Shown here in pieces: positions 1 through 64,000 of a stretch of DNA of 64,000 nt. Under the pieces are notes generated by a model. The model had not been told where the DNA came from. It did no database searches and saw only the letters and a list, made by a program, of their open reading frames with translations. Position 1 is the first letter of the stretch. Every line of letters begins with the position of its first letter. A program made the position numbers and the translations under genes. The DNA comes from Pseudomonas viciae. Its GTDB lineage: Bacteria; Pseudomonadota; Gammaproteobacteria; Pseudomonadales; Pseudomonadaceae. The stretch lies in NCBI RefSeq assembly GCF_004786035.1, contig NZ_CP035088.1:2578001-2642000 (forward strand), written 5' to 3'.

Positions 1-760
1 GGTTGGCCTTGAGCACGATGTCGGCGAACTCTTCAGGCGTCGACAGTTGGCCCTTGACCAGGACAGTCGCGGTGATTTCCTGGGTCGTACGCGTCGGCAA
101 GTCGCCGATACTGCCGGCCGACACCTGGGCGTTCTGCGCCACGATGGCCGCATTCACGTCGGCCGGGGTCAGGTTGAAGCTGAGCAGCTTCTGCGGGTCG
201 AGCCAGATGCGCATCGCCCGTTCGGCACCGTACAACTGGGCCTTGCCGACGCCGTCCAGGCGCTTGATCTCGTTCATCACGTTGCGCGCCAGGTAATCGC
301 TGAGCGCCACGTCGTCGAGCTTGCCGTCACTGGAAGTGAGGGTGATCAGCAGCAAGAAGCCCGCCGAGACTTTTTCGACCTGCAAGCCTTGCTGGGTGAC
401 CGCTTGCGGCAAGCGCGACTCCACGGCCTTGAGGCGGTTCTGCACGTCGACCTGGGCCAGTTCCGGGTTGGTGCCGGGTTGGAACGTCGCGGTGATGGTG
501 GCGCTGCCCAGGCTGCTCTGGGAGCCGAAGTACAGCAGGTTGTCGGCGCCGTTGAGCTCCTCCTCGATCAGGCTGACCACGCTTTCGTCCACGGTCTGCG
601 CCGAAGCGCCCGGGTACGTGGCGGAGATCTCGATCTGCGGCGGCGCGACGTCGGGGTACTGCGCCACCGGCAGTTGCGGCAGGGCCAATACGCCCGCCAA
701 CAGGATGAACAACGCGACCACCCAGGCGAACACCGGGCGGTCGATAAAGAACTGCGGCAT
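1..760 (-). CDS. RND multidrug efflux permease, N-terminal part (cut by window edge)
   Basis: This is the inner-membrane proton-driven pump of a tripartite RND efflux system (AcrB/MexB family). Only the first 253 codons are in the window, and the rest lies to the left. The start is the ATG at 758-760. The protein opens MPQFFIDRPVFAWVVALFIL, the typical first transmembrane helix of HAE1 pumps. The porter-domain signatures QLPVAQYPDVAPPQIEISA, TYPGASAQTVDESV and AERAMRIWLDP follow in the expected order. It starts 14 bases after the stop of the adaptor gene, so the two are one operon. Substrates cannot be read from this fragment. A MexB, MexF, TtgB or MuxB relative is possible, and I do not assign one. 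Confidence 0.93.
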   Translation of the reverse strand, partial: MPQFFIDRPVFAWVVALFILLAGVLALPQLPVAQYPDVAPPQIEISATYPGASAQTVDESVVSLIEEELNGADNLLYFGSQSSLGSATITATFQPGTNPELAQVDVQNRLKAVESRLPQAVTQQGLQVEKVSAGFLLLITLTSSDGKLDDVALSDYLARNVMNEIKRLDGVGKAQLYGAERAMRIWLDPQKLLSFNLTPADVNAAIVAQNAQVSAGSIGDLPTRTTQEITATVLVKGQLSTPEEFADIVLKAN

Positions 761-774
761 GGGAAACGTCCTGC

Positions 775-1932
775 TTACTGACCAGGTGCCTGGGCAAGTG
801 GAAGAGGGGTATCGTCGATCCGGACTTTTTCACCGGGCCGTGCGTGTTGCAGGCCTTGCACCACGATGCGGTCGCCGGACTTCAGGCCATGGATGACGAT
901 CCAGCGATCGTTCTGTACGGCGCCCAGTTCCACCGGTTGCACGCGAACCTGCTGTTGCGCGTCGAGCAGCAACACCTGGGCAACGCCCGAGCTGTCACGC
1001 TGGATCGCCCGTTGCGGCACGCTGATGCCTTGCCGGTCGAAGGCCTGCTCCAGACGCACGCGCACGAAGCTGCCCGGCAGCAGGTCGAGGTCGGGGTTGG
1101 GAAACTCGCTGCGCAGGGTGATCTGGCCGGTGCCCGGGTCGACGCTGATGTCGGTGAACAGCAACTTGCCAGGCAGCGGATAAAGACTGCCGTCGTCCTG
1201 GATCAACGTGGCTTTTGCCTGATCCTGGCCGACCTGCTGCAACTGGCCGGAGCGCAGGGCACGACGCAAATCGTTGAGCTCGCGGGTCGATTGCGTGAGG
1301 TCGGCGTGAATCGGGTTCAACTGCTGGATCAGGGCCAGCGGCGTGGTTTCGTTCTGCCCCACCAGGGCGCCTTCGGTTACCAGTGCCCGGCCGATGCGCC
1401 CGGCAATCGGTGCGGTGACGGTGGCATAACCCAGGTTCAGCCTGGCCCGTTCCACCGCGGCCTTGTTGGCGGCGACATCGGCGGCGGTCTGGCGGACGGC
1501 GGCGCGGGCGTTGTCGTAGTCCTGGCCGCTGATGGCGTTGTCGTCGATCAGTTGCGCGTAACGCTGCGCTTGCAAGCGTGCCTGGAACGCGTTGGCCTCG
1601 GCTTTGCGCAGCGCCGCTTCGGCGCTGTCCAGGTCGGCCTTGAATGGCGCTGGATCAATCCGGAACAGCACGTCGCCTTTTTTTACGTCGCTGCCTTCGC
1701 GAAAGACCCGCTGCAACACCACACCGGGCACGCGCGCGCGGACTTCGGCGATCCGCGGCGCGGCAATGCGCCCGCTCAGTTCGCTGCTGATGGACAGCGG
1801 CCGGGCCTCGATGGTTTCGACGGTCACGGTGGCCAGCGGCGCTTCGTCCTTGGGTGCCGAGGATGAGTCGCAGGCGCTCAACAGCAGCGCCCCGAGCAGC
1901 AAGCCCAGGGTGGCGAAAGGATTTCTTGGCAT
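775..1932 (-). CDS. RND efflux periplasmic adaptor lipoprotein (membrane fusion protein)
   Basis: This is the adaptor that links an RND pump to an outer-membrane channel. The 385-residue protein begins with a lipoprotein signal: a hydrophobic run, then lipobox Leu-Ser-Ala-Cys with the lipidated Cys at 21. The biotinyl-lipoyl-like hairpin follows (EGSDVKKGDVLFRIDPAPFK), then a long alpha-helical coiled-coil section around residues 95-165 (AEANAFQARLQAQRYAQL). The second lipoyl half is at about 170-195 (YATVTAPIAGRIGRALVTEG), with beta-barrel and membrane-proximal domains after it. This order is standard for MexA/AcrA-type adaptors. No outer-membrane channel gene is visible on this side. It is divergent from a two-component system that probably controls it. 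Confidence 0.93.
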   Translation of the reverse strand: MPRNPFATLGLLLGALLLSACDSSSAPKDEAPLATVTVETIEARPLSISSELSGRIAAPRIAEVRARVPGVVLQRVFREGSDVKKGDVLFRIDPAPFKADLDSAEAALRKAEANAFQARLQAQRYAQLIDDNAISGQDYDNARAAVRQTAADVAANKAAVERARLNLGYATVTAPIAGRIGRALVTEGALVGQNETTPLALIQQLNPIHADLTQSTRELNDLRRALRSGQLQQVGQDQAKATLIQDDGSLYPLPGKLLFTDISVDPGTGQITLRSEFPNPDLDLLPGSFVRVRLEQAFDRQGISVPQRAIQRDSSGVAQVLLLDAQQQVRVQPVELGAVQNDRWIVIHGLKSGDRIVVQGLQHARPGEKVRIDDTPLPLAQAPGQ

Positions 1933-2088
1933 GGTGCTTCCCCAATAATGAGCATTGCCATGCTACGGGGGGCGACCGCCGGCAACGGTAAAGCTTTGTA
2001 GGGGGTGTGTGAAATTGTGTAAGGGGTTTGCTCGTGGGTGGGTGAGGGCGTATATCCTTGGCAGCTTGATTCCTTGGTGCCTGTTATG

Positions 2089-2163
2089 CCGCCTTCGCGA
2101 GCAAGCCCGTTCCCACAATGGTCATGCGAACTTTTGTGGGAGCGGGCTTGCTCGCGAAGGCGA
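2089..2163. repeat. REP pair (REPIN), inverted
   Basis: Two inverted copies of the Pseudomonas REP core, GCCTTCGCGAGCAAGCCCG on the left and GTGGGAGCGGGCTTGCTCGC on the right, enclose about 25 bases. The pair lies between the divergent adaptor and response-regulator genes, just upstream of the regulator ATG, so it would be transcribed in the regulator's leader. Confidence 0.9.
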
Positions 2164-2199
2164 TCCACACAGGCCCCCCAGCACTTTCTGGAAACACCC

Positions 2200-2901
2200 A
2201 TGCCCAACATCCTCCTGGTGGAAGACGACTCCGCACTTTCCGAACTGATCGCCAGTTACCTGGAGCGCAACGGCTATCAGGTCAGTGTGCTCAGTCGTGG
2301 CGACCACGTGCGCGAGCGGGCCCGGATCGATCCGCCGGACCTGGTGATTCTCGACCTGATGCTGCCGGGGCTGGACGGTTTGCAGGTCTGCCGCTTGCTG
2401 CGGGCCGATTCGGCGACCTTGCCGATCCTGATGCTCACCGCTCGGGACGACAGCCACGACCAGGTGCTGGGCCTGGAGATGGGCGCCGACGACTACGTCA
2501 CCAAGCCTTGCGAGCCCCGGGTGTTGCTGGCGCGGGTACGCACCTTGTTGCGCCGCAGCAGTCTCACCGAGCCGCAGACGGCCAATGACCGGATCCTCAT
2601 GGGCAACCTGTGCATCGATCTGTCCGAGCGCACGGTAACTTGGCGCGGCCAAGGGGTGGAATTGTCCAGCGGCGAATACAACCTGCTGGTGGTGCTGGCC
2701 CGTCATTCCGGGGAAGTGCTGAGCCGCGACCAGATTTTGCAACGCCTGCGGGGCATCGAATTCAACGGCACCGACCGCTCGGTGGACGTGGCGATTTCCA
2801 AGCTGCGGCGCAAGTTCGACGATAACGCCGGTGAAGCGCGCAAGATCAAGACGGTGTGGGGCAAGGGCTATCTGTTCAGCCGTTCCGAGTGGGAATGCTG
2901 A
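2200..2901 (+). CDS. OmpR/RstA-type response regulator
   Basis: This is a DNA-binding response regulator of 233 residues. The receiver domain spans about 1-115, with acidic pocket Asp9/Asp10, phospho-acceptor Asp52 (in VILDLMLPG) and conserved Lys102 (in DDYVTKPCE). The C-terminal winged helix (about 130-230) has the OmpR-family pattern SGEYNLLVVLARHSGEVLSR and ends KTVWGKGYLFS. I chose the ATG at 2200 because the receiver begins there (MPNILLVEDD); the frame is open upstream but reads through a REP. The sensor kinase starts 3 bases after the stop. The divergent RND genes are the obvious target, though this is context only. RstA is the nearest named relative. Confidence 0.93.
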   Translation: MPNILLVEDDSALSELIASYLERNGYQVSVLSRGDHVRERARIDPPDLVILDLMLPGLDGLQVCRLLRADSATLPILMLTARDDSHDQVLGLEMGADDYVTKPCEPRVLLARVRTLLRRSSLTEPQTANDRILMGNLCIDLSERTVTWRGQGVELSSGEYNLLVVLARHSGEVLSRDQILQRLRGIEFNGTDRSVDVAISKLRRKFDDNAGEARKIKTVWGKGYLFSRSEWEC

Positions 2902-2904
2902 GCG

Positions 2905-4212
2905 ATGTGGAAGCTGCTGATTCGCCTCTACCTGGTCACCATCGTGTCCTACAGCGCGGCGATGTACCTGATGCCGGAATTGGTGATTCGCCTGTTCCAT
3001 GAGCGCTTTGTGACTTACAACCTCGACCACTCCCGTGGCCTGCAAACCTTGATGGTCAAGCAGTTCCGCGCCGTGCCCAGCGAGCAGTGGCCGGCGCTGG
3101 CGGCGCAGATGGACAAGGAGTTCGAGCCGTTGCGCATTGAGCTGGCGGCTGTCGAGGATGAGGATTTCACCCCCGATGAACAGGCCCGTCTCAAACGCGG
3201 AGAGAACGTGGTGCGCCTGGGTGAATGGGCTTGGCGCACCCTGACGGCCGCACCGCTGGATGAGCACACGGCGGTCAAGATGATCGTGCCTCCGGACCCG
3301 GCGGACGTCAGTTGGCTGTACTGGAGCATCAACGTTCTGATCGGTGCGACGATGCTGGCCTGCCTGCTGCTTTGGCTGCGGCCGCACTGGCGCGATCTGG
3401 AACGCCTCAGAAGCACCGCGCAGCGCTTCGGCAAGGGGCATCTGGGCGAACGCACGCACATTGCCTCCAGCTCGAACATCGGCAGCCTGGCCCACGTGTT
3501 CGACACCATGGCCGGCGACATCGAGAACCTGCTCAACCAGCAGCGGGATCTGCTCAATGCGGTGTCCCACGAACTGCGCACGCCCCTGACCCGGCTGGAC
3601 TTCGGCCTGGCCCTGGCGCTGTCCGAGGACCTGCCGGCGGCCAGTCGCGAGCGCCTGCAAGGGTTGGTGGCGCACATCCGCGAGTTGGATGAGTTGGTGC
3701 TGGAGTTGCTGTCCTACAGCCGTCTGCAGAACCCCGAGCGTTTGCCCGAGCGGGTCGAAGTGCCGTTGGACGAATTCATCGACAGCATTTTGGGCAGCGT
3801 CGACGAGGATCTGGCGGCACCGGACGTGGTGATCGATGTGCTGTTGCACGGCGCGCTGGAGCGTTTTGTGCTGGACCCACGCCTGACCGCCCGGGCGCTG
3901 CAAAACCTGCTGCGCAATGCCATGCGTTATTGCGAGAAACGAATCCAGATTGGCGTGCTGGTCAGTGAGCACGGCTGCGAGATCTGGGTCGACGACGACG
4001 GCATCGGGATTCCCGACAGCGAACGCGAGCGCGTGTTCGAGCCATTCTACCGTCTGGACCGCAGCCGCGACCGCGCCACGGGCGGTTTCGGCCTCGGCCT
4101 GGCCATCAGCCGCCGCGCCCTGGAAGCCCAGGGCGGCACCCTGACGGTCGAAGCCTCGCCGCTGGCCGGGGCACGCTTCAGGCTGTGGCTGCCAACCCCT
4201 TCCTCCCTTTGA
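2905..4212 (+). CDS. RstB-like sensor histidine kinase
   Basis: This is a membrane sensor kinase of 435 residues and partner of the preceding regulator. Transmembrane helix 1 is at about 4-24 and helix 2 at about 138-158. Between them is a periplasmic domain of about 110 residues, the length seen in RstB-type kinases. HAMP follows at about 160-210. The dimerisation helix carries phospho-acceptor His222 (AVSHELRTPLTRLDF). The ATPase domain has the N box (LLRNAMRYC), the D box (DDDGIGIP) and the glycine-rich lid (GGFGLGLAISR). All catalytic motifs are present. The start ATG overlaps no other gene and follows the regulator directly. The input signal is unknown. Confidence 0.92.
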   Translation: MWKLLIRLYLVTIVSYSAAMYLMPELVIRLFHERFVTYNLDHSRGLQTLMVKQFRAVPSEQWPALAAQMDKEFEPLRIELAAVEDEDFTPDEQARLKRGENVVRLGEWAWRTLTAAPLDEHTAVKMIVPPDPADVSWLYWSINVLIGATMLACLLLWLRPHWRDLERLRSTAQRFGKGHLGERTHIASSSNIGSLAHVFDTMAGDIENLLNQQRDLLNAVSHELRTPLTRLDFGLALALSEDLPAASRERLQGLVAHIRELDELVLELLSYSRLQNPERLPERVEVPLDEFIDSILGSVDEDLAAPDVVIDVLLHGALERFVLDPRLTARALQNLLRNAMRYCEKRIQIGVLVSEHGCEIWVDDDGIGIPDSERERVFEPFYRLDRSRDRATGGFGLGLAISRRALEAQGGTLTVEASPLAGARFRLWLPTPSSL

Positions 4213-4225
4213 AGGTTGCTGCGGT

Positions 4226-4272
4226 CCTGTGGCGAGGGAGCTTGCTCCCGCTGGGTCGCGAAGCGACCCCAA
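4226..4272. repeat. Palindromic intergenic repeat, GTGGCGAGGGAGC family
   Basis: GTGGCGAGGGAGCTTGCTCCC followed by the small hairpin GGGTCGCGAAGCGACCC fills the space between the kinase stop and the convergent DUF1345 gene. It belongs to the same family as the perfect palindromes near 41.5, 49.4 and 55.8 kb. It could slow or end transcription from both sides, but there is no U-tract. Confidence 0.7.
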
Positions 4273-4278
4273 CGACTA

Positions 4279-4920
4279 TCACCCAAACAACCCCGCCGCA
4301 ATATTGATCGAAAACCCCAGAATCGCCGTATTGAACACAAACCCGATCAACGATTGCGCCAGCACGATCTTGCGCAACTGCCGCGTGGCAACGCCCACGT
4401 CCGAGGTCTGCACCGCCACCCCGATGGTGAAAGAGAAATACAGGAAATCCCAATAGTTGGGCGTGGTCAGCCCCTCGGCAAACCGCAGCGCCGGCTCCTT
4501 GCCCTCCCAGGTGTAATACAGCCGCGCGTAGTGAACGCTGAAGATCACCCCGATCAGCAACCATGAACCGATCACGGTCATTGCCGTGAAGCCGTAGTGC
4601 AGCAGCTTGCCAGCGGTTTGCAGATCGCGGCTGCCCGCCAGTTCGAAGGTGATGGTCGCCAGGCTGGCCAACGCCGCGACGCAGACGAGCAGCAGCACCA
4701 GCCCGGCATTTTCGTCTTCAATCTCGGCGATGCGTTTGACGTCGGGCGCCTTGGCCCGCACGGTCAGCCAGGACATCAGCACCAGGTAGGTCCAGACCCC
4801 GGCGTTCCAGCCGATCAGGATTTTGCTGATGATCGAATCCACGGGAACCAGCAAACCCACCGCCAGGCCAAGGACCGTGGCGCTGGAAAGACGCGGGTGG
4901 GTGCGGGCAAGGAAGGGCAT
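4279..4920 (-). CDS. DUF1345 family membrane protein
   Basis: This is a predicted inner-membrane protein of 213 residues and unknown function. I recognise the DUF1345 family from its length and from the conserved C-terminal stretch [19 protein letters not shown] with [17 protein letters not shown]. That stretch resembles the pore region of two-helix cation channels. About five hydrophobic helices can be seen (near 15-35, 35-52, 73-95, 110-130 and 185-210). It stands alone and convergent with the kinase gene, with no operon partner. A channel or transport role is only a guess. Confidence 0.85.
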
Positions 4921-4961
4921 GGGGGCTCACTGTACGAGAAAGGACTGCTGAGTATGCGTCA

Positions 4962-5615
4962 TCAGGCGAGGGCCTGGCCTGTTATCGCGGTGGACTGAAT
5001 CAACTCTACACCGGCGGTCTGCATCCTGCGGATCGCGCTGTCCATCGAGCCATCCATATCGATGCCTCGGCAGGCGTCGAGCACCACAAATGCATTGAAC
5101 CCGGCCGCCCGGGCGTCCAGCGCCGAGAACATCACGCAGAAGTCCAGGGCCAGTCCGACCAGGTACACCGTGTCGATGCCGCGCTCCTTCAAGTAACCCG
5201 CCAACCCGGTCGTGGTCTGGCGATCGGCCTCCATGAAGGCTGAATAACTGTCGATATCCGGGTTGCAGCCCTTGCGAATGATCAGTTGGGCGTGGGTCAG
5301 TTCCAGCGTCGGGTGGAATTCGGCGCCTCGGCTGCCCTGGGTGCAGTGGTCGGGCCAGAGTTTCTGCTCGCCGTACGGCAATTGGACGATCTCGAATGGC
5401 TGCTTGCCGGGATGGCTGGAGGCAAACGACGCATGCCCGGCTGGGTGCCAGTCCTGGGCGAGGATGACCTGTCGGAATGAGCGGCCCAGTTGATTGATCA
5501 ACGGCACAATCTCATCGCCCCCCGGCACGGCCAGGCGGCCGCCGGGGATGAAGTCGTTCTGTACGTCGATGACCAGTAGGGCGCTGGTCGAAGCCCGGGT
5601 GGCTGGAACAGTCAT
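4962..5615 (-). CDS. pncA: Nicotinamidase (PncA), cysteine hydrolase family
   Basis: PncA deamidates nicotinamide to nicotinate and ammonia in the NAD salvage pathway. The 217-residue protein has the isochorismatase-like fold with the full catalytic triad: Asp17 (LLVIDVQNDF), Lys115 (LIIRKGCNPD) and Cys160 (GLALDFCVMFSA). The metal-site residues are in Q-D-W-H-P-A-G-H (Asp55, His57, His61). I chose the ATG at 5613-5615 because it follows a near-perfect ribosome site, AAGGAGG. The open frame upstream runs through a REP and is not coding. It is probably monocistronic. Confidence 0.93.
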   Translation of the reverse strand: MTVPATRASTSALLVIDVQNDFIPGGRLAVPGGDEIVPLINQLGRSFRQVILAQDWHPAGHASFASSHPGKQPFEIVQLPYGEQKLWPDHCTQGSRGAEFHPTLELTHAQLIIRKGCNPDIDSYSAFMEADRQTTTGLAGYLKERGIDTVYLVGLALDFCVMFSALDARAAGFNAFVVLDACRGIDMDGSMDSAIRRMQTAGVELIQSTAITGQALA

Positions 5616-6018
5616 GGATACATCCTCCTTGAAGTGGTCCTCCGATATTAGCCGAACAATCCCAGGCCCCGACATCTGCACAAGCTGACATACCGCTATC
5701 GCGAGCAAGCCCGCTCTCACAGTAGATTGGCGGTGATAGCTGACCCGAGTCCCCATGTGGGAGCGGGCTTGCTCGCGAAGGCGGCACATCCAACATCAAT
5801 GCAAGCAGACCCACTCCAGCGGCCAAGCCCTATCCAACAAGGGTCGAGGCTGGATCATGTATATTGCCGCCCATCCACAAGATGTCTTTCGTCGCAAATA
5901 TCCCCGCGTTGATGGCTTTTTGACATTTGCCCCGTGCGTCCATGACACGATTAAGTACAATCGCCGGCTTTCAACCGGGCATGGAAGCAGTTCGGCTTTG
6001 CAGTCACGAGAAAAAACC
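5616..6018. other. Intergenic region between pncA and the mucR-like gene
   Basis: This 400-base gap holds divergent promoters and an inverted REP pair (about 5693-5783). No coding signal is seen. A TTGACA box at 5920-5925 and a TACAAT box at 5956-5961 are each good sigma-70 elements, but they are about 30 bases apart and so do not form one promoter. TACAAT alone could serve as a -10 for the mucR-like gene. Confidence 0.5.
5693..5783. repeat. REP pair (REPIN), inverted
   Basis: A left copy (TATCGCGAGCAAGCCCGCTC) and a right copy (GTGGGAGCGGGCTTGCTCGC) of the Pseudomonas REP face each other across about 45 bases, between the divergent pncA and mucR-like genes. Confidence 0.9.
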
Positions 6019-8097
6019 ATGCTCATAGGCAGTTACTCCCCCGCCTTAGTTTTTATTTCCCTGTTTGTTGCAGTATTGGCCTCCTACACCGCGCTAGACC
6101 TGACCGGGCGTATCGCCACCGCGCGGGGACGTGCGGCCCATTTGTGGATGGCTGGAGGGGCATTGGCGATGGGCGTGGGTGTCTGGTCCATGCATTTCAT
6201 CGGCATGCTCGCGTTCACCTTGCCGATCGAGCTTGGTTACGATGTGTCGATCACCGCGCTGTCGCTGCTGATTGCCATCCTTTCCTGCGGATTTGCTTTG
6301 TGGCTGGTCAGCCAGCCGCGGTTGCCGGCGTGGCAGCTGGCGTTTGGCGCACTGATCATGGGCGCGGGCATCAGTACCATGCATTACACCGGCATGGCCG
6401 CGCTGCAGATGCAGCCGGGCATCGATTATGACCCGACGCTGTTCGGCGCGTCCTTGGTGATTGCCGTCGGGGCGTCGGCGGCGGCGCTATGGATTGCCTT
6501 TCGTCTGCGCCAGAACACTCCCCATGTGCGCATGGCTCGTGCTGGCGCTGCGGTGGTGATGGGCGTCGCCATCGTTGGCATGCACTACACCGGCATGGCC
6601 GGGGCGCGGTTCAGTGAGGGCAGCTTTTGCGGCTCCCTGGACGGTTTGAGCGGCAAGGGCCTGGACAATCTGGTGCTGATCACCACCCTGGCGGTGCTGG
6701 CCATTGCCTTGCTGACCTCGATTCTCGACGCGCGCCTGGAAGCCCGTACCGCGGAGCTGGCCCATTCGTTGACCCAGGCCAACCGGGAACTGACCCAATT
6801 GGCCCTGCACGACCCTCTCACCGCATTGCCCAATCGCGTGCTGCTGGCTGATCGCATCGGCCAGGCCATGCACCGGGTGCAGGAGCAGGGCGGTTGCTTT
6901 GCCTTGATGTTCATCGACCTCGACGGTTTCAAACCGGTCAACGATGCCTTTGGTCATCACATGGGGGATTTGTTGCTGCGGGACGTGGCCCTGCGCCTGC
7001 GCGAAGACCTGCGCAGCCAGGACACCCTGGCGCGGATCGGCGGCGATGAGTTCGTGCTACTGGTGCAATTGGCCGAACCCGACGATGCCCTGCGACTGGC
7101 GGCACGTCAGGTCGGGCTGATCGCCCGCACGTTCCGGGTCGCTGACCACGACCTGCAGATTTCCGCCAGCGTCGGCATTTCGCTTTACCCGGGCAACGGC
7201 CAGAACGCCGAAGAGTTGCTGATGAACGCCGACGCGGCGATGTACCACGCCAAAGGCGCTGGCAAAAACGGCTACAGCTTTTTCGATGCGTCGATGAACA
7301 GCAACGCCCGCAAGCAATTGCAGTTGCTGCAAGACTTGCGCATCGCTGTCGAACAACGGCAATTCAGCCTCTACTATCAGCCCAAGTTCGACGCCGCCAA
7401 TGGCCGGCCGGTCGGCGCCGAGGCGTTGCTGCGCTGGACCCACCCGACCCAGGGCCTGTTGATGCCCGACACCTTCATCGACCTGGCGGAAAAGACCGGG
7501 CTGATCATCCCCATCGGCGAATGGGTGTTGAACGAGGCCTGTCGCCAGATGCGCGAATGGTACGTGCTCGGTTATACCGACTGGCGCATCGCGGTGAACC
7601 TGTCGGCCTTGCAGTTCTGCCATACCGGGTTGGTGCAAAGTGTGGCCAAGGCGTTGGAAACCCATCAGCTGCCGGCCAACAGCCTGACCCTGGAAATCAC
7701 CGAAACCACCGCCATGAGCGATGCGGACGCGAGCATGACCGTGCTGCAGCAGCTCTCGGACATGGGCGTGGACCTGTCCATCGATGACTTCGGCACCGGC
7801 TATTCGAGCCTGATGTACCTCAAGCGCCTGCCGGCCAACGAACTGAAGATCGATCGCGGTTTCGTGCGCGACCTGGAGCACGACAGTGATGATGCCGCCA
7901 TCGTCTCGGCCATCGTCGCCCTCGGCCAGGCCCTGGGCCTGCGGATCGTTGCCGAAGGCGTGGAGACCGATGTGCAACAGGACTTCCTGACCCAACTGGG
8001 CTGCGATTCGCTGCAGGGTTACCTGCTGGGGCATCCGCTGCCGGCCGAGCGCTTCATCCACGATATCCGCCAGGCACAACGGGTGGCGGTGGTCTGA
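6019..8097 (+). CDS. mucR: MHYT-GGDEF-EAL membrane protein, MucR-like c-di-GMP enzyme
   Basis: This 692-residue inner-membrane protein carries both cyclic-di-GMP synthesis and hydrolysis domains. The N-terminal MHYT sensor (1-235) has three M-H-x-x-G-M repeats on seven helices: MHFIGM at about 58, then two MHYTGM copies. These are proposed to bind a metal that senses oxygen, CO or NO. The GGDEF domain has an intact active site (RIGGDEFVLL, about 341-345). The EAL domain is also intact (GAEALLRW, Glu468) and ends with the usual DDFGTGYSSL loop and EGVET. Domain order and length match P. aeruginosa MucR, which influences alginate and biofilm. The ATG at 6019 is the first residue of the MHYT domain. 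The stop lies 6 bases from the convergent AlkD-like gene. Confidence 0.9.
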   Translation: MLIGSYSPALVFISLFVAVLASYTALDLTGRIATARGRAAHLWMAGGALAMGVGVWSMHFIGMLAFTLPIELGYDVSITALSLLIAILSCGFALWLVSQPRLPAWQLAFGALIMGAGISTMHYTGMAALQMQPGIDYDPTLFGASLVIAVGASAAALWIAFRLRQNTPHVRMARAGAAVVMGVAIVGMHYTGMAGARFSEGSFCGSLDGLSGKGLDNLVLITTLAVLAIALLTSILDARLEARTAELAHSLTQANRELTQLALHDPLTALPNRVLLADRIGQAMHRVQEQGGCFALMFIDLDGFKPVNDAFGHHMGDLLLRDVALRLREDLRSQDTLARIGGDEFVLLVQLAEPDDALRLAARQVGLIARTFRVADHDLQISASVGISLYPGNGQNAEELLMNADAAMYHAKGAGKNGYSFFDASMNSNARKQLQLLQDLRIAVEQRQFSLYYQPKFDAANGRPVGAEALLRWTHPTQGLLMPDTFIDLAEKTGLIIPIGEWVLNEACRQMREWYVLGYTDWRIAVNLSALQFCHTGLVQSVAKALETHQLPANSLTLEITETTAMSDADASMTVLQQLSDMGVDLSIDDFGTGYSSLMYLKRLPANELKIDRGFVRDLEHDSDDAAIVSAIVALGQALGLRIVAEGVETDVQQDFLTQLGCDSLQGYLLGHPLPAERFIHDIRQAQRVAVV

Positions 8098-8103
8098 GCG
8101 GCT

Positions 8104-9204
8104 TCAAGCAATGATGTCGAACGCCGTGCTGTCCAGCCGCTCGCCATTGACCAGCAGATGCACCGCATGCCGGCCCGCATAGTGCCGGCGAGTGGTCTGC
8201 TCGCGAATATGTTGTGAACGGCTGAGGGTGACGCAACTTTCGGCGGGCAGGTCGAAGGTCTTGAGCTTGAAGACCTTGGCCGATGTGCCGCCCGAGGCTT
8301 TTACGTAATCGATCGCGTAATCGATCACCAGGCGCTGGCTCTGCCCGAGGGTCGATTGCACCTTGAAGGACAGGGTGATCTGTTCTCCCAGGCGAATGAC
8401 CGCTGGCGTCACCTTCAGGTCCAGGATTTCGACCTGGGCCTTGCCACCTACACCGATGACCGCCAGTGCCCGGGGATGGCCTTGTTTGATCAGGCTGCGC
8501 AGCGCATGCCGGGCGATCCACGCGGTGTGGCGGTCTTGCAGTGGCCAGCCTTCGATCTGCTCCAGCACCCAGTCCGGATGCTGCTTGGTGACGTCGTTGA
8601 GGTGGTTGGCCACGGACTTGCGCACATAGAGACTGTCGTCGGCCTTGAGGGCGTCGAGGATCGCGGCCGCCAGGTCGGGGTTGGCCTGGATCGGCTCGAG
8701 GTGGAACGACCACGGCAAGCGCGGCCGACTGCCTTCGCTGGCCAGGCGCCGTACGTGTTCGTTGGCATCCAGTGCCCAGTCGTGCATGACCTTGAGGGTG
8801 CCGGCCAGGTCGTCGCGCAGGAAGTGCCGCACCGCGAACTCCGACGAGCCGAACCGGGTGAAGTACTTGAGCGCGTCCATCGACAGGTCGAAGGTGTGCC
8901 GGCCGTAAGACGCCACATAGTGCGGCAGGAACATGCTGACGAACATGCTGTTGAGGCGCGGAGCCAGATCACGCAGCACGTCCAGAGACGCTTCGTAACC
9001 CAGGGGTAGCACGGCATGCAGGCATTCACTGACCCGTGCCATGCGTTGCATCACCGACAATTCGGCCAGCCCGTCGTTGGCCATGTGCAAGAACGCCTTG
9101 GCGTCGAATGCCGGATACACCACGAGCATTTCGCTGGCGATGTGCTCCAGGCGGGCGCTGTTGAAGATTTCCTTGAGGGCTGGGGAGGAGGCGGTGGTGC
9201 TCAT
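8104..9204 (-). CDS. DNA alkylation repair (AlkD-like) HEAT-repeat protein
   Basis: This 366-residue soluble protein has a helical HEAT-like fold and resembles AlkC/AlkD-type DNA glycosylases that remove alkylated bases. Repeats such as LKVMHDWALDANEHVRRLASEG and ADDSLYVRKSVANHLNDVTK are visible, each of the form helix-turn-helix with V-R at the turn. The section RPRLPWSFHLEPIQANPDL is typical of the family. The C-terminal part (about 265-366) is beta-rich and differs from plain AlkD. I use the ATG at 9202-9204; a GTG 42 bases upstream is also in frame. It is a single gene. Substrate activity is inferred from family only. Confidence 0.75.
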   Translation of the reverse strand: MSTTASSPALKEIFNSARLEHIASEMLVVYPAFDAKAFLHMANDGLAELSVMQRMARVSECLHAVLPLGYEASLDVLRDLAPRLNSMFVSMFLPHYVASYGRHTFDLSMDALKYFTRFGSSEFAVRHFLRDDLAGTLKVMHDWALDANEHVRRLASEGSRPRLPWSFHLEPIQANPDLAAAILDALKADDSLYVRKSVANHLNDVTKQHPDWVLEQIEGWPLQDRHTAWIARHALRSLIKQGHPRALAVIGVGGKAQVEILDLKVTPAVIRLGEQITLSFKVQSTLGQSQRLVIDYAIDYVKASGGTSAKVFKLKTFDLPAESCVTLSRSQHIREQTTRRHYAGRHAVHLLVNGERLDSTAFDIIA

Positions 9205-9365
9205 GGTGGGTCCGTCCGGCGGGTGTTGTAGTTCCGAGCCTGACACTATGCCATGCGCGACCCGTGGCGAGGGAGGCTCTCAGCTTCCAGTCGCTGCAGT
9301 AAAGGGAATGATTCGCCGCCCGCGAAGTCCCAGATTCAGTCCCTCGAATAACTGGAGTTTTTTCT

Positions 9366-9674
9366 ATGCGCAAACCAACCCTGATCGCCAGCCTGGTCCT
9401 GATCGCCGGCCTCGGAGCCCTTGGGCCTGTTGCGCAAGCGGTCGAAAAAACCGGAGACGCCCTGGAACATTCGCCGAGCAATGGGCGCAGGCTGGTGGAA
9501 AACGACCGAGTACCGGCGGACTACCAGCGTGCGGACAGGGCCATGAAAGACTGGAAACAGAAGAAACTCGAGCAGCCGACACAAGAACAGCAATGGGTGC
9601 ATATCGACGACAAGTACTTGCTGATCGAAACCGTGTCCGGCGCAATCGTCAAGATCGTTCCGGCCACACGTTAA
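9366..9674 (+). CDS. Small periplasmic RcnB-like protein
   Basis: This is a 102-residue secreted protein. Residues 1-25 form a Sec signal peptide with cleavage after Ala-Gln-Ala. The C-terminal segment WVHIDDKYLLIETVSGAIVKIV matches the RcnB family, periplasmic proteins linked in E. coli to nickel and cobalt homeostasis. The middle (about 28-75) is charged and probably disordered. GGAG lies 8 bases before the ATG. No metal transporter is adjacent, so a metal role is not supported by context. Confidence 0.75.
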   Translation: MRKPTLIASLVLIAGLGALGPVAQAVEKTGDALEHSPSNGRRLVENDRVPADYQRADRAMKDWKQKKLEQPTQEQQWVHIDDKYLLIETVSGAIVKIVPATR

Positions 9675-9678
9675 GTCT

Positions 9679-10002
9679 TCAGGTCACTTCGCCCTTGTCC
9701 CACAGGCGAACCAGTTCGCCGGGTGCCTGGTCCTCAGGCACCTGCAACACCATCTCGTCGTCATGGTCGTCAGTGCGATAACGCACCTCGATCTGGAAAA
9801 AACGCTGGTCGCCCCGGCCAGGTGTGGACGAAGTCAGTGGCAGACAGCCCTCCAGCACCGAGCAGATGCGCGTGCGTTGGTCGAGGTCGCACTGGGCGAA
9901 CTCGATTTCCCGGGGCCGGGTCAAGGCATGGATGGCCGCCACGCCGCCCTGGCGTGACAGTCGTACCACGGCATTATCGTCGAGGTCTGGAAGGGTTTTC
10001 AT
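9679..10002 (-). CDS. Emfourin-like protealysin inhibitor
   Basis: This is a 107-residue cytoplasmic-type protein (no signal peptide). I recognise the emfourin family, small slow-tight-binding inhibitors of M4 protealysin-like metallopeptidases first described in Serratia. The support is position, size and the pattern VVRLSRQGGVAAIHALTRP with the acidic C-terminal strand. Its ATG overlaps the protease stop as TGATG, so the two are translationally coupled. This pairing is the known genomic arrangement. The inhibitor would keep the protease silent inside the cell. Confidence 0.85.
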   Translation of the reverse strand: MKTLPDLDDNAVVRLSRQGGVAAIHALTRPREIEFAQCDLDQRTRICSVLEGCLPLTSSTPGRGDQRFFQIEVRYRTDDHDDEMVLQVPEDQAPGELVRLWDKGEVT

Positions 10003-11063
10003 CAGCTTTCCTCTGTCAGATCGACACCGACCTGGGCCCAGCCGTTCTGCACCGCTTGCACCTCCCGTTCACCGAAGCGCTGGCGGGCGTGCTCGACAGT
10101 GAGGCGGGCGAAAGCGCTGAAGGACGCGTCGTTGGCCAGTTTTCGGTCGCACAAGGTGTCATACCAGATCCGGCCGGCCTTTTCCCAGGCAAATCCGCCC
10201 AGCGTGGTGGCCGCCAGATAAAAGGCGCGATTGGGAATACCGGAGTTGATATGCACGCCGCCGTTGTCTTCGCGGGTGATGACGAATTCGCGCATGTGCG
10301 CCGGTTGCGGGTCTTTGCCCAGCAACGGGTCATCGTAGGCGGAGCCGGGGTTGGACATGCTGCGCAGGCCGTCGCCATTGATCTTGTCAGTGAGCAGGTC
10401 GGCGCCGATCAGCCAGTCGGCCTGGTCGGCGGTCTGCTCCAGCACGAACTGCTTGACCAGCACGCCGAACACATCGGAGATGGACTCGTTCAACGCTCCG
10501 GACTGGTTGGCGTAGACCAACCCGGCTTCACTTTCGGTGACACCATGGGCCAGTTCATGGGCGACCACGTCCAGGGAGCGGGTGAAGCGCTGGAAGATTT
10601 CTCCATCGCCGTCGCCAAACACCATTTGCGCGCCGTTCCAGAAGGCGTTTTCGTAGCCCTGGCCATAATGCACGCTGCCCACCAGGGCGAAGCCTTTGTT
10701 GTCGATGGAATCGCGCCCCAGGACTTTCCAGAAAAAATCATAGGTGGCACCGAGGGCGTTGTAGGCTTCGTCCACGGCTGGGTCGCCGCTGGCCGACTGG
10801 CCTTCCAGGCGAACCGGCTGGCCAGGCAGCTCCATGGTGTTTTGGGCATCATGCACGCTGCGCTGCGGGTGGCCGGGCCTGCCAGGCTTGGAGAATTTCG
10901 CGGCGGCGGGAAGATGACTGGGCGGCCCGGGGTTGTGCCGCAGGCTGCGCACGTGGGACAGGGTGCCGAGGGCGCTGGAGCGTTGCTGTTCGGAGCCATG
11001 GGCGATGATGCGATTGAGGATATACGGCGGAATGAAACCGTGGAGCGGACGAGAGTCGATCAT
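10002..11063 (-). CDS. M4-family protealysin-like zinc metallopeptidase
   Basis: This is a thermolysin-fold zinc protease of 353 residues with a short propeptide and no signal peptide, as in protealysin-like proteases. The propeptide carries the conserved P-P-Y-I-L motif (12-16). The active site is HELAH (His169, Glu170, His173), with third zinc ligand Glu193 in LNESISDVFG. The substrate-stabilising histidine is in EDNGGVHINSGIPN. I chose the ATG at 11061-11063, just before the PPYIL propeptide; the upstream open frame overlaps the FKBP gene on the other strand and is not coding. Relatives are exported without classical signals and act on other bacteria or host targets. The emfourin gene follows in the same transcript. 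Confidence 0.92.
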   Translation of the reverse strand: MIDSRPLHGFIPPYILNRIIAHGSEQQRSSALGTLSHVRSLRHNPGPPSHLPAAAKFSKPGRPGHPQRSVHDAQNTMELPGQPVRLEGQSASGDPAVDEAYNALGATYDFFWKVLGRDSIDNKGFALVGSVHYGQGYENAFWNGAQMVFGDGDGEIFQRFTRSLDVVAHELAHGVTESEAGLVYANQSGALNESISDVFGVLVKQFVLEQTADQADWLIGADLLTDKINGDGLRSMSNPGSAYDDPLLGKDPQPAHMREFVITREDNGGVHINSGIPNRAFYLAATTLGGFAWEKAGRIWYDTLCDRKLANDASFSAFARLTVEHARQRFGEREVQAVQNGWAQVGVDLTEES

Positions 11064-11210
11064 CAGAAAATCCTTATCTGAAAGGCAGGGTCGATACCCA
11101 TGTGAACCGAAGTGACCGCTGCGGTTCCCTGCTGCATGCAATACACATAAGTTTGCCAGGCGCGCCAATTTCTGCGAAAACCCCGCGCTTGAATTCCACG
11201 GAAATACCCC

Positions 11211-11552
11211 ATGAACGAAGAACTGCAAATCATCGACCTGGAACAGGGCGACGGCAAAAGCGTAGTCAAAGGCGCGCTGATCACCACCCAATACCGCGGC
11301 ACCCTTGAAGACGGCACCGAATTCGATTCGTCCTACAGTCGTGGCAAACCCTTTCAGTGCGTGATCGGCACCGGTCGCGTCATCAAGGGTTGGGACCTGG
11401 GCCTGATGGGCATGCAGGTCGGCGGCAAGCGCAAGCTGCTGGTACCGGCTCACTTGGCCTATGGCGAACGCTCCATGGGCGCCCATATCAAGCCCAACGC
11501 CAACCTCATCTTTGAAATCGAGTTGCTGGAAGTCCTGACCCGGGACGATTGA
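11211..11552 (+). CDS. FKBP-type peptidyl-prolyl cis-trans isomerase
   Basis: This is a 113-residue single-domain FKBP that accelerates proline isomerisation in the cytoplasm; no signal peptide is present. Family hallmarks are YRGTLEDGTEFDSSYSRGKPF, VIKGWDLGLMGMQVGGKRKL and PAHLAYGER, and it ends with the usual strand ANLIFEIELLEV. The aromatic binding-pocket residues are conserved. It stands alone and is convergent with the P450 gene after a 13-base gap. Confidence 0.95.
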   Translation: MNEELQIIDLEQGDGKSVVKGALITTQYRGTLEDGTEFDSSYSRGKPFQCVIGTGRVIKGWDLGLMGMQVGGKRKLLVPAHLAYGERSMGAHIKPNANLIFEIELLEVLTRDD

Positions 11553-11565
11553 GCGATGCTGTGGA

Positions 11566-12702
11566 TCAGGGCGTTTTCGTCCCGGGCCGGTCGCTGAACA
11601 ACGGAATGCGTCCGTTGATAGAAGGGCGGTAGCACCAGATCAATTGATCCAGTCGTGGTTCACGCTCAAGAAGCGCACCCAGTGTGGCCTGTGCGATGTC
11701 CAATGCCAGGGTTTGACCGGGGCACTCATGGCGCCCGGCGCCGAAGCTGAAACTGCGGCGGCCCGGGCGGTCCAGCAGCAGGATGTCCGGTTGCGGGTTG
11801 AGCTGTGGATCGCGGTTGGCCGAGGCCAGTAGCACCAGGATTACATCCCCTGGGTTCAGCGTGGTACCGAGGGGTTCGCAGGGCGCGGCGACGAAGCGGC
11901 GCGTGTGCTGCACCGAAGGGTCGAAGCGCTGGACTTCGGCCAGCAACGGGCGGATTTTCCCAGGATCCTCCCGGAGTGTGCGCTGCAGTGCCGGATCGCG
12001 GATCAGTGCCAGCAACGCATTGCCAATCAGGCCGGCCGTGGCTTCATAGGTCTGCGAGAGCAGGCCGATCAGGTTGGCGATCAGGCCGTCCGGATCGGTA
12101 CCTTCGAAGCCCCGGCCAATGTGCGCCAACAACGGGCTGTCCCGCGCCTCGATCCGCTCCCCGAAAACTGTGACCAGTCGCTCGCTGGCCCGGTGCGCCG
12201 CGTCCAGTTGCGCCGCGTCACTCAGGGGCGACAGACAGCTCACGAAATTCCCGGTCAGCTCGCTGATCATGCGACAGTCCGCCGGACTGAAACCCAACAG
12301 CGCCGCCACCACGCTGGCCGGTCCGATGAACTGAGCCTGGTGCAGGCCTTCGGCACCTTCCTTGAAGAAGCGCGCCCTGACCAATGCCTCGACCTGTTGC
12401 GGGTCGATGTCCTGCAACCGCGGCGCAATCGCGGCCCTCGGGCAACGCTGCTGTTCACCTTCGTTCATACGCATCAGGCGCCCGAATACGTGCCCGGCGG
12501 GCCCCTCGGCAATGGCCTTTGGCACGGGCTCGTGGGCCGGGCGCACATGGCAATCGGGGTGATGTAACACCGCGCATACGGCCTCGGCGCTGCTGGCGAT
12601 CCACAGATTCAATTGCGGATCGAAGGTCAGCCCGCCTGCGGCCCGCAGGTTCGCGTAGTAGGGGTAGGGATCAGGGTGAGTCGCGGCGATGATCGGGTCC
12701 AT
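11566..12702 (-). CDS. Cytochrome P450
   Basis: This is a soluble bacterial P450 monooxygenase of 378 residues. The haem-binding loop FSFGAGRHECPGQ places the thiolate ligand at Cys327. The ExxR motif is Glu256-Arg259. The I-helix region at about 211-225 (LIGLLSQTYEATAG) lacks the usual acid/threonine pair in the standard spacing, so oxygen activation may differ. No ferredoxin or reductase gene is adjacent. It is divergent from an ArsR-like regulator 82 bases away, which suggests local control. The substrate is unknown. Confidence 0.93.
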   Translation of the reverse strand: MDPIIAATHPDPYPYYANLRAAGGLTFDPQLNLWIASSAEAVCAVLHHPDCHVRPAHEPVPKAIAEGPAGHVFGRLMRMNEGEQQRCPRAAIAPRLQDIDPQQVEALVRARFFKEGAEGLHQAQFIGPASVVAALLGFSPADCRMISELTGNFVSCLSPLSDAAQLDAAHRASERLVTVFGERIEARDSPLLAHIGRGFEGTDPDGLIANLIGLLSQTYEATAGLIGNALLALIRDPALQRTLREDPGKIRPLLAEVQRFDPSVQHTRRFVAAPCEPLGTTLNPGDVILVLLASANRDPQLNPQPDILLLDRPGRRSFSFGAGRHECPGQTLALDIAQATLGALLEREPRLDQLIWCYRPSINGRIPLFSDRPGTKTP

Positions 12703-12784
12703 GGAGTACGGCCTTGTTCATGATGGAGAAAGTGCTGCTACTCTCTCCAGTCGGTGCATGGCTTGATTCGTCGGGGAGCGAAAT

Positions 12785-13564
12785 ATGAACGCAGAGCAAC
12801 ATGATGTTGGCGTGTCCCAAGTGGCCGCGGCTATCGCCGAACCAGCCCGGACCCGAATGCTGTGTTCGCTGATGGACGGCCATGCCCGCACCAGCACGGA
12901 ATTGGCGAGCATTGCCGATGTCAGTGCCTCTACCGCCAGCGCCCACCTGGCGAAGCTCAAGGAACTGGCCCTGGTGCGCCTGCACGTCCAGGGGCGTCAT
13001 CGTTATTACAGCCTGGCGGACAAACGCGTCGCCCAGGCCCTTGAAGCGCTGATGGTGATCGGCCAGAACGCCGCTCCGACCTTCACGCCACGCACCCCGG
13101 ATCGCCTGCAATTCGCTCGCACCTGTTACGACCACATGGCCGGCACCCTGGCGGTGCGGCTGCATGATCGGATGATCGAGGCCGGGTGGCTGGTAGACGT
13201 GGAAGGGCGCGATTATCGGTTGAGTGAATCGGGCGAGGCCCTGGTCGAGGGGCTGGGCGTGGATGTTCAGGCGTTGAGCGCCCAACGCCGCCGATTCGCC
13301 TGTCCCTGCCTGGACTGGAGCATGCGCCGTCCGCACCTGGGCGGTGCCCTGGGGGCGGCGTTGCTGCAAGTGGCGATCAAGCGCAAGTGGGTGATTCAGG
13401 ACCTGGATAGCCGGGCGTTGGGGTTGACGGCCAGTGGTCGCCGGGAAATGGCGGGGCGGTTGGGTATCGATGTCGAGATGGATGCCGGGCCTGCCGGCGC
13501 CATCGCTAGCAGGCTTGCTCCCACATTGGCACTCGGATACTCAAAAATCCGGCGTTCACCATAA
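12785..13564 (+). CDS. ArsR-like winged-helix transcriptional regulator
   Basis: This 259-residue protein has an N-terminal ArsR-type helix-turn-helix at about 10-85 (TSTELASIADVSASTASAHLAKLKEL, then a wing with GRHRYYSL). A longer C-terminal half ends near residue 235 with CPCLDWSMRRPHLGGALG and a second helical segment. It has no ArsR-type metal motif in the recognition helix. The last 20 or so residues (from about AGAIASRL) are encoded by a REP sequence that replaces the natural terminus. It is divergent from the P450 gene and probably controls it. Confidence 0.85.
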   Translation: MNAEQHDVGVSQVAAAIAEPARTRMLCSLMDGHARTSTELASIADVSASTASAHLAKLKELALVRLHVQGRHRYYSLADKRVAQALEALMVIGQNAAPTFTPRTPDRLQFARTCYDHMAGTLAVRLHDRMIEAGWLVDVEGRDYRLSESGEALVEGLGVDVQALSAQRRRFACPCLDWSMRRPHLGGALGAALLQVAIKRKWVIQDLDSRALGLTASGRREMAGRLGIDVEMDAGPAGAIASRLAPTLALGYSKIRRSP

Positions 13565-13608
13565 ATCTCCTGTGGGAGCTGAGCTTGCTCGCGATGGCGA
13601 TTCCAGCC
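13500..13608. repeat. REP pair (REPIN), partly inside the ArsR-like gene
   Basis: A degenerate copy (AGCAGGCTTGCTCCCACA at about 13508-13525) lies inside the 3' end of the regulator gene. A second copy in the same direction (GTGGGAGCTGAGCTTGCTCGC, about 13572-13592) follows between the convergent regulator and mgdD genes. Confidence 0.8.
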
Positions 13609-13626
13609 ACGTCATCGCAGGCAGGT

Positions 13627-14205
13627 TCACACCATTCCCGAAAACTCCTGCATGGCATCGAGCAAAGCCTCTCGGAAATACGCTTTTGACGCCCGATCGC
13701 ACAGGATGTGCAAACTTGCCTGCTGCGCGGTACTGGAGTTGATCACGATCACATTGATGCGTGCCGCCGACGTTTGGGCCACCGCTCCCGGGCCGAACGC
13801 CTGTGGGCTCAGATCGACCCCACAGAGCTTGGCCATCACTTCACTCAAATGCTCTCCCGTCAGTTGAAAACAGGCATGACTGTCCTGACGAGGCAGCAAA
13901 TAGTTGGCTTGGTGATCGAGCTCCCAGCGCGCTTCTTCGTCGGCAATGCGCTGGCCCTGGTCTTCGAGGCTGCCCAACAGCAGATATTCGGTCTGCGACA
14001 GGCGTGCCACTTGGCTGCCATCGGTCTGGGGCTCGGCGCGATTGGGGGCGTGGGGCAGAACGAAATGGCGACCTTGCAGGTACGCGGCACTGTGAGCACC
14101 ACGAAAACCTACCCGAGGCAGGTCAGTTAAATCCGCCAGCGTGCACGTGGGCAACGGCGCGAGAGCGTGGTGCCCGACGGTGTGTTGTTCTTTCAGACTG
14201 GTCAT
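13627..14205 (-). CDS. mgdD: Sarcosine oxidase gamma-like subunit, probable N-methylglutamate dehydrogenase MgdD
   Basis: This is the gamma subunit of a heterotetrameric sarcosine-oxidase-type enzyme (192 residues). The family is recognised from its position after the alpha subunit and from motifs ARLSQTEYLLLG and QDSHACFQLTGEHLSEVMAKLCGVDLSP. It is a GcvT-fold structural subunit without known catalytic residues. It starts 3 bases after the alpha subunit. Because the same region carries gmaS and mgsABC, I read this complex as N-methylglutamate dehydrogenase; plain sarcosine oxidase (soxG) is the alternative name. It is the last gene of the purU-folD-mgdABCD operon. Confidence 0.85.
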   Translation of the reverse strand: MTSLKEQHTVGHHALAPLPTCTLADLTDLPRVGFRGAHSAAYLQGRHFVLPHAPNRAEPQTDGSQVARLSQTEYLLLGSLEDQGQRIADEEARWELDHQANYLLPRQDSHACFQLTGEHLSEVMAKLCGVDLSPQAFGPGAVAQTSAARINVIVINSSTAQQASLHILCDRASKAYFREALLDAMQEFSGMV

Positions 14206-14208
14206 GGC

Positions 14209-17106
14209 TCAAAGCTCCTGGCGTTGGTTGTCGGGATCAAAGAAGGGCAACTGCACCACCTCGGCCTGGACGACGATGCCCCCTTCGACACGGATCGGGA
14301 TGCGTTGCCCCGGGGTGCTTTGGTCGATGCCGGCGTAGGCCAGGCCGATGATCTTGCCAAGGCTTGCGGAATATTCGCAGGACGTGACATTGCCGCTGAT
14401 GTCCGGCCCGTTGAGCACCAGATGCCCTTCAAGCGGTTGCGGGCTGTTCTTCGGTAGGCTGAAGCCCACCAGTTTGCGTTTTAGCGGCTGGGCTTGGAGG
14501 ATGTCCACCGAGCGCCGGCCAACAAAGAACGGCTTGCTGCGGTTGACCGCCCAGCCCATGTCGATTTCCGCCGGATGGGTCATGCCGTCGGTGTCCTGAC
14601 TGATGATCACGTGGCCTTTTTCCAGGCGCAGCAGGCGTTGGGTTTCGACGCCGAAGGGGCGGATGCCGTGGGCCTTGCCGGCCTCCATCAGTGCGTCCCA
14701 AAGCTTGAGCCCATGACGCGCCGGCACGTGGATTTCATAGCCCAGTTCGCCGACAAAACCCACTCGCAGCAAACGGGCCTTGATGCCGGCCACGGTGCCC
14801 TGGCGCACCCCCAGATAAGGAAACGCTTCGGCGCTCAGATCCAGGTCGGTGCAAACCTGCTCCAGTACTTTGCGCGAGTCGGGCCCGGCGACGTTGACCG
14901 CGCAAATGGCCGCGGTGACGTTGGCGACATCCACGTCGAGGCGCCATTGCGCGTTCCACTTGAGCATTTGCTGATAGATCCGGTCGACGCCACTGGTAGT
15001 GGCGGTGACGTAGAAGTGATTTTCGGCAAACCGCGCGCAGACACCATCGTCGATCACCACGCCGTGCTCGTTGGTCATCAGCGCATAGCGGGAGCGGCCG
15101 ACCGGTTGTTTGAGGAAGGCGAAGGTGTACATGCGGTTGAGCAGCTCGGCGGCGTCTGGGCCACGTACATCCAAACCGCCCAGTGTCGAGACGTCGATGA
15201 GGCCGACCTTATTGCGTACATGCAGGGCTTCGGCCTGCATGCAGGCCTCGCGATCCTTGGTATCACCGTAGTAGGCCGGGCGTTGCCAGATGCCGGCGGG
15301 CATCATCTTCGCCCCGGCCTGCAGGTGGCGGGCATGCATCGGCGTTTGTCGGTAGGGATCGAATGCGCGACCGGCGACGTGCGCCAGCTTCTCGGCCACA
15401 AACGGCGGCCGCGCGGTGGTCACACCGGTTTCGCTGATGTTGCGTTGCGTGGCCCACGCCACCAGCCGAGCGGTCGGCAGCGCCGAGTGACGCCCTTGAG
15501 ACGGTCCCATGCCGACGGTGGAGTAGCGCTTGACCAGTTGCACGTCGCGATAGCCGACGCGGGTGGCGTTGACGATGTCGGCCACCTGCAGGTCCTCGTC
15601 GAAGTCGACGAAGTCCTTGCCTTTGGGGTGCGGGAAGATGGGCCAATTGAAATTGACCCGAGCCTCGCCACTCAATGGCGCGCGTTGCGTGCTGACGGTC
15701 AGACCCAGCGCGAGGGCGGCTTCGGCGCCGGCATTCACGCCATCGGCAATCACGTTATCCAGATGGTGCCGACCGTTGACCGAGCCGGCGACATTCAGAT
15801 TCCCTGGCAGGCCGCTGAGGGTGAACTCGGCCCGTTGATCGTCGTAGGCCAGTTTGCCGCCGGCCTGGCACAGCAGTTGATAGACCGGCATGTAACCGGC
15901 GGACATGCACAGTAAATCGCACGCCAGATATTGCCCGCTCTCGGCGACCTGGCCCTGTGCGGTGATCTGGCGCACGTCGACACCGTTGATATGGCGCATG
16001 CCTTTTTCGTGCTGGGCTTCATAAACGGTGCTGTTGGCCTGACGGTAGATCTTGCGTTGCGCCAGTGCGCGCAGCAGGGCTTCGTCCGCAGGCCCTTGGC
16101 GCAGGTCCACCACCGCGACGACTTCCACGCCCTGGTCATGCAGATCAAGCGCGGCGAGGTAACCATCGTCGTTGCCCGTCAGCACCACGGCGCGGTTGCC
16201 CGGTTTGACCGCATACAGCTTCATCAGCCTTTGCGCGGCGCTGGTCAGCATCACTCCCGGCAGGTCGTTGTTGCGAAAGATCACCGGCTGATCGAACGCG
16301 CCGCTGCACACCAGGCATTGGCGGGCGCGGACCTTGTACAGGCGTTTGCCCTGGATCACCGGCAGGTAGTTATCGGTGAACCAGGCGTTGCACGTGGCTT
16401 CGGTGAGGATCTGGATATTGGCGTGTTGCTCGACCGCCGCGAGCAGTTCGCGGCGCAGGTTTTCAGCCTTGTTGCCGTCGATGTCGAAGCGGGCATAGGT
16501 GAGCGAGCCACCGAGAATCGGCTGTTGCTCGATGAGCAGCACCTTGGCTCCGGCGTTGGCGGCGGTCAGGGCGGCGTGCAACCCGGCGGGACCGGCACCG
16601 ATGACGGCGACGTCGGTAAACAGGTACGCCTTGTCGTAGTACTCCGGCTGGAACTTCAGGTCGAGCACACCGAGGCCGGCCTTCTTGCGAATGATCGGTT
16701 CCCAGACTTTCCACATGCCCTTGGGCTTGTAGAACGAGCGGTAGTAGAAGCCCACCGGCATGAATTTGGAAAACTTGCCCAGGTAGGCGTCGCGGTCGTT
16801 ATCCAGCGAGCCGTTGACGTTCTGCGCCGTCACCTGCAAACCCGCAGACAGCGCGTGAGCGTCGGCCAGCACATTGGGTTCCTGGGGCAGTTGCACCAGG
16901 CTGTTGGCGTCCTGGCCAGCCATGGTCAGCGGGCCGCGTGGGCGATGGTATTTGAACGAGCGGGAGATCAGGAAGCGCCCGTTGGCCAACAAGGCGCTGG
17001 CGATACTGTCGCCTTGCAAGCCTTGGTAGCGCTGCCCGTCGAAACTGAAATCCAGCGGCTGATCACGGTCGATCAGCAAGCCCATGGGGGCGGGTAGGCG
17101 ATTCAT
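14209..17106 (-). CDS. mgdC: Sarcosine oxidase alpha-like subunit, probable N-methylglutamate dehydrogenase MgdC
   Basis: This 965-residue large subunit combines three modules. The N-terminus has a 2Fe-2S-ferredoxin-like fold without the cluster (about 10-100). Next comes a pyridine-nucleotide/FAD Rossmann domain (DVAVIGAGPAGLHAALTAAN, about 165-190). The C-terminal half is a GcvT-type tetrahydrofolate-binding domain (about 590-960; GFVGELGYEIHVPARHG and FGVETQRLLRLEKGHVI), which would capture the released C1 unit as methylene-THF. Its ATG overlaps the delta-subunit stop as ATGA, with AAGGAG 7 bases upstream. The size equals TSOX alpha. Assignment to N-methylglutamate rather than sarcosine rests on gene context. 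Confidence 0.88.
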   Translation of the reverse strand: MNRLPAPMGLLIDRDQPLDFSFDGQRYQGLQGDSIASALLANGRFLISRSFKYHRPRGPLTMAGQDANSLVQLPQEPNVLADAHALSAGLQVTAQNVNGSLDNDRDAYLGKFSKFMPVGFYYRSFYKPKGMWKVWEPIIRKKAGLGVLDLKFQPEYYDKAYLFTDVAVIGAGPAGLHAALTAANAGAKVLLIEQQPILGGSLTYARFDIDGNKAENLRRELLAAVEQHANIQILTEATCNAWFTDNYLPVIQGKRLYKVRARQCLVCSGAFDQPVIFRNNDLPGVMLTSAAQRLMKLYAVKPGNRAVVLTGNDDGYLAALDLHDQGVEVVAVVDLRQGPADEALLRALAQRKIYRQANSTVYEAQHEKGMRHINGVDVRQITAQGQVAESGQYLACDLLCMSAGYMPVYQLLCQAGGKLAYDDQRAEFTLSGLPGNLNVAGSVNGRHHLDNVIADGVNAGAEAALALGLTVSTQRAPLSGEARVNFNWPIFPHPKGKDFVDFDEDLQVADIVNATRVGYRDVQLVKRYSTVGMGPSQGRHSALPTARLVAWATQRNISETGVTTARPPFVAEKLAHVAGRAFDPYRQTPMHARHLQAGAKMMPAGIWQRPAYYGDTKDREACMQAEALHVRNKVGLIDVSTLGGLDVRGPDAAELLNRMYTFAFLKQPVGRSRYALMTNEHGVVIDDGVCARFAENHFYVTATTSGVDRIYQQMLKWNAQWRLDVDVANVTAAICAVNVAGPDSRKVLEQVCTDLDLSAEAFPYLGVRQGTVAGIKARLLRVGFVGELGYEIHVPARHGLKLWDALMEAGKAHGIRPFGVETQRLLRLEKGHVIISQDTDGMTHPAEIDMGWAVNRSKPFFVGRRSVDILQAQPLKRKLVGFSLPKNSPQPLEGHLVLNGPDISGNVTSCEYSASLGKIIGLAYAGIDQSTPGQRIPIRVEGGIVVQAEVVQLPFFDPDNQRQEL

Positions 17107-17405
17107 CCTGCGATCTCCTTGGCGGCGGCGTTGAATTCGACACGGGTGCTGAAGAGCTCTTTAGGATCGAAGGTGCGCAGAATTTCGTCGGTGACGGTAT
17201 GCCGCTCCGCGAGGAACCAGTAGCTGGAGGGGGTGTGCATCCACCATTCGCGCACCACGCCGGCGAGGTTGTCGGTGTTGAACACGTAGTCCGCCCATTC
17301 GCCGTCGCTGCAGGTGACCGGGTCGGGCATGGGTTTGAATTCACCGCCATAGGTGAACTCGCTGATATTGCGCGGCCCGTTGAGCGGGCAAGTCATGATT
17401 TTCAT
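17103..17405 (-). CDS. mgdB: Sarcosine oxidase delta-like subunit, probable N-methylglutamate dehydrogenase MgdB
   Basis: This is the smallest subunit (100 residues), identified from MKIMTCPLNGPRNISEFTYGG and the W-M-H-T segment. In characterised sarcosine oxidases the delta subunit binds zinc through Cys6, Cys9, a His near 59 and a Cys four residues after it. Here Cys6 and His57 remain, but the second Cys is Asn9 and the last is Ser61, so the zinc site looks lost. This suggests a diverged branch of the family, in line with an N-methylglutamate dehydrogenase. It lies 13 bases after the beta subunit. Confidence 0.88.
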   Translation of the reverse strand: MKIMTCPLNGPRNISEFTYGGEFKPMPDPVTCSDGEWADYVFNTDNLAGVVREWWMHTPSSYWFLAERHTVTDEILRTFDPKELFSTRVEFNAAAKEIAG

Positions 17406-17418
17406 AGTCTGCTCTGCG

Positions 17419-18660
17419 TCAGTGACTGGCCGCCGTGGCGCCCATTTCGTTGACTTGCTGGAAGGTCGAGAAGCGTTCGAGGCCGAACGGTTTGATCAGC
17501 TCCGGCACCTTGCCGCCGCTGGCGACCAACTCGGCCATGGTCTTGCCGCAGATCGGCGTGGCCTTGAAGCCCCAGGTGCCCCAGCCCGCGTCGAGGTAGT
17601 AATTGTTCACCGGCGACAGGCCCATGATCGGGCTGTAGTCCGGGGTCATGTCGGTGATCCCGGCCCATTGGCGCATCAGCTTGGCGTTGGCCAGGAGCGG
17701 GAACATCTCGATGGCATGGGCCAGCAGGCTTTCCTTCAAATCGAGCGTGGAACGGGTATTGAACAGTGGATAGGGGTCTGAGCCGCCACCGAATACCACC
17801 TCGCCACGACTCGTTTGCTGCACATAGCAGTGCAAGGCAGAGGAGCTCACCAGTGGATCGAGAAACGGCTTGAACGGCTGAGTGACCATCGCTTGCAGCG
17901 GGAAGGTCTGGATCGGCGAACGAATCCCGGCCTTGGCCATCAGCAACGAGCTGTGCCCGGCAATCGCCTGCACCGCGCAACCGCACTTGATGGTGCCGCG
18001 GTTGGTCTTGACCGCGGTGAGGGTGCCGTTCTCGATGATCAGGTCCTGGACTTCAGTGAGCTGATGGATTTCCACACCGCGCTTGGCCGCCTGTTTGGCG
18101 TAACCCCAGGCCACCGCGTCGTGGCGGGCGGTGGCGCCGTCGATGTGCCACAGCCCTGCGAGCACCGGCAAGTGGCCGGGATCGAGGTTGAGGCTGGGCA
18201 CCAGTTCACGGATCTGCTGACGGTCGATCATCTCGCTGCGGCCGCCAAAGTGTTTGTTGACCTCGGCGCGCTGACGGAACGAGCGCACCGTGGCATCGGT
18301 GTGGGCCAGGGTCAGTTGGCCGCGCTCGGAGTACATGATGTTGAAATCGAATTCGTTGGACAGCGATTGGAACATCCGCACCGACTCGGCATAAAAGCGC
18401 ACGCCTTCGCTGGTCAGGTAGTTGGAGCGGATCACCGCCGTGTTGCGTGCGGTATTGCCGCCGCCCAGGTAGGACTTCTCCAACACCGCGACGTTGGTGA
18501 TGCCGTGGTACTTGGCCAGGTAATAAGCGATGGCCAGGCCGTGGCCGCCGGCGCCGATGATCACCACGTCGTAGCTTGATTTGAGTTCGCATGGTGGCGG
18601 CAGATCCACTTCCACCGGGTACTGCGAACTCAGCCCGTATTTCAATAGATTGAATGGCAT
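17419..18660 (-). CDS. mgdA: Sarcosine oxidase beta-like subunit, probable N-methylglutamate dehydrogenase MgdA
   Basis: This is the 413-residue flavoprotein that would oxidise the N-methyl group of the substrate. A DAO-type FAD domain begins at about 30 ([20 protein letters not shown], then [22 protein letters not shown]). The C-terminus has the FAD-capping pattern [14 protein letters not shown] and [27 protein letters not shown]. Length and order match SoxB. The ATG at 18658-18660 has GGAGG 5 bases upstream, and the gene overlaps the end of folD by 19 bases. With the beta, delta, alpha and gamma genes in this order the whole complex is present. Confidence 0.88.
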
Positions 18661-19547
18661 AGGGCCTCCGATTGGCTGCGTTGGGCCTGGTGTTGTGCAA
18701 GGGCTGCGGTGACAGTGTTTTTCATCAGGAAGGCAATGGTCATCGGGCCGACACCACCGGGTACTGGGGTGATCGCCGCGACGTGCGCCAGGGCGCTGTC
18801 GAAGTCGACGTCGCCCACCAGACGGCTGCGGCCATCGTCTTCGATGCGGTTGATGCCGACGTCGATCACCACGGCGCCAGGCTTGAGCCAACTGGCGTCG
18901 ATCAACCGTGGGCGACCCACGGCGGCGATGACGATGTCTGCCTGCCGGCACAGCGCCTGGGGATCCGGGCTGCGCGAATGCAGGAGGGTCACCGAGCAGT
19001 CGGCCTTAAGCAGCAACGCAGCCATGGGTTTGCCGACGATGTTCGAGCGGCCGATCACCACCGCGTGCTTGCCGCGCAGATCACCGCAGGTTTGTTCCAG
19101 CAAATACAAACAACCACTGGGGGTGCAAGGTGCGAGTACCGTACGACCCTGGCTGAGGCCGCCGACGTTCTGACTGTGGAACCCGTCGACGTCCTTGTCT
19201 GGCGCGATAGCCTCCAGTGCCCGTAATTCATCGATATGGGCAGGCAGCGGCAGTTGCAGAAGAATGCCGTGGATCGAACGATCGGCATTCAATCGGGCGA
19301 TCAGAATGAGTAACTGTTCAGTGCTGGTGTCCGCAGGCAGCCGATGTTCCAGCGAGCGAATACCCACCTCTTCGGCGCGCAGGATTTTGTTGCGCACGTA
19401 GACCTGGCTGGCCGGGTCGCTGCCCACCAGGATCACCGCCAGTGCCGGTTCAATGGCTTGCTCGCGCAGACGCTCCACGTCCTCGCGAACCTGTATGAGC
19501 ACGCGGGCGGCGGTTGCTTTGCCGTCGATCAGTTTGTGCGTGTTCAC
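18642..19547 (-). CDS. folD: FolD, methylene-THF dehydrogenase / methenyl-THF cyclohydrolase (copy 1)
   Basis: FolD oxidises 5,10-methylene-THF to methenyl-THF and hydrolyses it to 10-formyl-THF. The 301-residue protein shows all signatures: [11 protein letters not shown], the catalytic [12 protein letters not shown] with Lys, [25 protein letters not shown], the NADP loop [18 protein letters not shown], and [19 protein letters not shown]. The start is a GTG at 19545-19547 overlapping the purU stop as GTGA. It overlaps mgdA at its 3' end. Its place between purU and the demethylating dehydrogenase indicates C1 oxidation rather than housekeeping folate metabolism. Confidence 0.95.
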
Positions 19548-20410
19548 CGGAAGATCACCGTTCTGTCCTGATTGAGGAAAACCCGGTGCTCCAGGTGGTA
19601 CTTGACCGCCTTGGACAGGGCCACGGTTTCGGTGTCGCGGCCGGTGGCCACCAGGTCGTCGGGCAGGTAGACGTGGTCGACGCGCTGTACTTCCTGCTCA
19701 ATGATCGGTCCCTCATCGAGGTCGCTGGTGACGTAATGAGCGGTGGCGCCAATGAGTTTCACCCCACGCTGGTAGGCCTGGTGATAGGGTTTGGCGCCTT
19801 TGAAACCGGGCAAGAACGAATGGTGAATGTTGATCGCCCGACCCGAGAGTTGCTTGCACAGGTCATCGGAGAGAATTTGCATGTAGCGCGCCAACACCAC
19901 GAGCTCGGTGCCGGTGTCGTCGACGATCTTCATCAGTTCGGCTTCCTGCCGGGCCTTGGTCTCCTTGGTCACTGGCAGGTAAATGAAGCGAATGCCTTCG
20001 CGTTCGGCCATCGGGCGCAGGTCGAGGTGGTTGGAGACAATGGCGGTGATGATCATGTCCATCTCGCCTTTGTGGTAGCGGTAGAGCAGGTCGGTCAGGC
20101 AGTGGTCGAACTTGCTGACCATCAGCAATACGCGCATGGGTTCGCGGGTGTCATGCAATTCCCAGGTCATGTCGAAGGCTTGGGCGACGTGGGCGAAACC
20201 GTCCTTGATCTGTTGCAGATCGCCTGGGTGACCGTCGTTGAAACGAAACACCGCACGCATGAAAAAACGGCCGCTGAAGTCGTCGTCGAATTGCGCCATC
20301 TCCCCGATGTAGCAATGGTTGTCCGCCAGATAGGTGGTGACGGCTGCGACGATGCCGGACACCGCGGGACAGGTGATCTTGATGATGAAATGGTTTTTTT
20401 CGTGTTGCAT
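19544..20410 (-). CDS. purU: Formyltetrahydrofolate deformylase PurU (copy 1)
   Basis: PurU hydrolyses 10-formyl-THF to formate and THF. The 288-residue protein has an N-terminal ACT domain (about 5-85; [19 protein letters not shown]) and a C-terminal formyltransferase fold. The active-site segment is [20 protein letters not shown], followed by [20 protein letters not shown]. It is the first gene of the operon (purU-folD-mgdABCD), with GAGGAC before the ATG. The upstream region holds the tandem palindromes proposed as the shared operator. Formate would need a formate dehydrogenase from elsewhere in the genome. Confidence 0.95.
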
Positions 20411-20493
20411 GACACGTCCTCGGGATGATGGCGGCAGCTCATCGCATAGCGAAAAAAATCATCAACGGACAGCAGGCTCATCCATGAGCATAT

Positions 20494-20528
20494 TTTCTTG
20501 TTGGGAATAAAATATTCCTGAAATGGCT
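20494..20528. promoter_or_regulatory. Candidate operator pair, purU promoter
   Basis: TTTCTTGTTGGGAAT (20494-20508) and ATTCCTGAAATGGCT (20514-20528) match the 15-bp palindrome seen at the gmaS and dmm promoters, spaced exactly 20 bp. The second copy has only a good left half. The centre also forms the separate palindrome GGAATA-AAA-TATTCC. It lies about 85-120 bases upstream of the purU ATG on the minus strand. Confidence 0.6.
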
Positions 20529-20638
20529 TTATAGGGGAGTGGGGGCGGGACGTCTAGAGTTTTGGGAAAGATTTTTAACTGAGGGGAATTTTTTGCGAGG
20601 GAAGGCGACTCGGTTTCTTCGTTCGAACGCGGTCAAAA

Positions 20639-20731
20639 ATGTGGGAGAGGGCTTGCTCGCGAATGCGCTCTGTCAGTTGATAGAGATGACAACTGGCACA
20701 TCGCATTCGCGAACAAGCCCGCTCCCACAGG
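20639..20731. repeat. REP pair (REPIN), inverted
   Basis: GTGGGAGAGGGCTTGCTCGC (plus) and an opposite copy ending AACAAGCCCGCTCCCAC face each other across about 45 bases, downstream of the XRE-cupin gene. Confidence 0.9.
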
Positions 20732-20759
20732 TTGATCTTCATGCATCGGGAGGGAGGCG

Positions 20760-21365
20760 TTACTCTTTGTCGTTGCCGTAGTTCATGATCGACAAAAGGC
20801 GGATAGGCACCTGCACCAGTTGCTCGGGGCCGTGGGGGATTTCGCCTTCGAACGTCAGACTGTCGCCAGCTTCCATGCGGTAAAGCTGATTGCCGTGGCG
20901 ATAGATCAGTTCACCTTCCAGCAGATGAAGGAATTCGGTGCCGGGGTGAGAGAAGGTCGGAAACTCCTCACTCGCGTCGTCCATGCTGACCATATAAGCC
21001 TCGAAGCTCTTCTTCGGCCCGCGGGTATGGTTGAGCAGATGGTACGTATGGCCTTTCTCGGTGCCACGGCGCACCACTTCCATGCCCTGGTCAGCCTTGA
21101 CCAGAAGCGCACTGCCGTCTTGTTGGTCGTATTCGCTGAACAACTTGGACAGTGGCAGGCCGAGCACGTCGCACAGACGGCTCAGGGTATCGAGGCTGGT
21201 GGATACCTGGGCGTTTTCGATCTTGCTCAACATGCCTTGACTGATATCGGCAATCTTGGCCACGTCAGACAATTTCAGATCCTGGGCCTGGCGCTGACGC
21301 TTGATCTGCAAGCCCAGGTATTGCTCAAGCTTGAGGCGCGGGGCGGTTTCGGTCGGCATAGTCAT
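20760..21365 (-). CDS. XRE-family regulator with cupin domain
   Basis: This is a one-component regulator of about 200 residues. The N-terminal helix-turn-helix (about 15-65) reads IKRQRQAQDLKLSDVAKIAD followed by SQGMLSKIENAQVSTSLDTLSRL. The C-terminal cupin (about 115-190) has PTFSHPGTEFLHLLEGELIYRHGNQ and GDSLTFEGEIPHGPE, the two cupin motifs with their His and Glu ligands. It probably binds a small metabolite or metal. It lies between the purU/mgd operon and the divergent gmaS/mgs operon, so it is the best candidate to bind the shared palindromes. I use the ATG at 21363-21365 (AGGA before it); a GTG at 21377 is also possible. Confidence 0.9.
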   Translation of the reverse strand: MTMPTETAPRLKLEQYLGLQIKRQRQAQDLKLSDVAKIADISQGMLSKIENAQVSTSLDTLSRLCDVLGLPLSKLFSEYDQQDGSALLVKADQGMEVVRRGTEKGHTYHLLNHTRGPKKSFEAYMVSMDDASEEFPTFSHPGTEFLHLLEGELIYRHGNQLYRMEAGDSLTFEGEIPHGPEQLVQVPIRLLSIMNYGNDKE

Positions 21366-21453
21366 CAAATCCTGCACACTTTCCGTTCAGTAATATTAGT
21401 TTCGCACTGAGAAAGTGCAAATGGCGGCGTTCGGCTCGCGTCTATTGAGCGAT

Positions 21454-21488
21454 ATTCCCACGGGGAAAAGAATTTTCCCATATATACA
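21454..21488. promoter_or_regulatory. Candidate operator pair, distal gmaS / XRE promoter side
   Basis: ATTCCCACGGGGAAA (21454-21468) and TTTCCCATATATACA (21474-21488; good left half only) are 20 bp apart. They overlap a perfect 17-bp palindrome, GGGAAAA-GAA-TTTTCCC, at 21463-21479. The pair lies about 90 bases upstream of the XRE-cupin start and about 70 bases upstream of the gmaS sigma-54-like promoter, so it may serve either gene. Confidence 0.65.
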
Positions 21489-21534
21489 GCACAAAAGCGC
21501 TTTTCTGGGAGGCTCGGCGCTTCACTCGCGAATC

Positions 21535-21550
21535 TGGCAAGGGCCTTGCA
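21535..21550 (+). promoter_or_regulatory. Sigma-54-type promoter for gmaS
   Basis: TGGCAAGGGCCTTGCA matches the sigma-54 consensus TGGCACG-N4-TTGCA, with GG and GC separated by exactly 10 bases. It would start RNA near 21560, leaving a leader of about 80 bases before the gmaS ATG. No activator site was identified with confidence; AAAAGCGCTTTT at 21493-21504 is a palindrome of unknown role. Confidence 0.65.
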
Positions 21551-21584
21551 TTCCTATTGGGAAAATAACTTTCTTTTTAGGAAT
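21550..21584. promoter_or_regulatory. Candidate operator pair, gmaS-proximal
   Basis: ATTCCTATTGGGAAA (21550-21564) and TTTCTTTTTAGGAAT (21570-21584) are 20 bp apart. They cover the predicted start point of the sigma-54-type promoter. A protein bound here would block transcription, so repression is the natural reading. Confidence 0.65.
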
Positions 21585-21641
21585 AAAAAGTCAGTCAAGG
21601 CCATCCACAATGTTTTGCCCTTTCGCGAGGAGTGACGAGCA

Positions 21642-22976
21642 ATGTTGCCAGCAGAAACCCAGCGCATCATCGACAAGCATGGAATCAAGTACGTGCTTGC
21701 GCAGTTTGTGGATATTCACGGTTCGGCCAAAACCAAGTCAGTGCCTATCTGTGGGCTCAAGGCGGTGGCCGAAGAGGGAGCGGGTTTTGCCGGATTCGCG
21801 ATCAGCGGCATGGGCATGGAGCCCCACGGGCCGGACTTCATGGCCCGCGGCGATTTGTCCACCTTGACTCCGGTGCCCTGGCAGCCGGGTTACGGGCGCG
21901 TGGTGTGCATCGGTCACGTCGACGGTAAGCCGCACCCGTACGACAGCCGTTATGTGTTGCAGCAACAAGTGCAACGCCTGGCAGAAAAGGGCTGGACGCT
22001 CAACACCGGCCTGGAGCCCGAGTTCAACCTGATGCGCCGCGACGCACAGGGCAAACTGCAACTGGTGGACCTCAGCGACAATCTGGACAAGCCTTGCTAC
22101 GACTACAAAGGCCTGTCGCGCTCCCGGGTTTTCCTTGAGCGGCTGACCGAAGCCTTGCAGGCAGTGGATTTCGAGGTCTATCAAATCGACCACGAGGACG
22201 CCAACGGCCAGTTCGAGATCAACTACACCTACAGCGACGCCATGACCTCGGCGGATCGCTTCACGTTTTTCCGCATGGCCGCCGGCGAAATCGCCAATGA
22301 CCTGGGCATGATCTGCTCGTTCATGCCCAAGCCCGACCCGAAACGGGCCGGCAACGGCATGCATTTTCACCTTTCGATCAGCAGCGCCGAGAACAGGAAC
22401 CTGTTCCATGACGCCAGTGATCCCAGCGGCATGGGCCTGTCGAAAATGGCCTATCACTTCGCCGCGGGCCTGCTTGCCCACGGCCCGGCGCTGTGTGCCT
22501 TCGCCGCGCCGACGGTCAACTCCTACAAGCGTCTGGTGGTCGGCAATTCGTTGTCCGGCGCGACCTGGGCGCCGGCCTTTATCGCCTTCGGCGCCAACAA
22601 CCGTTCGGCCATGGTGCGGGTGCCTTACGGCCGCCTGGAATTCCGCCTGCCGGACGCCGGTTGCAATCCTTATCTGGTCAGCGCCGCGATCATCGCTGCC
22701 GGCCTGGATGGCATCGATCGCCAGCTGGAAATCGACCACGTCTGCAATGAAAACCTCTACAGCCTGAGCCTGGAACAGATCGCCGCTCGGGGCATCAAGA
22801 CCCTGCCGCAATCGCTCAAGGAAGCCTGCGACGCCCTGGAAGCCGACCCGTTGTTCGCCGAGGTGCTGGGCCCGCAGATCGTAGGCGAGTTCATCAAGCT
22901 CAAGCGCATGGAGTGGGTGGAATACAGCCGCCACGTCTCCGACTGGGAGATCCAGCGCTACACCGAATTTTTCTGA
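21642..22976 (+). CDS. gmaS: Type III glutamine synthetase-like protein, probable gamma-glutamylmethylamide synthetase GmaS
   Basis: GmaS joins methylamine to glutamate using ATP, giving gamma-glutamylmethylamide, the first step of indirect methylamine use. The 444-residue protein is a GlnA/GlnT-family ligase: an N-terminal beta-grasp (about 15-105), then the catalytic barrel with [14 protein letters not shown] (metal-binding Glu), [24 protein letters not shown] and [26 protein letters not shown]. Type III glutamine synthetase (GlnT) is the sequence-level family. The methylamine role rests on the following mgsABC genes and the methylated-amine region around it. AGGAG lies 10 bases before the ATG. 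Confidence 0.85.
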
Positions 22977-23048
22977 CTCAGTGTTTTGCCAACCATTCGG
23001 GCACCCGGCTCGGCGTCGGATGTTCAGTGCCTTCGAAGGAGAATTGAT

Positions 23049-23954
23049 ATGTGTGGGATCGTAGGTCTTTACCTGAAAAATCCGCAGTTGGAATCCCAGC
23101 TCGGCAAGCTGTTTGAACCGATGTTGCAGGCCATGACCGACCGCGGGCCGGACAGTGCCGGGTTTGCCATCTATGGCGATGAAGTGGCGCACGGTTGGGT
23201 CAAGCTGACCCTGCAGGCGACCACCGACGGTTTCGATTGGAAAGCCCTGATGGGCGAACTGGAAGGGCGTCTTGGCTGCTCGCTGGACTGGTTCCAGAAC
23301 GCCAGCGCTGCCGTGCTCAAGATCAATGCCCAAGAGGCGCCGGTACGTCTGGCCCTCGCTGAACTGGCGCCGAGCGTGCGCATCATGAGCGCCGGCCAGA
23401 GCATCGAAATCCTCAAGGGCATGGGCTTGCCCCAGGAGATTTCCCAACGCTTCGGCCTGGCCGGCATGAAGGGCAGCCACATTATCGGCCACACCCGCAT
23501 GGCCACTGAAAGCGCGGTGACCATGGAAGGCAGCCACCCATTCTCCACCGGCGCCGACCTGTGCCTGGTGCACAACGGCTCGCTGTCCAACCACTTCCGC
23601 CTGCGTCAGGAACTCAAGCGCGAAGGCATTCACTTCGAGACCGACAACGATACCGAAGTGGCCGCCGGCTACCTGACCTGGCGCCTGCAGCAGGGTGACT
23701 CATTGAAAGAAGCGCTGGATCACTCGCTGGAGGATCTGGACGGTTTCTTCACTTTCGCCATCGGCACCCGCAACGGTTTTGCCGTGATCCGCGACCCGAT
23801 TGCCTGCAAGCCGGCGATCCTCGCCGAGACCGACGATTACGTCGCCATGGCCTCCGAGTATCAGGCCCTGTCGAGCCTGCCAGGCATCGAGCACGCCAAG
23901 GTCTGGGAGCCGGCACCGGCCACTATGTACATCTGGGAACGCGAGTCAGCTTAA
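23049..23954 (+). CDS. mgsA: N-methylglutamate synthase subunit A-like, class II glutamine amidotransferase
   Basis: This is the 301-residue Ntn-type amidotransferase subunit of N-methylglutamate synthase. Cleavage of Met1 exposes the nucleophile Cys2 (MCGIVGLYL). Further family motifs are GHTRMATESAV, CLVHNGSLSNHFRLR and TDNDTEVAAGYLTW. It is related to the PurF/GltB amidotransferase domain and to GlxB. Here it would take methylamine from gamma-glutamylmethylamide and channel it to the FMN subunit. I chose the ATG at 23049 because it places the Cys at position 2 and follows AAGGAG. First of three synthase genes. Confidence 0.88.
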   Translation: MCGIVGLYLKNPQLESQLGKLFEPMLQAMTDRGPDSAGFAIYGDEVAHGWVKLTLQATTDGFDWKALMGELEGRLGCSLDWFQNASAAVLKINAQEAPVRLALAELAPSVRIMSAGQSIEILKGMGLPQEISQRFGLAGMKGSHIIGHTRMATESAVTMEGSHPFSTGADLCLVHNGSLSNHFRLRQELKREGIHFETDNDTEVAAGYLTWRLQQGDSLKEALDHSLEDLDGFFTFAIGTRNGFAVIRDPIACKPAILAETDDYVAMASEYQALSSLPGIEHAKVWEPAPATMYIWERESA

Positions 23955-23965
23955 GGAGCGCACAC

Positions 23966-24649
23966 ATGAAAACCATCGACCTTTCCACGGCCACCGTGCG
24001 TGAACTCAATCAGGCGTTGCACGACCAGGTCAACAACGTTGAACACCACGAATGGGTGGTGAGTCATTCGGACGGCAAGCACAACCTCGCGGTCGGGGTG
24101 AACGAAGCACTGTCCATCGATATTCAGGGACACGCCGGTTACTACTGCGCGGGAATGAATCAAAAGGCCTCGATCACCGTGCACGGCAACGTCGGTGTCG
24201 GTTGCGCCGAGAACATGATGTCTGGCTACGTCCGCGTCAAAGGCAGCGCCTCCCAGGCCGCCGGTGCCACGGCCCATGGCGGGCTGCTGGTGATTGAAGG
24301 GGATGCCGGCGCGCGTTGCGGGATTTCCATGAAGGGCATCGACATTGTCGTGGGTGGCAGCATCGGCCATATGAGCTGTTTCATGGGCCAGGCCGGGCGT
24401 CTGGTGGTCTGCGGCGATGCCGGCGATGCGCTGGGCGATTCCTTGTACGAGACCCACATCTACGTGAAGGGCACTGTGGAGTCCCTGGGCTCCGATTGCA
24501 TCGAGAAAGAGATGCGAGCCGAGCACCTCCAAGAGCTCCAGGACCTGTTGAACCGTGCCGGTTTCGCGCACAAGGCGGCTGACTTCAAACGCTACGGTTC
24601 GGCCCGTCAGCTGTACAACTTTAAAGTCGATAACGCGTCCGCGTACTGA
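23966..24649 (+). CDS. mgsB: N-methylglutamate synthase subunit B-like, GXGXG protein
   Basis: This 227-residue subunit corresponds to the C-terminal right-handed beta-helix (GXGXG domain) of glutamate synthase. Repeating G-x-x-G-x-x-x-G steps run through VGVGCAENMMSGYVRVKGSA, AHGGLLVIEGDAGARCG and VVGGSIGHMSCFMGQAGRLVV. It has no known catalytic residues and probably holds the complex together. AAGGAG lies 7 bases before the ATG; it is 11 bases after mgsA. Confidence 0.88.
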   Translation: MKTIDLSTATVRELNQALHDQVNNVEHHEWVVSHSDGKHNLAVGVNEALSIDIQGHAGYYCAGMNQKASITVHGNVGVGCAENMMSGYVRVKGSASQAAGATAHGGLLVIEGDAGARCGISMKGIDIVVGGSIGHMSCFMGQAGRLVVCGDAGDALGDSLYETHIYVKGTVESLGSDCIEKEMRAEHLQELQDLLNRAGFAHKAADFKRYGSARQLYNFKVDNASAY

Positions 24650-24669
24650 TCCGCGCGAGGAGAACAGAT

Positions 24670-26010
24670 ATGAGCGATCCAATCAGCGAAAAAGCGGCTC
24701 CGGTACTGCGCGAGTCAGCCACCTTCGACCGCCTGACCATCCAGGAAATCCAACGGGCCGCCGAGACTGGCATCTACGATATTCGTGGCGGCGGCACCAA
24801 GCGCAAATTGCCGCACTTCGATGACTTGCTGCTGCTCGGCGCCAGCGTTTCGCGTTACCCGTTGGAAGGCTATCGGGAGAAGTGCGGCACCGATGTGATC
24901 CTCGGCAACCGCTTTGCCAAGAAGCCGATCCACCTGAAGATTCCGGTGACCATCGCCGGCATGAGCTTCGGTGCGTTGTCGGCCAATGCCAAGGAGGCCC
25001 TGGGCCGTGGCGCGACCATCGCGGGCACCAGTACCACCACCGGTGACGGCGGCATGACCCCGGAGGAGCGCGGTCAGTCGCAGCACTTGGTCTATCAGTA
25101 TTTGCCGTCGCGCTACGGTATGAACCCGGACGACTTGCGCAAGGCTGACGCGATTGAAATCGTCCTGGGGCAGGGCGCCAAACCTGGCGGCGGCGGTATG
25201 TTGCTGGGGATGAAAGTCACCGAGCGTGTTGCCGGCATGCGCACCTTGCCGATTGGCGTCGATCAGCGCAGTGCCTGCCGTCACCCCGACTGGACCGGCC
25301 CGGATGACCTGGCGATCAAGATTGCCGAGATCCGCGAAATCACTGATTGGGAAAAACCGATCTACGTGAAAATCGGCGCCAGCCGGCCGTACTACGACGT
25401 CAAGTTGGCCGTGAAGGCCGGGGCGGATGTGATTGTGCTCGATGGCATGCAAGGCGGGACGGCGGCAACCCAGGAGGTCTTTATCGAGCACGTGGGAATT
25501 CCGATTTTGTCGGCCATCCCGCAAGCGGTACAGGCTTTGCAGGAGATGGGCATGCATCGCAAGGTACAGCTGATCGTTTCTGGAGGGATTCGCAACGGTG
25601 CCGACGTCGCCAAGGCCATGGCGCTGGGTGCGGATGCGGTGGCCATCGGCACCGCTGCACTGATCGCGCTGGGCGACAACCACCCGCGCCTGGACGAGGA
25701 ACTGAAGAAAATCGGCTCGGCCGCCGGTTTTTACGATGATTGGCAGAACGGTCGCGACCCGGCCGGGATCACGACGCAGGACCCGGAGCTGTCCAAGCGG
25801 CTGGACCCGGTGGAGGGTGGTCGGCGCTTGGCCAACTACCTACGTGTCCTGGTGCTGGAAGCCCAGACCATGGCCCGCGCTTGCGGCAAGTCGCACCTGC
25901 ACAACCTCGATCCCGAGGATTTGGTAGCGCTGACGGTGGAGTCAGCGGCCATGGCCCGGGTGCCGTTGGCGGGGACCAACTGGGTTCCAGGTTCTGGTAC
26001 CGGTTACTGA
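24670..26010 (+). CDS. mgsC: N-methylglutamate synthase subunit C-like, FMN-binding glutamate synthase domain
   Basis: This is the 446-residue FMN/iron-sulfur catalytic subunit, equivalent to the synthase domain of GltB. It shows IPVTIAGMSFGALSANAKEALG, GTSTTTGDGGM, GQGAKPGGGGMLLG, a TIM-barrel FMN phosphate site (VIVLDGMQGGTAATQE; IVSGGIRNGADVAKAMALGA) and VAIGTAALIALG. It would aminate 2-oxoglutarate with methylamine to N-methylglutamate. A Rhizobium GlxD-type function is the alternative. GAGGAG precedes the ATG. A REP pair and then amt follow. Confidence 0.88.
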   Translation: MSDPISEKAAPVLRESATFDRLTIQEIQRAAETGIYDIRGGGTKRKLPHFDDLLLLGASVSRYPLEGYREKCGTDVILGNRFAKKPIHLKIPVTIAGMSFGALSANAKEALGRGATIAGTSTTTGDGGMTPEERGQSQHLVYQYLPSRYGMNPDDLRKADAIEIVLGQGAKPGGGGMLLGMKVTERVAGMRTLPIGVDQRSACRHPDWTGPDDLAIKIAEIREITDWEKPIYVKIGASRPYYDVKLAVKAGADVIVLDGMQGGTAATQEVFIEHVGIPILSAIPQAVQALQEMGMHRKVQLIVSGGIRNGADVAKAMALGADAVAIGTAALIALGDNHPRLDEELKKIGSAAGFYDDWQNGRDPAGITTQDPELSKRLDPVEGGRRLANYLRVLVLEAQTMARACGKSHLHNLDPEDLVALTVESAAMARVPLAGTNWVPGSGTGY

Positions 26011-26018
26011 CAAAAAAC

Positions 26019-26111
26019 TGTGGGGGCGAGCTTGCTCGCGAAGACGGCGGCACAGGCAAAACCGATGCAAGCTGACCCGCCGCTATCGCGAGCAAGCTCG
26101 CTCCCACAAGT
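26019..26111. repeat. REP pair (REPIN), inverted
   Basis: GTGGGGGCGAGCTTGCTCGC and an opposite copy TATCGCGAGCAAGCTCGC-TCCCAC face each other between mgsC and the ammonium transporter gene. They could reduce readthrough from the mgs genes into amt. Confidence 0.88.
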
Positions 26112-26211
26112 CCTGTTCATGGCATTTATATTCGAGAGGCTGAAAAGGCCCGTATCTCATTCTTTACTGCTCGCTGCCCGACACTCACCTTTCTTTGCAG
26201 GAGCTTTGAAC

Positions 26212-27535
26212 ATGGTCAATCGTCTTCTCGGAAAATCCCTTCTTGGCTTATTGGCGACCGGTGCACTTGCGCCATTGGCCCAGGCCGCCGATGCCCCCGC
26301 GTTGAACACTGGCAGCACCGCCTGGATGGTCACTGCCGCGGTGCTGGTGCTGTTTATGTGTCTACCGGGTCTGGCATTGTTTTACGGCGGCCTGGTCCGG
26401 GCAAAAAACATGCTTTCGCTGTTCACCCAGTGCTTCGGCATCGCCGGCCTGGTCGGCGTGTTGTGGGTGATCTATGGCTACAGCATGGTGGTCGACAGCA
26501 CCGGCATGATTGAGGGGCAGGTGACGTTCAACAGTTTCGTCGGCGGTTTGAGCCGGGCCTTTCTGGCGGGCATGACCCCGGAGAGCCTGGTGGGGGATAT
26601 TCCGGAGGGCGTGTTCGTGACCTTCCAGATGACCTTCGCGATCATCACCCCGGCGCTGATTGCCGGTGCGTTCGCCGAACGCATGAAGTTTTCGGCGGCG
26701 CTGTGGTTCATGGCGTTGTGGTTCACCCTGGTGTATGCCCCGGTGGCGCATATGGTCTGGGGTGGCGCGGGCGCTTTGATGCATAACTGGGGGGTACTCG
26801 ATTTCGCCGGTGGCACCGCCGTGCACATCAATGCCGGCGTCGCCGCTTTGGCCGCGTGCCTGATTCTTGGCAAGCGCAAGGGCTATCAGAACACGCCGAT
26901 GCCCGCCCACAACCTGAGCCTGACCATGGCCGGTGCGGCGATGCTCTGGGTGGGTTGGTTTGGCTTCAACATCGGTTCCGGCGGTGGCCTCAACGGCACT
27001 TCAGGCATCGTCATGCTCAACACCCAGTTGGGGGCGTGCGCGGGTATTCTCGGCTGGATGTTCACCGAGTGGTTCAAGGTTGGCAAACCCAGCGCTCTGG
27101 GCCTGGCCAGTGGTGCCTTGGCCGGGCTGGTCGGCATCACCCCGGCGTGCGCGTATGTCGGCGTCGGTGGTGCGTTGGCCATCGGTTTGTTGTGCGGGGT
27201 GTTCTGCTACTTGAGCGTCACCGTGCTCAAGCGGCGCTTCGGTTATGACGACAGCCTCGACGTGTTCGGCTTGCACGGCATTGGCGGGATGATTGGCGCG
27301 GTGTTGACCGGGGTGTTCTGTGTGCCGTCGGTGGGGGATTGGTCGAAGGCGTGACCATGGGGCCCAGGTCGTGGCGCAAATCAAAGGCGTATTGCTGACG
27401 ACGGTTTACTGCTTTGTCATCAGTTGGGTCATTCTCAAGGTGATCAACGCGGTGATCGGCTTGCGCGCCGATGAGTCGGTGGAGGAGATGGGGCTGGACC
27501 TGGCTGAACACAACGAACGTGCCTACAACCACTGA
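26212..27535 (+). pseudogene. amtB: Ammonium transporter (Amt), two frameshifts near the 3' end
   Basis: This is an Amt/Rh family ammonium (or methylammonium) channel with a cleavable signal (GALAPLAQAADAP) and the usual 11 helices. Family motifs include LFYGGLVRAKNMLS, AGAFAERMKFSAALWF, GGAGALMHNWGVLDFAGGTAVHINAG and WVGWFGFNIGSGG. The frame ends early at a TGA near 27352. The expected C-terminus (VAQIKGVLLTTVYCFVISWV ... AEHNERAYNH) continues in another frame to 27535. Comparing the two frames, one G is missing in the G run near 27331 and another in the G run near 27360. If these are sequence errors, the protein is intact and about 440 residues long. Amt would import ammonium or methylammonium for gmaS. 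Confidence 0.85.
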
Positions 27536-27606
27536 TCGTTGCTGTTGATCGACACGGTTCACCTTCGAGTGTTCACTTAGAAAAAGTGGTGCTGTATCTA
27601 CTTGCT

Positions 27607-27650
27607 TTGGTGTGTATATCCGTTTTTGCGGTAACGGATATACACACCAA
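27607..27650. repeat. Perfect 18-bp inverted repeat, 8-base loop
   Basis: TTGGTGTGTATATCCGTT and its exact complement AACGGATATACACACCAA enclose TTTGCGGT. It lies between the convergent amt and folD2 genes. It has no U-tract on either side, so it is not a classical terminator, though such a stem would stall polymerase. The arm plus loop (TGTGTATATCCGTT-TGCGGTAACGG) resembles a sequence I recall from longer Pseudomonas intergenic repeats; this link is from memory. Confidence 0.75.
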
Positions 27651-27746
27651 TCCCCCAAAAAACACGCTAGGAACGGAAGATCAGAATCTCCGGGAACGGC
27701 TTAAGTAAACAGCATTACACCCTCGAACGGGCCGTACGCGTTGTGC

Positions 27747-28640
27747 TCAACTCACCACCAGATGGCTGGCAGATGCCTGCCCACGGGCCTGGGCCGCGTG
27801 TTGCAACTGGCTGGCGATCAGGGTGTTCTTCAGCAGATAAGCAATGGTCATCGGCCCGACGCCGCCGGGGACCGGCGTGATCGCGCTGGCGACGGTACGC
27901 GCGCTGGCGTAGTCGACATCCCCCACCAGATGGCTGCCGGATTCATCAGTAACACGATTGATTCCGACATCGATCACCACGGCGCCAGGTTTGAGCCAAC
28001 TGGCATCGATCAGCCCAGGACGGCCCACCGCTGCGACGACGATATCGGCCAGTCGACACAACGCCGGGGCGTCGACGCTGCGTGAGTGCACCACGCTGAC
28101 CGAACAGTGAGCCTGCAACAACAAGGTTGCCATGGGCTTGCCGACGATGTTCGAGCGCCCGACGACCACGGCGTGCAAGCCGCTCACGTCGCCGCAGGTT
28201 TCGTACAGTAGACGCATGCAGCCGCTGGGCGTGCAGGGTGTCAGGACTTCCATGCCTTGCACCAGGCCGCCGACGTTCTCGCGATGAAAACCGTCCACGT
28301 CCTTGATCGGGTCGATGGCCTGAATGACTGCTGCCTCGTCGATATGCCCCGGCAATGGCAATTGCACCAGGATGCCGTTCACCGTGACATCGGCGTTCAG
28401 TTGGGCAATCAGTTCCAGTACCTGGTGCTGGCTGGCATTGGCTGGCAGACGGTACTCCAGGGAGCGAATGCCGACTTCCTTGGCCCGCAGCAGTTTGTTG
28501 CGTACATAAACCTCGCTGGCCGGGTCTTCACCCACCAACAGTACAGCCAGGGCCGGGTAGATGTGCTGGTGTGCGAGGGCCAGAACCTCTTCTCGAACCT
28601 CCTCGAGAACCCGGGCGGAGATGGCCTTGCCGTCGATATC
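27747..28640 (-). CDS. folD: FolD (copy 2), 5' end disrupted
   Basis: This is a second methylene-THF dehydrogenase/cyclohydrolase. About 297 residues are clear, from [14 protein letters not shown] to the C-terminus, with [54 protein letters not shown] and [19 protein letters not shown]. No ATG, GTG or TTG exists in frame close upstream. A plausible start (GTG at 28678, [13 protein letters not shown]) lies in another frame, so one base appears to be missing near 28640. The junction also contains TCGCGAGCAAG, a REP core fragment. It is the last gene of the dmm/tmm/tdm operon and would serve as C1 oxidation partner of the second PurU. Confidence 0.85.
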
Positions 28641-28765
28641 GCGAGCAAGTGCAGGGTGGTGCTGATCAAAAGAGTCACCGTTGGCTTGAAATGATAGAGG
28701 GGCGAAATAATCACCGAGGCGTCGTTGCGCCTCGATGATTAGCGAAGATCTGCAAGCAAGGGCGC

Positions 28766-30441
28766 TCAGACTACCAATTGATGGCTGCCGTACACCACAA
28801 GAACACCCGCGACCAGCGTGAGGTAAGGCCACCAGCCAGCGCGTTTCTGACCCGTATCCGCCTGAACGTAGAGATCGTTGAGCATGGCTTCGGGGAAGAG
28901 CCCCTTGTCCTGCACATAGTGGCGGTAGCAGAACACCGGCAGGATCAACAGCGCCAGCAGCAGGCCGGTCATCAGGGTTCCAGCGCCCCAGATATCGGCG
29001 CCCAGCCCCATGCAGGCCAGGTTGACGAAGCTCAGCACGCCACCGGCTGCCAGGAGCACGGTAGGGCTTTGTACGGGCGTATCCAGTCAGGACGATCCAG
29101 ACGATGGATCCAGCCCGCGTTGAGATTGAGGAAGTTGAAGATGATGTAGCTGACGTTGGACGCCGCGAGCACGAAGACATAGTCGGACATCAGCAACAGC
29201 AGCAGGTTGAAACACAGGTCGGTCCACATCGCGGCGGTGGGTGCGCCGTGGTCATTGGTGCGGCCCAGGTATTTCGGCAGCCAGCCATCCACCGACGCCT
29301 GGTACAAAGTGCGCGACGAGCCGGACATCGACGTCATGATCGCCAGCAGGGTGGCCAGGACCAGCATGATCAGCACGATGTGGCCACCAGTTTACCGCCG
29401 CCGATACTGTCCGCCATCACCTGGCCGACGCCCATGCCGCTGTAGATCGCCGGCGACAACAGGCCACTGTAGACCGCCGGCGAAACCACGGCGCCGCTGG
29501 CGTCCAGCACGGCCGGTGTCACCAGTTGACCGAGCCCAAGGCTGCCTTGAAACGCCAGGGGCACCAGAGTGAACACCAGAATGCACAGCAGGCCGGCATA
29601 GAAAATCGCCTTGAACGTGTCGCGCTTGGGGTCTTTGAATTCCCGGGTGTAGCACACCGCCGTTTCGAAGCCGTAGGTGGACCACGCCGCCATGAACAGA
29701 CCGCCGGCCATCAGCGTCCAGCCGGACAGATCCAGGCCCATCGATCACTTGCCCGGCATCATCATGGGCCAGGGGGTACAACGGCAGGAAATTGGCCTGG
29801 GCCGCATCGCCGGTGAGCAACGGCACCACACCCACCAGCAGCAAGGGGATCAGCGATGTCACGCCGAGCACCAGGTCAGACGCGCCGAGCGCAGAATGCC
29901 GCCATGCTGCACGGCGAACACCGTCAGCAGGATCAACAGACCGATGGCGAATGTCGCATTGATCCGCAACGACAGGCCACTCTTGATCCAACCCAGATCG
30001 AGCAGGGTCAATTGCCAGGTATTGATCAACGCGTCGGCGGGAAACAGTGCGGTGAGTATGTAGCCGGCTGCCAGCCCTGAACCGATCGACAGTACCGGCG
30101 ACCAGGCCAGCCAGTTGCACCACACCGAAACCGGTGCGATCAGCTTGCTGTAACGCACCCAGGCGACCGGCGCCATAGACTGAGGCACCGCCGGATTTGT
30201 GCGGGAACAGCCCGGCGATTTCGGCGTAGGTGAAGGCTTGGATAAACCCGAACAGGATCGACACGATCCAGACGATCCACGCCGGCTTGCCCACTGTGGC
30301 GGCAATCGCACCGATTGAAAACAGCACCAACGCGGGCACGCCACTGGCAACCCAGAAAGCCCCGCGCCAATCGATCTTGCGGTGCAGGCTGCCAACTGAG
30401 CTGGCGGCCTGCGGTACGGTCTCGAACGTAGTCGCTTCCAT
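28766..30441 (-). pseudogene. APC-family amino acid/amine permease, broken by at least five frameshifts
   Basis: A single permease of about 550 residues can be assembled from pieces in all three frames. It starts MEATTFETVPQ with a first helix FWVASGVPALVLFSIGAIAA, then EIAGLFPHKSGGASVYGA. Frame changes follow near 30175, 29868, 29744, 29392 and 29053. The pieces then read AWVRYSKLIAPVSVWCNWLA, LGVTSLIPLLLVGVVPLL, GWTLMAGGLFMAAWSTYGFE, MTSMSGSSRTLYQASVDGWL and [18 protein letters not shown]. The fifth break is a missing C in a C run; others are outside homopolymers. The family is APC (GabP/ethanolamine-permease-like). From context it would import a methylated amine. Whether it is a true pseudogene cannot be decided here. 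Confidence 0.8.
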
Positions 30442-30518
30442 CTTCGTATTCCCATGTCTGAGTAGCGGAGTAGTGGGGGCAGTCAAAGTCAGGGTGGCGC
30501 CCAGGTCCGTCTGGTCGA

Positions 30519-32861
30519 TCAACTGCGCACCCGGCTCTTTTGCGGGTCGTAGAAAATCGCTGCGGTGACCTCGGCGCTGATGCGCTTCTGCAGGCCATCG
30601 ACTTTGCCGATCTCAAGCATCGTGCCGACGTCGGCGCAGGCCACGTCGACCCGGCACAGCGCGATGTTGCTGGCCAGCAGCGGCGAGCGGCAGGCACTGG
30701 TGATGACCCCGACCTGGGCCCGGCCGCGATACACCGGGTCACCGTGGTGGGCGCCTTCGTTGCCACTCAGTTGCAGGCCCACCAGCTTCTGGGCGGGGTG
30801 GGCACTGCGCCGCAACAGCGCATCGCGGCCGATGAAATCGTCGGTTTTGCTGTTCATCGGCACGCTAAAGCCGATACCCGCTTCGAAAGGATCGGTCTGG
30901 TCGCTGAACTCGTAGCCGGCGAAAATCAGCCCGGCTTCGATGCGCAGCATGTCCAGTGCTTCCAGGCCCAGCGGCACCAGGCCCAGGGGTTGGCCCAGTT
31001 GCCAGATCCGGTCCCAGACCCGCTCGGCATCCTCGGGCTGGCACCAGACTTCGTAGCCCAGTTCGCCGGTGTAGCCGGTGCGCGAGATCATCAGCGGGCA
31101 GCCGTCGTAACCGTCCAGGCGGCCCACCAGGAAGCGGAACCAGCCCAGGGTTTCCAGGCTCGGTTGGGTCGGTGGGGTCCAGACCATCTGTTTGAGCAGT
31201 TCACGACTCATCGGGCCCTGGACGGCCAGGTTGTGAATCTGCTCGCTGGCGGATTTGACCCAGACCTTCATGCCGAGCTTTTGCGCCTGTTCGCGCAGCC
31301 AGACTCCGGCGTAATCCTCGCCGCAGATCCAGCGGAAATTGTCCGGGCCCAGGCGCAGCAGGGTGCCGTCGTCGAGCATGCCGCCGTGTTCGTGGCACAT
31401 CGCCGAGTACACCACTTGACCCACCGCCAGGCGCCGCACATCCCGGGTCAGGCAGTACTGCAGCAAGGCTTCGGCGTCGGGGCCGAGGATTTCGAATTTG
31501 CGCAGGGCGGTCAGGTCCATCACCGCGACGCGTTCGCGGCAACCGAGGTATTCCTCGATGGCGCCATAGCCGTCGTAGCGCAGCGGCAGCCACCAGTTGC
31601 GGTAGTCGGCAAAGCTGCCGGTCAAGGCGCTGGTGCGTGAATGGAACGCGGACTCACGGGTGAGGATCGGGTCGGCATCGGCCGTGGTACGAGTGCTCAT
31701 GGCGATGGAAAAACGCTCCTTTTCGCTGTAGATACGGACATGGATATCGGTTGGGTTCCAGCCGTTGGCCGGGTCGATGTCATCGGGGCATGAGGTGCTG
31801 CCACACAGCAGATCGGTCATGGCCCGCAGCAGCACGTAATCGCCGGGTCGCGACCAGGGCTCGTCGAGCGTCATCTGCTGGTGGGCGTCGATCCCGGTGT
31901 TGAAGAACAAATTGATCGCCGGCCAACCGCTGCGAGCCTCGACCCCATGAGGTGCCAAGGCCCGGCTCAGGTTGTCGCTGCAGTTGTCGTGCCCGAAGTA
32001 GCCATGGCTTTCGTAGTAGCGCGCGGCGCAGGCCAGGGCGAAGGAGTCGTGGCGGCCGACGGTGTCACGCACCACCTCCAGCATCGGTTGCATCTGCCGG
32101 TCGAAAAACTTCGAGAACAATCCCGGTGCCGGGTAGGCGCTGCCGTTCAGGGTGCGGGTGACGGTCTGGTCCAGGTCCAGTTCCAGGCCACGATCCAATG
32201 CCCGCCGATCGAGGGCGACGAAGTCCGAGCATTGGCGACCGGCCACGTCCAGCACCTGCACGTACTGCCCTTTGCCGACCGTGTAACTGTGGGCGGTGCC
32301 GGCGTGAAGAGTGAATTCATCGAGCAACTCGCCCAACGGTTCGGGTAATGCCGGGAGCAGCAGCGACGAGGGATTGGCCCGTGTCACCCACAACCGCAGT
32401 TCGCTGGGCCGGTACTGCCGATCGACGGACGTGGGACCCGCGGGCGCGGCGACAATCACTAACAGTTCATCGTTGGCGACAAACTGGCGGCTGAAGTCGG
32501 CAGGGCTGTCCTCGTCCCAAAGTGAAGCGGCACTGGGCAGGTGGTCCGGATCAACGCCGCGTCGGCGCAACGCCTGGTGGATACGTCGAGCTTGCAAGGT
32601 CGGTTCGGCGAGCCGTGCGCCGATGAATTCGCAAGCCGCCGAACCGCTCAACGCCCAGGCCGACAGCGCGCTGCGGCCGAGCGTATCCATGGCCAGCAAT
32701 TGGCAGGGTTGCCGGCCTTCAAGGTCGATCACTTGCAGGCTGTCGCCGGGCTGCAGCGCGACAAGGGTCAGGCCGCCGGCGACCACCCGATAGCGCTCCA
32801 GGTCCGGGACCCGGGCAAAGAGTCCGGGCTCGCGCGGATGGGAAACACGAGGTGCGTTCAT
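30519..32861 (-). CDS. tdm: Trimethylamine N-oxide demethylase Tdm (DUF1989 + GcvT domains)
   Basis: Tdm splits TMAO into dimethylamine and formaldehyde. The 780-residue protein has the architecture known for bacterial Tdm. The N-terminal half (about 1-385) holds DUF1989-type domains, with GKGQYVQVLDVAGRQCSDFVAL and Asp213 in the position of an active-site acid. Candidate metal ligands are Cys278, Cys353 and Cys358. The C-terminal half (about 400-775) is a GcvT-like THF-binding domain (GCRERVAVMDLTALRKFEI; ISRTGYTGELGYEVWCQPED), which can trap formaldehyde. It starts 15 bases after tmm. The fusion and its place next to tmm make the assignment firm; activity is not shown here. Confidence 0.88.
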   Translation of the reverse strand: MNAPRVSHPREPGLFARVPDLERYRVVAGGLTLVALQPGDSLQVIDLEGRQPCQLLAMDTLGRSALSAWALSGSAACEFIGARLAEPTLQARRIHQALRRRGVDPDHLPSAASLWDEDSPADFSRQFVANDELLVIVAAPAGPTSVDRQYRPSELRLWVTRANPSSLLLPALPEPLGELLDEFTLHAGTAHSYTVGKGQYVQVLDVAGRQCSDFVALDRRALDRGLELDLDQTVTRTLNGSAYPAPGLFSKFFDRQMQPMLEVVRDTVGRHDSFALACAARYYESHGYFGHDNCSDNLSRALAPHGVEARSGWPAINLFFNTGIDAHQQMTLDEPWSRPGDYVLLRAMTDLLCGSTSCPDDIDPANGWNPTDIHVRIYSEKERFSIAMSTRTTADADPILTRESAFHSRTSALTGSFADYRNWWLPLRYDGYGAIEEYLGCRERVAVMDLTALRKFEILGPDAEALLQYCLTRDVRRLAVGQVVYSAMCHEHGGMLDDGTLLRLGPDNFRWICGEDYAGVWLREQAQKLGMKVWVKSASEQIHNLAVQGPMSRELLKQMVWTPPTQPSLETLGWFRFLVGRLDGYDGCPLMISRTGYTGELGYEVWCQPEDAERVWDRIWQLGQPLGLVPLGLEALDMLRIEAGLIFAGYEFSDQTDPFEAGIGFSVPMNSKTDDFIGRDALLRRSAHPAQKLVGLQLSGNEGAHHGDPVYRGRAQVGVITSACRSPLLASNIALCRVDVACADVGTMLEIGKVDGLQKRISAEVTAAIFYDPQKSRVRS

Positions 32862-32876
32862 GGTGGCGCTCCCGGG

Positions 32877-34244
32877 TCAACCGATCGACTTGACGGACAT
32901 CGGCGGCTCAGCGAGGTACGCCGCCATCGAGTCGTCCAGCGCATGCAGCCAGGGGGTGTGGTGCGGCGGTGACTGGGTTCCGGTCATCAACGAGCGATAG
33001 GACTTGTCGCGATAGCCCATGATGTTTTCCGCTTTGTCGTGCTTCCAGTGCAGGAAGGTTTCATTGACGGCGGCGATGTCGAAGTTCGGGTAGTCGGTGG
33101 CGTCCACCAGGTGCTGGATATAGGCGCCCTGGTATTCGAACATTTGCTGGTTGGTTTCCAGGGTCTGTTCCCGTTCGTGCCATTGCCGGCTGTCGGCGAT
33201 CATTTCGGCCTGGCCGGGCAGTTGAATACGCCCCAGGATGACATCGCGGGCGTACCAGGCTTGCGCGTCGAACATGTTGAACGAGTACCACTGGTCCTGC
33301 ATGCCGAGGTAGATCAGCTGCGGGTTGGATTCCCAGAAAATGCCTTTGTACAGGTTCATCGGCCACAGCCGGTTATCGGTCTTGAGGCACAGTTCGTCCG
33401 GCAGGAAGGGGAAGTGATGTTTGTAGCCGGTGCAGAGGATCACCGCATCGATGTGCTTGTGGCTGCCGTCGATAAAGTACGCGCGGTTTTTTTCCAGGCG
33501 CTGCAACAGCGGTTTTTCTTCCCAATTGGCGGGCCAGTCATAGCCCATCGGCGCGGTGCGGTAGCAACTGGTGATGCTGCGGGCGCCGTATTTGTAGCAC
33601 TGGGAACCGATGTCTTCGGCAGAATAGCTGCTGCCGACGATGAGCAGATCCTTGCCCTTGAACTCCAGCGCATCGCGGAAATCATGGGCGTGCAGGACGC
33701 GCCCGCCGAACTGCTCGAATCCGGGGAAGTACGGCATCTTCGGCGTCGAAAAGTGCCCGCAGGCGTTGATCACATAATCGAACTCCTCCGAGGTCTGGGT
33801 ATCGCTGCCGTGGTCGTGGGCGAGCACCGTGAAGCGGCGAGTCGCTTGGTCAAAGGTGACCTGGCGCACCACGTTGTTGAACCGGATGTAATCCCGTACC
33901 CCGGCTTTTTCGACGCGGCCCTTGATGTAATCCCAGAGCACTTCTCGCGGCGGGTAAGAGCCGATGGGGCGGCCAAAATGTTCCTCGAAGGTGTAGTCGG
34001 CGAACTCCAGGCATTCCTTCGGGCCGTTCGACCACAGGTAACGGTACATGCTGCCATGCACCGGCTCGCCGTTCTCGTCCAGACCGGTGCGCCAGGTGTA
34101 GTTCCACATGCCGCCCCAATCCTGCTGTTTTTCAAAGCACACCAGTTCGGGAATGGCGGTGCCCTTGTCGCGGGCAGACTGGAAGGCGCGAAGTTGAGCC
34201 AGGCCGCACGGGCCGGCGCCGATGATTGCTACGCGTAGTGTCAT
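32877..34244 (-). CDS. tmm: Trimethylamine monooxygenase Tmm (flavin-containing monooxygenase)
   Basis: Tmm oxidises trimethylamine to TMAO with NADPH and O2. The 455-residue FMO has the FAD site GAGPCG at about 9-14, the Tmm-typical stretch [34 protein letters not shown], the FMO fingerprint [11 protein letters not shown], the NADPH loop [11 protein letters not shown] and [10 protein letters not shown]. Similarity to marine roseobacter Tmm is recognisable over the whole length. GGAGG lies 7-8 bases before the ATG. It is cotranscribed with tdm and lies behind purU2. Oxidation of other amines or sulfides is possible, as for all FMOs. Confidence 0.9.
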
Positions 34245-34265
34245 GAGCGTGCCTCCTGAGGGGTT

Positions 34266-35132
34266 TCAGCGAAAGATCACTGTCTTGTCCTGGTTGATGA
34301 ACACCCGGTGTTCCAGGTGGTATTTCAGGGCTTTGGAAAGGGCGACGGTTTCGGTGTCACGGCCGATGGCAACCAGCGAGTCGGGCAGGTGCGTGTGGTC
34401 GACGCGCTGGATTTCCTGCTCGATGATCGGCCCCTCATCGAGGTCGCTGGTGACGTAGTGGGCGGTCGCACCGATCAGCTTCACGCCCCGGTCATACGCC
34501 TGGTGATAGGGTTTGGCGCCCTTGAAACCGGGGAGGAACGAGTGATGGATGTTGATGGCCCGACCGGACAACTGCTGGCACAGGCCATCGGAGAGAATCT
34601 GCATATAGCGCGCGAGCACCACCAGGTCGGTCTGGGTGTCTTCGACAATGCGCATCAGCTCGACTTCCTGGCTGGCCTTGCTGTCCTTGGTGACCGGCAG
34701 GTAGATGAAGCGAATGCCTTCGCGTTCGGCCATGGCCCGCAGGTCCAGGTGATTGGAGACCACCGCAGTGATGTGCATGTCCATCTCGCCCTTGCGGTGG
34801 CGGTAGAGCAGGTCGGTCAGGCAATGGTCGAACTTGCTGACCATCAGCAGCACCCGGGTCGGCTGGCTTGAGCAGAACAGTTGCCACTGCATGTCGAAGC
34901 CGCCAGCCAGGTCGCCCAGGTCTTCACGCAGGGCGCCAATATCGCCGGTCACGCCGGTGTTGAAACGAAAGACCGCGCGCATGAAAAACTGCCCGGTGAA
35001 CTCGTCGTCGAATTGCGCGAGCTCACTGATGTAGCACTGTTGCCGGGCCAGGCAGGTACTGATGGCGGCGACGATGCCGGACGCCGCCGGGCAGTTGATC
35101 TTGAGAATGTAGTGTTCGCTGGAGGTGTCCAT
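34266..35132 (-). CDS. purU: Formyltetrahydrofolate deformylase PurU (copy 2)
   Basis: This is a second PurU of 288 residues, the same length as copy 1 and highly similar to it (shared [20 protein letters not shown] and [20 protein letters not shown]). The N-terminal ACT domain is present (INCPAASGIVAAISTCLAR). I chose the ATG at 35130-35132 (AGGGAG upstream); a TTG 18 bases earlier is weaker. It lies between dmmC and tmm, so formaldehyde captured on THF by Tdm and the DMA enzyme would be drained to formate here, with folD2 at the end of the same operon. Confidence 0.94.
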   Translation of the reverse strand: MDTSSEHYILKINCPAASGIVAAISTCLARQQCYISELAQFDDEFTGQFFMRAVFRFNTGVTGDIGALREDLGDLAGGFDMQWQLFCSSQPTRVLLMVSKFDHCLTDLLYRHRKGEMDMHITAVVSNHLDLRAMAEREGIRFIYLPVTKDSKASQEVELMRIVEDTQTDLVVLARYMQILSDGLCQQLSGRAINIHHSFLPGFKGAKPYHQAYDRGVKLIGATAHYVTSDLDEGPIIEQEIQRVDHTHLPDSLVAIGRDTETVALSKALKYHLEHRVFINQDKTVIFR

Positions 35133-35162
35133 CGAGGGCTCCCTGTGCAAGGTGGTAGAGGC

Positions 35163-36293
35163 TCAGCCCTTGGCCGTGCGCTTGGTTTTTTCCGGGTCGT
35201 CGAAGGGAAGGGCGTGGGTCACCGCGGCGCTTTCCTGGCTGCCACGCACCTGCAAGGCAATCCCGGGAACCGCGCAGGCGACGTTCATGCGGGCGATGGC
35301 CATGGAGCGTTTGCTCAGGCGCGAATACATGCCGCAGGTGATCACCCCGACTTGCTGATTGCCTTGCCACAGGGTGTCGCCCGCCTCGGCGGCGCGCACA
35401 CCTTCGAGCAACACGCCGGTGATCTTGAAACGCTCTTGGCCGCGCAACCGGAAGTGCTCCTCGGCGCCACGAAATTCGCGTTTGTCTGGAGAAACGGTGA
35501 AATCCAGGCCCATTTCCCACAGGGTGTCGCCGGCCTTCTGGTCGGCGAAGGGGTACATCTGCGAGTTGTCGTAGGGGAAAAACATCAGCGAGCTTTCGAC
35601 CCGCAACCAGTCCAGGGCGGTAAAGGCGCACGGGATGATGCCCAGGCCCGCGCCCTGTTCGAGGATGTTGTCCCACAGCGCCGGGGCGTCGGCCGCCTTG
35701 CAGAAAATCTCGTAGCCGCGTTCGCCGGTGTAGCCGGTGCGAGAGATCATCACCGGGCGATCGAACAGGCGGGTTTGCAGGTGATGGAAATAGGGCAACT
35801 GACGAATCCCGGGGACGTGCTCGGCGAGAAAGTCCACCGCCAGCGGTCCTTGCAGCGACAGGTCGTGCAGGTCGTCGTCGAACAGCACCGCCACTTGCCG
35901 GCCCTGGGATGAACGCACCAGCATTTCGTGACCGCTGCCGGCGCCGTGGACCACCATGAACGCGTTAGGCCCGGTGCGGTAGACGATGCAGTCATCGACG
36001 AACTTGCCTTCCTCGTCGAGCATCGAGGCGTACACCGATTTGCCGGGGTAGAGCTTGGCGATGTCGCGGGTGGTCGCCCATTGCAGCAGGCTTTCGGCAT
36101 GGGGCCCGACGTAGTGGACTTTCTTCAGCCCGGAAACGTCCATCAGCCCGGCGCGGGTGCGGATCGCTTGATGGTGATCGGCCAGGTCGCTGGCATAGGT
36201 CCAGGCCGTGCCCATGCCGTTCCAGTCTTCCAGGTTCGAGCCGAGCGCGCGGTGCCGTTCGGCCAGTGCAGAAATACGCCATGAATGAGCCAT
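35163..36293 (-). CDS. dmmC: GcvT-like THF-binding protein, probable dimethylamine monooxygenase subunit DmmC
   Basis: This is a 376-residue aminomethyltransferase-fold protein (GcvT family). Visible motifs are RAGLMDVSGLKKVHYVGPHA, ATTRDIAKLYPGKSVYASML, DLSLQGPLAVDFLAEHVPG, ISRTGYTGERGYEIFCKAAD and DWLRVESSLMFFPYD. It would bind THF and collect the formaldehyde released during dimethylamine demethylation. The ATG at 36293 follows AAGGA. DmmC as the name for the GcvT-like member of the dmm set is my reading of the literature naming. The fallback is aminomethyltransferase family protein. Confidence 0.78.
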   Translation of the reverse strand: MAHSWRISALAERHRALGSNLEDWNGMGTAWTYASDLADHHQAIRTRAGLMDVSGLKKVHYVGPHAESLLQWATTRDIAKLYPGKSVYASMLDEEGKFVDDCIVYRTGPNAFMVVHGAGSGHEMLVRSSQGRQVAVLFDDDLHDLSLQGPLAVDFLAEHVPGIRQLPYFHHLQTRLFDRPVMISRTGYTGERGYEIFCKAADAPALWDNILEQGAGLGIIPCAFTALDWLRVESSLMFFPYDNSQMYPFADQKAGDTLWEMGLDFTVSPDKREFRGAEEHFRLRGQERFKITGVLLEGVRAAEAGDTLWQGNQQVGVITCGMYSRLSKRSMAIARMNVACAVPGIALQVRGSQESAAVTHALPFDDPEKTKRTAKG

Positions 36294-36328
36294 GTGGAGG
36301 ATCCTTGTCGGTGAAAGTGGGTCAGGGT

Positions 36329-37342
36329 TCAGGCCTGGTCGAAGCGGCTCAGCCACTGGACCAGGGTCTGGCGGTAGCGGCTCATGCCTTTGTAGTCGGC
36401 GATCGGCTCGGGCAGGTCGCGCAGCACGCGGTGCAGGCGACAGCCCCAGCCGGGTTGAGTGACCAGTTCGTCCATGCTGATCAGGTAGGTGCGGATGCTG
36501 AACATCACCGCGTTGCTGCGCGGCAGGCGGGCCATCACTTGCAGCTCGACGCGCAGATGAACCTGCTGCCCGACGTTTTCGGCGGTGATGCGGCCGCGGT
36601 CGGCGCCCCATTCATGGAATGTCTCGGGCGAGGAGTCCAGGCGCGGGTTGATCGTCAGCGTCCAATTCAGGCGCCGCACCGGTTGGCCCACTTGCAGGTT
36701 GAGCAGGTACTTCAGCGCGCGGTCGAACACGCCCATCTGATGGGCCATGGGCACCGGTGAATGCCACTGCTTGAAGCTCATGCCGGCGTCGAAGGCCAGG
36801 GACCAGTCGGCCGGGCTGGTAACCAGGCCGGCGTCCATGTACAGATCGCCGTCGCGCTGATCGAGCAGGGCAAAATCACCCTGCACCTGGCGGCCGATGA
36901 ACGCCAGCGGCTCGCAGGGCAGGCTGCTGGCGTCACCGAAGACAAAGTGCTGATCGATATTGAGCAGCGTGTTGTGCCAATGCCAGTGATCACCGTCACG
37001 GGCCAGCCGGAACCATTGCGGATAGTCAGTGGCGAGGTGTTCCATGAGCATCTGCAGCGCATCCCAGGCGGCCACTTGCATGTGCGGCATCACCAGATAG
37101 CGGCGTGGATCCTTGTCCAGCACCAGGGCGCGTTCGGCCATTTCCGAGCGGTAGTGTTCGTCGATGTCGAAGCCATGCTCATAGATCGAACCGGGGTCGC
37201 GGGAGGTGGCCGGTTCGATATTTACCGAGTACAGGTAGCTGTCCTCGACAAAGGGAAAGGGAAAACGACGGATGGCCGCGGGGCTGTTGCGAAAGCTGAA
37301 GTCGTCGCGATAGCTCAGCACAGGGCTCGTTTGCAGGGGCAT
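36329..37342 (-). CDS. dmmD: DUF3445 haem-dependent oxidative N-demethylase, probable dimethylamine monooxygenase DmmD
   Basis: This 337-residue protein is of the DUF3445 / haem-dependent oxidative N-demethylase alpha-like family, the likely catalytic subunit converting dimethylamine to methylamine and formaldehyde. Conserved stretches include FPFPFVEDSYLYSVNIEPAT, RYLVMPHMQVAAWDALQMLM, FIGRQVQGDFALLDQRDGDL, RLNWTLTINPRLDSSPETFH and FSIRTYLISMDEL. There is no signal peptide. The start ATG at 37340-37342 follows AGGAGT. It lies between the reductase and the GcvT-like gene. Confidence 0.85.
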   Translation of the reverse strand: MPLQTSPVLSYRDDFSFRNSPAAIRRFPFPFVEDSYLYSVNIEPATSRDPGSIYEHGFDIDEHYRSEMAERALVLDKDPRRYLVMPHMQVAAWDALQMLMEHLATDYPQWFRLARDGDHWHWHNTLLNIDQHFVFGDASSLPCEPLAFIGRQVQGDFALLDQRDGDLYMDAGLVTSPADWSLAFDAGMSFKQWHSPVPMAHQMGVFDRALKYLLNLQVGQPVRRLNWTLTINPRLDSSPETFHEWGADRGRITAENVGQQVHLRVELQVMARLPRSNAVMFSIRTYLISMDELVTQPGWGCRLHRVLRDLPEPIADYKGMSRYRQTLVQWLSRFDQA

Positions 37343-37353
37343 GTCACTCACTC

Positions 37354-38283
37354 CTATAGGTCCAGCGAAATGCAGGGGCCGCTGCCGCGCGAGACGCAGG
37401 GCATCAGAAAGTCGGCCTGTTCGGCCGGGCTGAGGAAGCTGTCGCGATGTTCGATGGCACCGCCGGTGTGGCGTGTGATGCACTGGCCGCAGACCCCGCC
37501 ACGGCACAAGTTGGGCACTGAAAGACCTGCGTGCTCCAGGGCTTCGAGCAGGCTTTGCTCTGCCTCGACGCGCAAGCGCCGGCCACTGCGCAATAGCTGC
37601 AGGTCAAACGGTTGGCCTGGTTGCGCACCTTTGAATGCTTCGCAATGCAGGCGTTTGCGCGGCCAGCCGAGGCGCGTGGCCTCACGCTCAACCGCGTCGA
37701 GCAGCGACTGCGGGCCACAGGTGTAGACGTGGCTGCCCAGCGGCCGGCCGGCGAGGATCTGGTTCAGGTCGGGACGACTGTTGTACGCGTGCAGGCGCGC
37801 GCCGAGGCGCTGTTGCAGTTCGTCGAGGTAGGCGTCGCTAAGGCCCGGGCGGAACAGGTAATGCAGTTCGAAATCGACCTGCTGCTGTTCCATCGCGGCG
37901 ATATAGGCCATGAACGGCGTGATGCCGATGCCGGCGGCGATCAGGATATGCAGGCGTGCGGTGCCGTGGGGTGCGAACAGATTGGCCGGCGGCGAAATCT
38001 GCAAGGTGTCGCCGACCTGCACCTGGCGATGCAGGTACTGCGAGCCGCCACGAGAAGCATCCTGCAGGCGCACGGCGATGCGGTAGTGCTGGGTGTGCGC
38101 CGGGTCGCTGGTGAGCGAGTAGGCGTTGCGCACCTTGCCCTCGGCCAGTGGCAGATGCACCTGCACATGGCTGCCGGGCGAGAAGCCAGGCAGGGTGCCG
38201 TCGCAGGCCGTCAGGGTCAATTCGCGCACCACCGGCGTGAGCATTCTTGCTGCGCTGACTTGAACGTTGAGGGCCGCGCTCAT
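37354..38283 (-). CDS. dmmB: Flavin / 2Fe-2S oxidoreductase (PDR/VanB type), probable DmmB
   Basis: This is the electron-transfer subunit of the dimethylamine monooxygenase (309 residues). It has an FMN/FAD-binding barrel at about 5-95 (SPGSHVQVHLP; RNAYSLTSDPA), an NAD-binding domain at about 100-215 (LHILIAAGIGITPFMAYIAAM; VYTCGPQSLLDAVE) and a C-terminal plant-type 2Fe-2S ferredoxin whose Cys pattern is CRGGVCGQC followed by C-V-S-R-G near the end. The domain order is that of phthalate dioxygenase reductase. The stop is TAG at 37354-37356; the start overlaps dmmA as ATGA. Confidence 0.88.
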   Translation of the reverse strand: MSAALNVQVSAARMLTPVVRELTLTACDGTLPGFSPGSHVQVHLPLAEGKVRNAYSLTSDPAHTQHYRIAVRLQDASRGGSQYLHRQVQVGDTLQISPPANLFAPHGTARLHILIAAGIGITPFMAYIAAMEQQQVDFELHYLFRPGLSDAYLDELQQRLGARLHAYNSRPDLNQILAGRPLGSHVYTCGPQSLLDAVEREATRLGWPRKRLHCEAFKGAQPGQPFDLQLLRSGRRLRVEAEQSLLEALEHAGLSVPNLCRGGVCGQCITRHTGGAIEHRDSFLSPAEQADFLMPCVSRGSGPCISLDL

Positions 38284-38726
38284 GGCTGGAATGCCGCATA
38301 GGGCTGGTCGGGATCAATGCACACCCCGAGATAAGCCCCCAGGCGCCTGGAAAAATGCGCACGTACCTCAAGCCCGACGTTACAGCCGATGCAGTTCAAC
38401 ACTGCGTCCGGCCCGACAGCCTGGGTCAGGCCGCAATGTGCGCAATACACCTGGCGCAGGCCGGGCGTCGCACAGGGAATGTTGATCTCGTCGTCTTCCA
38501 GGCCAGCGGCGCGTGCCTCCCCGTGAACACGCCAAACAAAAGCTTCATCGCCCAGCAGGTAGAGCCGACAACCCACGGTTGCGCTGGCCAATACGTGTTG
38601 CAAGCGCCGGGCGAAGTCGGGGTGTTCGCCGTTCAGCAGCAGGGGATTGTCCAGTTCAGCGACAACCTGCGTGCAGGTGGTTGCCGATTGCATCACCACG
38701 ATGGGGCGGCTAAGGGTGGGCTTCAT
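38280..38726 (-). CDS. dmmA: DmmA-like subunit of dimethylamine monooxygenase
   Basis: This small protein (148 residues) opens the dmm operon. The first half (about 1-85) is an alpha/beta segment. The second half has the zinc-ribbon-like pattern YCAHCGLTQAVGPDAVLNCIGCNVGLEVR (CxxC...CxxC) and ends RRLGAYLGVCIDPDQP. This matches the DmmA-like family by position, length and cysteine pattern. Its exact role in the complex is not known to me. GGAGAG precedes the ATG, and the candidate operator pair lies 26-60 bases upstream. Confidence 0.8.
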   Translation of the reverse strand: MKPTLSRPIVVMQSATTCTQVVAELDNPLLLNGEHPDFARRLQHVLASATVGCRLYLLGDEAFVWRVHGEARAAGLEDDEINIPCATPGLRQVYCAHCGLTQAVGPDAVLNCIGCNVGLEVRAHFSRRLGAYLGVCIDPDQPYAAFQP

Positions 38727-38751
38727 GGGGGCTCTCCAAAGTGCTCTTTTG

Positions 38752-38786
38752 TTTCCTGTTGGGAGAGATACTTTCCTATAGGGAAA
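38752..38786. promoter_or_regulatory. Candidate operator pair, dmm promoter
   Basis: TTTCCTGTTGGGAGA (38752-38766) and TTTCCTATAGGGAAA (38772-38786, a near-perfect palindrome) are exactly 20 bp apart. They lie between the divergent dmmA gene and the NarX-like kinase gene. A third, weaker match (TTCTCAATCTGGAAA) begins at 38790. This is the best copy of the motif also present before purU and gmaS. Confidence 0.7.
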
Positions 38787-38908
38787 ATCTTCTCAATCTG
38801 GAAAAAGGGCTATGCCTTTGGAGATAAGCCTTGCTGTACGGCCGTCCGGGGCATGGAAGTTGCTGGTGTTCGAGGAGTGTGGAGCAACCGGACGGGGAGT
38901 TATCGAGA

Positions 38909-40045
38909 GTGCGAACACGACCGCAGTGGTGGCCGCTCTGGTTAGGGCCTGTGCGCCCCGAACAGGCACACAGCGTGCGCAAGCTGTTGGCCGGGTTACC
39001 TTTGAGCCAGGCGCACGCTGACGGTGCCTTATCGGGTTTTCTGGACCGTTTCGACGCACTGCTGCCGCCTGCCAGGCTGAACCTGATTCTCGGCGGCGAA
39101 GACCTCAGCCCGACGCGACGCGGCTTGATCGAGGGTTGCCAGGACGCGGCGACTTGCCCCTGGCGCGACGCAAGCGCGGCAGACACCCCCCAAACCTGCG
39201 GCACGTGCCGGCAACGCGGCGTGCACCGCCTGGTGTGCGCGTTGCCCGAGGGCCAAAAGGGTGTGTTGCTGCTCGATAGCCCAAAACGGGCCGGTGCCAG
39301 TTGGCGCCAGTTACTGGAAGAGGCGGCGCAGGCAGTAGGCGTGGCCGTGCGCTTGCGCAGCTACAACCGTGAGCAACAGCGCAAGCAGGCGACGTCCCGG
39401 CACGGCGCGTTGGCCCGTGAGCTGCACGATTCGGTGGCTCAGCAGTTGGGTTACCTGTCGTTCCAGGCGCGTTTACTGCAGTCGCAGTTGGGCGAGCCTG
39501 AGCAGGCCAGCGCCGGGTTGCAGGAACTGTGCGTCGGCTTGAGCCAGTTGCAGCGCCAGGTGCGCGAGTTGATCACCAATGCTCGCCTGACCATGGACGG
39601 GCGCTCGCTGCGCCAGGCCCTGGCCGACTCCATCGCGGAGTTCTCGCGGCGCTGCATCATTGTGTTCGAACTGGACAATCGCCTGGCCGACGATGCCTTG
39701 AGCCCGGGCACCGAACTACAGGTTTTGCAGATCATTCGCGAGGCACTGGCCAACGCGGTGCGCCATTCCCATGCGCGGCATGTACGCATCGAGTTACGGC
39801 AAAACCAGGCCGGTGATGCCTCCATTTCGGTGGAGGATGACGGCATCGGGCTCAGCCCGGCGTCAGGGGAGCAAAACCATTTCGGCCTGGCGATCATCCG
39901 CGAGCGCGCCGCGAGCATCGGCGCCCGGCTGACAATTGAAGCGATCCGTCCGCACGGGGTCCGCGTACACCTTGGCCTCAGCCGCCACCAAGACCTGCCA
40001 CAGGGGAGTTTCGATGGACTGCACGACCTTATTACTGATCGATGA
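38909..40045 (+). CDS. Cytosolic NarX-like sensor histidine kinase with Cys cluster
   Basis: This is a soluble kinase of about 378 residues with no transmembrane helix. The N-terminal half holds four clustered cysteines in the pattern C-x5-C-x13-C-x2-C (about 77, 83, 97 and 100, counting from this start), reminiscent of the NarX/NarQ central module or NreB iron-sulfur kinases. The HisKA_3 helix has His173 in ARELHDSVAQQLG. The ATPase domain has an N box (REALANAVRHSHA) and VEDDGIGLSP. The start is uncertain: I use GTG 38909 (GGGGAG upstream); the frame is open from a TTG at 38831. The end overlaps the regulator gene by 32 bases. It is divergent from the dmm operon. Confidence 0.85.
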   Translation: MRTRPQWWPLWLGPVRPEQAHSVRKLLAGLPLSQAHADGALSGFLDRFDALLPPARLNLILGGEDLSPTRRGLIEGCQDAATCPWRDASAADTPQTCGTCRQRGVHRLVCALPEGQKGVLLLDSPKRAGASWRQLLEEAAQAVGVAVRLRSYNREQQRKQATSRHGALARELHDSVAQQLGYLSFQARLLQSQLGEPEQASAGLQELCVGLSQLQRQVRELITNARLTMDGRSLRQALADSIAEFSRRCIIVFELDNRLADDALSPGTELQVLQIIREALANAVRHSHARHVRIELRQNQAGDASISVEDDGIGLSPASGEQNHFGLAIIRERAASIGARLTIEAIRPHGVRVHLGLSRHQDLPQGSFDGLHDLITDR

Positions 40046-40685
40046 TCACCCATTGTTTCGCAAAGGCCTGGCGCAGCTATTCGATGCCAGCGACGACTTC
40101 GAAGTGGTGGGGCAGGCGGCCAGCGGTCGCGAAGGCATCAACCTGGCCGTGAGCCTGGCACCGCAGCAGGTCTTGCTTGATCTGCACATGCCCGGCTTGA
40201 GCGGTTTGCAGGTGCTCGACGAACTGCGTCAGTTGCGCCTCGACTGCCAGGTGGTGGTGCTCACCGCCTCGATGGATCGCGCCGAGCTGTTGACGGCCTT
40301 GCGCCTGGGCGCCAGTGGTTACGTGCTCAAGGAAACCGAACCCGATGCGTTGTTGAGCTACATGCGCAATTGCCACAAGGGCGCGATCGTCCTGGATTCA
40401 ACCCTGGTTGCCCTGTTGGCCGATCAGGCCGAGTCGGGGAGCCGGACCACACACGATCTGGACCTGCCAGACACAGGCAACCTCACCGAGCGCGAGGGGC
40501 AGACCCTGGCCCTGATCGGCGCCGGCATGAGCAATAAACAGATCGGCCGGGAACTGGGGATCAGCGATGGTACGGTCAAGATCTATGTGAGGAATCTGTT
40601 GCAGAAGTTTAGCCTGCACTCCCGTCTGGAACTGGCTGCGTGGGTGCACAACGGTGCGTCGACGAGACACGAGGAGCGTCATTAG
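40014..40685 (+). CDS. NarL/LuxR-type response regulator
   Basis: This is a 223-residue regulator paired with the preceding kinase. The receiver domain has acidic pocket Asp10/Asp11 and phospho-acceptor Asp56 (QQVLLDLHMPGLSG), and a conserved Lys in SGYVLKETEPD. The C-terminal LuxR helix-turn-helix reads LTEREGQTLALIGAGMSNKQ and SDGTVKIYVRNLLQKF. GGGGAG precedes the ATG at 40014. It could bind the palindromes at the dmm promoter, although those do not look like NarL heptamers. Confidence 0.92.
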   Translation: MDCTTLLLIDDHPLFRKGLAQLFDASDDFEVVGQAASGREGINLAVSLAPQQVLLDLHMPGLSGLQVLDELRQLRLDCQVVVLTASMDRAELLTALRLGASGYVLKETEPDALLSYMRNCHKGAIVLDSTLVALLADQAESGSRTTHDLDLPDTGNLTEREGQTLALIGAGMSNKQIGRELGISDGTVKIYVRNLLQKFSLHSRLELAAWVHNGASTRHEERH

Positions 40686-41450
40686 ATGATGGAACGACCA
40701 GAGGCATTTGTGCAGCCACTGCCCGTGCACCTGATGGACCGCTTTCCGGCGGCATTGCTTGAACTGCGCGACAGCGGTCAGATTGCCCAGTTCAACCTGG
40801 CCTGGGTCGAGCTGATGGATCTGCCAGGCACGGAACGCAACCTCATCGACTATGTGCACCACGAAGACCGGTCGTTGTGGCGTCAGGCCCTGCATGAACT
40901 GCGTCGGCGCCCCGAAACCTCCTTCAACCAGCGGCTGCGTTTCGTTCACCCTTCGGGGGAACTGCGCTGGTTCGAGGTCAGCCTGAAGCGCGGGCACCAG
41001 GGTTTCTATCTGGTGGCCGGCGACGTCACTGCGCACAAGCGGCGCGAGATTGCCTTACAGGCGAGCCAGCGCAGCAGCATGAGCCTGCTCGACAGCATGC
41101 CGGGGCTGATCTATCGCGGTCGCAACAACCGCGACTGGACCATGGAATTCGTCAGTGCCGGTTGCCTGCAACTGACCGGGTATCCGCCGGAGCGGCTGGT
41201 GGACAACCATGAATTCACCTACAACAGCCTGATCCTGGCGCAGGATGCCGATTACGTCTGGCGCGAGGTGCAATATGCCTTGTCGCGGCAGGAACCGTTC
41301 GAACTCAATTACCGGATTCGCTGTGCCGATCAGTCGATCAAGCAGGTCTGGGAAAAGGGCGTCGGGATCTATGCCGACACGCGTGAAGTGCTGGGTATCG
41401 AGGGGGCGATTTTCGAGCGTAGGGCGGGTCAGCCCCGAACCGATGGGTGA
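40686..41450 (+). CDS. Double PAS-domain protein
   Basis: This 254-residue soluble protein has two PAS domains and no output domain. PAS 1 is at about 15-115, with the closing PAC-like segment FVHPSGELRWFEVSLKRG and GDVTAHKRRE. PAS 2 is at about 130-245 (LLDSMPGLIYRGRNNRDWTM, RIRCADQSIKQVWEKGVG, VLGIEGAIFERR). It begins immediately after the regulator's TAG, so it belongs to the same operon. It may act as a separate sensory input to the cytosolic kinase; this is inference. Confidence 0.82.
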   Translation: MMERPEAFVQPLPVHLMDRFPAALLELRDSGQIAQFNLAWVELMDLPGTERNLIDYVHHEDRSLWRQALHELRRRPETSFNQRLRFVHPSGELRWFEVSLKRGHQGFYLVAGDVTAHKRREIALQASQRSSMSLLDSMPGLIYRGRNNRDWTMEFVSAGCLQLTGYPPERLVDNHEFTYNSLILAQDADYVWREVQYALSRQEPFELNYRIRCADQSIKQVWEKGVGIYADTREVLGIEGAIFERRAGQPRTDG

Positions 41451-41488
41451 CGGCAGGTACGGTTTGCTTTTTTGAATCCTGGCGCCCT

Positions 41489-41520
41489 TTGTAGCGAGGG
41501 GATTTATCCCCTCGCTACAA
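41489..41520. repeat. Perfect palindrome, GTAGCGAGGGGAT family
   Basis: TTGTAGCGAGGGGAT, a 2-base loop and the exact complement ATCCCCTCGCTACAA form a 15-bp stem between the convergent PAS and ilvE genes. It is a family member of the palindromes at 49404 and 55835 and may act as a bidirectional transcription brake. Confidence 0.8.
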
Positions 41521-41548
41521 GCGCCTCGGTACTACGGGTAGGCCTGGC

Positions 41549-42568
41549 TCAGACCTTGACGATCCAACCCGCTGGCGCTTCCACGTCGCCGGTCTGCACG
41601 CCGGTCAGCTCTTTGTAGAGCTTCTGGGTGATCGGGCCGACTTCGGTTTCGCTGTGGAACACGTGCAGCTTGTCTTTGTAGCTGATGCCGCCAATCGGGG
41701 TGATGACCGCTGCGGTACCGCAGGCGCCGGCTTCCTTGAAGTCCGAGAGCTTGTCGATGAACACGTCGCCTTCGATCACTTCCAGGCCCAGGCGCGATTT
41801 GGCCAGTTCGATCAGCGACAGGCGGGTGATGCCCGGCAGGACCGAAGGGGAGTTGGGTGTGACGAATTTGTTGTCGTGGGCGATGCCGAAGAAGTTGGCC
41901 GAACCGACTTCCTCGATTTTCGAATGGGTCATCGGGTCCAGGTAGATGCAGTCGGCGAAGCTCGCTTTCTTGGCCAGGGAACCGGGCATCAGGCTGGCGG
42001 CGTAGTTGCCACCGACCTTGGCCGCGCCGGTGCCTTGTGGTGCGGCGCGGTCGTAGCTGGAGATCAGGAAGTTATGCGGGGTCAGGCCGCCCTTGAAGTA
42101 GGCGCCAACCGGGATGCAGAAGATCGAGAAGATGAACTCGGGTGCGGTGCGCACGCCGATGTTGTCACCCACGCCGATCACGAACGGGCGCAGGTACAGC
42201 GCGCCGCCGGTGCCGTAAGGCGGGATGAAGCGCTCGTTGGCGCGGACCACTTGCTTGCAGGCTTCGATGAACTGCTCGGTCTCGACATGCGGCATCAGCA
42301 GGCGCGCGCAGCTGCGTTGCATGCGGGCGGCGTTCTGGTCCGGGCGGAACAGGTTGATCGAACCGTCCTTGCAGCGATAGGCCTTCAGGCCTTCGAAGCA
42401 CTGCTGACCGTAGTGCAGGGCGGTGGAGCCCTCGCTGATGTGCAGCACGTTGTCGTCGGTCAGGGTGCCGGCGTCCCAGGCGCCATCGCGCCAGTGCGAC
42501 AGGTAGCGCTTGTCGGTCTTGATGTAGTCAAAGCCCAGTTTGTCCCAATTGATGCTCTCGTTACCCAT
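41549..42568 (-). CDS. ilvE: Branched-chain amino acid aminotransferase IlvE
   Basis: IlvE is a PLP fold-type IV transaminase that interconverts leucine, isoleucine and valine with their 2-oxo acids. The 339-residue size is that of the long BCAT form. The PLP lysine is Lys184 in GAAKVGGNYAAS. Other motifs are HYGQQCFEGLKAYR, LYLRPFVIG, EEVGSANFFGI and the C-terminal phosphate site GTAAVITPIGGI. AGAGGG precedes the ATG. It faces the same way as the bkd operon 250 bases further on, but a REP pair separates them. It would supply the 2-oxo acids that the Bkd complex decarboxylates. Confidence 0.95.
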   Translation of the reverse strand: MGNESINWDKLGFDYIKTDKRYLSHWRDGAWDAGTLTDDNVLHISEGSTALHYGQQCFEGLKAYRCKDGSINLFRPDQNAARMQRSCARLLMPHVETEQFIEACKQVVRANERFIPPYGTGGALYLRPFVIGVGDNIGVRTAPEFIFSIFCIPVGAYFKGGLTPHNFLISSYDRAAPQGTGAAKVGGNYAASLMPGSLAKKASFADCIYLDPMTHSKIEEVGSANFFGIAHDNKFVTPNSPSVLPGITRLSLIELAKSRLGLEVIEGDVFIDKLSDFKEAGACGTAAVITPIGGISYKDKLHVFHSETEVGPITQKLYKELTGVQTGDVEAPAGWIVKV

Positions 42569-42711
42569 GACACCCTCTATTTCTTAGCAACCGTCGAAAC
42601 GGTTCAAGGCTTCTGACGTTTTTTGGATGGGGACAACAATACTTCATTCCGGGGGTGTTTCGCAGCCTGCTCGATGGGGGGTAGGCAGATAAATGGTGGT
42701 GTTTTTGAAAA

Positions 42712-42800
42712 TTCGCGAGCAAGCCCGCTCCCACATGGGATTGCGTTCGCATGAACGACCGAGATCACCTGTGGGAGCGGGCTTGCTCGCGAAGAGGCCA
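42712..42800. repeat. REP pair (REPIN), inverted
   Basis: Copies TTCGCGAGCAAGCCCGCTCC and GTGGGAGCGGGCTTGCTCGC face each other between the lpdV stop and the ilvE start, at the end of the bkd operon. No other feature was seen in the 258-base gap. Confidence 0.9.
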
Positions 42801-42826
42801 CCACTCACACCCTAAAATCCCCTGAA

Positions 42827-44212
<1,386 letters not shown>

Positions 44213-44215
44213 GCC

Positions 44216-45493
44216 TTACTCCACAAACAGCGTTGCGGGTTGTTCGAGCAGGCCACGCAGGGCCTGGATGAATTGCGCCGCGTCCATGCCGTCGACCACC
44301 CGATGATCGAAGGAGCTGGAGAGGTTCATCATCTTGCGGATCACGATCTGGCCTTTGATCACTACGGGCCTCTCGACGATTTTGTTCACACCGACAATCG
44401 CCACTTCCGGCAGGTTCAGCACCGGTGTGCTGACGATGCCGCCCAACGCACCGAGGCTGGTCAGGGTGATGGTCGAGCCGGACAGCTCATCACGACTGGC
44501 CTTGCCATTGCGCGCCGCTGTGGCCAGGCGCGAGATTTCCGCCGCGCTGTCCCACAGGCTGCGGGCTTCGGCGTGACGCACCACCGGCACCATCAGGCCC
44601 ACATCGCTCTGGGTCGCGACGCCGACATGCACGGCGCCGGAGCGGTGGATGACCTGGGCTTCGTCGTCATAGCGGGCGTTCATTTGCGGGAAGTCCCGCA
44701 GGGCCACGACCAACGCGCGGACCAGGAACGGCAGCAAGGTCAGCTTGCCGCGACTGGCGCCGTGTTTTTCATTCAGGTGCATCCGCAGCTCTTCCAGGGC
44801 AGTGACGTCGATTTCCTCGACGTAGCTGAAATGGGCGGCGCGTTGGGTCGCTTCCTGCATGCGCTGGGCGATCTTGCGACGCATGCCGATCACCGGGATC
44901 TGCTGCTCGTCGTGGCGTTCGGCATAGCCCGAACCGCCCTTGGCCTGGGCCGATGGACCCTGGGCCAGATAAGCCTCGAGGTCTTCATGCAGGATACGCC
45001 CGGCGGGACCGCTGCCCTGGACCAGGCGCAATTGAATGCCCAGGTCCAACGCATGCTTGCGCACGGCCGGCGAGGCCAGTGGGCGTTCTTCGGGATCGCG
45101 GGCCACCGGCGCTTGCGGGGCGCAGCGTGGCGCAGTGGTCTTTTCCACCACGGGGTCAGGTGTTGCCACTGGCGTCGGCTTTGGCGCCTGTGTAGCCGCC
45201 TGCGTCGCCGCAGCTGGCGCCGGTTGGGCCGATTCCTTCAAGTTACCCGCACCTTCGACTTCAATGCGGATCAGTTCGCTGCCCACCGCCATGACTTCAC
45301 CGGGCTCGCCACCCAAGGCGATGACCCGGCCATGCACTGGCGAAGGAATGTCGACCATGGCTTTGTCGGTCATGACATCGGCCAGTACCTGGTCCTCGAC
45401 CACCATGTCACCGACCTTGACGTGCCACACCGACAGTTCAACTTCGGCGATGCCTTCGCCAATGTCCGGCATCTTGATAACGTGCGTGCCCAT
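44216..45493 (-). CDS. bkdB: Branched-chain 2-oxoacid dehydrogenase E2, dihydrolipoyl transacylase BkdB
   Basis: BkdB is the E2 core that carries acyl groups on lipoamide and passes them to CoA. In its 425 residues, the lipoyl domain (1-80) has the lipoylated Lys44 in MTDKAMVDIPSP. An Ala/Pro-rich linker spans about 85-130. The E1/E3-binding domain is at about 135-170 (ASPAVRKHALDLGIQLRLVQ). The catalytic domain ends with SFDHRVVDGMDAAQF, giving the His and Asp of the active site. It directly abuts bkdA2 with no spacer. Confidence 0.95.
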   Translation of the reverse strand: MGTHVIKMPDIGEGIAEVELSVWHVKVGDMVVEDQVLADVMTDKAMVDIPSPVHGRVIALGGEPGEVMAVGSELIRIEVEGAGNLKESAQPAPAAATQAATQAPKPTPVATPDPVVEKTTAPRCAPQAPVARDPEERPLASPAVRKHALDLGIQLRLVQGSGPAGRILHEDLEAYLAQGPSAQAKGGSGYAERHDEQQIPVIGMRRKIAQRMQEATQRAAHFSYVEEIDVTALEELRMHLNEKHGASRGKLTLLPFLVRALVVALRDFPQMNARYDDEAQVIHRSGAVHVGVATQSDVGLMVPVVRHAEARSLWDSAAEISRLATAARNGKASRDELSGSTITLTSLGALGGIVSTPVLNLPEVAIVGVNKIVERPVVIKGQIVIRKMMNLSSSFDHRVVDGMDAAQFIQALRGLLEQPATLFVE

Positions 45494-46552
<1,059 letters not shown>

Positions 46553-46553
46553 G

Positions 46554-47795
<1,242 letters not shown>

Positions 47796-47933
47796 CTACG
47801 CTCGATCTTGTGAATTTCTTGTAGTGGGCGCGCTAGCTGACGAATTTCCCCGGGTACGGGAAATTGTCCTACAACAATCATAGGCTCGACGCAGAAGAAT
47901 ATTTTTCTCTGTTGGCTTGCTGTTCAGATCATT

Positions 47934-47952
47934 TGCAGATAAAAAATCTGCA
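47934..47952. promoter_or_regulatory. Candidate BkdR operator
   Basis: TGCAGAT-AAAAA-ATCTGCA is a perfect 7-bp inverted repeat with a 5-base spacer in the 192-base bkdA1-bkdR divergent region, 30 bases before the bkdR ATG. Lrp-type regulators bind such AT-centred palindromes. BkdR of P. putida is known to bind this intergenic region; this exact site is inference. Confidence 0.55.
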
Positions 47953-47981
47953 CAACGATAAAAAACAGGATTATTTGTCTC

Positions 47982-48470
47982 ATGCGCAAATTGGATCGCA
48001 CCGACATCGGGATTCTGAACAGCCTTCAGGAAAATGCCCGCATCACCAACGCCGAGCTGGCCCGTTCGGTCAACCTTTCGCCGACGCCGTGCTTCAACCG
48101 GGTTCGGGCCATGGAGGAGCTGGGGGTGATCCGCGAGCAGGTCACGCTGCTGGACGCCGACCTGCTGGGGCTGCACGTCAACGTGTTCATCCATGTCAGC
48201 CTGGAGAAACAGGTGGAGGAGGCGCTGCAGCACTTCGAAGAGGCGATTTCCGACCGGCCGGAGGTGATGGAGTGCTACCTGATGGCTGGCGATCCGGATT
48301 ACCTGATCCGCGTGCTGGTGCCGACCATCCAGTCGTTGGAGCGGTTCATGATGGACTTTTTGACCAAGGTCCCGGGCGTGGCGAATATCCGCTCCAGCTT
48401 TGCCCTCAAGCAGGTGCGCTACAAGACGGCGTTGCCGTTGCCGGCCAATGGGTTGACCTTGGGCACCTGA
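47982..48470 (+). CDS. bkdR: Lrp/AsnC-family regulator BkdR
   Basis: BkdR is the activator of the branched-chain keto acid dehydrogenase operon. The 162-residue protein has an N-terminal helix-turn-helix (about 5-60; [38 protein letters not shown]) and a C-terminal AsnC/RAM ligand domain (about 65-150; [18 protein letters not shown]). Branched-chain amino acids are the expected ligands. It is transcribed divergently from bkdA1, as in other pseudomonads, and is convergent with the epimerase gene. Confidence 0.93.
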
Positions 48471-48502
48471 GGCTCAATACCACAGCAGCCTGCTTGGATG
48501 GG

Positions 48503-49372
48503 TTACAGGGGGCGGCACTGCATCGAAAACCCCAGCGCCACCGACTGCCCTTGCTCCAGCAAGCGCAACCCCGGCCGCCCTGGCAGGTGGTGCGCATTGA
48601 CCGGATGGCTGACCGGTTCGATGCAAAAGAAGTCCAGGTCCACGGGGCAGTACAGCAGGAAATAGTCGCTGCCACTGGCTCGGCATTCCAGTTCGTAGCC
48701 CAGGTCCGGTTGCTGGATCAGGCAGTGTCCTTCCCAACCGCCGAAGCCATTGTCCACGAGCGTATCCGGCAGCAATCGGGGCTGCTGGAAATCCCAATTT
48801 TCAGGAATCTCCCGAAGTTCTGTCGGCAGTTTCGAGGCATCACACATCCAGACTTCGCTGGCGCGGGTTTGCAGGCGAGTGCTGGCGGTGCGTGGAAAGT
48901 ACGGATGCAAACCCAGCCCGTGCCACGCGGCCTGTTCGGCCATGTGGGTGACGTGCATTGCGATTTGCAACTGGCCGCCACTCAAGCGGATCCGCAGGCT
49001 GGCGCAGTAGGCGAATGGCTGCTGGCTGTCGAGTTGCAACAACACTTGCTGGGCACTCTGCTCGATCACCTGCCACGGCTGTTGCCAGGCGCTGCCGTGG
49101 ATCGGAAACGGATCGTTGGGGCTGTTGGCTTCCAAAGCGAGCCAGCCGCCGGGACAGTCGAAACCGCCGTGGGCGATCCGGTTCGACCAGGGAATCAGCG
49201 GGAAGCCGCCGAGTTTGCCTGGAAGGCGGTTTTCCAGCGCTTGCGGCGCGGGAGGGCGTAGCAGGGGAGCGCCGGTGCTGAGCAAGGTCCATTCAACGAG
49301 ACTGGCGCCCAGGTGAGGAGCGAGGGTGAGGCGGGTGAGTTCGTCTTCGAGGTAGAGAAGAGGCTGCGTCAT
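48503..49372 (-). CDS. Aldose 1-epimerase family protein
   Basis: This 289-residue protein of the galactose mutarotase fold interconverts sugar anomers. Visible features are HLGASLVEWTLL near the start, FPLIPWSNRIAHGGF, DPFPIHGSAWQQPWQV (first active-site His), GLGLHPYFPRT (second His) and DFFCIEPVSHPVNAHH with the catalytic Glu. It is the last gene of the hexuronate operon and may equilibrate uronate anomers for uronate dehydrogenase. The start is the ATG at 49370-49372. A palindromic repeat separates it from the TRAP genes. Confidence 0.85.
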   Translation of the reverse strand: MTQPLLYLEDELTRLTLAPHLGASLVEWTLLSTGAPLLRPPAPQALENRLPGKLGGFPLIPWSNRIAHGGFDCPGGWLALEANSPNDPFPIHGSAWQQPWQVIEQSAQQVLLQLDSQQPFAYCASLRIRLSGGQLQIAMHVTHMAEQAAWHGLGLHPYFPRTASTRLQTRASEVWMCDASKLPTELREIPENWDFQQPRLLPDTLVDNGFGGWEGHCLIQQPDLGYELECRASGSDYFLLYCPVDLDFFCIEPVSHPVNAHHLPGRPGLRLLEQGQSVALGFSMQCRPL

Positions 49373-49403
49373 GATGGTCGCGTCTTTTGGGAAGAGGGTG
49401 CTT

Positions 49404-49435
49404 TTGTGGCGAGGGAGCAAGCTCCCTCGCCACAA
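49404..49435. repeat. Perfect palindrome, GTGGCGAGGGAGC family
   Basis: TTGTGGCGAGGGAGC, a 2-base loop AA and the exact complement GCTCCCTCGCCACAA form a 15-bp stem between the TRAP DctM gene and the epimerase gene of the same operon. It could attenuate expression of the last gene. Confidence 0.8.
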
Positions 49436-49457
49436 GGGGGCTTGCTTGCTTTTGGGG

Positions 49458-50738
49458 TTACAACACCAGGTGCGGCAACCACAGCGAGATGGCAGGGATG
49501 TAGGTCACCAGCAGCAGTACCAGGAACAGCATCGCGTAGAACGGCAGCAGGGCCTTGACGGTGCTTTCGATACTGACCTTGCCAATGGCGGCACCCACGA
49601 ACAGCACCGCGCCCACCGGTGGCGTGATCAGCCCGATACCCAGGTTCACCAGCATGATCATGCCGAACTGCACCGGGTCCACGCCGATGCCCATGATCAC
49701 TGGCATCAGGATGGGCGTGAGGATCAGGATCAGCGGCGCCATATCCATCACCGTGCCGAGGAGCAGCAGCATCACGTTGATGCACATCAGGATCACGTAG
49801 CGGTTGTCCGACAGCGTCAGGAACGCAGTGGTGATCTTCGCCGGAATCTCCATCAGCGTCATGATGTAGCCGAAGCTGGCGGCGAAGCCGATCAGGATCA
49901 TCACGATGGAGATGGTGCGTACCGTACGGTGCATCAGTTTCGGCAACTCGCTCCACTTGTAGTCGCGGTAGATGCACATGGTCACGAAGAACGCCCACAC
50001 CACGGCAATGGCGGCCGATTCGGTGGCGGTGAAAACGCCCGAGAGAATGCCGCCAAGGATGATGAACAGGGTCATCATGCCCCACATGGCTTCCTTGCAG
50101 ATCTTCAATGCTTGCTTGAGTGGAATCACTTCGCCCTTGGGGTAATTGCGCTTTCTCGCAAAGACCAGGCACAGCGCCATCAGGCAGAGGTTCATCAGGA
50201 TGCCGGGCACGATACCGGCCATGAACAGAGAACCGATCGATACGGTACCGCCAGCCGCGAGCGAATACAGCACCGCGTTATGGCTTGGCGGTGTCAGCAA
50301 GGCCTGGACCGAGCCGCTGACAGTCACGGCAGTGGCGAATTCACGCGGATAGCCCCGGCGTTCCATTTCCGGGATCAGCACCGAACCGACCGAGGCGGTG
50401 TCGGCCACCGAGGAACCGGAGATCGCGCCAAAAAAACTCGAGGCCACGAGGTTGACCAATGACAGGCCGCCGCGCACGAACCCTACCAACACACTGGCGA
50501 ATGCCACCAGTCGGCGAGACATGCCGCCCTCGGCCATGATCGCGCCGGCCAAGACGAAAAATGGAATGGCCAACAGCGAGAATTTGTTCACCCCGCCCGC
50601 CACCTGAATCATCATGGCCTGGAACGGAATATCGATCCACCACGCCCCAATCAGGGCGGCAGCACCCAGCGCGTAGGCGACTGGCATACCGATCATGATC
50701 AACAACAAAAAACTGCCTAGCAGAATCAGAGCGTCCAT
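49458..50738 (-). CDS. TRAP transporter large permease (DctM type)
   Basis: This is the large membrane subunit (426 residues, about 11-12 helices) of a tripartite ATP-independent periplasmic transporter, the sodium-coupled permease core. DctM-family marks are IGMPVAYALGAAALIG, LAIPFFVLAGAIMAEGGMSRR, FGAISGSSVADTASVGSVLIPEM and GMIMLVNLGIGLITPPVGAVLFVGA. Its ATG overlaps the DctQ stop by one base (TAATG). From context the substrate is a hexuronate such as glucuronate or galacturonate. Confidence 0.93.
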   Translation of the reverse strand: MDALILLGSFLLLIMIGMPVAYALGAAALIGAWWIDIPFQAMMIQVAGGVNKFSLLAIPFFVLAGAIMAEGGMSRRLVAFASVLVGFVRGGLSLVNLVASSFFGAISGSSVADTASVGSVLIPEMERRGYPREFATAVTVSGSVQALLTPPSHNAVLYSLAAGGTVSIGSLFMAGIVPGILMNLCLMALCLVFARKRNYPKGEVIPLKQALKICKEAMWGMMTLFIILGGILSGVFTATESAAIAVVWAFFVTMCIYRDYKWSELPKLMHRTVRTISIVMILIGFAASFGYIMTLMEIPAKITTAFLTLSDNRYVILMCINVMLLLLGTVMDMAPLILILTPILMPVIMGIGVDPVQFGMIMLVNLGIGLITPPVGAVLFVGAAIGKVSIESTVKALLPFYAMLFLVLLLVTYIPAISLWLPHLVL

Positions 50739-51265
50739 TAAACGGCACCTTCGCTTTCTTCAATCAGATCGAACTGCACGACCCGACGCTGGCTTTGATC
50801 ACCCAGGAAGAGTTTCTCCAGGACAAAAATCAAGGTCAGGAAACCTCCTATCGGAATCGGCATGTAGGTGATGCCGACGCGCAGGGTGGGGATGGCGCTC
50901 ATGAATTGATTCCAGGTGGTCATGCACAGCTTGGTGCCCCAGATGGTCATGAAAATGCACACTGCCGCCATCAAGAGCTGGGTGAAAACCGAAGCCAAGG
51001 TTTGCCAGTGCGGTGGCAGGCGGCTGGTGACCATGTCCACGGCCATGTGCGAGCCGGAGCGGTAGCTGGCGGCGGCACCGATGAAGGTGAACACGATCAT
51101 CAGCAAGATGGCGGTGGGCTCTGGCCAGCTAGAGCCGGTCCCGAGTACATAGCGGGCGAACACCCCCCACGGAATCATCAGTGCAACTGCCAGGACAGAA
51201 AGGCCGGCCACCCAGATGCAAGTCATGTAAATCTTGTCGTTGATACGCAGCAGTAAATTCTTCAT
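50738..51265 (-). CDS. TRAP transporter small permease (DctQ type)
   Basis: This is the small four-helix membrane subunit (175 residues). Helices lie at about 17-37, 50-68, 90-110 and 130-152, with the DctQ signature R-Y-V-L-G-T-G-S-S-W-P-E-P in the first loop and SGSHMAVDMVTSRLP. The ATG at 51263-51265 gives the usual short N-terminus; a longer frame upstream is unlikely. It lies between the binding protein and the large permease. Confidence 0.92.
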   Translation of the reverse strand: MKNLLLRINDKIYMTCIWVAGLSVLAVALMIPWGVFARYVLGTGSSWPEPTAILLMIVFTFIGAAASYRSGSHMAVDMVTSRLPPHWQTLASVFTQLLMAAVCIFMTIWGTKLCMTTWNQFMSAIPTLRVGITYMPIPIGGFLTLIFVLEKLFLGDQSQRRVVQFDLIEESEGAV

Positions 51266-51341
51266 CGGGTTCCACCGTAACCAGGCGCGCCTTTTAACCG
51301 CAGGCGCGCCCAGCCTTTTCATGAGTACAGATTGAGAGGGC

Positions 51342-52310
51342 TTACTGAACGGCTTCGATACGCTTGATCAGGTCGGCATACGGCGCGCCGTATTTGGCCC
51401 GGATTGGCGCCGTGGCGTCGTAGAAAGGTTTCTTGTCCACGGTGATGAACTCGACGCCGGCGGCCTTGAGTTTCTCTTCGCTGGCGGTGGACTTCTTGTC
51501 CCACAGCACGCGCTCTTCAGCCTGTGCCGCCTTGGCGGCTTTCTTCACCATGTCTTGCTGCTCGGGCGTGAGCTTGTTCCAGGTGATTTTCGACATCACG
51601 ATGGGCTCAGGCAGGATCAGGTGACCGGTCAGGCTGTAGAACTTGGCGTTCTGATAGTGATTGTGTTCAAGCATGGTCGGCGGGTTGTTTTCCGCGCCGT
51701 CGATCACGCCGGTCTGCAAGGCGCTGAAGATCTCGCCGGTGTCCATGGCGATACCATTGCCGCCCATGGCGTTGATGGTCTCGATGAACATCGGGTTGCC
51801 CTGGACGCGAATCTTCATGCCCTTCATGTCTTCGAGCTTGCGCACCGGTTTCTTGGTGTACAGGTTGCGCGTGCCGCCATCCATCCAGGCCAGGGCCACC
51901 AGGCCGAATTCGGAGTTGGTGATTCGGTCGAGGATCGCATCGCCGACTTCACCATCGATGACCGCGCGCATGTGGGCCTGGTCGCGGAAGATGAACGGCA
52001 TGTTGAAGACGTTCACATCCGGCACGACAGGACCGACGATACCCAGGCTGACCCGGGACATCTGGATCGCGCCAGCTTGCATCTGCTCGATGACTTCTTT
52101 TTCAGAACCCAGTACGCCACCCGGGAAATATCTGAATTTCAGTTCACCCTTACTTTCCGCTTCCAGGGTTTTACCCATGGACTCCTCGGCGACCACGGTA
52201 GGGTAGCCCTTGGGATGGATGTCGGCGATCTTGATATCGAGGGCATGGGCTGCCTGTGCCAGAAAGGCCAGGGGTAGGGCGGCGATCAGAAGCGTGCGTT
52301 TGAAGTTCAT
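51342..52310 (-). CDS. TRAP transporter substrate-binding protein (DctP type)
   Basis: This is the periplasmic binding protein (322 residues) that delivers substrate to the DctQM permease. A Sec signal (about 1-23) ends Ala-His-Ala before LDIKIADIHP. DctP-family features are GELKFRYFPGGVLGSEKEVIEQ, LYTKKPVRKLEDMKGMKIRV (the carboxylate-binding Arg) and SALQTGVIDGAENNPPTMLE. A carboxylate ligand is expected. The ATG at 52308-52310 has GGAG upstream. Confidence 0.93.
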   Translation of the reverse strand: MNFKRTLLIAALPLAFLAQAAHALDIKIADIHPKGYPTVVAEESMGKTLEAESKGELKFRYFPGGVLGSEKEVIEQMQAGAIQMSRVSLGIVGPVVPDVNVFNMPFIFRDQAHMRAVIDGEVGDAILDRITNSEFGLVALAWMDGGTRNLYTKKPVRKLEDMKGMKIRVQGNPMFIETINAMGGNGIAMDTGEIFSALQTGVIDGAENNPPTMLEHNHYQNAKFYSLTGHLILPEPIVMSKITWNKLTPEQQDMVKKAAKAAQAEERVLWDKKSTASEEKLKAAGVEFITVDKKPFYDATAPIRAKYGAPYADLIKRIEAVQ

Positions 52311-52370
52311 GGTCAATCTCCAGTCTTGTTGTTTTTTTTATGTGCTTATCCAGTGAAGCGGCAATGCAGA

Positions 52371-53276
52371 TCAGTTCGCGGAGTGTTTCAGTCCTCCAAA
52401 CGCGGGTTCAGCCAGGCCCTTGACGCCGGGATTGAGGGCGAACACGCCGCCGGCCAAAGACTGCGGGTCGCTGTCGTCACCGGGGCGGATCGAGGTGACG
52501 AAGAGGGTGTCCAGGCGACTGCCGCCAAAGGCGCACATGGTCGGCTTTTTCACCGGCACGGCCAGTGAGCGATCCAGTCGGCCATCCGGAGTGAAGCGAT
52601 GGATGAGGCCGGCATCGTTGGCGCAGATCCAATAGCAACCGTCGGCATCCACCGCCGCACCGTCCGGGCGCCCGGCCAACGGCAGCATGTCGACGAACAG
52701 CCGCCGGTTGGACGGCGTGCCGCTGTCGACGTCGTAGTCGAAGGCCCAGATCTGTTGCACCAGCGGGTGTGAGTCGGAGAGGTACATCGTGCGTCCATCC
52801 GGGCTGAAGCCCAGGCCATTGGGCACGATGAACCCACTCAGTTGTGCCTCGACCGGGCTACGTTGGCCCGCCTCGTAGCGATACATCCGGCCTTCGTCGG
52901 CGTTGGCGCCCATGTTCAGCACCATGCTGCCGGCCCAGAAACGGCCCTGGCGGTCGCAACGGCCATCGTTGAGGCGCATGTCGGTGCGGCTGTGCTCGAC
53001 GTTTGCGCACAGTTCGCTGTCCAGGCTGCCGTCGTCATTGGGGTGCAGGCGAAAGAAACCGCTCTCCATGCCGGCGACCCAACCACCGTCCCGGTGACGG
53101 GCCAGGCAGGCGAGCATTTCCGGCGCTTCCCAGCCCTTGAGTTGGCCGGTCCCGGCGTTCCAGCACTGCAGGCCGCCACTGGGAATGTCCACCCAATACA
53201 GGGCGTTCTCCTCGGGGACCCACACCGGGCTTTCCCCGACGGCGTTGCGTGCATCGACAATCAATTCGGCTTGCAT
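52371..53276 (-). CDS. SMP-30/gluconolactonase-like lactonase
   Basis: This 301-residue six-bladed beta-propeller lactonase begins with VGESPVWVPEENALYWVDIP (metal-binding Glu). Further marks are RLNDGRCDRQGRFWAGSM (Asn/Asp ligands), GFIVPNGLGFSPDGRTMYLS and GRPDGAAVDADGCYWICA. After uronate dehydrogenase makes an aldarolactone, this enzyme would open it to glucarate or galactarate. The ATG at 53274-53276 has AAGGA upstream. Its direct neighbour is the uronate dehydrogenase gene. Confidence 0.9.
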   Translation of the reverse strand: MQAELIVDARNAVGESPVWVPEENALYWVDIPSGGLQCWNAGTGQLKGWEAPEMLACLARHRDGGWVAGMESGFFRLHPNDDGSLDSELCANVEHSRTDMRLNDGRCDRQGRFWAGSMVLNMGANADEGRMYRYEAGQRSPVEAQLSGFIVPNGLGFSPDGRTMYLSDSHPLVQQIWAFDYDVDSGTPSNRRLFVDMLPLAGRPDGAAVDADGCYWICANDAGLIHRFTPDGRLDRSLAVPVKKPTMCAFGGSRLDTLFVTSIRPGDDSDPQSLAGGVFALNPGVKGLAEPAFGGLKHSAN

Positions 53277-53320
53277 GGTGATTCCTTGGTTCGTTTCGTA
53301 TCCCATGAAAAACAGGCGAA

Positions 53321-54142
53321 TCAGTCGTCGAACGGGCCGGTCGCGACAAAGGCGCCGCCCTGGTAGATCCTGGCCGGGTCATCGGCGGCCGGCATCGGCT
53401 GCGCTTCGACCTTGGCGCGGAAAATTTCCGAGCTGTCCTTGGGCTGGTAGCCCAGGTGCGCGGCGTGGCTGTTGTCCCACCAGACGTCGCGGTTGGCGGA
53501 CACGCCATAGACCACGGTGTGGCCCACGTTCGGGGTGTAGAGCGAACATTCGATCAACTGGGTGAGGTCGTCGAAGCTCAGCCAGGTGCTCATCATCCGG
53601 CGGTTCTGCGGTTCGGGGAACGACGAGCCGATGCGGATGCTCACGGTCTCGATGCCGTAGCGATCGAAGTAGAAACTGGCCATGTCTTCGCCGTAGGACT
53701 TGGACAGGCCGTAGTAGCCATCCGGACGACGAGGAGAAAGGGCATCAAGGCCCTCATCCTGCTTGTAGAAGCCAATGACATGGTTGGAGCTGGCGAAGAT
53801 GACGCGTTTGACGCCGTGCTTGCGGGCGGCCTCATAGATGTGGAATACACCGCTGATGTTGGCGCCGAGGATTTCCTCGAACGGGCGCTCAACCGAAACA
53901 CCACCGAAATGCAGGATCGCATCGACGCCCTCTACCAGTTGATGCACCGCCTGCTTGTCGGACAGGTCGCAGGGCACCACTTCCTCGCTTTCATCGATGG
54001 CCGGGGCCATGTTGGCGATGTCGGACAGGCGAATGTGGCGGGCGAAAGGCTTGAGACGCTCGCGCAAGACTTTGCCCAGGCCGCCGGCGGCACCGGTCAG
54101 CAGCAGGCGATTGAGGGGGTGGCGGGTGAGTGTCGTAGTCAT
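53321..54142 (-). CDS. udh: NAD-dependent uronate dehydrogenase
   Basis: Udh oxidises glucuronate or galacturonate to the aldarolactone with NAD+. The 273-residue SDR-type protein has the NAD motif LLTGAAGGLGKVL, DLSDKQAV near the adenine site, the catalytic Tyr144-x3-Lys148 (GYYGLSKSYGEDMA) and ASSNHVIGFY. Its length and IRIGSSFPEPQNRRMMSTWL match bacterial Udh. AGGGA precedes the ATG. The porin, lactonase and TRAP genes around it support the role. Confidence 0.9.
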   Translation of the reverse strand: MTTTLTRHPLNRLLLTGAAGGLGKVLRERLKPFARHIRLSDIANMAPAIDESEEVVPCDLSDKQAVHQLVEGVDAILHFGGVSVERPFEEILGANISGVFHIYEAARKHGVKRVIFASSNHVIGFYKQDEGLDALSPRRPDGYYGLSKSYGEDMASFYFDRYGIETVSIRIGSSFPEPQNRRMMSTWLSFDDLTQLIECSLYTPNVGHTVVYGVSANRDVWWDNSHAAHLGYQPKDSSEIFRAKVEAQPMPAADDPARIYQGGAFVATGPFDD

Positions 54143-54241
54143 GAAATTCCCTGGGCAAACAGTTAAAGGTGTCAGTGCCGCTTGGCCCGACGTGGCCATG
54201 TACCCGTGCGCGCCGGGACTTGGCAACGTCGGGTTCCACGA

Positions 54242-55543
54242 TTAAAGCAAGGACAACGGGTAGCTGATGAAGATCCGGTTTTCGTCGAACTCGTTGGTGC
54301 TGTAGTCCCGACGAATCGATGCGTTACGCCATTTAACGTTGAGGCTCTTCAGCGCGCCGCTCTGTACGGTGTAGGCCAGTTCGGTTTCACGGCCCCATTC
54401 CTTGCCGTCGTCAACGGTGGCGGTGTGCACGTTGTCACCGCTGATGTAGCGGTTCATCAGGGTCAAGCCCGGCACGCCGACGGCGGCGAAGTTGAAGTCA
54501 TGGCGCAGTTGCCAGGATTTTTCCTTCGCGTTGTCGTAGCTGGAGTTGTAGCTGTCGTTGGCCAGGGTGCCGCCGCTGGTGCCGTTGACGCGCATCCAGG
54601 CATCGTCGCCGCTGACTTTTTGCAGGCCGACATAGAAGGTGTTGCCGCCGTATTTGGCCGAGAGCAGGGCGAACGCGGTTTTGTTGTCCAGGTCGCCGGC
54701 CAGGGCACTGCCATCTTCCTTGCCGATGAAGTAGCCGAGGTTGGCGCCCAGGGTCCAGTCGCCGATGGGCTGGCTGTGGGTCAGGTTGAAGTATTGTTGC
54801 TGGTAGATGTCGGACAGTTCCGAGTACCAGACGCCGACTTGGGTGCGTTTTTCGTTGAAGGCATATTCACCGCCGCCGAAGTTGAAACGGTCGGAAGTGA
54901 ACGCGCCACGGCCGTTCATCGACATGTCTTCCATGCTTGCGTCGTTGCGCGGGCTGTTGGCGCGGAACTGGCCGCCGTACAGCGTCAGGCCGCTGATCTC
55001 GGTGGAGGTCACCTGGCCGCCACGGAAGGTTTGCGGCAGGGAACGGCCGTCGTCGGAGCGCAGGATCGGCAGCACCGGCATCCATTCGCCAACCTTCAGC
55101 TCGGTCTTCGACACCTTGGCCTTGAGGGCCACGCCCAGGCGACCGAAGTCATCGGCCGGACGACCGTCATCGTGCACCGGCAGCAGCTGCGTACCGGTGG
55201 TGCCGCGACCGCCATCGAGCTTGACCGAATACGTGCCCAACACGTCCACGCCGAAACCGACCACGCCTTGGGTGAAACCGGACTTGGCGTCGAGGATGAA
55301 GCTTTGGGTCCATTCCTCGGCTTTGCCTTGGGCATTGTTCGGGTTGGTGAAGTTACGGTTGAAATAGGCGTTGCGCAGGTTCAGCGTGGCTTTAGCGTCA
55401 TCGACGAAGCCTTCGGCGCTGGCCGTCATTGGCAGAAACACGGACAAGCTGCTGCAACCGAGCAGAATCAGTGCGGGGCTGGAATTGAAGAGGGTACGGC
55501 GGTTTGGACGGTTGTCGGGCGAAAAACGGACACGTGTGCTCAC
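54242..55543 (-). CDS. OprD-family outer-membrane porin
   Basis: This is a substrate-specific outer-membrane channel of the OprD family (about 430 residues). An N-terminal signal ends near MTASAEGFVDD. Family features are LNLRNAYFNRNF, AEEWTQSFILDAKSGFTQG, VGFGVDVLGTYSVKLDGG, LRSDDGRSLPQTFRG and the C-terminal strand VKWRNASIRRDYSTNEFDEN. I prefer the GTG at 55543, with GGGAG 8 bases upstream. The ATG at 55582 lacks a ribosome site and lies in a likely operator. It heads the hexuronate operon and would admit uronates or aldarates. Confidence 0.87.
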   Translation of the reverse strand: MSTRVRFSPDNRPNRRTLFNSSPALILLGCSSLSVFLPMTASAEGFVDDAKATLNLRNAYFNRNFTNPNNAQGKAEEWTQSFILDAKSGFTQGVVGFGVDVLGTYSVKLDGGRGTTGTQLLPVHDDGRPADDFGRLGVALKAKVSKTELKVGEWMPVLPILRSDDGRSLPQTFRGGQVTSTEISGLTLYGGQFRANSPRNDASMEDMSMNGRGAFTSDRFNFGGGEYAFNEKRTQVGVWYSELSDIYQQQYFNLTHSQPIGDWTLGANLGYFIGKEDGSALAGDLDNKTAFALLSAKYGGNTFYVGLQKVSGDDAWMRVNGTSGGTLANDSYNSSYDNAKEKSWQLRHDFNFAAVGVPGLTLMNRYISGDNVHTATVDDGKEWGRETELAYTVQSGALKSLNVKWRNASIRRDYSTNEFDENRIFISYPLSLL

Positions 55544-55575
55544 TATGACGCTCCCTACTTTTTTGTTGTTTTTAT

Positions 55576-55596
55576 TTGTCATACGTCGTCGTACAA
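55576..55596. promoter_or_regulatory. Candidate operator of the hexuronate operon
   Basis: TTGTCATACGTCGTCGTACAA has complementary ends TTGT/ACAA and an inner ACG/CGT pair around a central T. This is the style of operators of GntR/FadR-type regulators that control uronate genes. It lies about 33 bases before the preferred oprD start. No regulator gene is in the window. Confidence 0.4.
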
Positions 55597-55834
55597 CATG
55601 GGGATGATTATTTGGAAGCTGCCCCTCGTTGTCAACTGGCCATTATCGGAATTATCCAAGCCGAGGGTGCTTCAAAATGAGGCGTTTCGATGGTTGTCAC
55701 TGAACGAGTTCAAGATCGCAAGCCTTGGTGCCGGGCAAATGGGTGATCTGAGAATAGCGGTGTGTGCGTTTGGTTATGCGATGACTGGTCTAAGACATTA
55801 GTCGAATGCACCCGATCTGACAGATGGTGAAGTC

Positions 55835-55870
55835 CCTTGTGGCGAGGGGATAAATCCCCTCGCCACAAGG
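55835..55870. repeat. Perfect palindrome, GTGGCGAGGGGAT family
   Basis: CCTTGTGGCGAGGGGAT, a 2-base loop AA and the exact complement ATCCCCTCGCCACAAGG form a 17-bp stem in the gap between the oprD promoter and the DUF6124 leader. Confidence 0.85.
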
Positions 55871-56046
55871 GTGTGTTGTTAACCCATTCTCCCAGTCCAA
55901 ACAGGCCTTTGTTTATCCAGATGTAGGATCGCTCTGGATCGGGCTACGTTGTCTTGCGCCGTTGCCTACAACTGCGCCAGAATCCGCCGGCTTGTGCGCT
56001 CGTGGGCCGGGTTTTATCGTTTCCGGGTCGTTGAGGAATCAGCGAT

Positions 56047-56230
56047 CGGGTTTGGTAGCCCGGTTTTTCCATATGACGCACAGCTTCATCTTCTGCAGGT
56101 GCTTTTCTTCAGCATTTGTATTTGATGGTGGCCATGCGTAGGGCGTCTTCGGGCGCGCCGGTGTTCATGTGGACCGGTCTACCAACCTTCGTATGGCCAC
56201 CGCCCTTCGTTTGGTAGCGAGGGTGATGGC
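56047..56230 (+). ncRNA. Candidate structured leader of the DUF6124 gene
   Basis: The roughly 390 bases between the palindrome at 55870 and the DUF6124 start contain no ORF with a ribosome site but several complementary segments. CGGG (56047) and CCCG (56059) enclose TTTGGTAG and are followed by GTTTTT, like a short terminator. CTACCAA (56179-56185) can pair with TTGGTAG at 56052-56058 or at 56211-56217. GCCACCGCCCTTCG (56196-56209) can pair imperfectly with CGAGGGTGATGGC (56218-56230). The last two helices interlock, so they form a pseudoknot or compete. Function unknown; a cis-acting RNA is inferred. Confidence 0.4.
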
Positions 56231-56258
56231 TCCTCCAATCCCACATGAGGTTCCATCT

Positions 56259-56618
56259 ATGTTCAAACCAACACCCAACCCACCAGACACCGATCCGACT
56301 TCACCGCGCAAAAAAAACCAGACCCAAAAACTCGACGAAGCCGCCGAACGCGCCCTCGACTATTACCTGAACCCCAAACCGGACAAACCAGGAGCCGATG
56401 CGGCGGCTGGCCAACTCTTCACCGTCATCAAGGACATCGACACCGAAAGCCTGCTCGCCAACCTCAGCGAAACCCTGGCCTCGGCCAATGCCATGGTCAG
56501 CGACCTGGCCTTTGACCTGGAAGGTTCACGGCGGCACGTGGCCCTGGGCATCCAGCAGTTGATCGAACTGGGCGGATTGCTGGCTAACCGCGCGCTGGAC
56601 AACGTCGAACCACGCTAA
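56259..56618 (+). CDS. DUF6124 family protein
   Basis: This is a 119-residue soluble protein of unknown function, common in multiple copies in Pseudomonas. The opening MFKPTPNPPDTDPTSP and the segment LDEAAERALDYYLNP are what I recognise as the family signature. The C-terminal half is helical (TESLLANLSETLASANAMVS, RRHVALGIQQLIELGGLLAN). No signal peptide or enzyme motif is visible. GAGG lies 9 bases before the ATG; the frame is open further upstream (from 56169), but that part is leader. A REP pair follows. Confidence 0.8.
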   Translation: MFKPTPNPPDTDPTSPRKKNQTQKLDEAAERALDYYLNPKPDKPGADAAAGQLFTVIKDIDTESLLANLSETLASANAMVSDLAFDLEGSRRHVALGIQQLIELGGLLANRALDNVEPR

Positions 56619-56657
56619 CCGACATATCGCGTCTCTCTGGACAGAAACACAGTCAAA

Positions 56658-56749
56658 ATGTGGGAGCGAGCTTGCTCGCGATAGCGGTGGTTCAGCCAAT
56701 CACAACGCAACTGACCTACCGCTATCGCGAGCAAGCTCGCTCCCACAAG
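56658..56749. repeat. REP pair (REPIN), inverted
   Basis: GTGGGAGCGAGCTTGCTCGC and the opposite copy TATCGCGAGCAAGCTCGC-TCCCAC face each other between the DUF6124 and TetR genes. Confidence 0.9.
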
Positions 56750-56816
56750 GGACCACCAGTGTTTTCGAAAGTGGGCGGATGCTAGTCTTGACCAACGCTG
56801 TTGCCAGGGAGCCCTC

Positions 56817-57437
56817 ATGGGCAATCACAAGATCGAGATTCGTCGCAGTAACGTCGAGAAAATCCTGTTGGCCGCCGAGAAGGTCTTTGCCGAGAAAGGC
56901 TTCGGCAGCACGGCCATGGCCGACATCGCCGCCGAAGTGCAATTGCCTCGTTCCAACCTGCATTACTACTTCAGCACCAAGAGCGAACTCTACAGCGCCG
57001 TGCTGTTCGACCTGCTGGAAGTCTGGAAGCAGGACGCCTTGTGCTTTGAAATGTTCGACGACCCACGGGTGGTGCTCAGCAGCTACATCCGCGCCAAGAT
57101 GAACCACTCCCGCAGCCGCCCCTACGGCTCGAAAGTCTGGGCCAACGAAATCATCCACGGCGCCCCGACGCTAGGCCAGGCCTTGGATGCCAGCCTTTAC
57201 GACTGGGCCAAGATGAAGGAAGCGAAAATCCGCCAGTGGGTGGAGGACAAACGCATCCTCCCCGTGGAACCGTCCAGCCTGCTCTACATGATCTGGGCCT
57301 CGACCCAGCACTACGCCGACTTCGACCACCAGATCAATATTCTCAATGATCATCAGCCGCTGTCGGACATGCAGTTCGAGCGGGCGGTGCAGACGGTGAC
57401 CAGTGTGATTTTGCGGGGGATTGGGTTGGAGCCCTGA
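56817..57437 (+). CDS. TetR-family regulator, RutR-like
   Basis: This is a 206-residue TetR repressor. The N-terminal helix-turn-helix (about 10-58) reads ILLAAEKVFAEKGFGSTAMA and LPRSNLHYYFSTKSELYSAV. The C-terminal ligand domain resembles RutR (YGSKVWANEIIHGAPTLGQA; LLYMIWASTQHYADFDHQIN). RutR-type proteins sense uracil or thymine. The gene is convergent with preA. The P. aeruginosa relative of this locus also carries a TetR gene beside preA/preT. It is therefore the likely regulator of pyrimidine degradation. AGGGAG precedes the ATG. Confidence 0.88.
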   Translation: MGNHKIEIRRSNVEKILLAAEKVFAEKGFGSTAMADIAAEVQLPRSNLHYYFSTKSELYSAVLFDLLEVWKQDALCFEMFDDPRVVLSSYIRAKMNHSRSRPYGSKVWANEIIHGAPTLGQALDASLYDWAKMKEAKIRQWVEDKRILPVEPSSLLYMIWASTQHYADFDHQINILNDHQPLSDMQFERAVQTVTSVILRGIGLEP

Positions 57438-57508
57438 GGTTTTGTGGTGAAGCTGATGGCCTCATCGCGAGCAAGCTCGCGAAGAGGCCAGTCCAGACAC
57501 CTCAGCCC

Positions 57509-58783
57509 TCAGACAGCAACATGATAGGGATTACGCGGATCATGGTTCCAATCCAAAAACGGCTTGCCCGTGTCCACCGTCACCATCTCGATGCAGTCCT
57601 GCACCGGGCAGGTGATTTGGCAGAGGTTGCAGCCCACGCATTCTTCATCGATCACTTCATATTTACGTGTTCCGTCCGCTTGCTTGAGGCTGGCGATGGC
57701 CTGGTGTGAAGTGTCCTCGCAGGCGATGTGGCAGCGGCCGCAACCGATGCAGGCGTCCTGGTCGATCTTGGCGATGACCTGGTAGTTGATGTCCAGGTAC
57801 TTCCAGTCGGTGGTGTTGCCCACCGCGCGCCCGGAGAAGGCCTGGAGGTTGGCGTGGCCGTGATCGTCCATCCAGCGTGACAGGCCGTCCTTCATCTCCT
57901 CGACGATGCGAAAACCATGCAGCATCGCCGCCGTGCAGACCTGCACCGCGCCGCTGCCCAGGGCGATGAATTCGGCGGCGTCGCGCCAGCTGCCGATGCC
58001 GCCGATGCCGCAGATCGGCAAGCCGTGGGTCTGTGGGTCGCGGGCGATTTCGGCGACCATGTTCAGGGCGATGGGTTTGACCGCCGAGCCACAGTAACCA
58101 CCATGGGTGCTCTGGCTGCCGACGGTGGGCAGGGCGACCATGCGGTCCAGGTCAACGCTGGTGATGGAGTTGATGGTGTTGATCAACGACACCGCGTCCG
58201 CGCCGCCGCGATGGGCCGCGCGGGCGGCGACGCGGATGTCGGTGATGTTCGGTGTGAGCTTGACGATCACCGGCAGCGAGCAATAGGTCTTGCACCAGCG
58301 AGTCACTTGCTCGACGTATTCCGGCACTTGGCCGACCGCCGCGCCCATGCCCCGTTCCGGCATGCCGTGGGGGCAACCGAAGTTCAGCTCGATGCCGTCG
58401 GCGCCAGTGGCCTCCACCAAGGGCAGGATGCGCTTCCACGACTCTTCCACGCACGGCACCATCAGCGACACGATCAACGCCCGGTCCGGCCAGTCCTTTT
58501 TCACCTGGGTGATTTCCCGCAGGTTGATCTCCAGCGAACGGTCGGTGATCAGCTCGATGTTATTGATGCCCAGCACCTCGCGATTGGCGCCGTAGTGGGC
58601 CGAGTAGCGCGACGACACGTTCACGGCGGCCGGGTCTTCCCCGAGGGTTTTCCAGACCACGCCACCCCAGCCGGCCTCGAAGGCGCGAACCACGTTGTAG
58701 GCCTTGTCGGTGGGCGGCGCGGAGGCCAGCCAGAACGGATTGGGGGCTTTGATGCCTGCGAAGACAATCGACAGATCGGCCAT
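57509..58783 (-). CDS. preA: NAD-dependent dihydropyrimidine dehydrogenase subunit PreA
   Basis: PreA is the catalytic subunit of the enzyme that reduces uracil and thymine to their 5,6-dihydro forms. The 424-residue protein has an FMN-binding TIM barrel like dihydroorotate dehydrogenase (IKAPNPFWLASAPPTDK; ELNFGCPHGMPERGMGAAVG; VIVKLTPNITD; ICGIGGIGSWRDAAEFIALG). Two C-terminal 4Fe-4S sites follow: CIGCGRCHIAC and CVGCNLCQITC. It begins directly at the preT stop. Only a partial REP lies between it and the convergent TetR gene. Confidence 0.95.
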   Translation of the reverse strand: MADLSIVFAGIKAPNPFWLASAPPTDKAYNVVRAFEAGWGGVVWKTLGEDPAAVNVSSRYSAHYGANREVLGINNIELITDRSLEINLREITQVKKDWPDRALIVSLMVPCVEESWKRILPLVEATGADGIELNFGCPHGMPERGMGAAVGQVPEYVEQVTRWCKTYCSLPVIVKLTPNITDIRVAARAAHRGGADAVSLINTINSITSVDLDRMVALPTVGSQSTHGGYCGSAVKPIALNMVAEIARDPQTHGLPICGIGGIGSWRDAAEFIALGSGAVQVCTAAMLHGFRIVEEMKDGLSRWMDDHGHANLQAFSGRAVGNTTDWKYLDINYQVIAKIDQDACIGCGRCHIACEDTSHQAIASLKQADGTRKYEVIDEECVGCNLCQITCPVQDCIEMVTVDTGKPFLDWNHDPRNPYHVAV

Positions 58784-60151
58784 TTACGCAGCCTCCACGT
58801 TGAGCATCAGTTGAGCGTTGATCGCCTCGGCGGCGAGCTTGCCATGTTGCACGGCCTGCACAGTGAGGTCCTGGTCCAGGCTGGTGCAATCGCCACCGGC
58901 ATACACCCCGGCAATGCTGGTGCGCAGTTGTTCGTCCACCAGGATCCGCCCGTCCTGGCGCTTGAGTTCCCGGGCCAGCGGATCCACCAGCGCGTTGTCG
59001 TCGAAGGCCTGGCCGATGGCTTTGAAAATGGCGTCGGCGGGCAGGTCGAAGGTTTCGGCGCTGGTGACCAGGCGACCGTTTTCCAGATGCGTACGGGAGA
59101 AGCGCATGCCGCGCACATTTCCAGTGTCGTCGAGCAAGACCTGTTGCGGCTGAGCCCAGGTCAGCAGGCGCACCTGATTGGCCTTGGCGATGTCTTGTTC
59201 ATGCACGGTGGCACCCATGTCTTCAAGGCCGCGCCGGTACACCAGGCTGACGTCCCGGGCGCCAAGACGCGCCATTTGCACGGCCATGTCGATGGCGGTG
59301 TTACCGGCGCCGAGGACGATGCAACGGTCGGCCAGCGGCAACTGGCTGAGGTCGTCGGCCTGGCGCAGTTCGCGGATGTACTCGGTGGCGGCCAGCAGCC
59401 CCGGCGCTTGTTCGTCGCTCAGGCCCAGCTGTTTGCTGGCGGCCAGGCCGAGGCCGAGGAACACCGCGTCGAACTGTTGGTGCAAATCGCTCAGGCTCAG
59501 GTTCTCGCCTAGCTTCTGGCCATGGCGGATTTCGATGCCGCCGATGTCCAGCAGAAAGGCCAGTTCGCGCTGGGCGTAATCGCCTACCAGTTTGTATTTG
59601 GCGATGCCGTATTCGTTGAGGCCGCCGGCTTTTTCCCGTGCTTCGAAGATCACCACGTCATGCCCGTGCATCGCGCTGCGGTGGGCGCAGGACAAGCCCG
59701 CAGGGCCCGCGCCGACCACGGCGATGCGCTTGCCGGTGGCGGCGCCGCGTTTGAAGGGGTGCTCGCTGAAGTGGGCGTTGTCTACGGCATAGCGCTGTAA
59801 TGAACCGATCAGTACCGGCGCGCACTCCCGGGCGTTGTTGCGCACGCAGGCTTGCTGGCAAAGGATCTCGGTGGGACAGACCCGGGCGCAACTGCCACCG
59901 AGGATGTTGGCCGAGAGGATTTTCTGTGCTGCGCCTTGGACGTTGTCCTGGTGGATGTTGCGAATGAACGAGGGGATATCGATCTCGCTTGGACAGGCGT
60001 TCACGCACGGCGCGTCGTAGCAGTACAGACAGCGGGAGGCTTCCAGGTGGGCCTGGCGCGCATTGAGCGGCGGCGCCAGGTCGCTGAAACGGGCGGCGAG
60101 GGTGGCCGGCTCTTCCGGGGAATGGGGGAGGTGACTCAAGGGCTGGATCAT
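58784..60151 (-). CDS. preT: NAD-dependent dihydropyrimidine dehydrogenase subunit PreT
   Basis: PreT is the electron-input subunit (455 residues) that passes electrons from NAD(P)H to PreA. The N-terminal iron-sulfur region has CYDAPCVNACPSEIDIPSF and CARVCPTEILCQQACVR. Next come an FAD domain (IAVVGAGPAGLSCAHRSAMH) and a nucleotide domain (VLGAGNTAIDMAVQMARLGA), ending IAGVYAGGDCTSLDQDLTVQ. It belongs to the GltD-like family; the PreA partner fixes its role. Confidence 0.95.
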   Translation of the reverse strand: MIQPLSHLPHSPEEPATLAARFSDLAPPLNARQAHLEASRCLYCYDAPCVNACPSEIDIPSFIRNIHQDNVQGAAQKILSANILGGSCARVCPTEILCQQACVRNNARECAPVLIGSLQRYAVDNAHFSEHPFKRGAATGKRIAVVGAGPAGLSCAHRSAMHGHDVVIFEAREKAGGLNEYGIAKYKLVGDYAQRELAFLLDIGGIEIRHGQKLGENLSLSDLHQQFDAVFLGLGLAASKQLGLSDEQAPGLLAATEYIRELRQADDLSQLPLADRCIVLGAGNTAIDMAVQMARLGARDVSLVYRRGLEDMGATVHEQDIAKANQVRLLTWAQPQQVLLDDTGNVRGMRFSRTHLENGRLVTSAETFDLPADAIFKAIGQAFDDNALVDPLARELKRQDGRILVDEQLRTSIAGVYAGGDCTSLDQDLTVQAVQHGKLAAEAINAQLMLNVEAA

Positions 60152-60223
60152 GGAATGGGCCTCACGGTGTTTGAGGTGCTGCCTCTGGTGGGCAGTGGTT
60201 TTTTCGTTGTCTGGACCGACGTC

Positions 60224-60322
60224 TTCGCGAGCAAGCCCGCTCCCACAAGGGATTTGCTACACACCACACATCTGCGTCTATCCCAGATCCAATGTGGGAG
60301 CGGGCTTGCTCGCGAAGGCCGA
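60224..60322. repeat. REP pair (REPIN), inverted
   Basis: TTCGCGAGCAAGCCCGCTCC and GTGGGAGCGGGCTTGCTCGC face each other in the 182-base gap between hydA and preT. It may lower expression of preT/preA relative to hydA if the genes are one transcript. Confidence 0.9.
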
Positions 60323-60333
60323 AGGCCTGGATT

Positions 60334-62393
<2,060 letters not shown>

Positions 62394-63872
62394 ATGACCA
62401 GATCAACAGTGACTGAGCGCGACGGGTTGTTCGAGCTTGATGCCGGCAGCGACGTCCTCGACAGCCCCCGTTACAACCACGACATCGCGCCGACCAAGGT
62501 GCACGAGCGAACCTGGAACAAGTGGCACATCACTGCATTGTGGGTCGGCATGGCGATCTGCGTGCCGACCTACACCCTTGGCGGCGTTCTCACTGCCTAC
62601 TTTGGCCTGACGGTGGGCGAGGCGCTGCTGGCGATACTATTCGCCAACATCATCGTGTTGATTCCCCTGACCCTCAACGCCTTCGCCGGGACCAAGTACG
62701 GCATCCCGTTTCCGGTGTTGTTGCGTTCGTCCTTCGGTGTCATTGGCTCCAATGTCCCGTGTCTGATTCGCGCCTTGGTGGCGTGTGGCTGGTTTGGCAT
62801 CCAGACAATGTTCGGCGGGCTGGCGATCCACCTGTTTCTCGGCTCGGTGTTCGAAGGCTGGAAGAGCCTGGGCGGCACCGGTGAAGTGATCGGCTTCATG
62901 CTGTTCTGGGTCATGAACCTGTGGGTGGTGTTGCGCGGTGCCGAGTCGATCAAATGGCTGGAAACCTTGTCCGCGCCACTGCTGGTGCTGGTGGGGGCCG
63001 GGCTGTTGGTGTGGGCGTTGCCCAATGTGTCATTGACTGAGCTGATGGCGGTCCCGGCCAAACGGCCTGAAGGTGCTGGCGTGACCAGTTACTTTCTTGC
63101 CGGGCTGACGGCCATGGTCGGTTTCTGGGCGACGTTGTCGTTGAACATTCCTGACTTCAGCCGCTACGCCAAGAGCCAGAAAGACCAGATCGTGGGGCAG
63201 GTCATCGGCCTGCCGTTGACCATGTTCCTGTTTGCCTCCCTCGGCGTGGTCATGACCGCCGCCTCGGAGAAACTGGTGGGGGTGACCGTCTCCGATCCGG
63301 TGAGCTTGATCGGGCACATCCAGAGCCCGGTGTGGGTGGCCCTGGCCATGGTGCTGATCATCGTCGCCACGTTGTCGACCAACACCGCCGCCAACATCGT
63401 CTCGCCCACCAACGATTTCCAGAACCTGGCGCCGAAACTGATCGGCCGTACCAAGGCCGTCATGCTCACCGGGCTGGTGGGGTTGGCGCTGATGGCCCAC
63501 GAACTGCTGAAAAAGCTTGGCCTGATCGTCTCCGAGGTCAGTCTTGAATCGGTTTATTCGAACTGGTTGCTGGGTTATTCAAGCCTGCTGGGGCCCATTG
63601 CCGGGATCATGGTGGTGGACTATTTCCTGATCAAGAAACAGCAACTGGATCTGGCCGGGCTGTACCGCGACGACGTTTATCCGGCATGGAACTGGAACGG
63701 CTTCATCGCCTTTGGCGTGCCGGTGCTGCTGACCTTGTTGTCCCTGGGCAGCGACGCGTTCAGCTGGTTCTACAGCTACGGCTGGTTCACCGGTTCGGCG
63801 CTGGGCGGGGTGATTTATTACGGGTTGTGCGGTTTTCGTGCGAGCCCATCCGTCGCCAAATCTGAGGTGTGA
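62394..63872 (+). CDS. NCS1 family nucleobase:cation symporter
   Basis: This 492-residue inner-membrane transporter has about 12 helices and the NCS1 pattern: N-terminal ERTWNKWHITALWVGMAICV, YGIPFPVLLRSSFGVIGSNV, FWATLSLNIPDFSRYAKSQ, TAANIVSPTNDFQNL and GIMVVDYFLIKKQQLDLAGL. It would import uracil, thymine, dihydropyrimidine or hydantoin for the divergent degradation genes. The ATG at 62394 has GGAG 5 bases upstream; an in-frame ATG at 62361 is possible. A REP pair follows the stop. Confidence 0.92.
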   Translation: MTRSTVTERDGLFELDAGSDVLDSPRYNHDIAPTKVHERTWNKWHITALWVGMAICVPTYTLGGVLTAYFGLTVGEALLAILFANIIVLIPLTLNAFAGTKYGIPFPVLLRSSFGVIGSNVPCLIRALVACGWFGIQTMFGGLAIHLFLGSVFEGWKSLGGTGEVIGFMLFWVMNLWVVLRGAESIKWLETLSAPLLVLVGAGLLVWALPNVSLTELMAVPAKRPEGAGVTSYFLAGLTAMVGFWATLSLNIPDFSRYAKSQKDQIVGQVIGLPLTMFLFASLGVVMTAASEKLVGVTVSDPVSLIGHIQSPVWVALAMVLIIVATLSTNTAANIVSPTNDFQNLAPKLIGRTKAVMLTGLVGLALMAHELLKKLGLIVSEVSLESVYSNWLLGYSSLLGPIAGIMVVDYFLIKKQQLDLAGLYRDDVYPAWNWNGFIAFGVPVLLTLLSLGSDAFSWFYSYGWFTGSALGGVIYYGLCGFRASPSVAKSEV

Positions 63873-63883
63873 AGGAGGGCCCC

Positions 63884-63981
63884 ATCGCGAGCAAGCTCGC
63901 TCCCACACTGGATTCGGGTGGCCGCGAAATCTATGCGCACAGTAGATCCCTTGTGGGAGCGAGCTTGCTCGCGATAGCGGC
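63884..63981. repeat. REP pair (REPIN), inverted
   Basis: TCGCGAGCAAGCTCGCTCCC and GTGGGAGCGAGCTTGCTCGC face each other just after the NCS1 stop, at the right edge of the window. Confidence 0.9.
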
Positions 63982-64000
63982 CTCAAAAACACCAAAAAAA

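Follow-up and report, generated by a model that had tools for sequence, protein, structure and literature searches.

A conserved 35-bp array as the candidate operator of an XRE-cupin regulator of methylated-amine genes in Pseudomonas viciae

Described relatives and the proposed model

According to the main text of PMC7901475, the XRE-cupin proteins of Pseudomonas aeruginosa are repressors that bind core promoters beside their own genes. The same source describes ErfA, PsdR, PauR and others as proteins with a helix-turn-helix and a cupin domain that recognise palindromes in core promoters next to their own gene; PuuR and PauR, as is proposed for the regulator considered here, govern the gamma-glutamylation pathway of an amine, and the word methylamine is absent from its main text. 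The footprint of DbuR, a P. putida protein of the same family, in the available text of PMC12724383, covers 44 bp and contains a 20-bp palindrome. The locus analysed here lies in a stretch of 64,000 nucleotides from Pseudomonas viciae (hereafter the window) and stands apart from these local repressors in that its palindromes are paired within 35-bp arrays and are found at no fewer than three promoters over 18 kb, a sigma54 promoter among them.

Another close relative is the hut operon of Pseudomonas, whose repressor HutC belongs to the GntR family. It likewise combines a substrate-specific repressor with the nitrogen activator NtrC and two palindromic subsites at one sigma-N promoter, which is controlled by HutC together with NtrC/CbrB, as given in the available text of PMC8871633; it differs in responding to histidine rather than methylamine, and no array of the present kind was found in that text. 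The same catabolic genes (tmm, tdm, dmm, gmaS-mgs and mgd) are coordinately controlled in Ruegeria pomeroyi by TmaR/TmoR, and TmaR homologues are reported in some gammaproteobacteria, including Pseudomonas sp. GX19020; TmaR, however, is an AraC-type activator, and the main text of that source mentions neither XRE, cupin nor such a motif (PMC13390433). For 27 distinct proteins of the window that were scanned, the listed matches include no AraC-type family name. In the open full texts we found no description of this regulator or its operator, TmaR being the only regulator of the pathway found described. The system is of a known kind (an XRE-cupin repressor with HutC-like logic) with an apparently undescribed regulon. 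For methylated-amine catabolism in Pseudomonas, it supplies a specific operator code together with a named candidate for the repressor.

In our best model, to which we assign a probability of roughly 80%, the XRE-cupin protein encoded at 20760–21365 is a local repressor and the array its operator, through which it would repress gmaS-mgs-amt, purU-folD-mgd and dmm-tmm-tdm. The methylamine-use genes would then probably open only with methylamines present, and gmaS only when nitrogen is short as well. Two dimers, or a tetramer, would sit side by side on the 35-bp site, whose four half-sites follow one another at 10-bp intervals. That two dimers bind cooperatively is plausible in the light of a precedent solved for another 35-bp operator, and the present regulator would supply an XRE-cupin protein with arrays long enough for testing dimer-dimer cooperation. 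The restriction-modification controller protein C.Esp1396I differs in controlling restriction genes, and in its recognition sequence, and is not known to carry a cupin domain.

A 35-bp array at the methylated-amine promoters

The gene runs concerned, and the arrays at the two outer promoters, are as follows.

13627–20410, minus strand: purU-folD-mgd run; purU and folD above family cut-off, sox-like subunits below cut-offs
20494–20528, unstranded: purU proximal array, TTTCT-N5-GGAAT-N5-ATTCC plus a weak fourth half-site, touching the TATAAA box
20528–20556, minus strand: purU sigma70-like promoter, TAGACG-N17-TATAAA, placed by eye
20555–20589, unstranded: purU distal array, ATTCC-N5-GTTAA-N5-TTTCC, abutting the -35 box
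20760–21365, minus strand: gene of the XRE-cupin regulator (201 aa), transcribed divergently from gmaS; the proposed repressor
21642–27354, plus strand: gmaS-mgsABC-amt run; gmaS (TIGR03105) and amt (TIGR00836) above cut-off, mgs below cut-offs and named by context
27747–38726, minus strand: dmm-gcvT-like-purU2-tmm-tdm-permease-folD2 run, co-directional
38752–38786, unstranded: dmm array, four half-sites across the expected -10 region

In the third run, dmmA (family NF041259), tmm (NF058570), tdm (NF053776) and purU2 are above cut-off and folD2 was also matched, while mgd is read from its context as sarcosine-oxidase-like subunits of an N-methylglutamate dehydrogenase.

The initial annotation had described four pairs of 15-bp palindromes at purU, gmaS (distal and proximal) and dmm. 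Each of the eight 15-mers is present letter for letter, and the 20-bp offset is exact in every pair. The actual unit is an array 35 bp long in which four half-sites alternate, WTTCC-N5-GGAAW-N5-WTTCC-N5-GGAAW; the description as full pairs fits gmaS proximal and dmm, whereas purU and gmaS distal have three good half-sites, not four. On a scale of up to 20 for the fit to two copies of WTTCC-N5-GGAAW spaced by 20 bp, gmaS proximal and dmm reach 19 each, gmaS distal 17 and purU 16. Two sites are additional to the initial annotation: a fifth pair at 21380–21414, scoring 17, and the purU distal array, scoring 14.

Thirty order-1 Markov copies of the full window had best scores of 14–17; of 2000 such copies made from the three intergenic regions, 24 scored 16 or above and a single one reached 18. 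Because such copies rarely score so high, gmaS proximal and dmm stand out by themselves; gmaS distal and purU score within the chance range and therefore need the support of conservation, which was found. Orthologous promoters retain the array in 56/56 cases for purU, 116/116 for gmaS proximal and 30/30 for dmm. At purU (the window plus those 55 of 80 loci with a downstream purU above 75% identity), the 56 matches are to GAAW-N5-WTTCY within 260 bp of the gene, and a stricter pattern including the TATAAA box is found in 52; half-sites 1 and 3 of the distal array are in register in 55 of the 56 upstream regions. At dmm, the array scores at least 15 upstream of dmmA in all 30 loci (29 relatives and the window), with two loci lowest at 15.

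Across the 6.7-Mb genome, the full pattern with at most one mismatch occurs in two places, gmaS and dmm, both in the cluster. Allowing three mismatches, the scan for the paired motif returns six places, four of them in the cluster, and none for the reversed control. The two others look like chance matches; one precedes an OmpR-like response regulator, the other an unrelated open frame (both named by eye). The three-half-site pattern at up to one mismatch matches nine places, six in the cluster and three elsewhere (reversed control, one), so mismatch count alone does not single out the purU site.

The sequences of relatives also point to amt. With the gmaS-XRE and purU regions set aside, the 80 loci comprise 1,444,374 positions, of which 11 have a score of at least 16. 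Eight of these 11 lie upstream of amt genes, so that amt looks like a further target in some relatives. In one genome, as judged by eye, an Amt-like frame is preceded by an array with a sigma54-like element next to it. Another array, inside a reverse-transcriptase-like open frame (also by eye), is probably a chance match.

The gmaS promoter and its proposed nitrogen layer

The region between the regulator gene and gmaS contains the following elements.

21374–21388, unstranded: NtrC-like site 1, GCAC-N7-GTTC
21380–21414, unstranded: putative array OA, close upstream of the XRE gene and interleaved with the NtrC-like sites
21404–21418, unstranded: NtrC-like site 2, GCAC-N7-GTGC
21454–21488, unstranded: array OB (gmaS distal, on the promoter side of the XRE gene), with three strong half-sites and a conserved CATATATACA
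21535–21550, plus strand: sigma54-type promoter of gmaS, TGGCAAGG-GCC-TTGCA
21550–21584, plus strand: array OC (gmaS proximal), four half-sites, beginning at the last base of the sigma54 element

The comparison covers 116 gmaS regions, that is, the best 80 of 119 loci, the window and 35 regions from chosen genomes, which do not amount to 116 independent genomes because some of the 35 repeat the 80 (e.g. L148 and L051); the orientation of these 35 was set by the better sigma54-plus-array match. The sigma54 -24/-12 consensus is TGGC-N7-TTGC. In this partly redundant set it stands immediately 5' of the array in 116/116 promoters, where OC scores 17–20 of 20 and begins 15 bp (108 promoters) or 16 bp (8 promoters) after the start of the element. 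Since OC begins at the last base of the element, it lies over the expected start site; a repressor bound there would cover the start and block open-complex formation or escape. OB scores 15–18 in 81/81 regions. The sigma54 promoter abutting the array and the NtrC-like sites upstream of it had been overlooked in the initial annotation.

The gmaS genes probably also need NtrC and sigma54. A GCAC-N7-GTGC site is found in 110 of the 116 regions and a second, weaker one (GT[TAG]C arm) lies 30 bp away, start to start, in 67 of 81; the genome of P. viciae has an RpoN gene and one NtrC above cut-off. NtrC on these tandem sites would activate gmaS under nitrogen shortage, so that substrate supply (through the repressor) and nitrogen need (through NtrC) are predicted to be combined at one promoter. 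The NtrC sites of P. stutzeri described in the available text of PMC8443478 count in favour of this layer; against it, the same text reports that the metabolic activity of a P. stutzeri ntrC mutant on methylamine was enhanced, not reduced.

The overlapping NtrC-like sites weaken the case for 21380–21414 as a plain fifth pair. That OA is a tandem NtrC enhancer only, with no repressor site, is a serious possibility to which we give somewhat less than even odds, and one compatible with our best model for the other arrays. The arms GCAC-N7-GTTC and GCAC-N7-GTGC overlap OA 30 bp apart, and among the six regions without GCAC-N7-GTGC, OA is weak or absent in three (scores of 12 in L062 and 14 in L137; not found in L131). 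Against this, the other three keep scores of 17 (L072 and L136) and 16 (L048) despite the missing arm, and the half-site letters beyond the NtrC arms are conserved (column conservation from 36–38 of the 81 regions, one per 85% identity group, with scores of at least 14). Over the 81 regions, OA scores 15–18 in 79, and 9 and 12 in the remaining two.

If OA is a repressor site, the XRE-cupin protein on OA, OB and OC might loop the DNA, shielding the enhancer from NtrC and shutting the promoter at the same time. The result would be an AND gate with the operator code interleaved with the enhancer sites; we regard this as a tentative idea. The OA-OB spacings cluster at 44, 63–65 and 71–78 bp (112 regions) and those of OB-OC at 85–88, 95–99, 109, 134–155 and 189–202 bp (116 regions); one further value, 208, was set aside as a mis-pick of OA. 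The spacings differ mostly by about whole helical turns, and a loop may therefore form, although this helical-phase analysis is suggestive only. Speaking against the loop, the OB-OC spacings of 109 and 134–155 bp are off phase relative to 96, few independent length changes underlie the array spacings, and OA is weak in half of the six regions that have lost NtrC arms.

The regulator gene as probable owner of the array

The 205-aa open frame of the regulator matches Pfam HTH_3 (residues 25–79) and Cupin_2 (residues 136–197) above the gathering score, the N-terminal XRE and C-terminal cupin arrangement of the family. Palindromes lie beside its own gene (OB and OC, 81/81), and OC follows the -12 element in every gmaS promoter, as expected by sequence of a site in the core promoter. 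Its best NCBIfam match is PuuR (NF007408), at 67.8 bits against a cut-off of 211, so by this test it is not a PuuR orthologue; a PDB sequence search gave weak relatives only (1y9q, 5woq). The ligase of the PuuR/PauR pathway is the parallel of GmaS. The inducer, which would act through the cupin domain to free the DNA of the repressor, is proposed to be methylamine or a product of GmaS (gamma-glutamylmethylamide or N-methylglutamate).

In 298 Pseudomonas genomes (the best few candidates per genome under strict E-value limits, "negative" meaning not detected), the array with at most one mismatch is present in 65 of the 71 genomes that have the regulator and in 1 of the 227 without it, a comparison that ignores phylogeny; the reversed pattern occurs in 1 of 298. 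Among the matches listed, 72 of 75 places are at gmaS-XRE (54) or upstream of dmmA (18), in line with the shared operator at methylated-amine promoters that had been proposed at the outset. The six regulator-positive genomes lacking it at this threshold include three with an OC score of 18 (G067, G070 and G086) and two with a dmm array of 18 (G070 and G169). These data strongly support assigning the array to the adjacent XRE-cupin regulator, as first suggested, rather than to the NarL-type one.

A different role for the same protein, as an activator or dual regulator acting through the arrays, is unlikely. OB does lie upstream of the promoter at an activator-typical distance, and the purU arrays flank the core promoter on both sides; on the other hand, OC directly 3' of the -12 element and the dmm array across the expected -10 are repressor positions, and, according to the main text of PMC7901475, those P. 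aeruginosa XRE-cupins whose regulons have been determined act as repressors. The arrays at purU-folD-mgd and dmm-tmm-tdm likewise appear to overlap sigma70-like core promoters.

Less probable again is that an unlinked DNA-binding protein which recognises a TTTCC/GGAAA palindrome owns the arrays, the XRE gene being a mere neighbour in the cluster. As gmaS and the XRE gene are found in the same 71 genomes, co-occurrence alone cannot separate them, which speaks for this reading. Sites elsewhere would then be expected, whereas the own genome has none at up to one mismatch outside the cluster; moreover, the sole regulator-negative genome with an array (G276) carries it directly upstream of a different XRE-cupin gene. 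Outside the genus, where 19 of 22 regulator matches had loci to compare, an array scoring 19 of 20 occurs, within the 2.2–3.6 kb of sequence compared per locus, only with two regulators of 63–66% identity, which belong to two other families of the class; the remaining 17 reach at most 16. With the 66% identical regulator a sigma54 element and an array recur, with mgd in place of gmaS; in the other family the array is at gmaS, and the search for a sigma54 element there returned none. Together with G276, the purU, dmm, amt and other-family arrays separate the regulator from gmaS better than co-occurrence does, in favour of the XRE-cupin protein.

Ownership by the NarX/NarL-type system, with the XRE-cupin gene unrelated, is highly improbable and was rejected on genome counts and on separate dmm heptamers. 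In its favour, the two-component genes start some 100 bp from dmmA, and the response regulator was detected (E 1e-75 or better) in 25 of 298 genomes, all dmmA-positive. Against it, the array is present in 42 of all 46 NarL-negative, XRE-positive genomes and in 27 of the 31 regulator-positive genomes in which neither dmmA nor a NarL-type gene was detected, and the conserved TACCCCY-like heptamers at dmm, which would suit a NarL-type site, are distinct from the array.

Upstream of the dmm array, the promoter is arranged as follows.

38791–38796, minus strand: dmm -35-like TTGAGA, by eye, followed by the array
38806–38826, minus strand: NarL-like heptamers upstream of the -35, TATCTCC-N7-TAGCCCT, or as 7-2-7 TATCTCC-AA-AGGCATA
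38831–40685, plus strand: NarX-like kinase and NarL-type response regulator

GATTGA or GATTGT precedes the dmm array in 28 of 30 loci; it was not returned for L111, which has GCATTGATC there, or for L116. The count of NarL-type genes is too low, because diverged NarL-type frames (71–77% over short stretches) lie beside dmm in four loci (L112–L115) whose genomes fall below the E 1e-75 threshold. The heptamers had escaped the initial annotation. The NarL heptamer consensus is TACYYMT, and the diverged loci have TACCCCT, TACCCCC or TACCTCC at this place; from these positions just upstream of the -35, the NarL-type response regulator probably activates dmm.

A probable 35-bp operator array in the methylated-amine cluster

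The window carries the gene runs gmaS-mgs-amt, purU-folD-mgd and dmm-tmm-tdm plus a NarX/NarL-type pair, where the names mgs, mgd and some of the dmm names come from context and family matches below cut-offs. The initial annotation had described four pairs of 15-bp palindromes, phased at 20 bp, upstream of these methylated-amine operons. All eight 15-mers are present letter for letter, and the 20-bp offset is exact in every pair. Since 5 bp also separates the two palindromes of a pair, each is better read as a single 35-bp array of four alternating half-sites 10 bp apart (WTTCC-N5-GGAAW-N5-WTTCC-N5-GGAAW). A further pair, absent from that annotation, begins at 21380. The elements, scored as matches to this pattern (maximum 20), are:

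20760-21365, minus strand: XRE-cupin regulator gene, divergent from gmaS, with HTH_3 and Cupin_2 domains
21380-21414: OA, putative array, score 17
21454-21488: OB, array distal to gmaS, score 17
21550-21584: OC, array proximal to gmaS, score 19
purU proximal array, score 16
dmm array, score 19

Scanning the P. viciae genome (6.7 Mb) with up to three mismatches, we found the array pattern at six places (OC and dmm with one mismatch each; OB, the pair at 21380 and two others with three each), while the reversed control pattern gave no match at this tolerance. A three-half-site pattern with at most one mismatch occurs at nine places, against one for the reversed control. Six are cluster sites, with single matches at OB and purU and two matches each at OC and dmm, and the other three lie outside the cluster. 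As background, 80 related loci were scored at the 1,444,374 positions that fall in neither the gmaS-XRE nor the purU region; 11 of these positions reach at least 16, and eight of the 11 precede amt genes, spread over five loci. From these counts, the OC and dmm arrays are far from random; for purU and OB, the case rests on conservation.

Conservation at the gmaS, purU and dmm promoters

The motif is conserved in the orthologous promoters of all three operons. The comparison covers the best 80 of 119 related loci, of which 79 are Pseudomonas records and one comes from an unplaced gammaproteobacterium. In every one, gmaS is divergent from the XRE-cupin gene, and the intergenic regions keep three blocks: OA with the NtrC-like sites, OB and OC. 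OC scores 17-20 in 81/81 regions, and in 116/116 once 35 regions from other genomes are added; in all 116, a sigma54 element of the form TGGC-N7-TTGC begins 15 bp (108 regions) or 16 bp (8 regions) before OC does. Aligned column by column, OC shows almost no change in its half-sites but does vary in its outer spacers. The OA-OB spacing is 44, 63-65 or 71-78 bp, and that of OB-OC 85-88, 95-99, 109, 134-155 or 189-202 bp. Three loci (L051, L053 and L059) have an OB-OC spacing about 100 bp longer (190-202 bp), with GC-rich repeat-like stretches inside, and one genome (G065, contig C1, about 2825882 and 2989690) has two gmaS-XRE pairs, each with its own array.

At purU, the proximal array core GAAW-N5-WTTCY lies within 260 bp of the gene in 56/56 regions, a stricter pattern including TATAAA being kept in 52; a distal array, overlooked initially, has half-sites 1 and 3 in register in 55/56. 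Upstream of dmmA the array scores at least 15 in 30/30 loci (the window counted), and a GATTGA-like -35 element is kept in 28 of the 30 by the search used. NarL-type regulators recognise heptamers of consensus TACYYMT. In near relatives, the heptamers upstream of the dmm -35 element are TATCTCC...TAGCCCT; diverged loci have TACCCCT or TACCCCC...TACCTCC and similar. These would fit a candidate site for a NarL-type activator, separate from the array.

Probable assignment of the array to the XRE-cupin regulator

Either the XRE-cupin or, less likely, the NarL-type regulator encoded beside dmm had been proposed as owner of the operator, and genome distributions favour the former. Across 298 Pseudomonas genomes, the XRE-cupin is encoded in 71 and gmaS in the same 71, a DmmA relative in 43 and the NarL-type regulator in 25 (E 1e-75). 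With at most one mismatch, the array is found in 66 genomes (reversed control, 1): 65/71 XRE-positive versus 1/227 XRE-negative (Fisher p 2e-57, without correction for shared descent). It persists in 27/31 XRE-positive genomes where neither dmmA nor a NarL-type gene was detected; the corresponding 42/46 among XRE-positive, NarL-negative genomes (at E 1e-75) is weaker, because diverged NarL-type frames adjoin dmm in four of them (L112-L115). At the same tolerance, no array was found in three genomes with a distant dmmA and without the XRE-cupin.

The 75 array places listed comprise 54 at gmaS-XRE, 18 at dmmA and three others. One belongs to the only XRE-negative genome with an array (G276; L161, 2607-2641), where it immediately precedes the gene of another XRE-cupin, 25% identical to this one; arrays in tandem may be more widespread among XRE-cupins. 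The second, in G179, is probably a chance match. The third, in G181, is at an Amt-like frame where a sigma54-like element, judged by eye, again adjoins the array. Separate amt genes with high-scoring arrays upstream occur in L056, L062, L064, L066 and L072, and in L163 (about 4553-4587) such an array stands, by eye, beside a sigma54-like element. These arrays suggest that in some relatives the regulon extends to ammonium transport.

Outside the genus, 11/19 homologues have a relative (>40% identity) of another cluster protein within the 2.2-3.6 kb examined. The two nearest (63-66%) have arrays scoring 19 of 20, of which the array at mgd is accompanied by a sigma54 element and the array at gmaS is not; for the 17 others the best score is 16 or less in 2.2-3.6 kb per locus. 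On these scores, the operator code is common to the nearer relatives and seems to drift with the protein.

Taken globally, the operator array is real and conserved, and the sequence comparisons make a three-promoter XRE-cupin regulon the most likely reading, probably gated at gmaS by sigma54/NtrC. This kind of regulator and its logic are already known; the regulon appears new and its operator code clear. Searches of the open full-text literature found no description of this regulator or its operator. A figure legend names an XRE-family gene as co-occurring in methylamine clusters of marine bacteria (PMC7574528), and the regulator described for Ruegeria, TmaR, is of the AraC type and is reported to have homologues in a number of gammaproteobacteria, among them Pseudomonas sp. 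GX19020 (PMC13390433).

Proposed repression and nitrogen control

Mechanistically, two XRE-cupin dimers on each array would exert repression, with methylamine or a GmaS-pathway product as the natural guess for the inducer. C.Esp1396I, with two dimers bound next to each other on an operator of 35 bp, offers a structural precedent for this geometry (PMC4041747). P. aeruginosa XRE-cupins act as repressors at core promoters near their own genes (PMC7901475), and the DbuR footprint is given as 44 bp with a 20-bp palindrome inside (PMC12724383). Because the OA/OB/OC spacings change largely in steps near the helical turn, they hint at DNA looping among the three sites, although OB-OC spacings of 109 and 134-155 bp do not keep phase with 96 and the events are few.

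GCAC-N7-GTGC is present in 110/116 gmaS regions, and a second site, GCAC-N7-GT[TAG]C, lies 30 bp off in 67/81. Together with the sigma54 element, these tandem sites suggest NtrC activation of gmaS; P. viciae has RpoN and one NtrC over the cut-off. Of the six regions without GCAC-N7-GTGC, three retain OA and the other three have it weakly or not at all, and its role as a repressor array is uncertain. The hut system is a close precedent for a nitrogen-gated promoter of this type: HutC, NtrC and CbrB act on a single sigma-N promoter, NtrC at two palindromic subsites (PMC8871633). The enhanced methylamine metabolic activity noted for a P. stutzeri ntrC mutant (PMC8443478) does not fit simply with NtrC activation.

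Two minor features were also observed in the window:

29032-30522: TMAO-permease-like gene between tdm and folD2
56014-56207: C4 antisense RNA together with its a1/b1 target family, each above the gathering score

The former matches a 520-position family in pieces in different frames (29392-30522 and 29032-29376, scanned as pieces only), and the gene may be broken or mis-assembled. The latter may point to a remnant of P4-like phage immunity.
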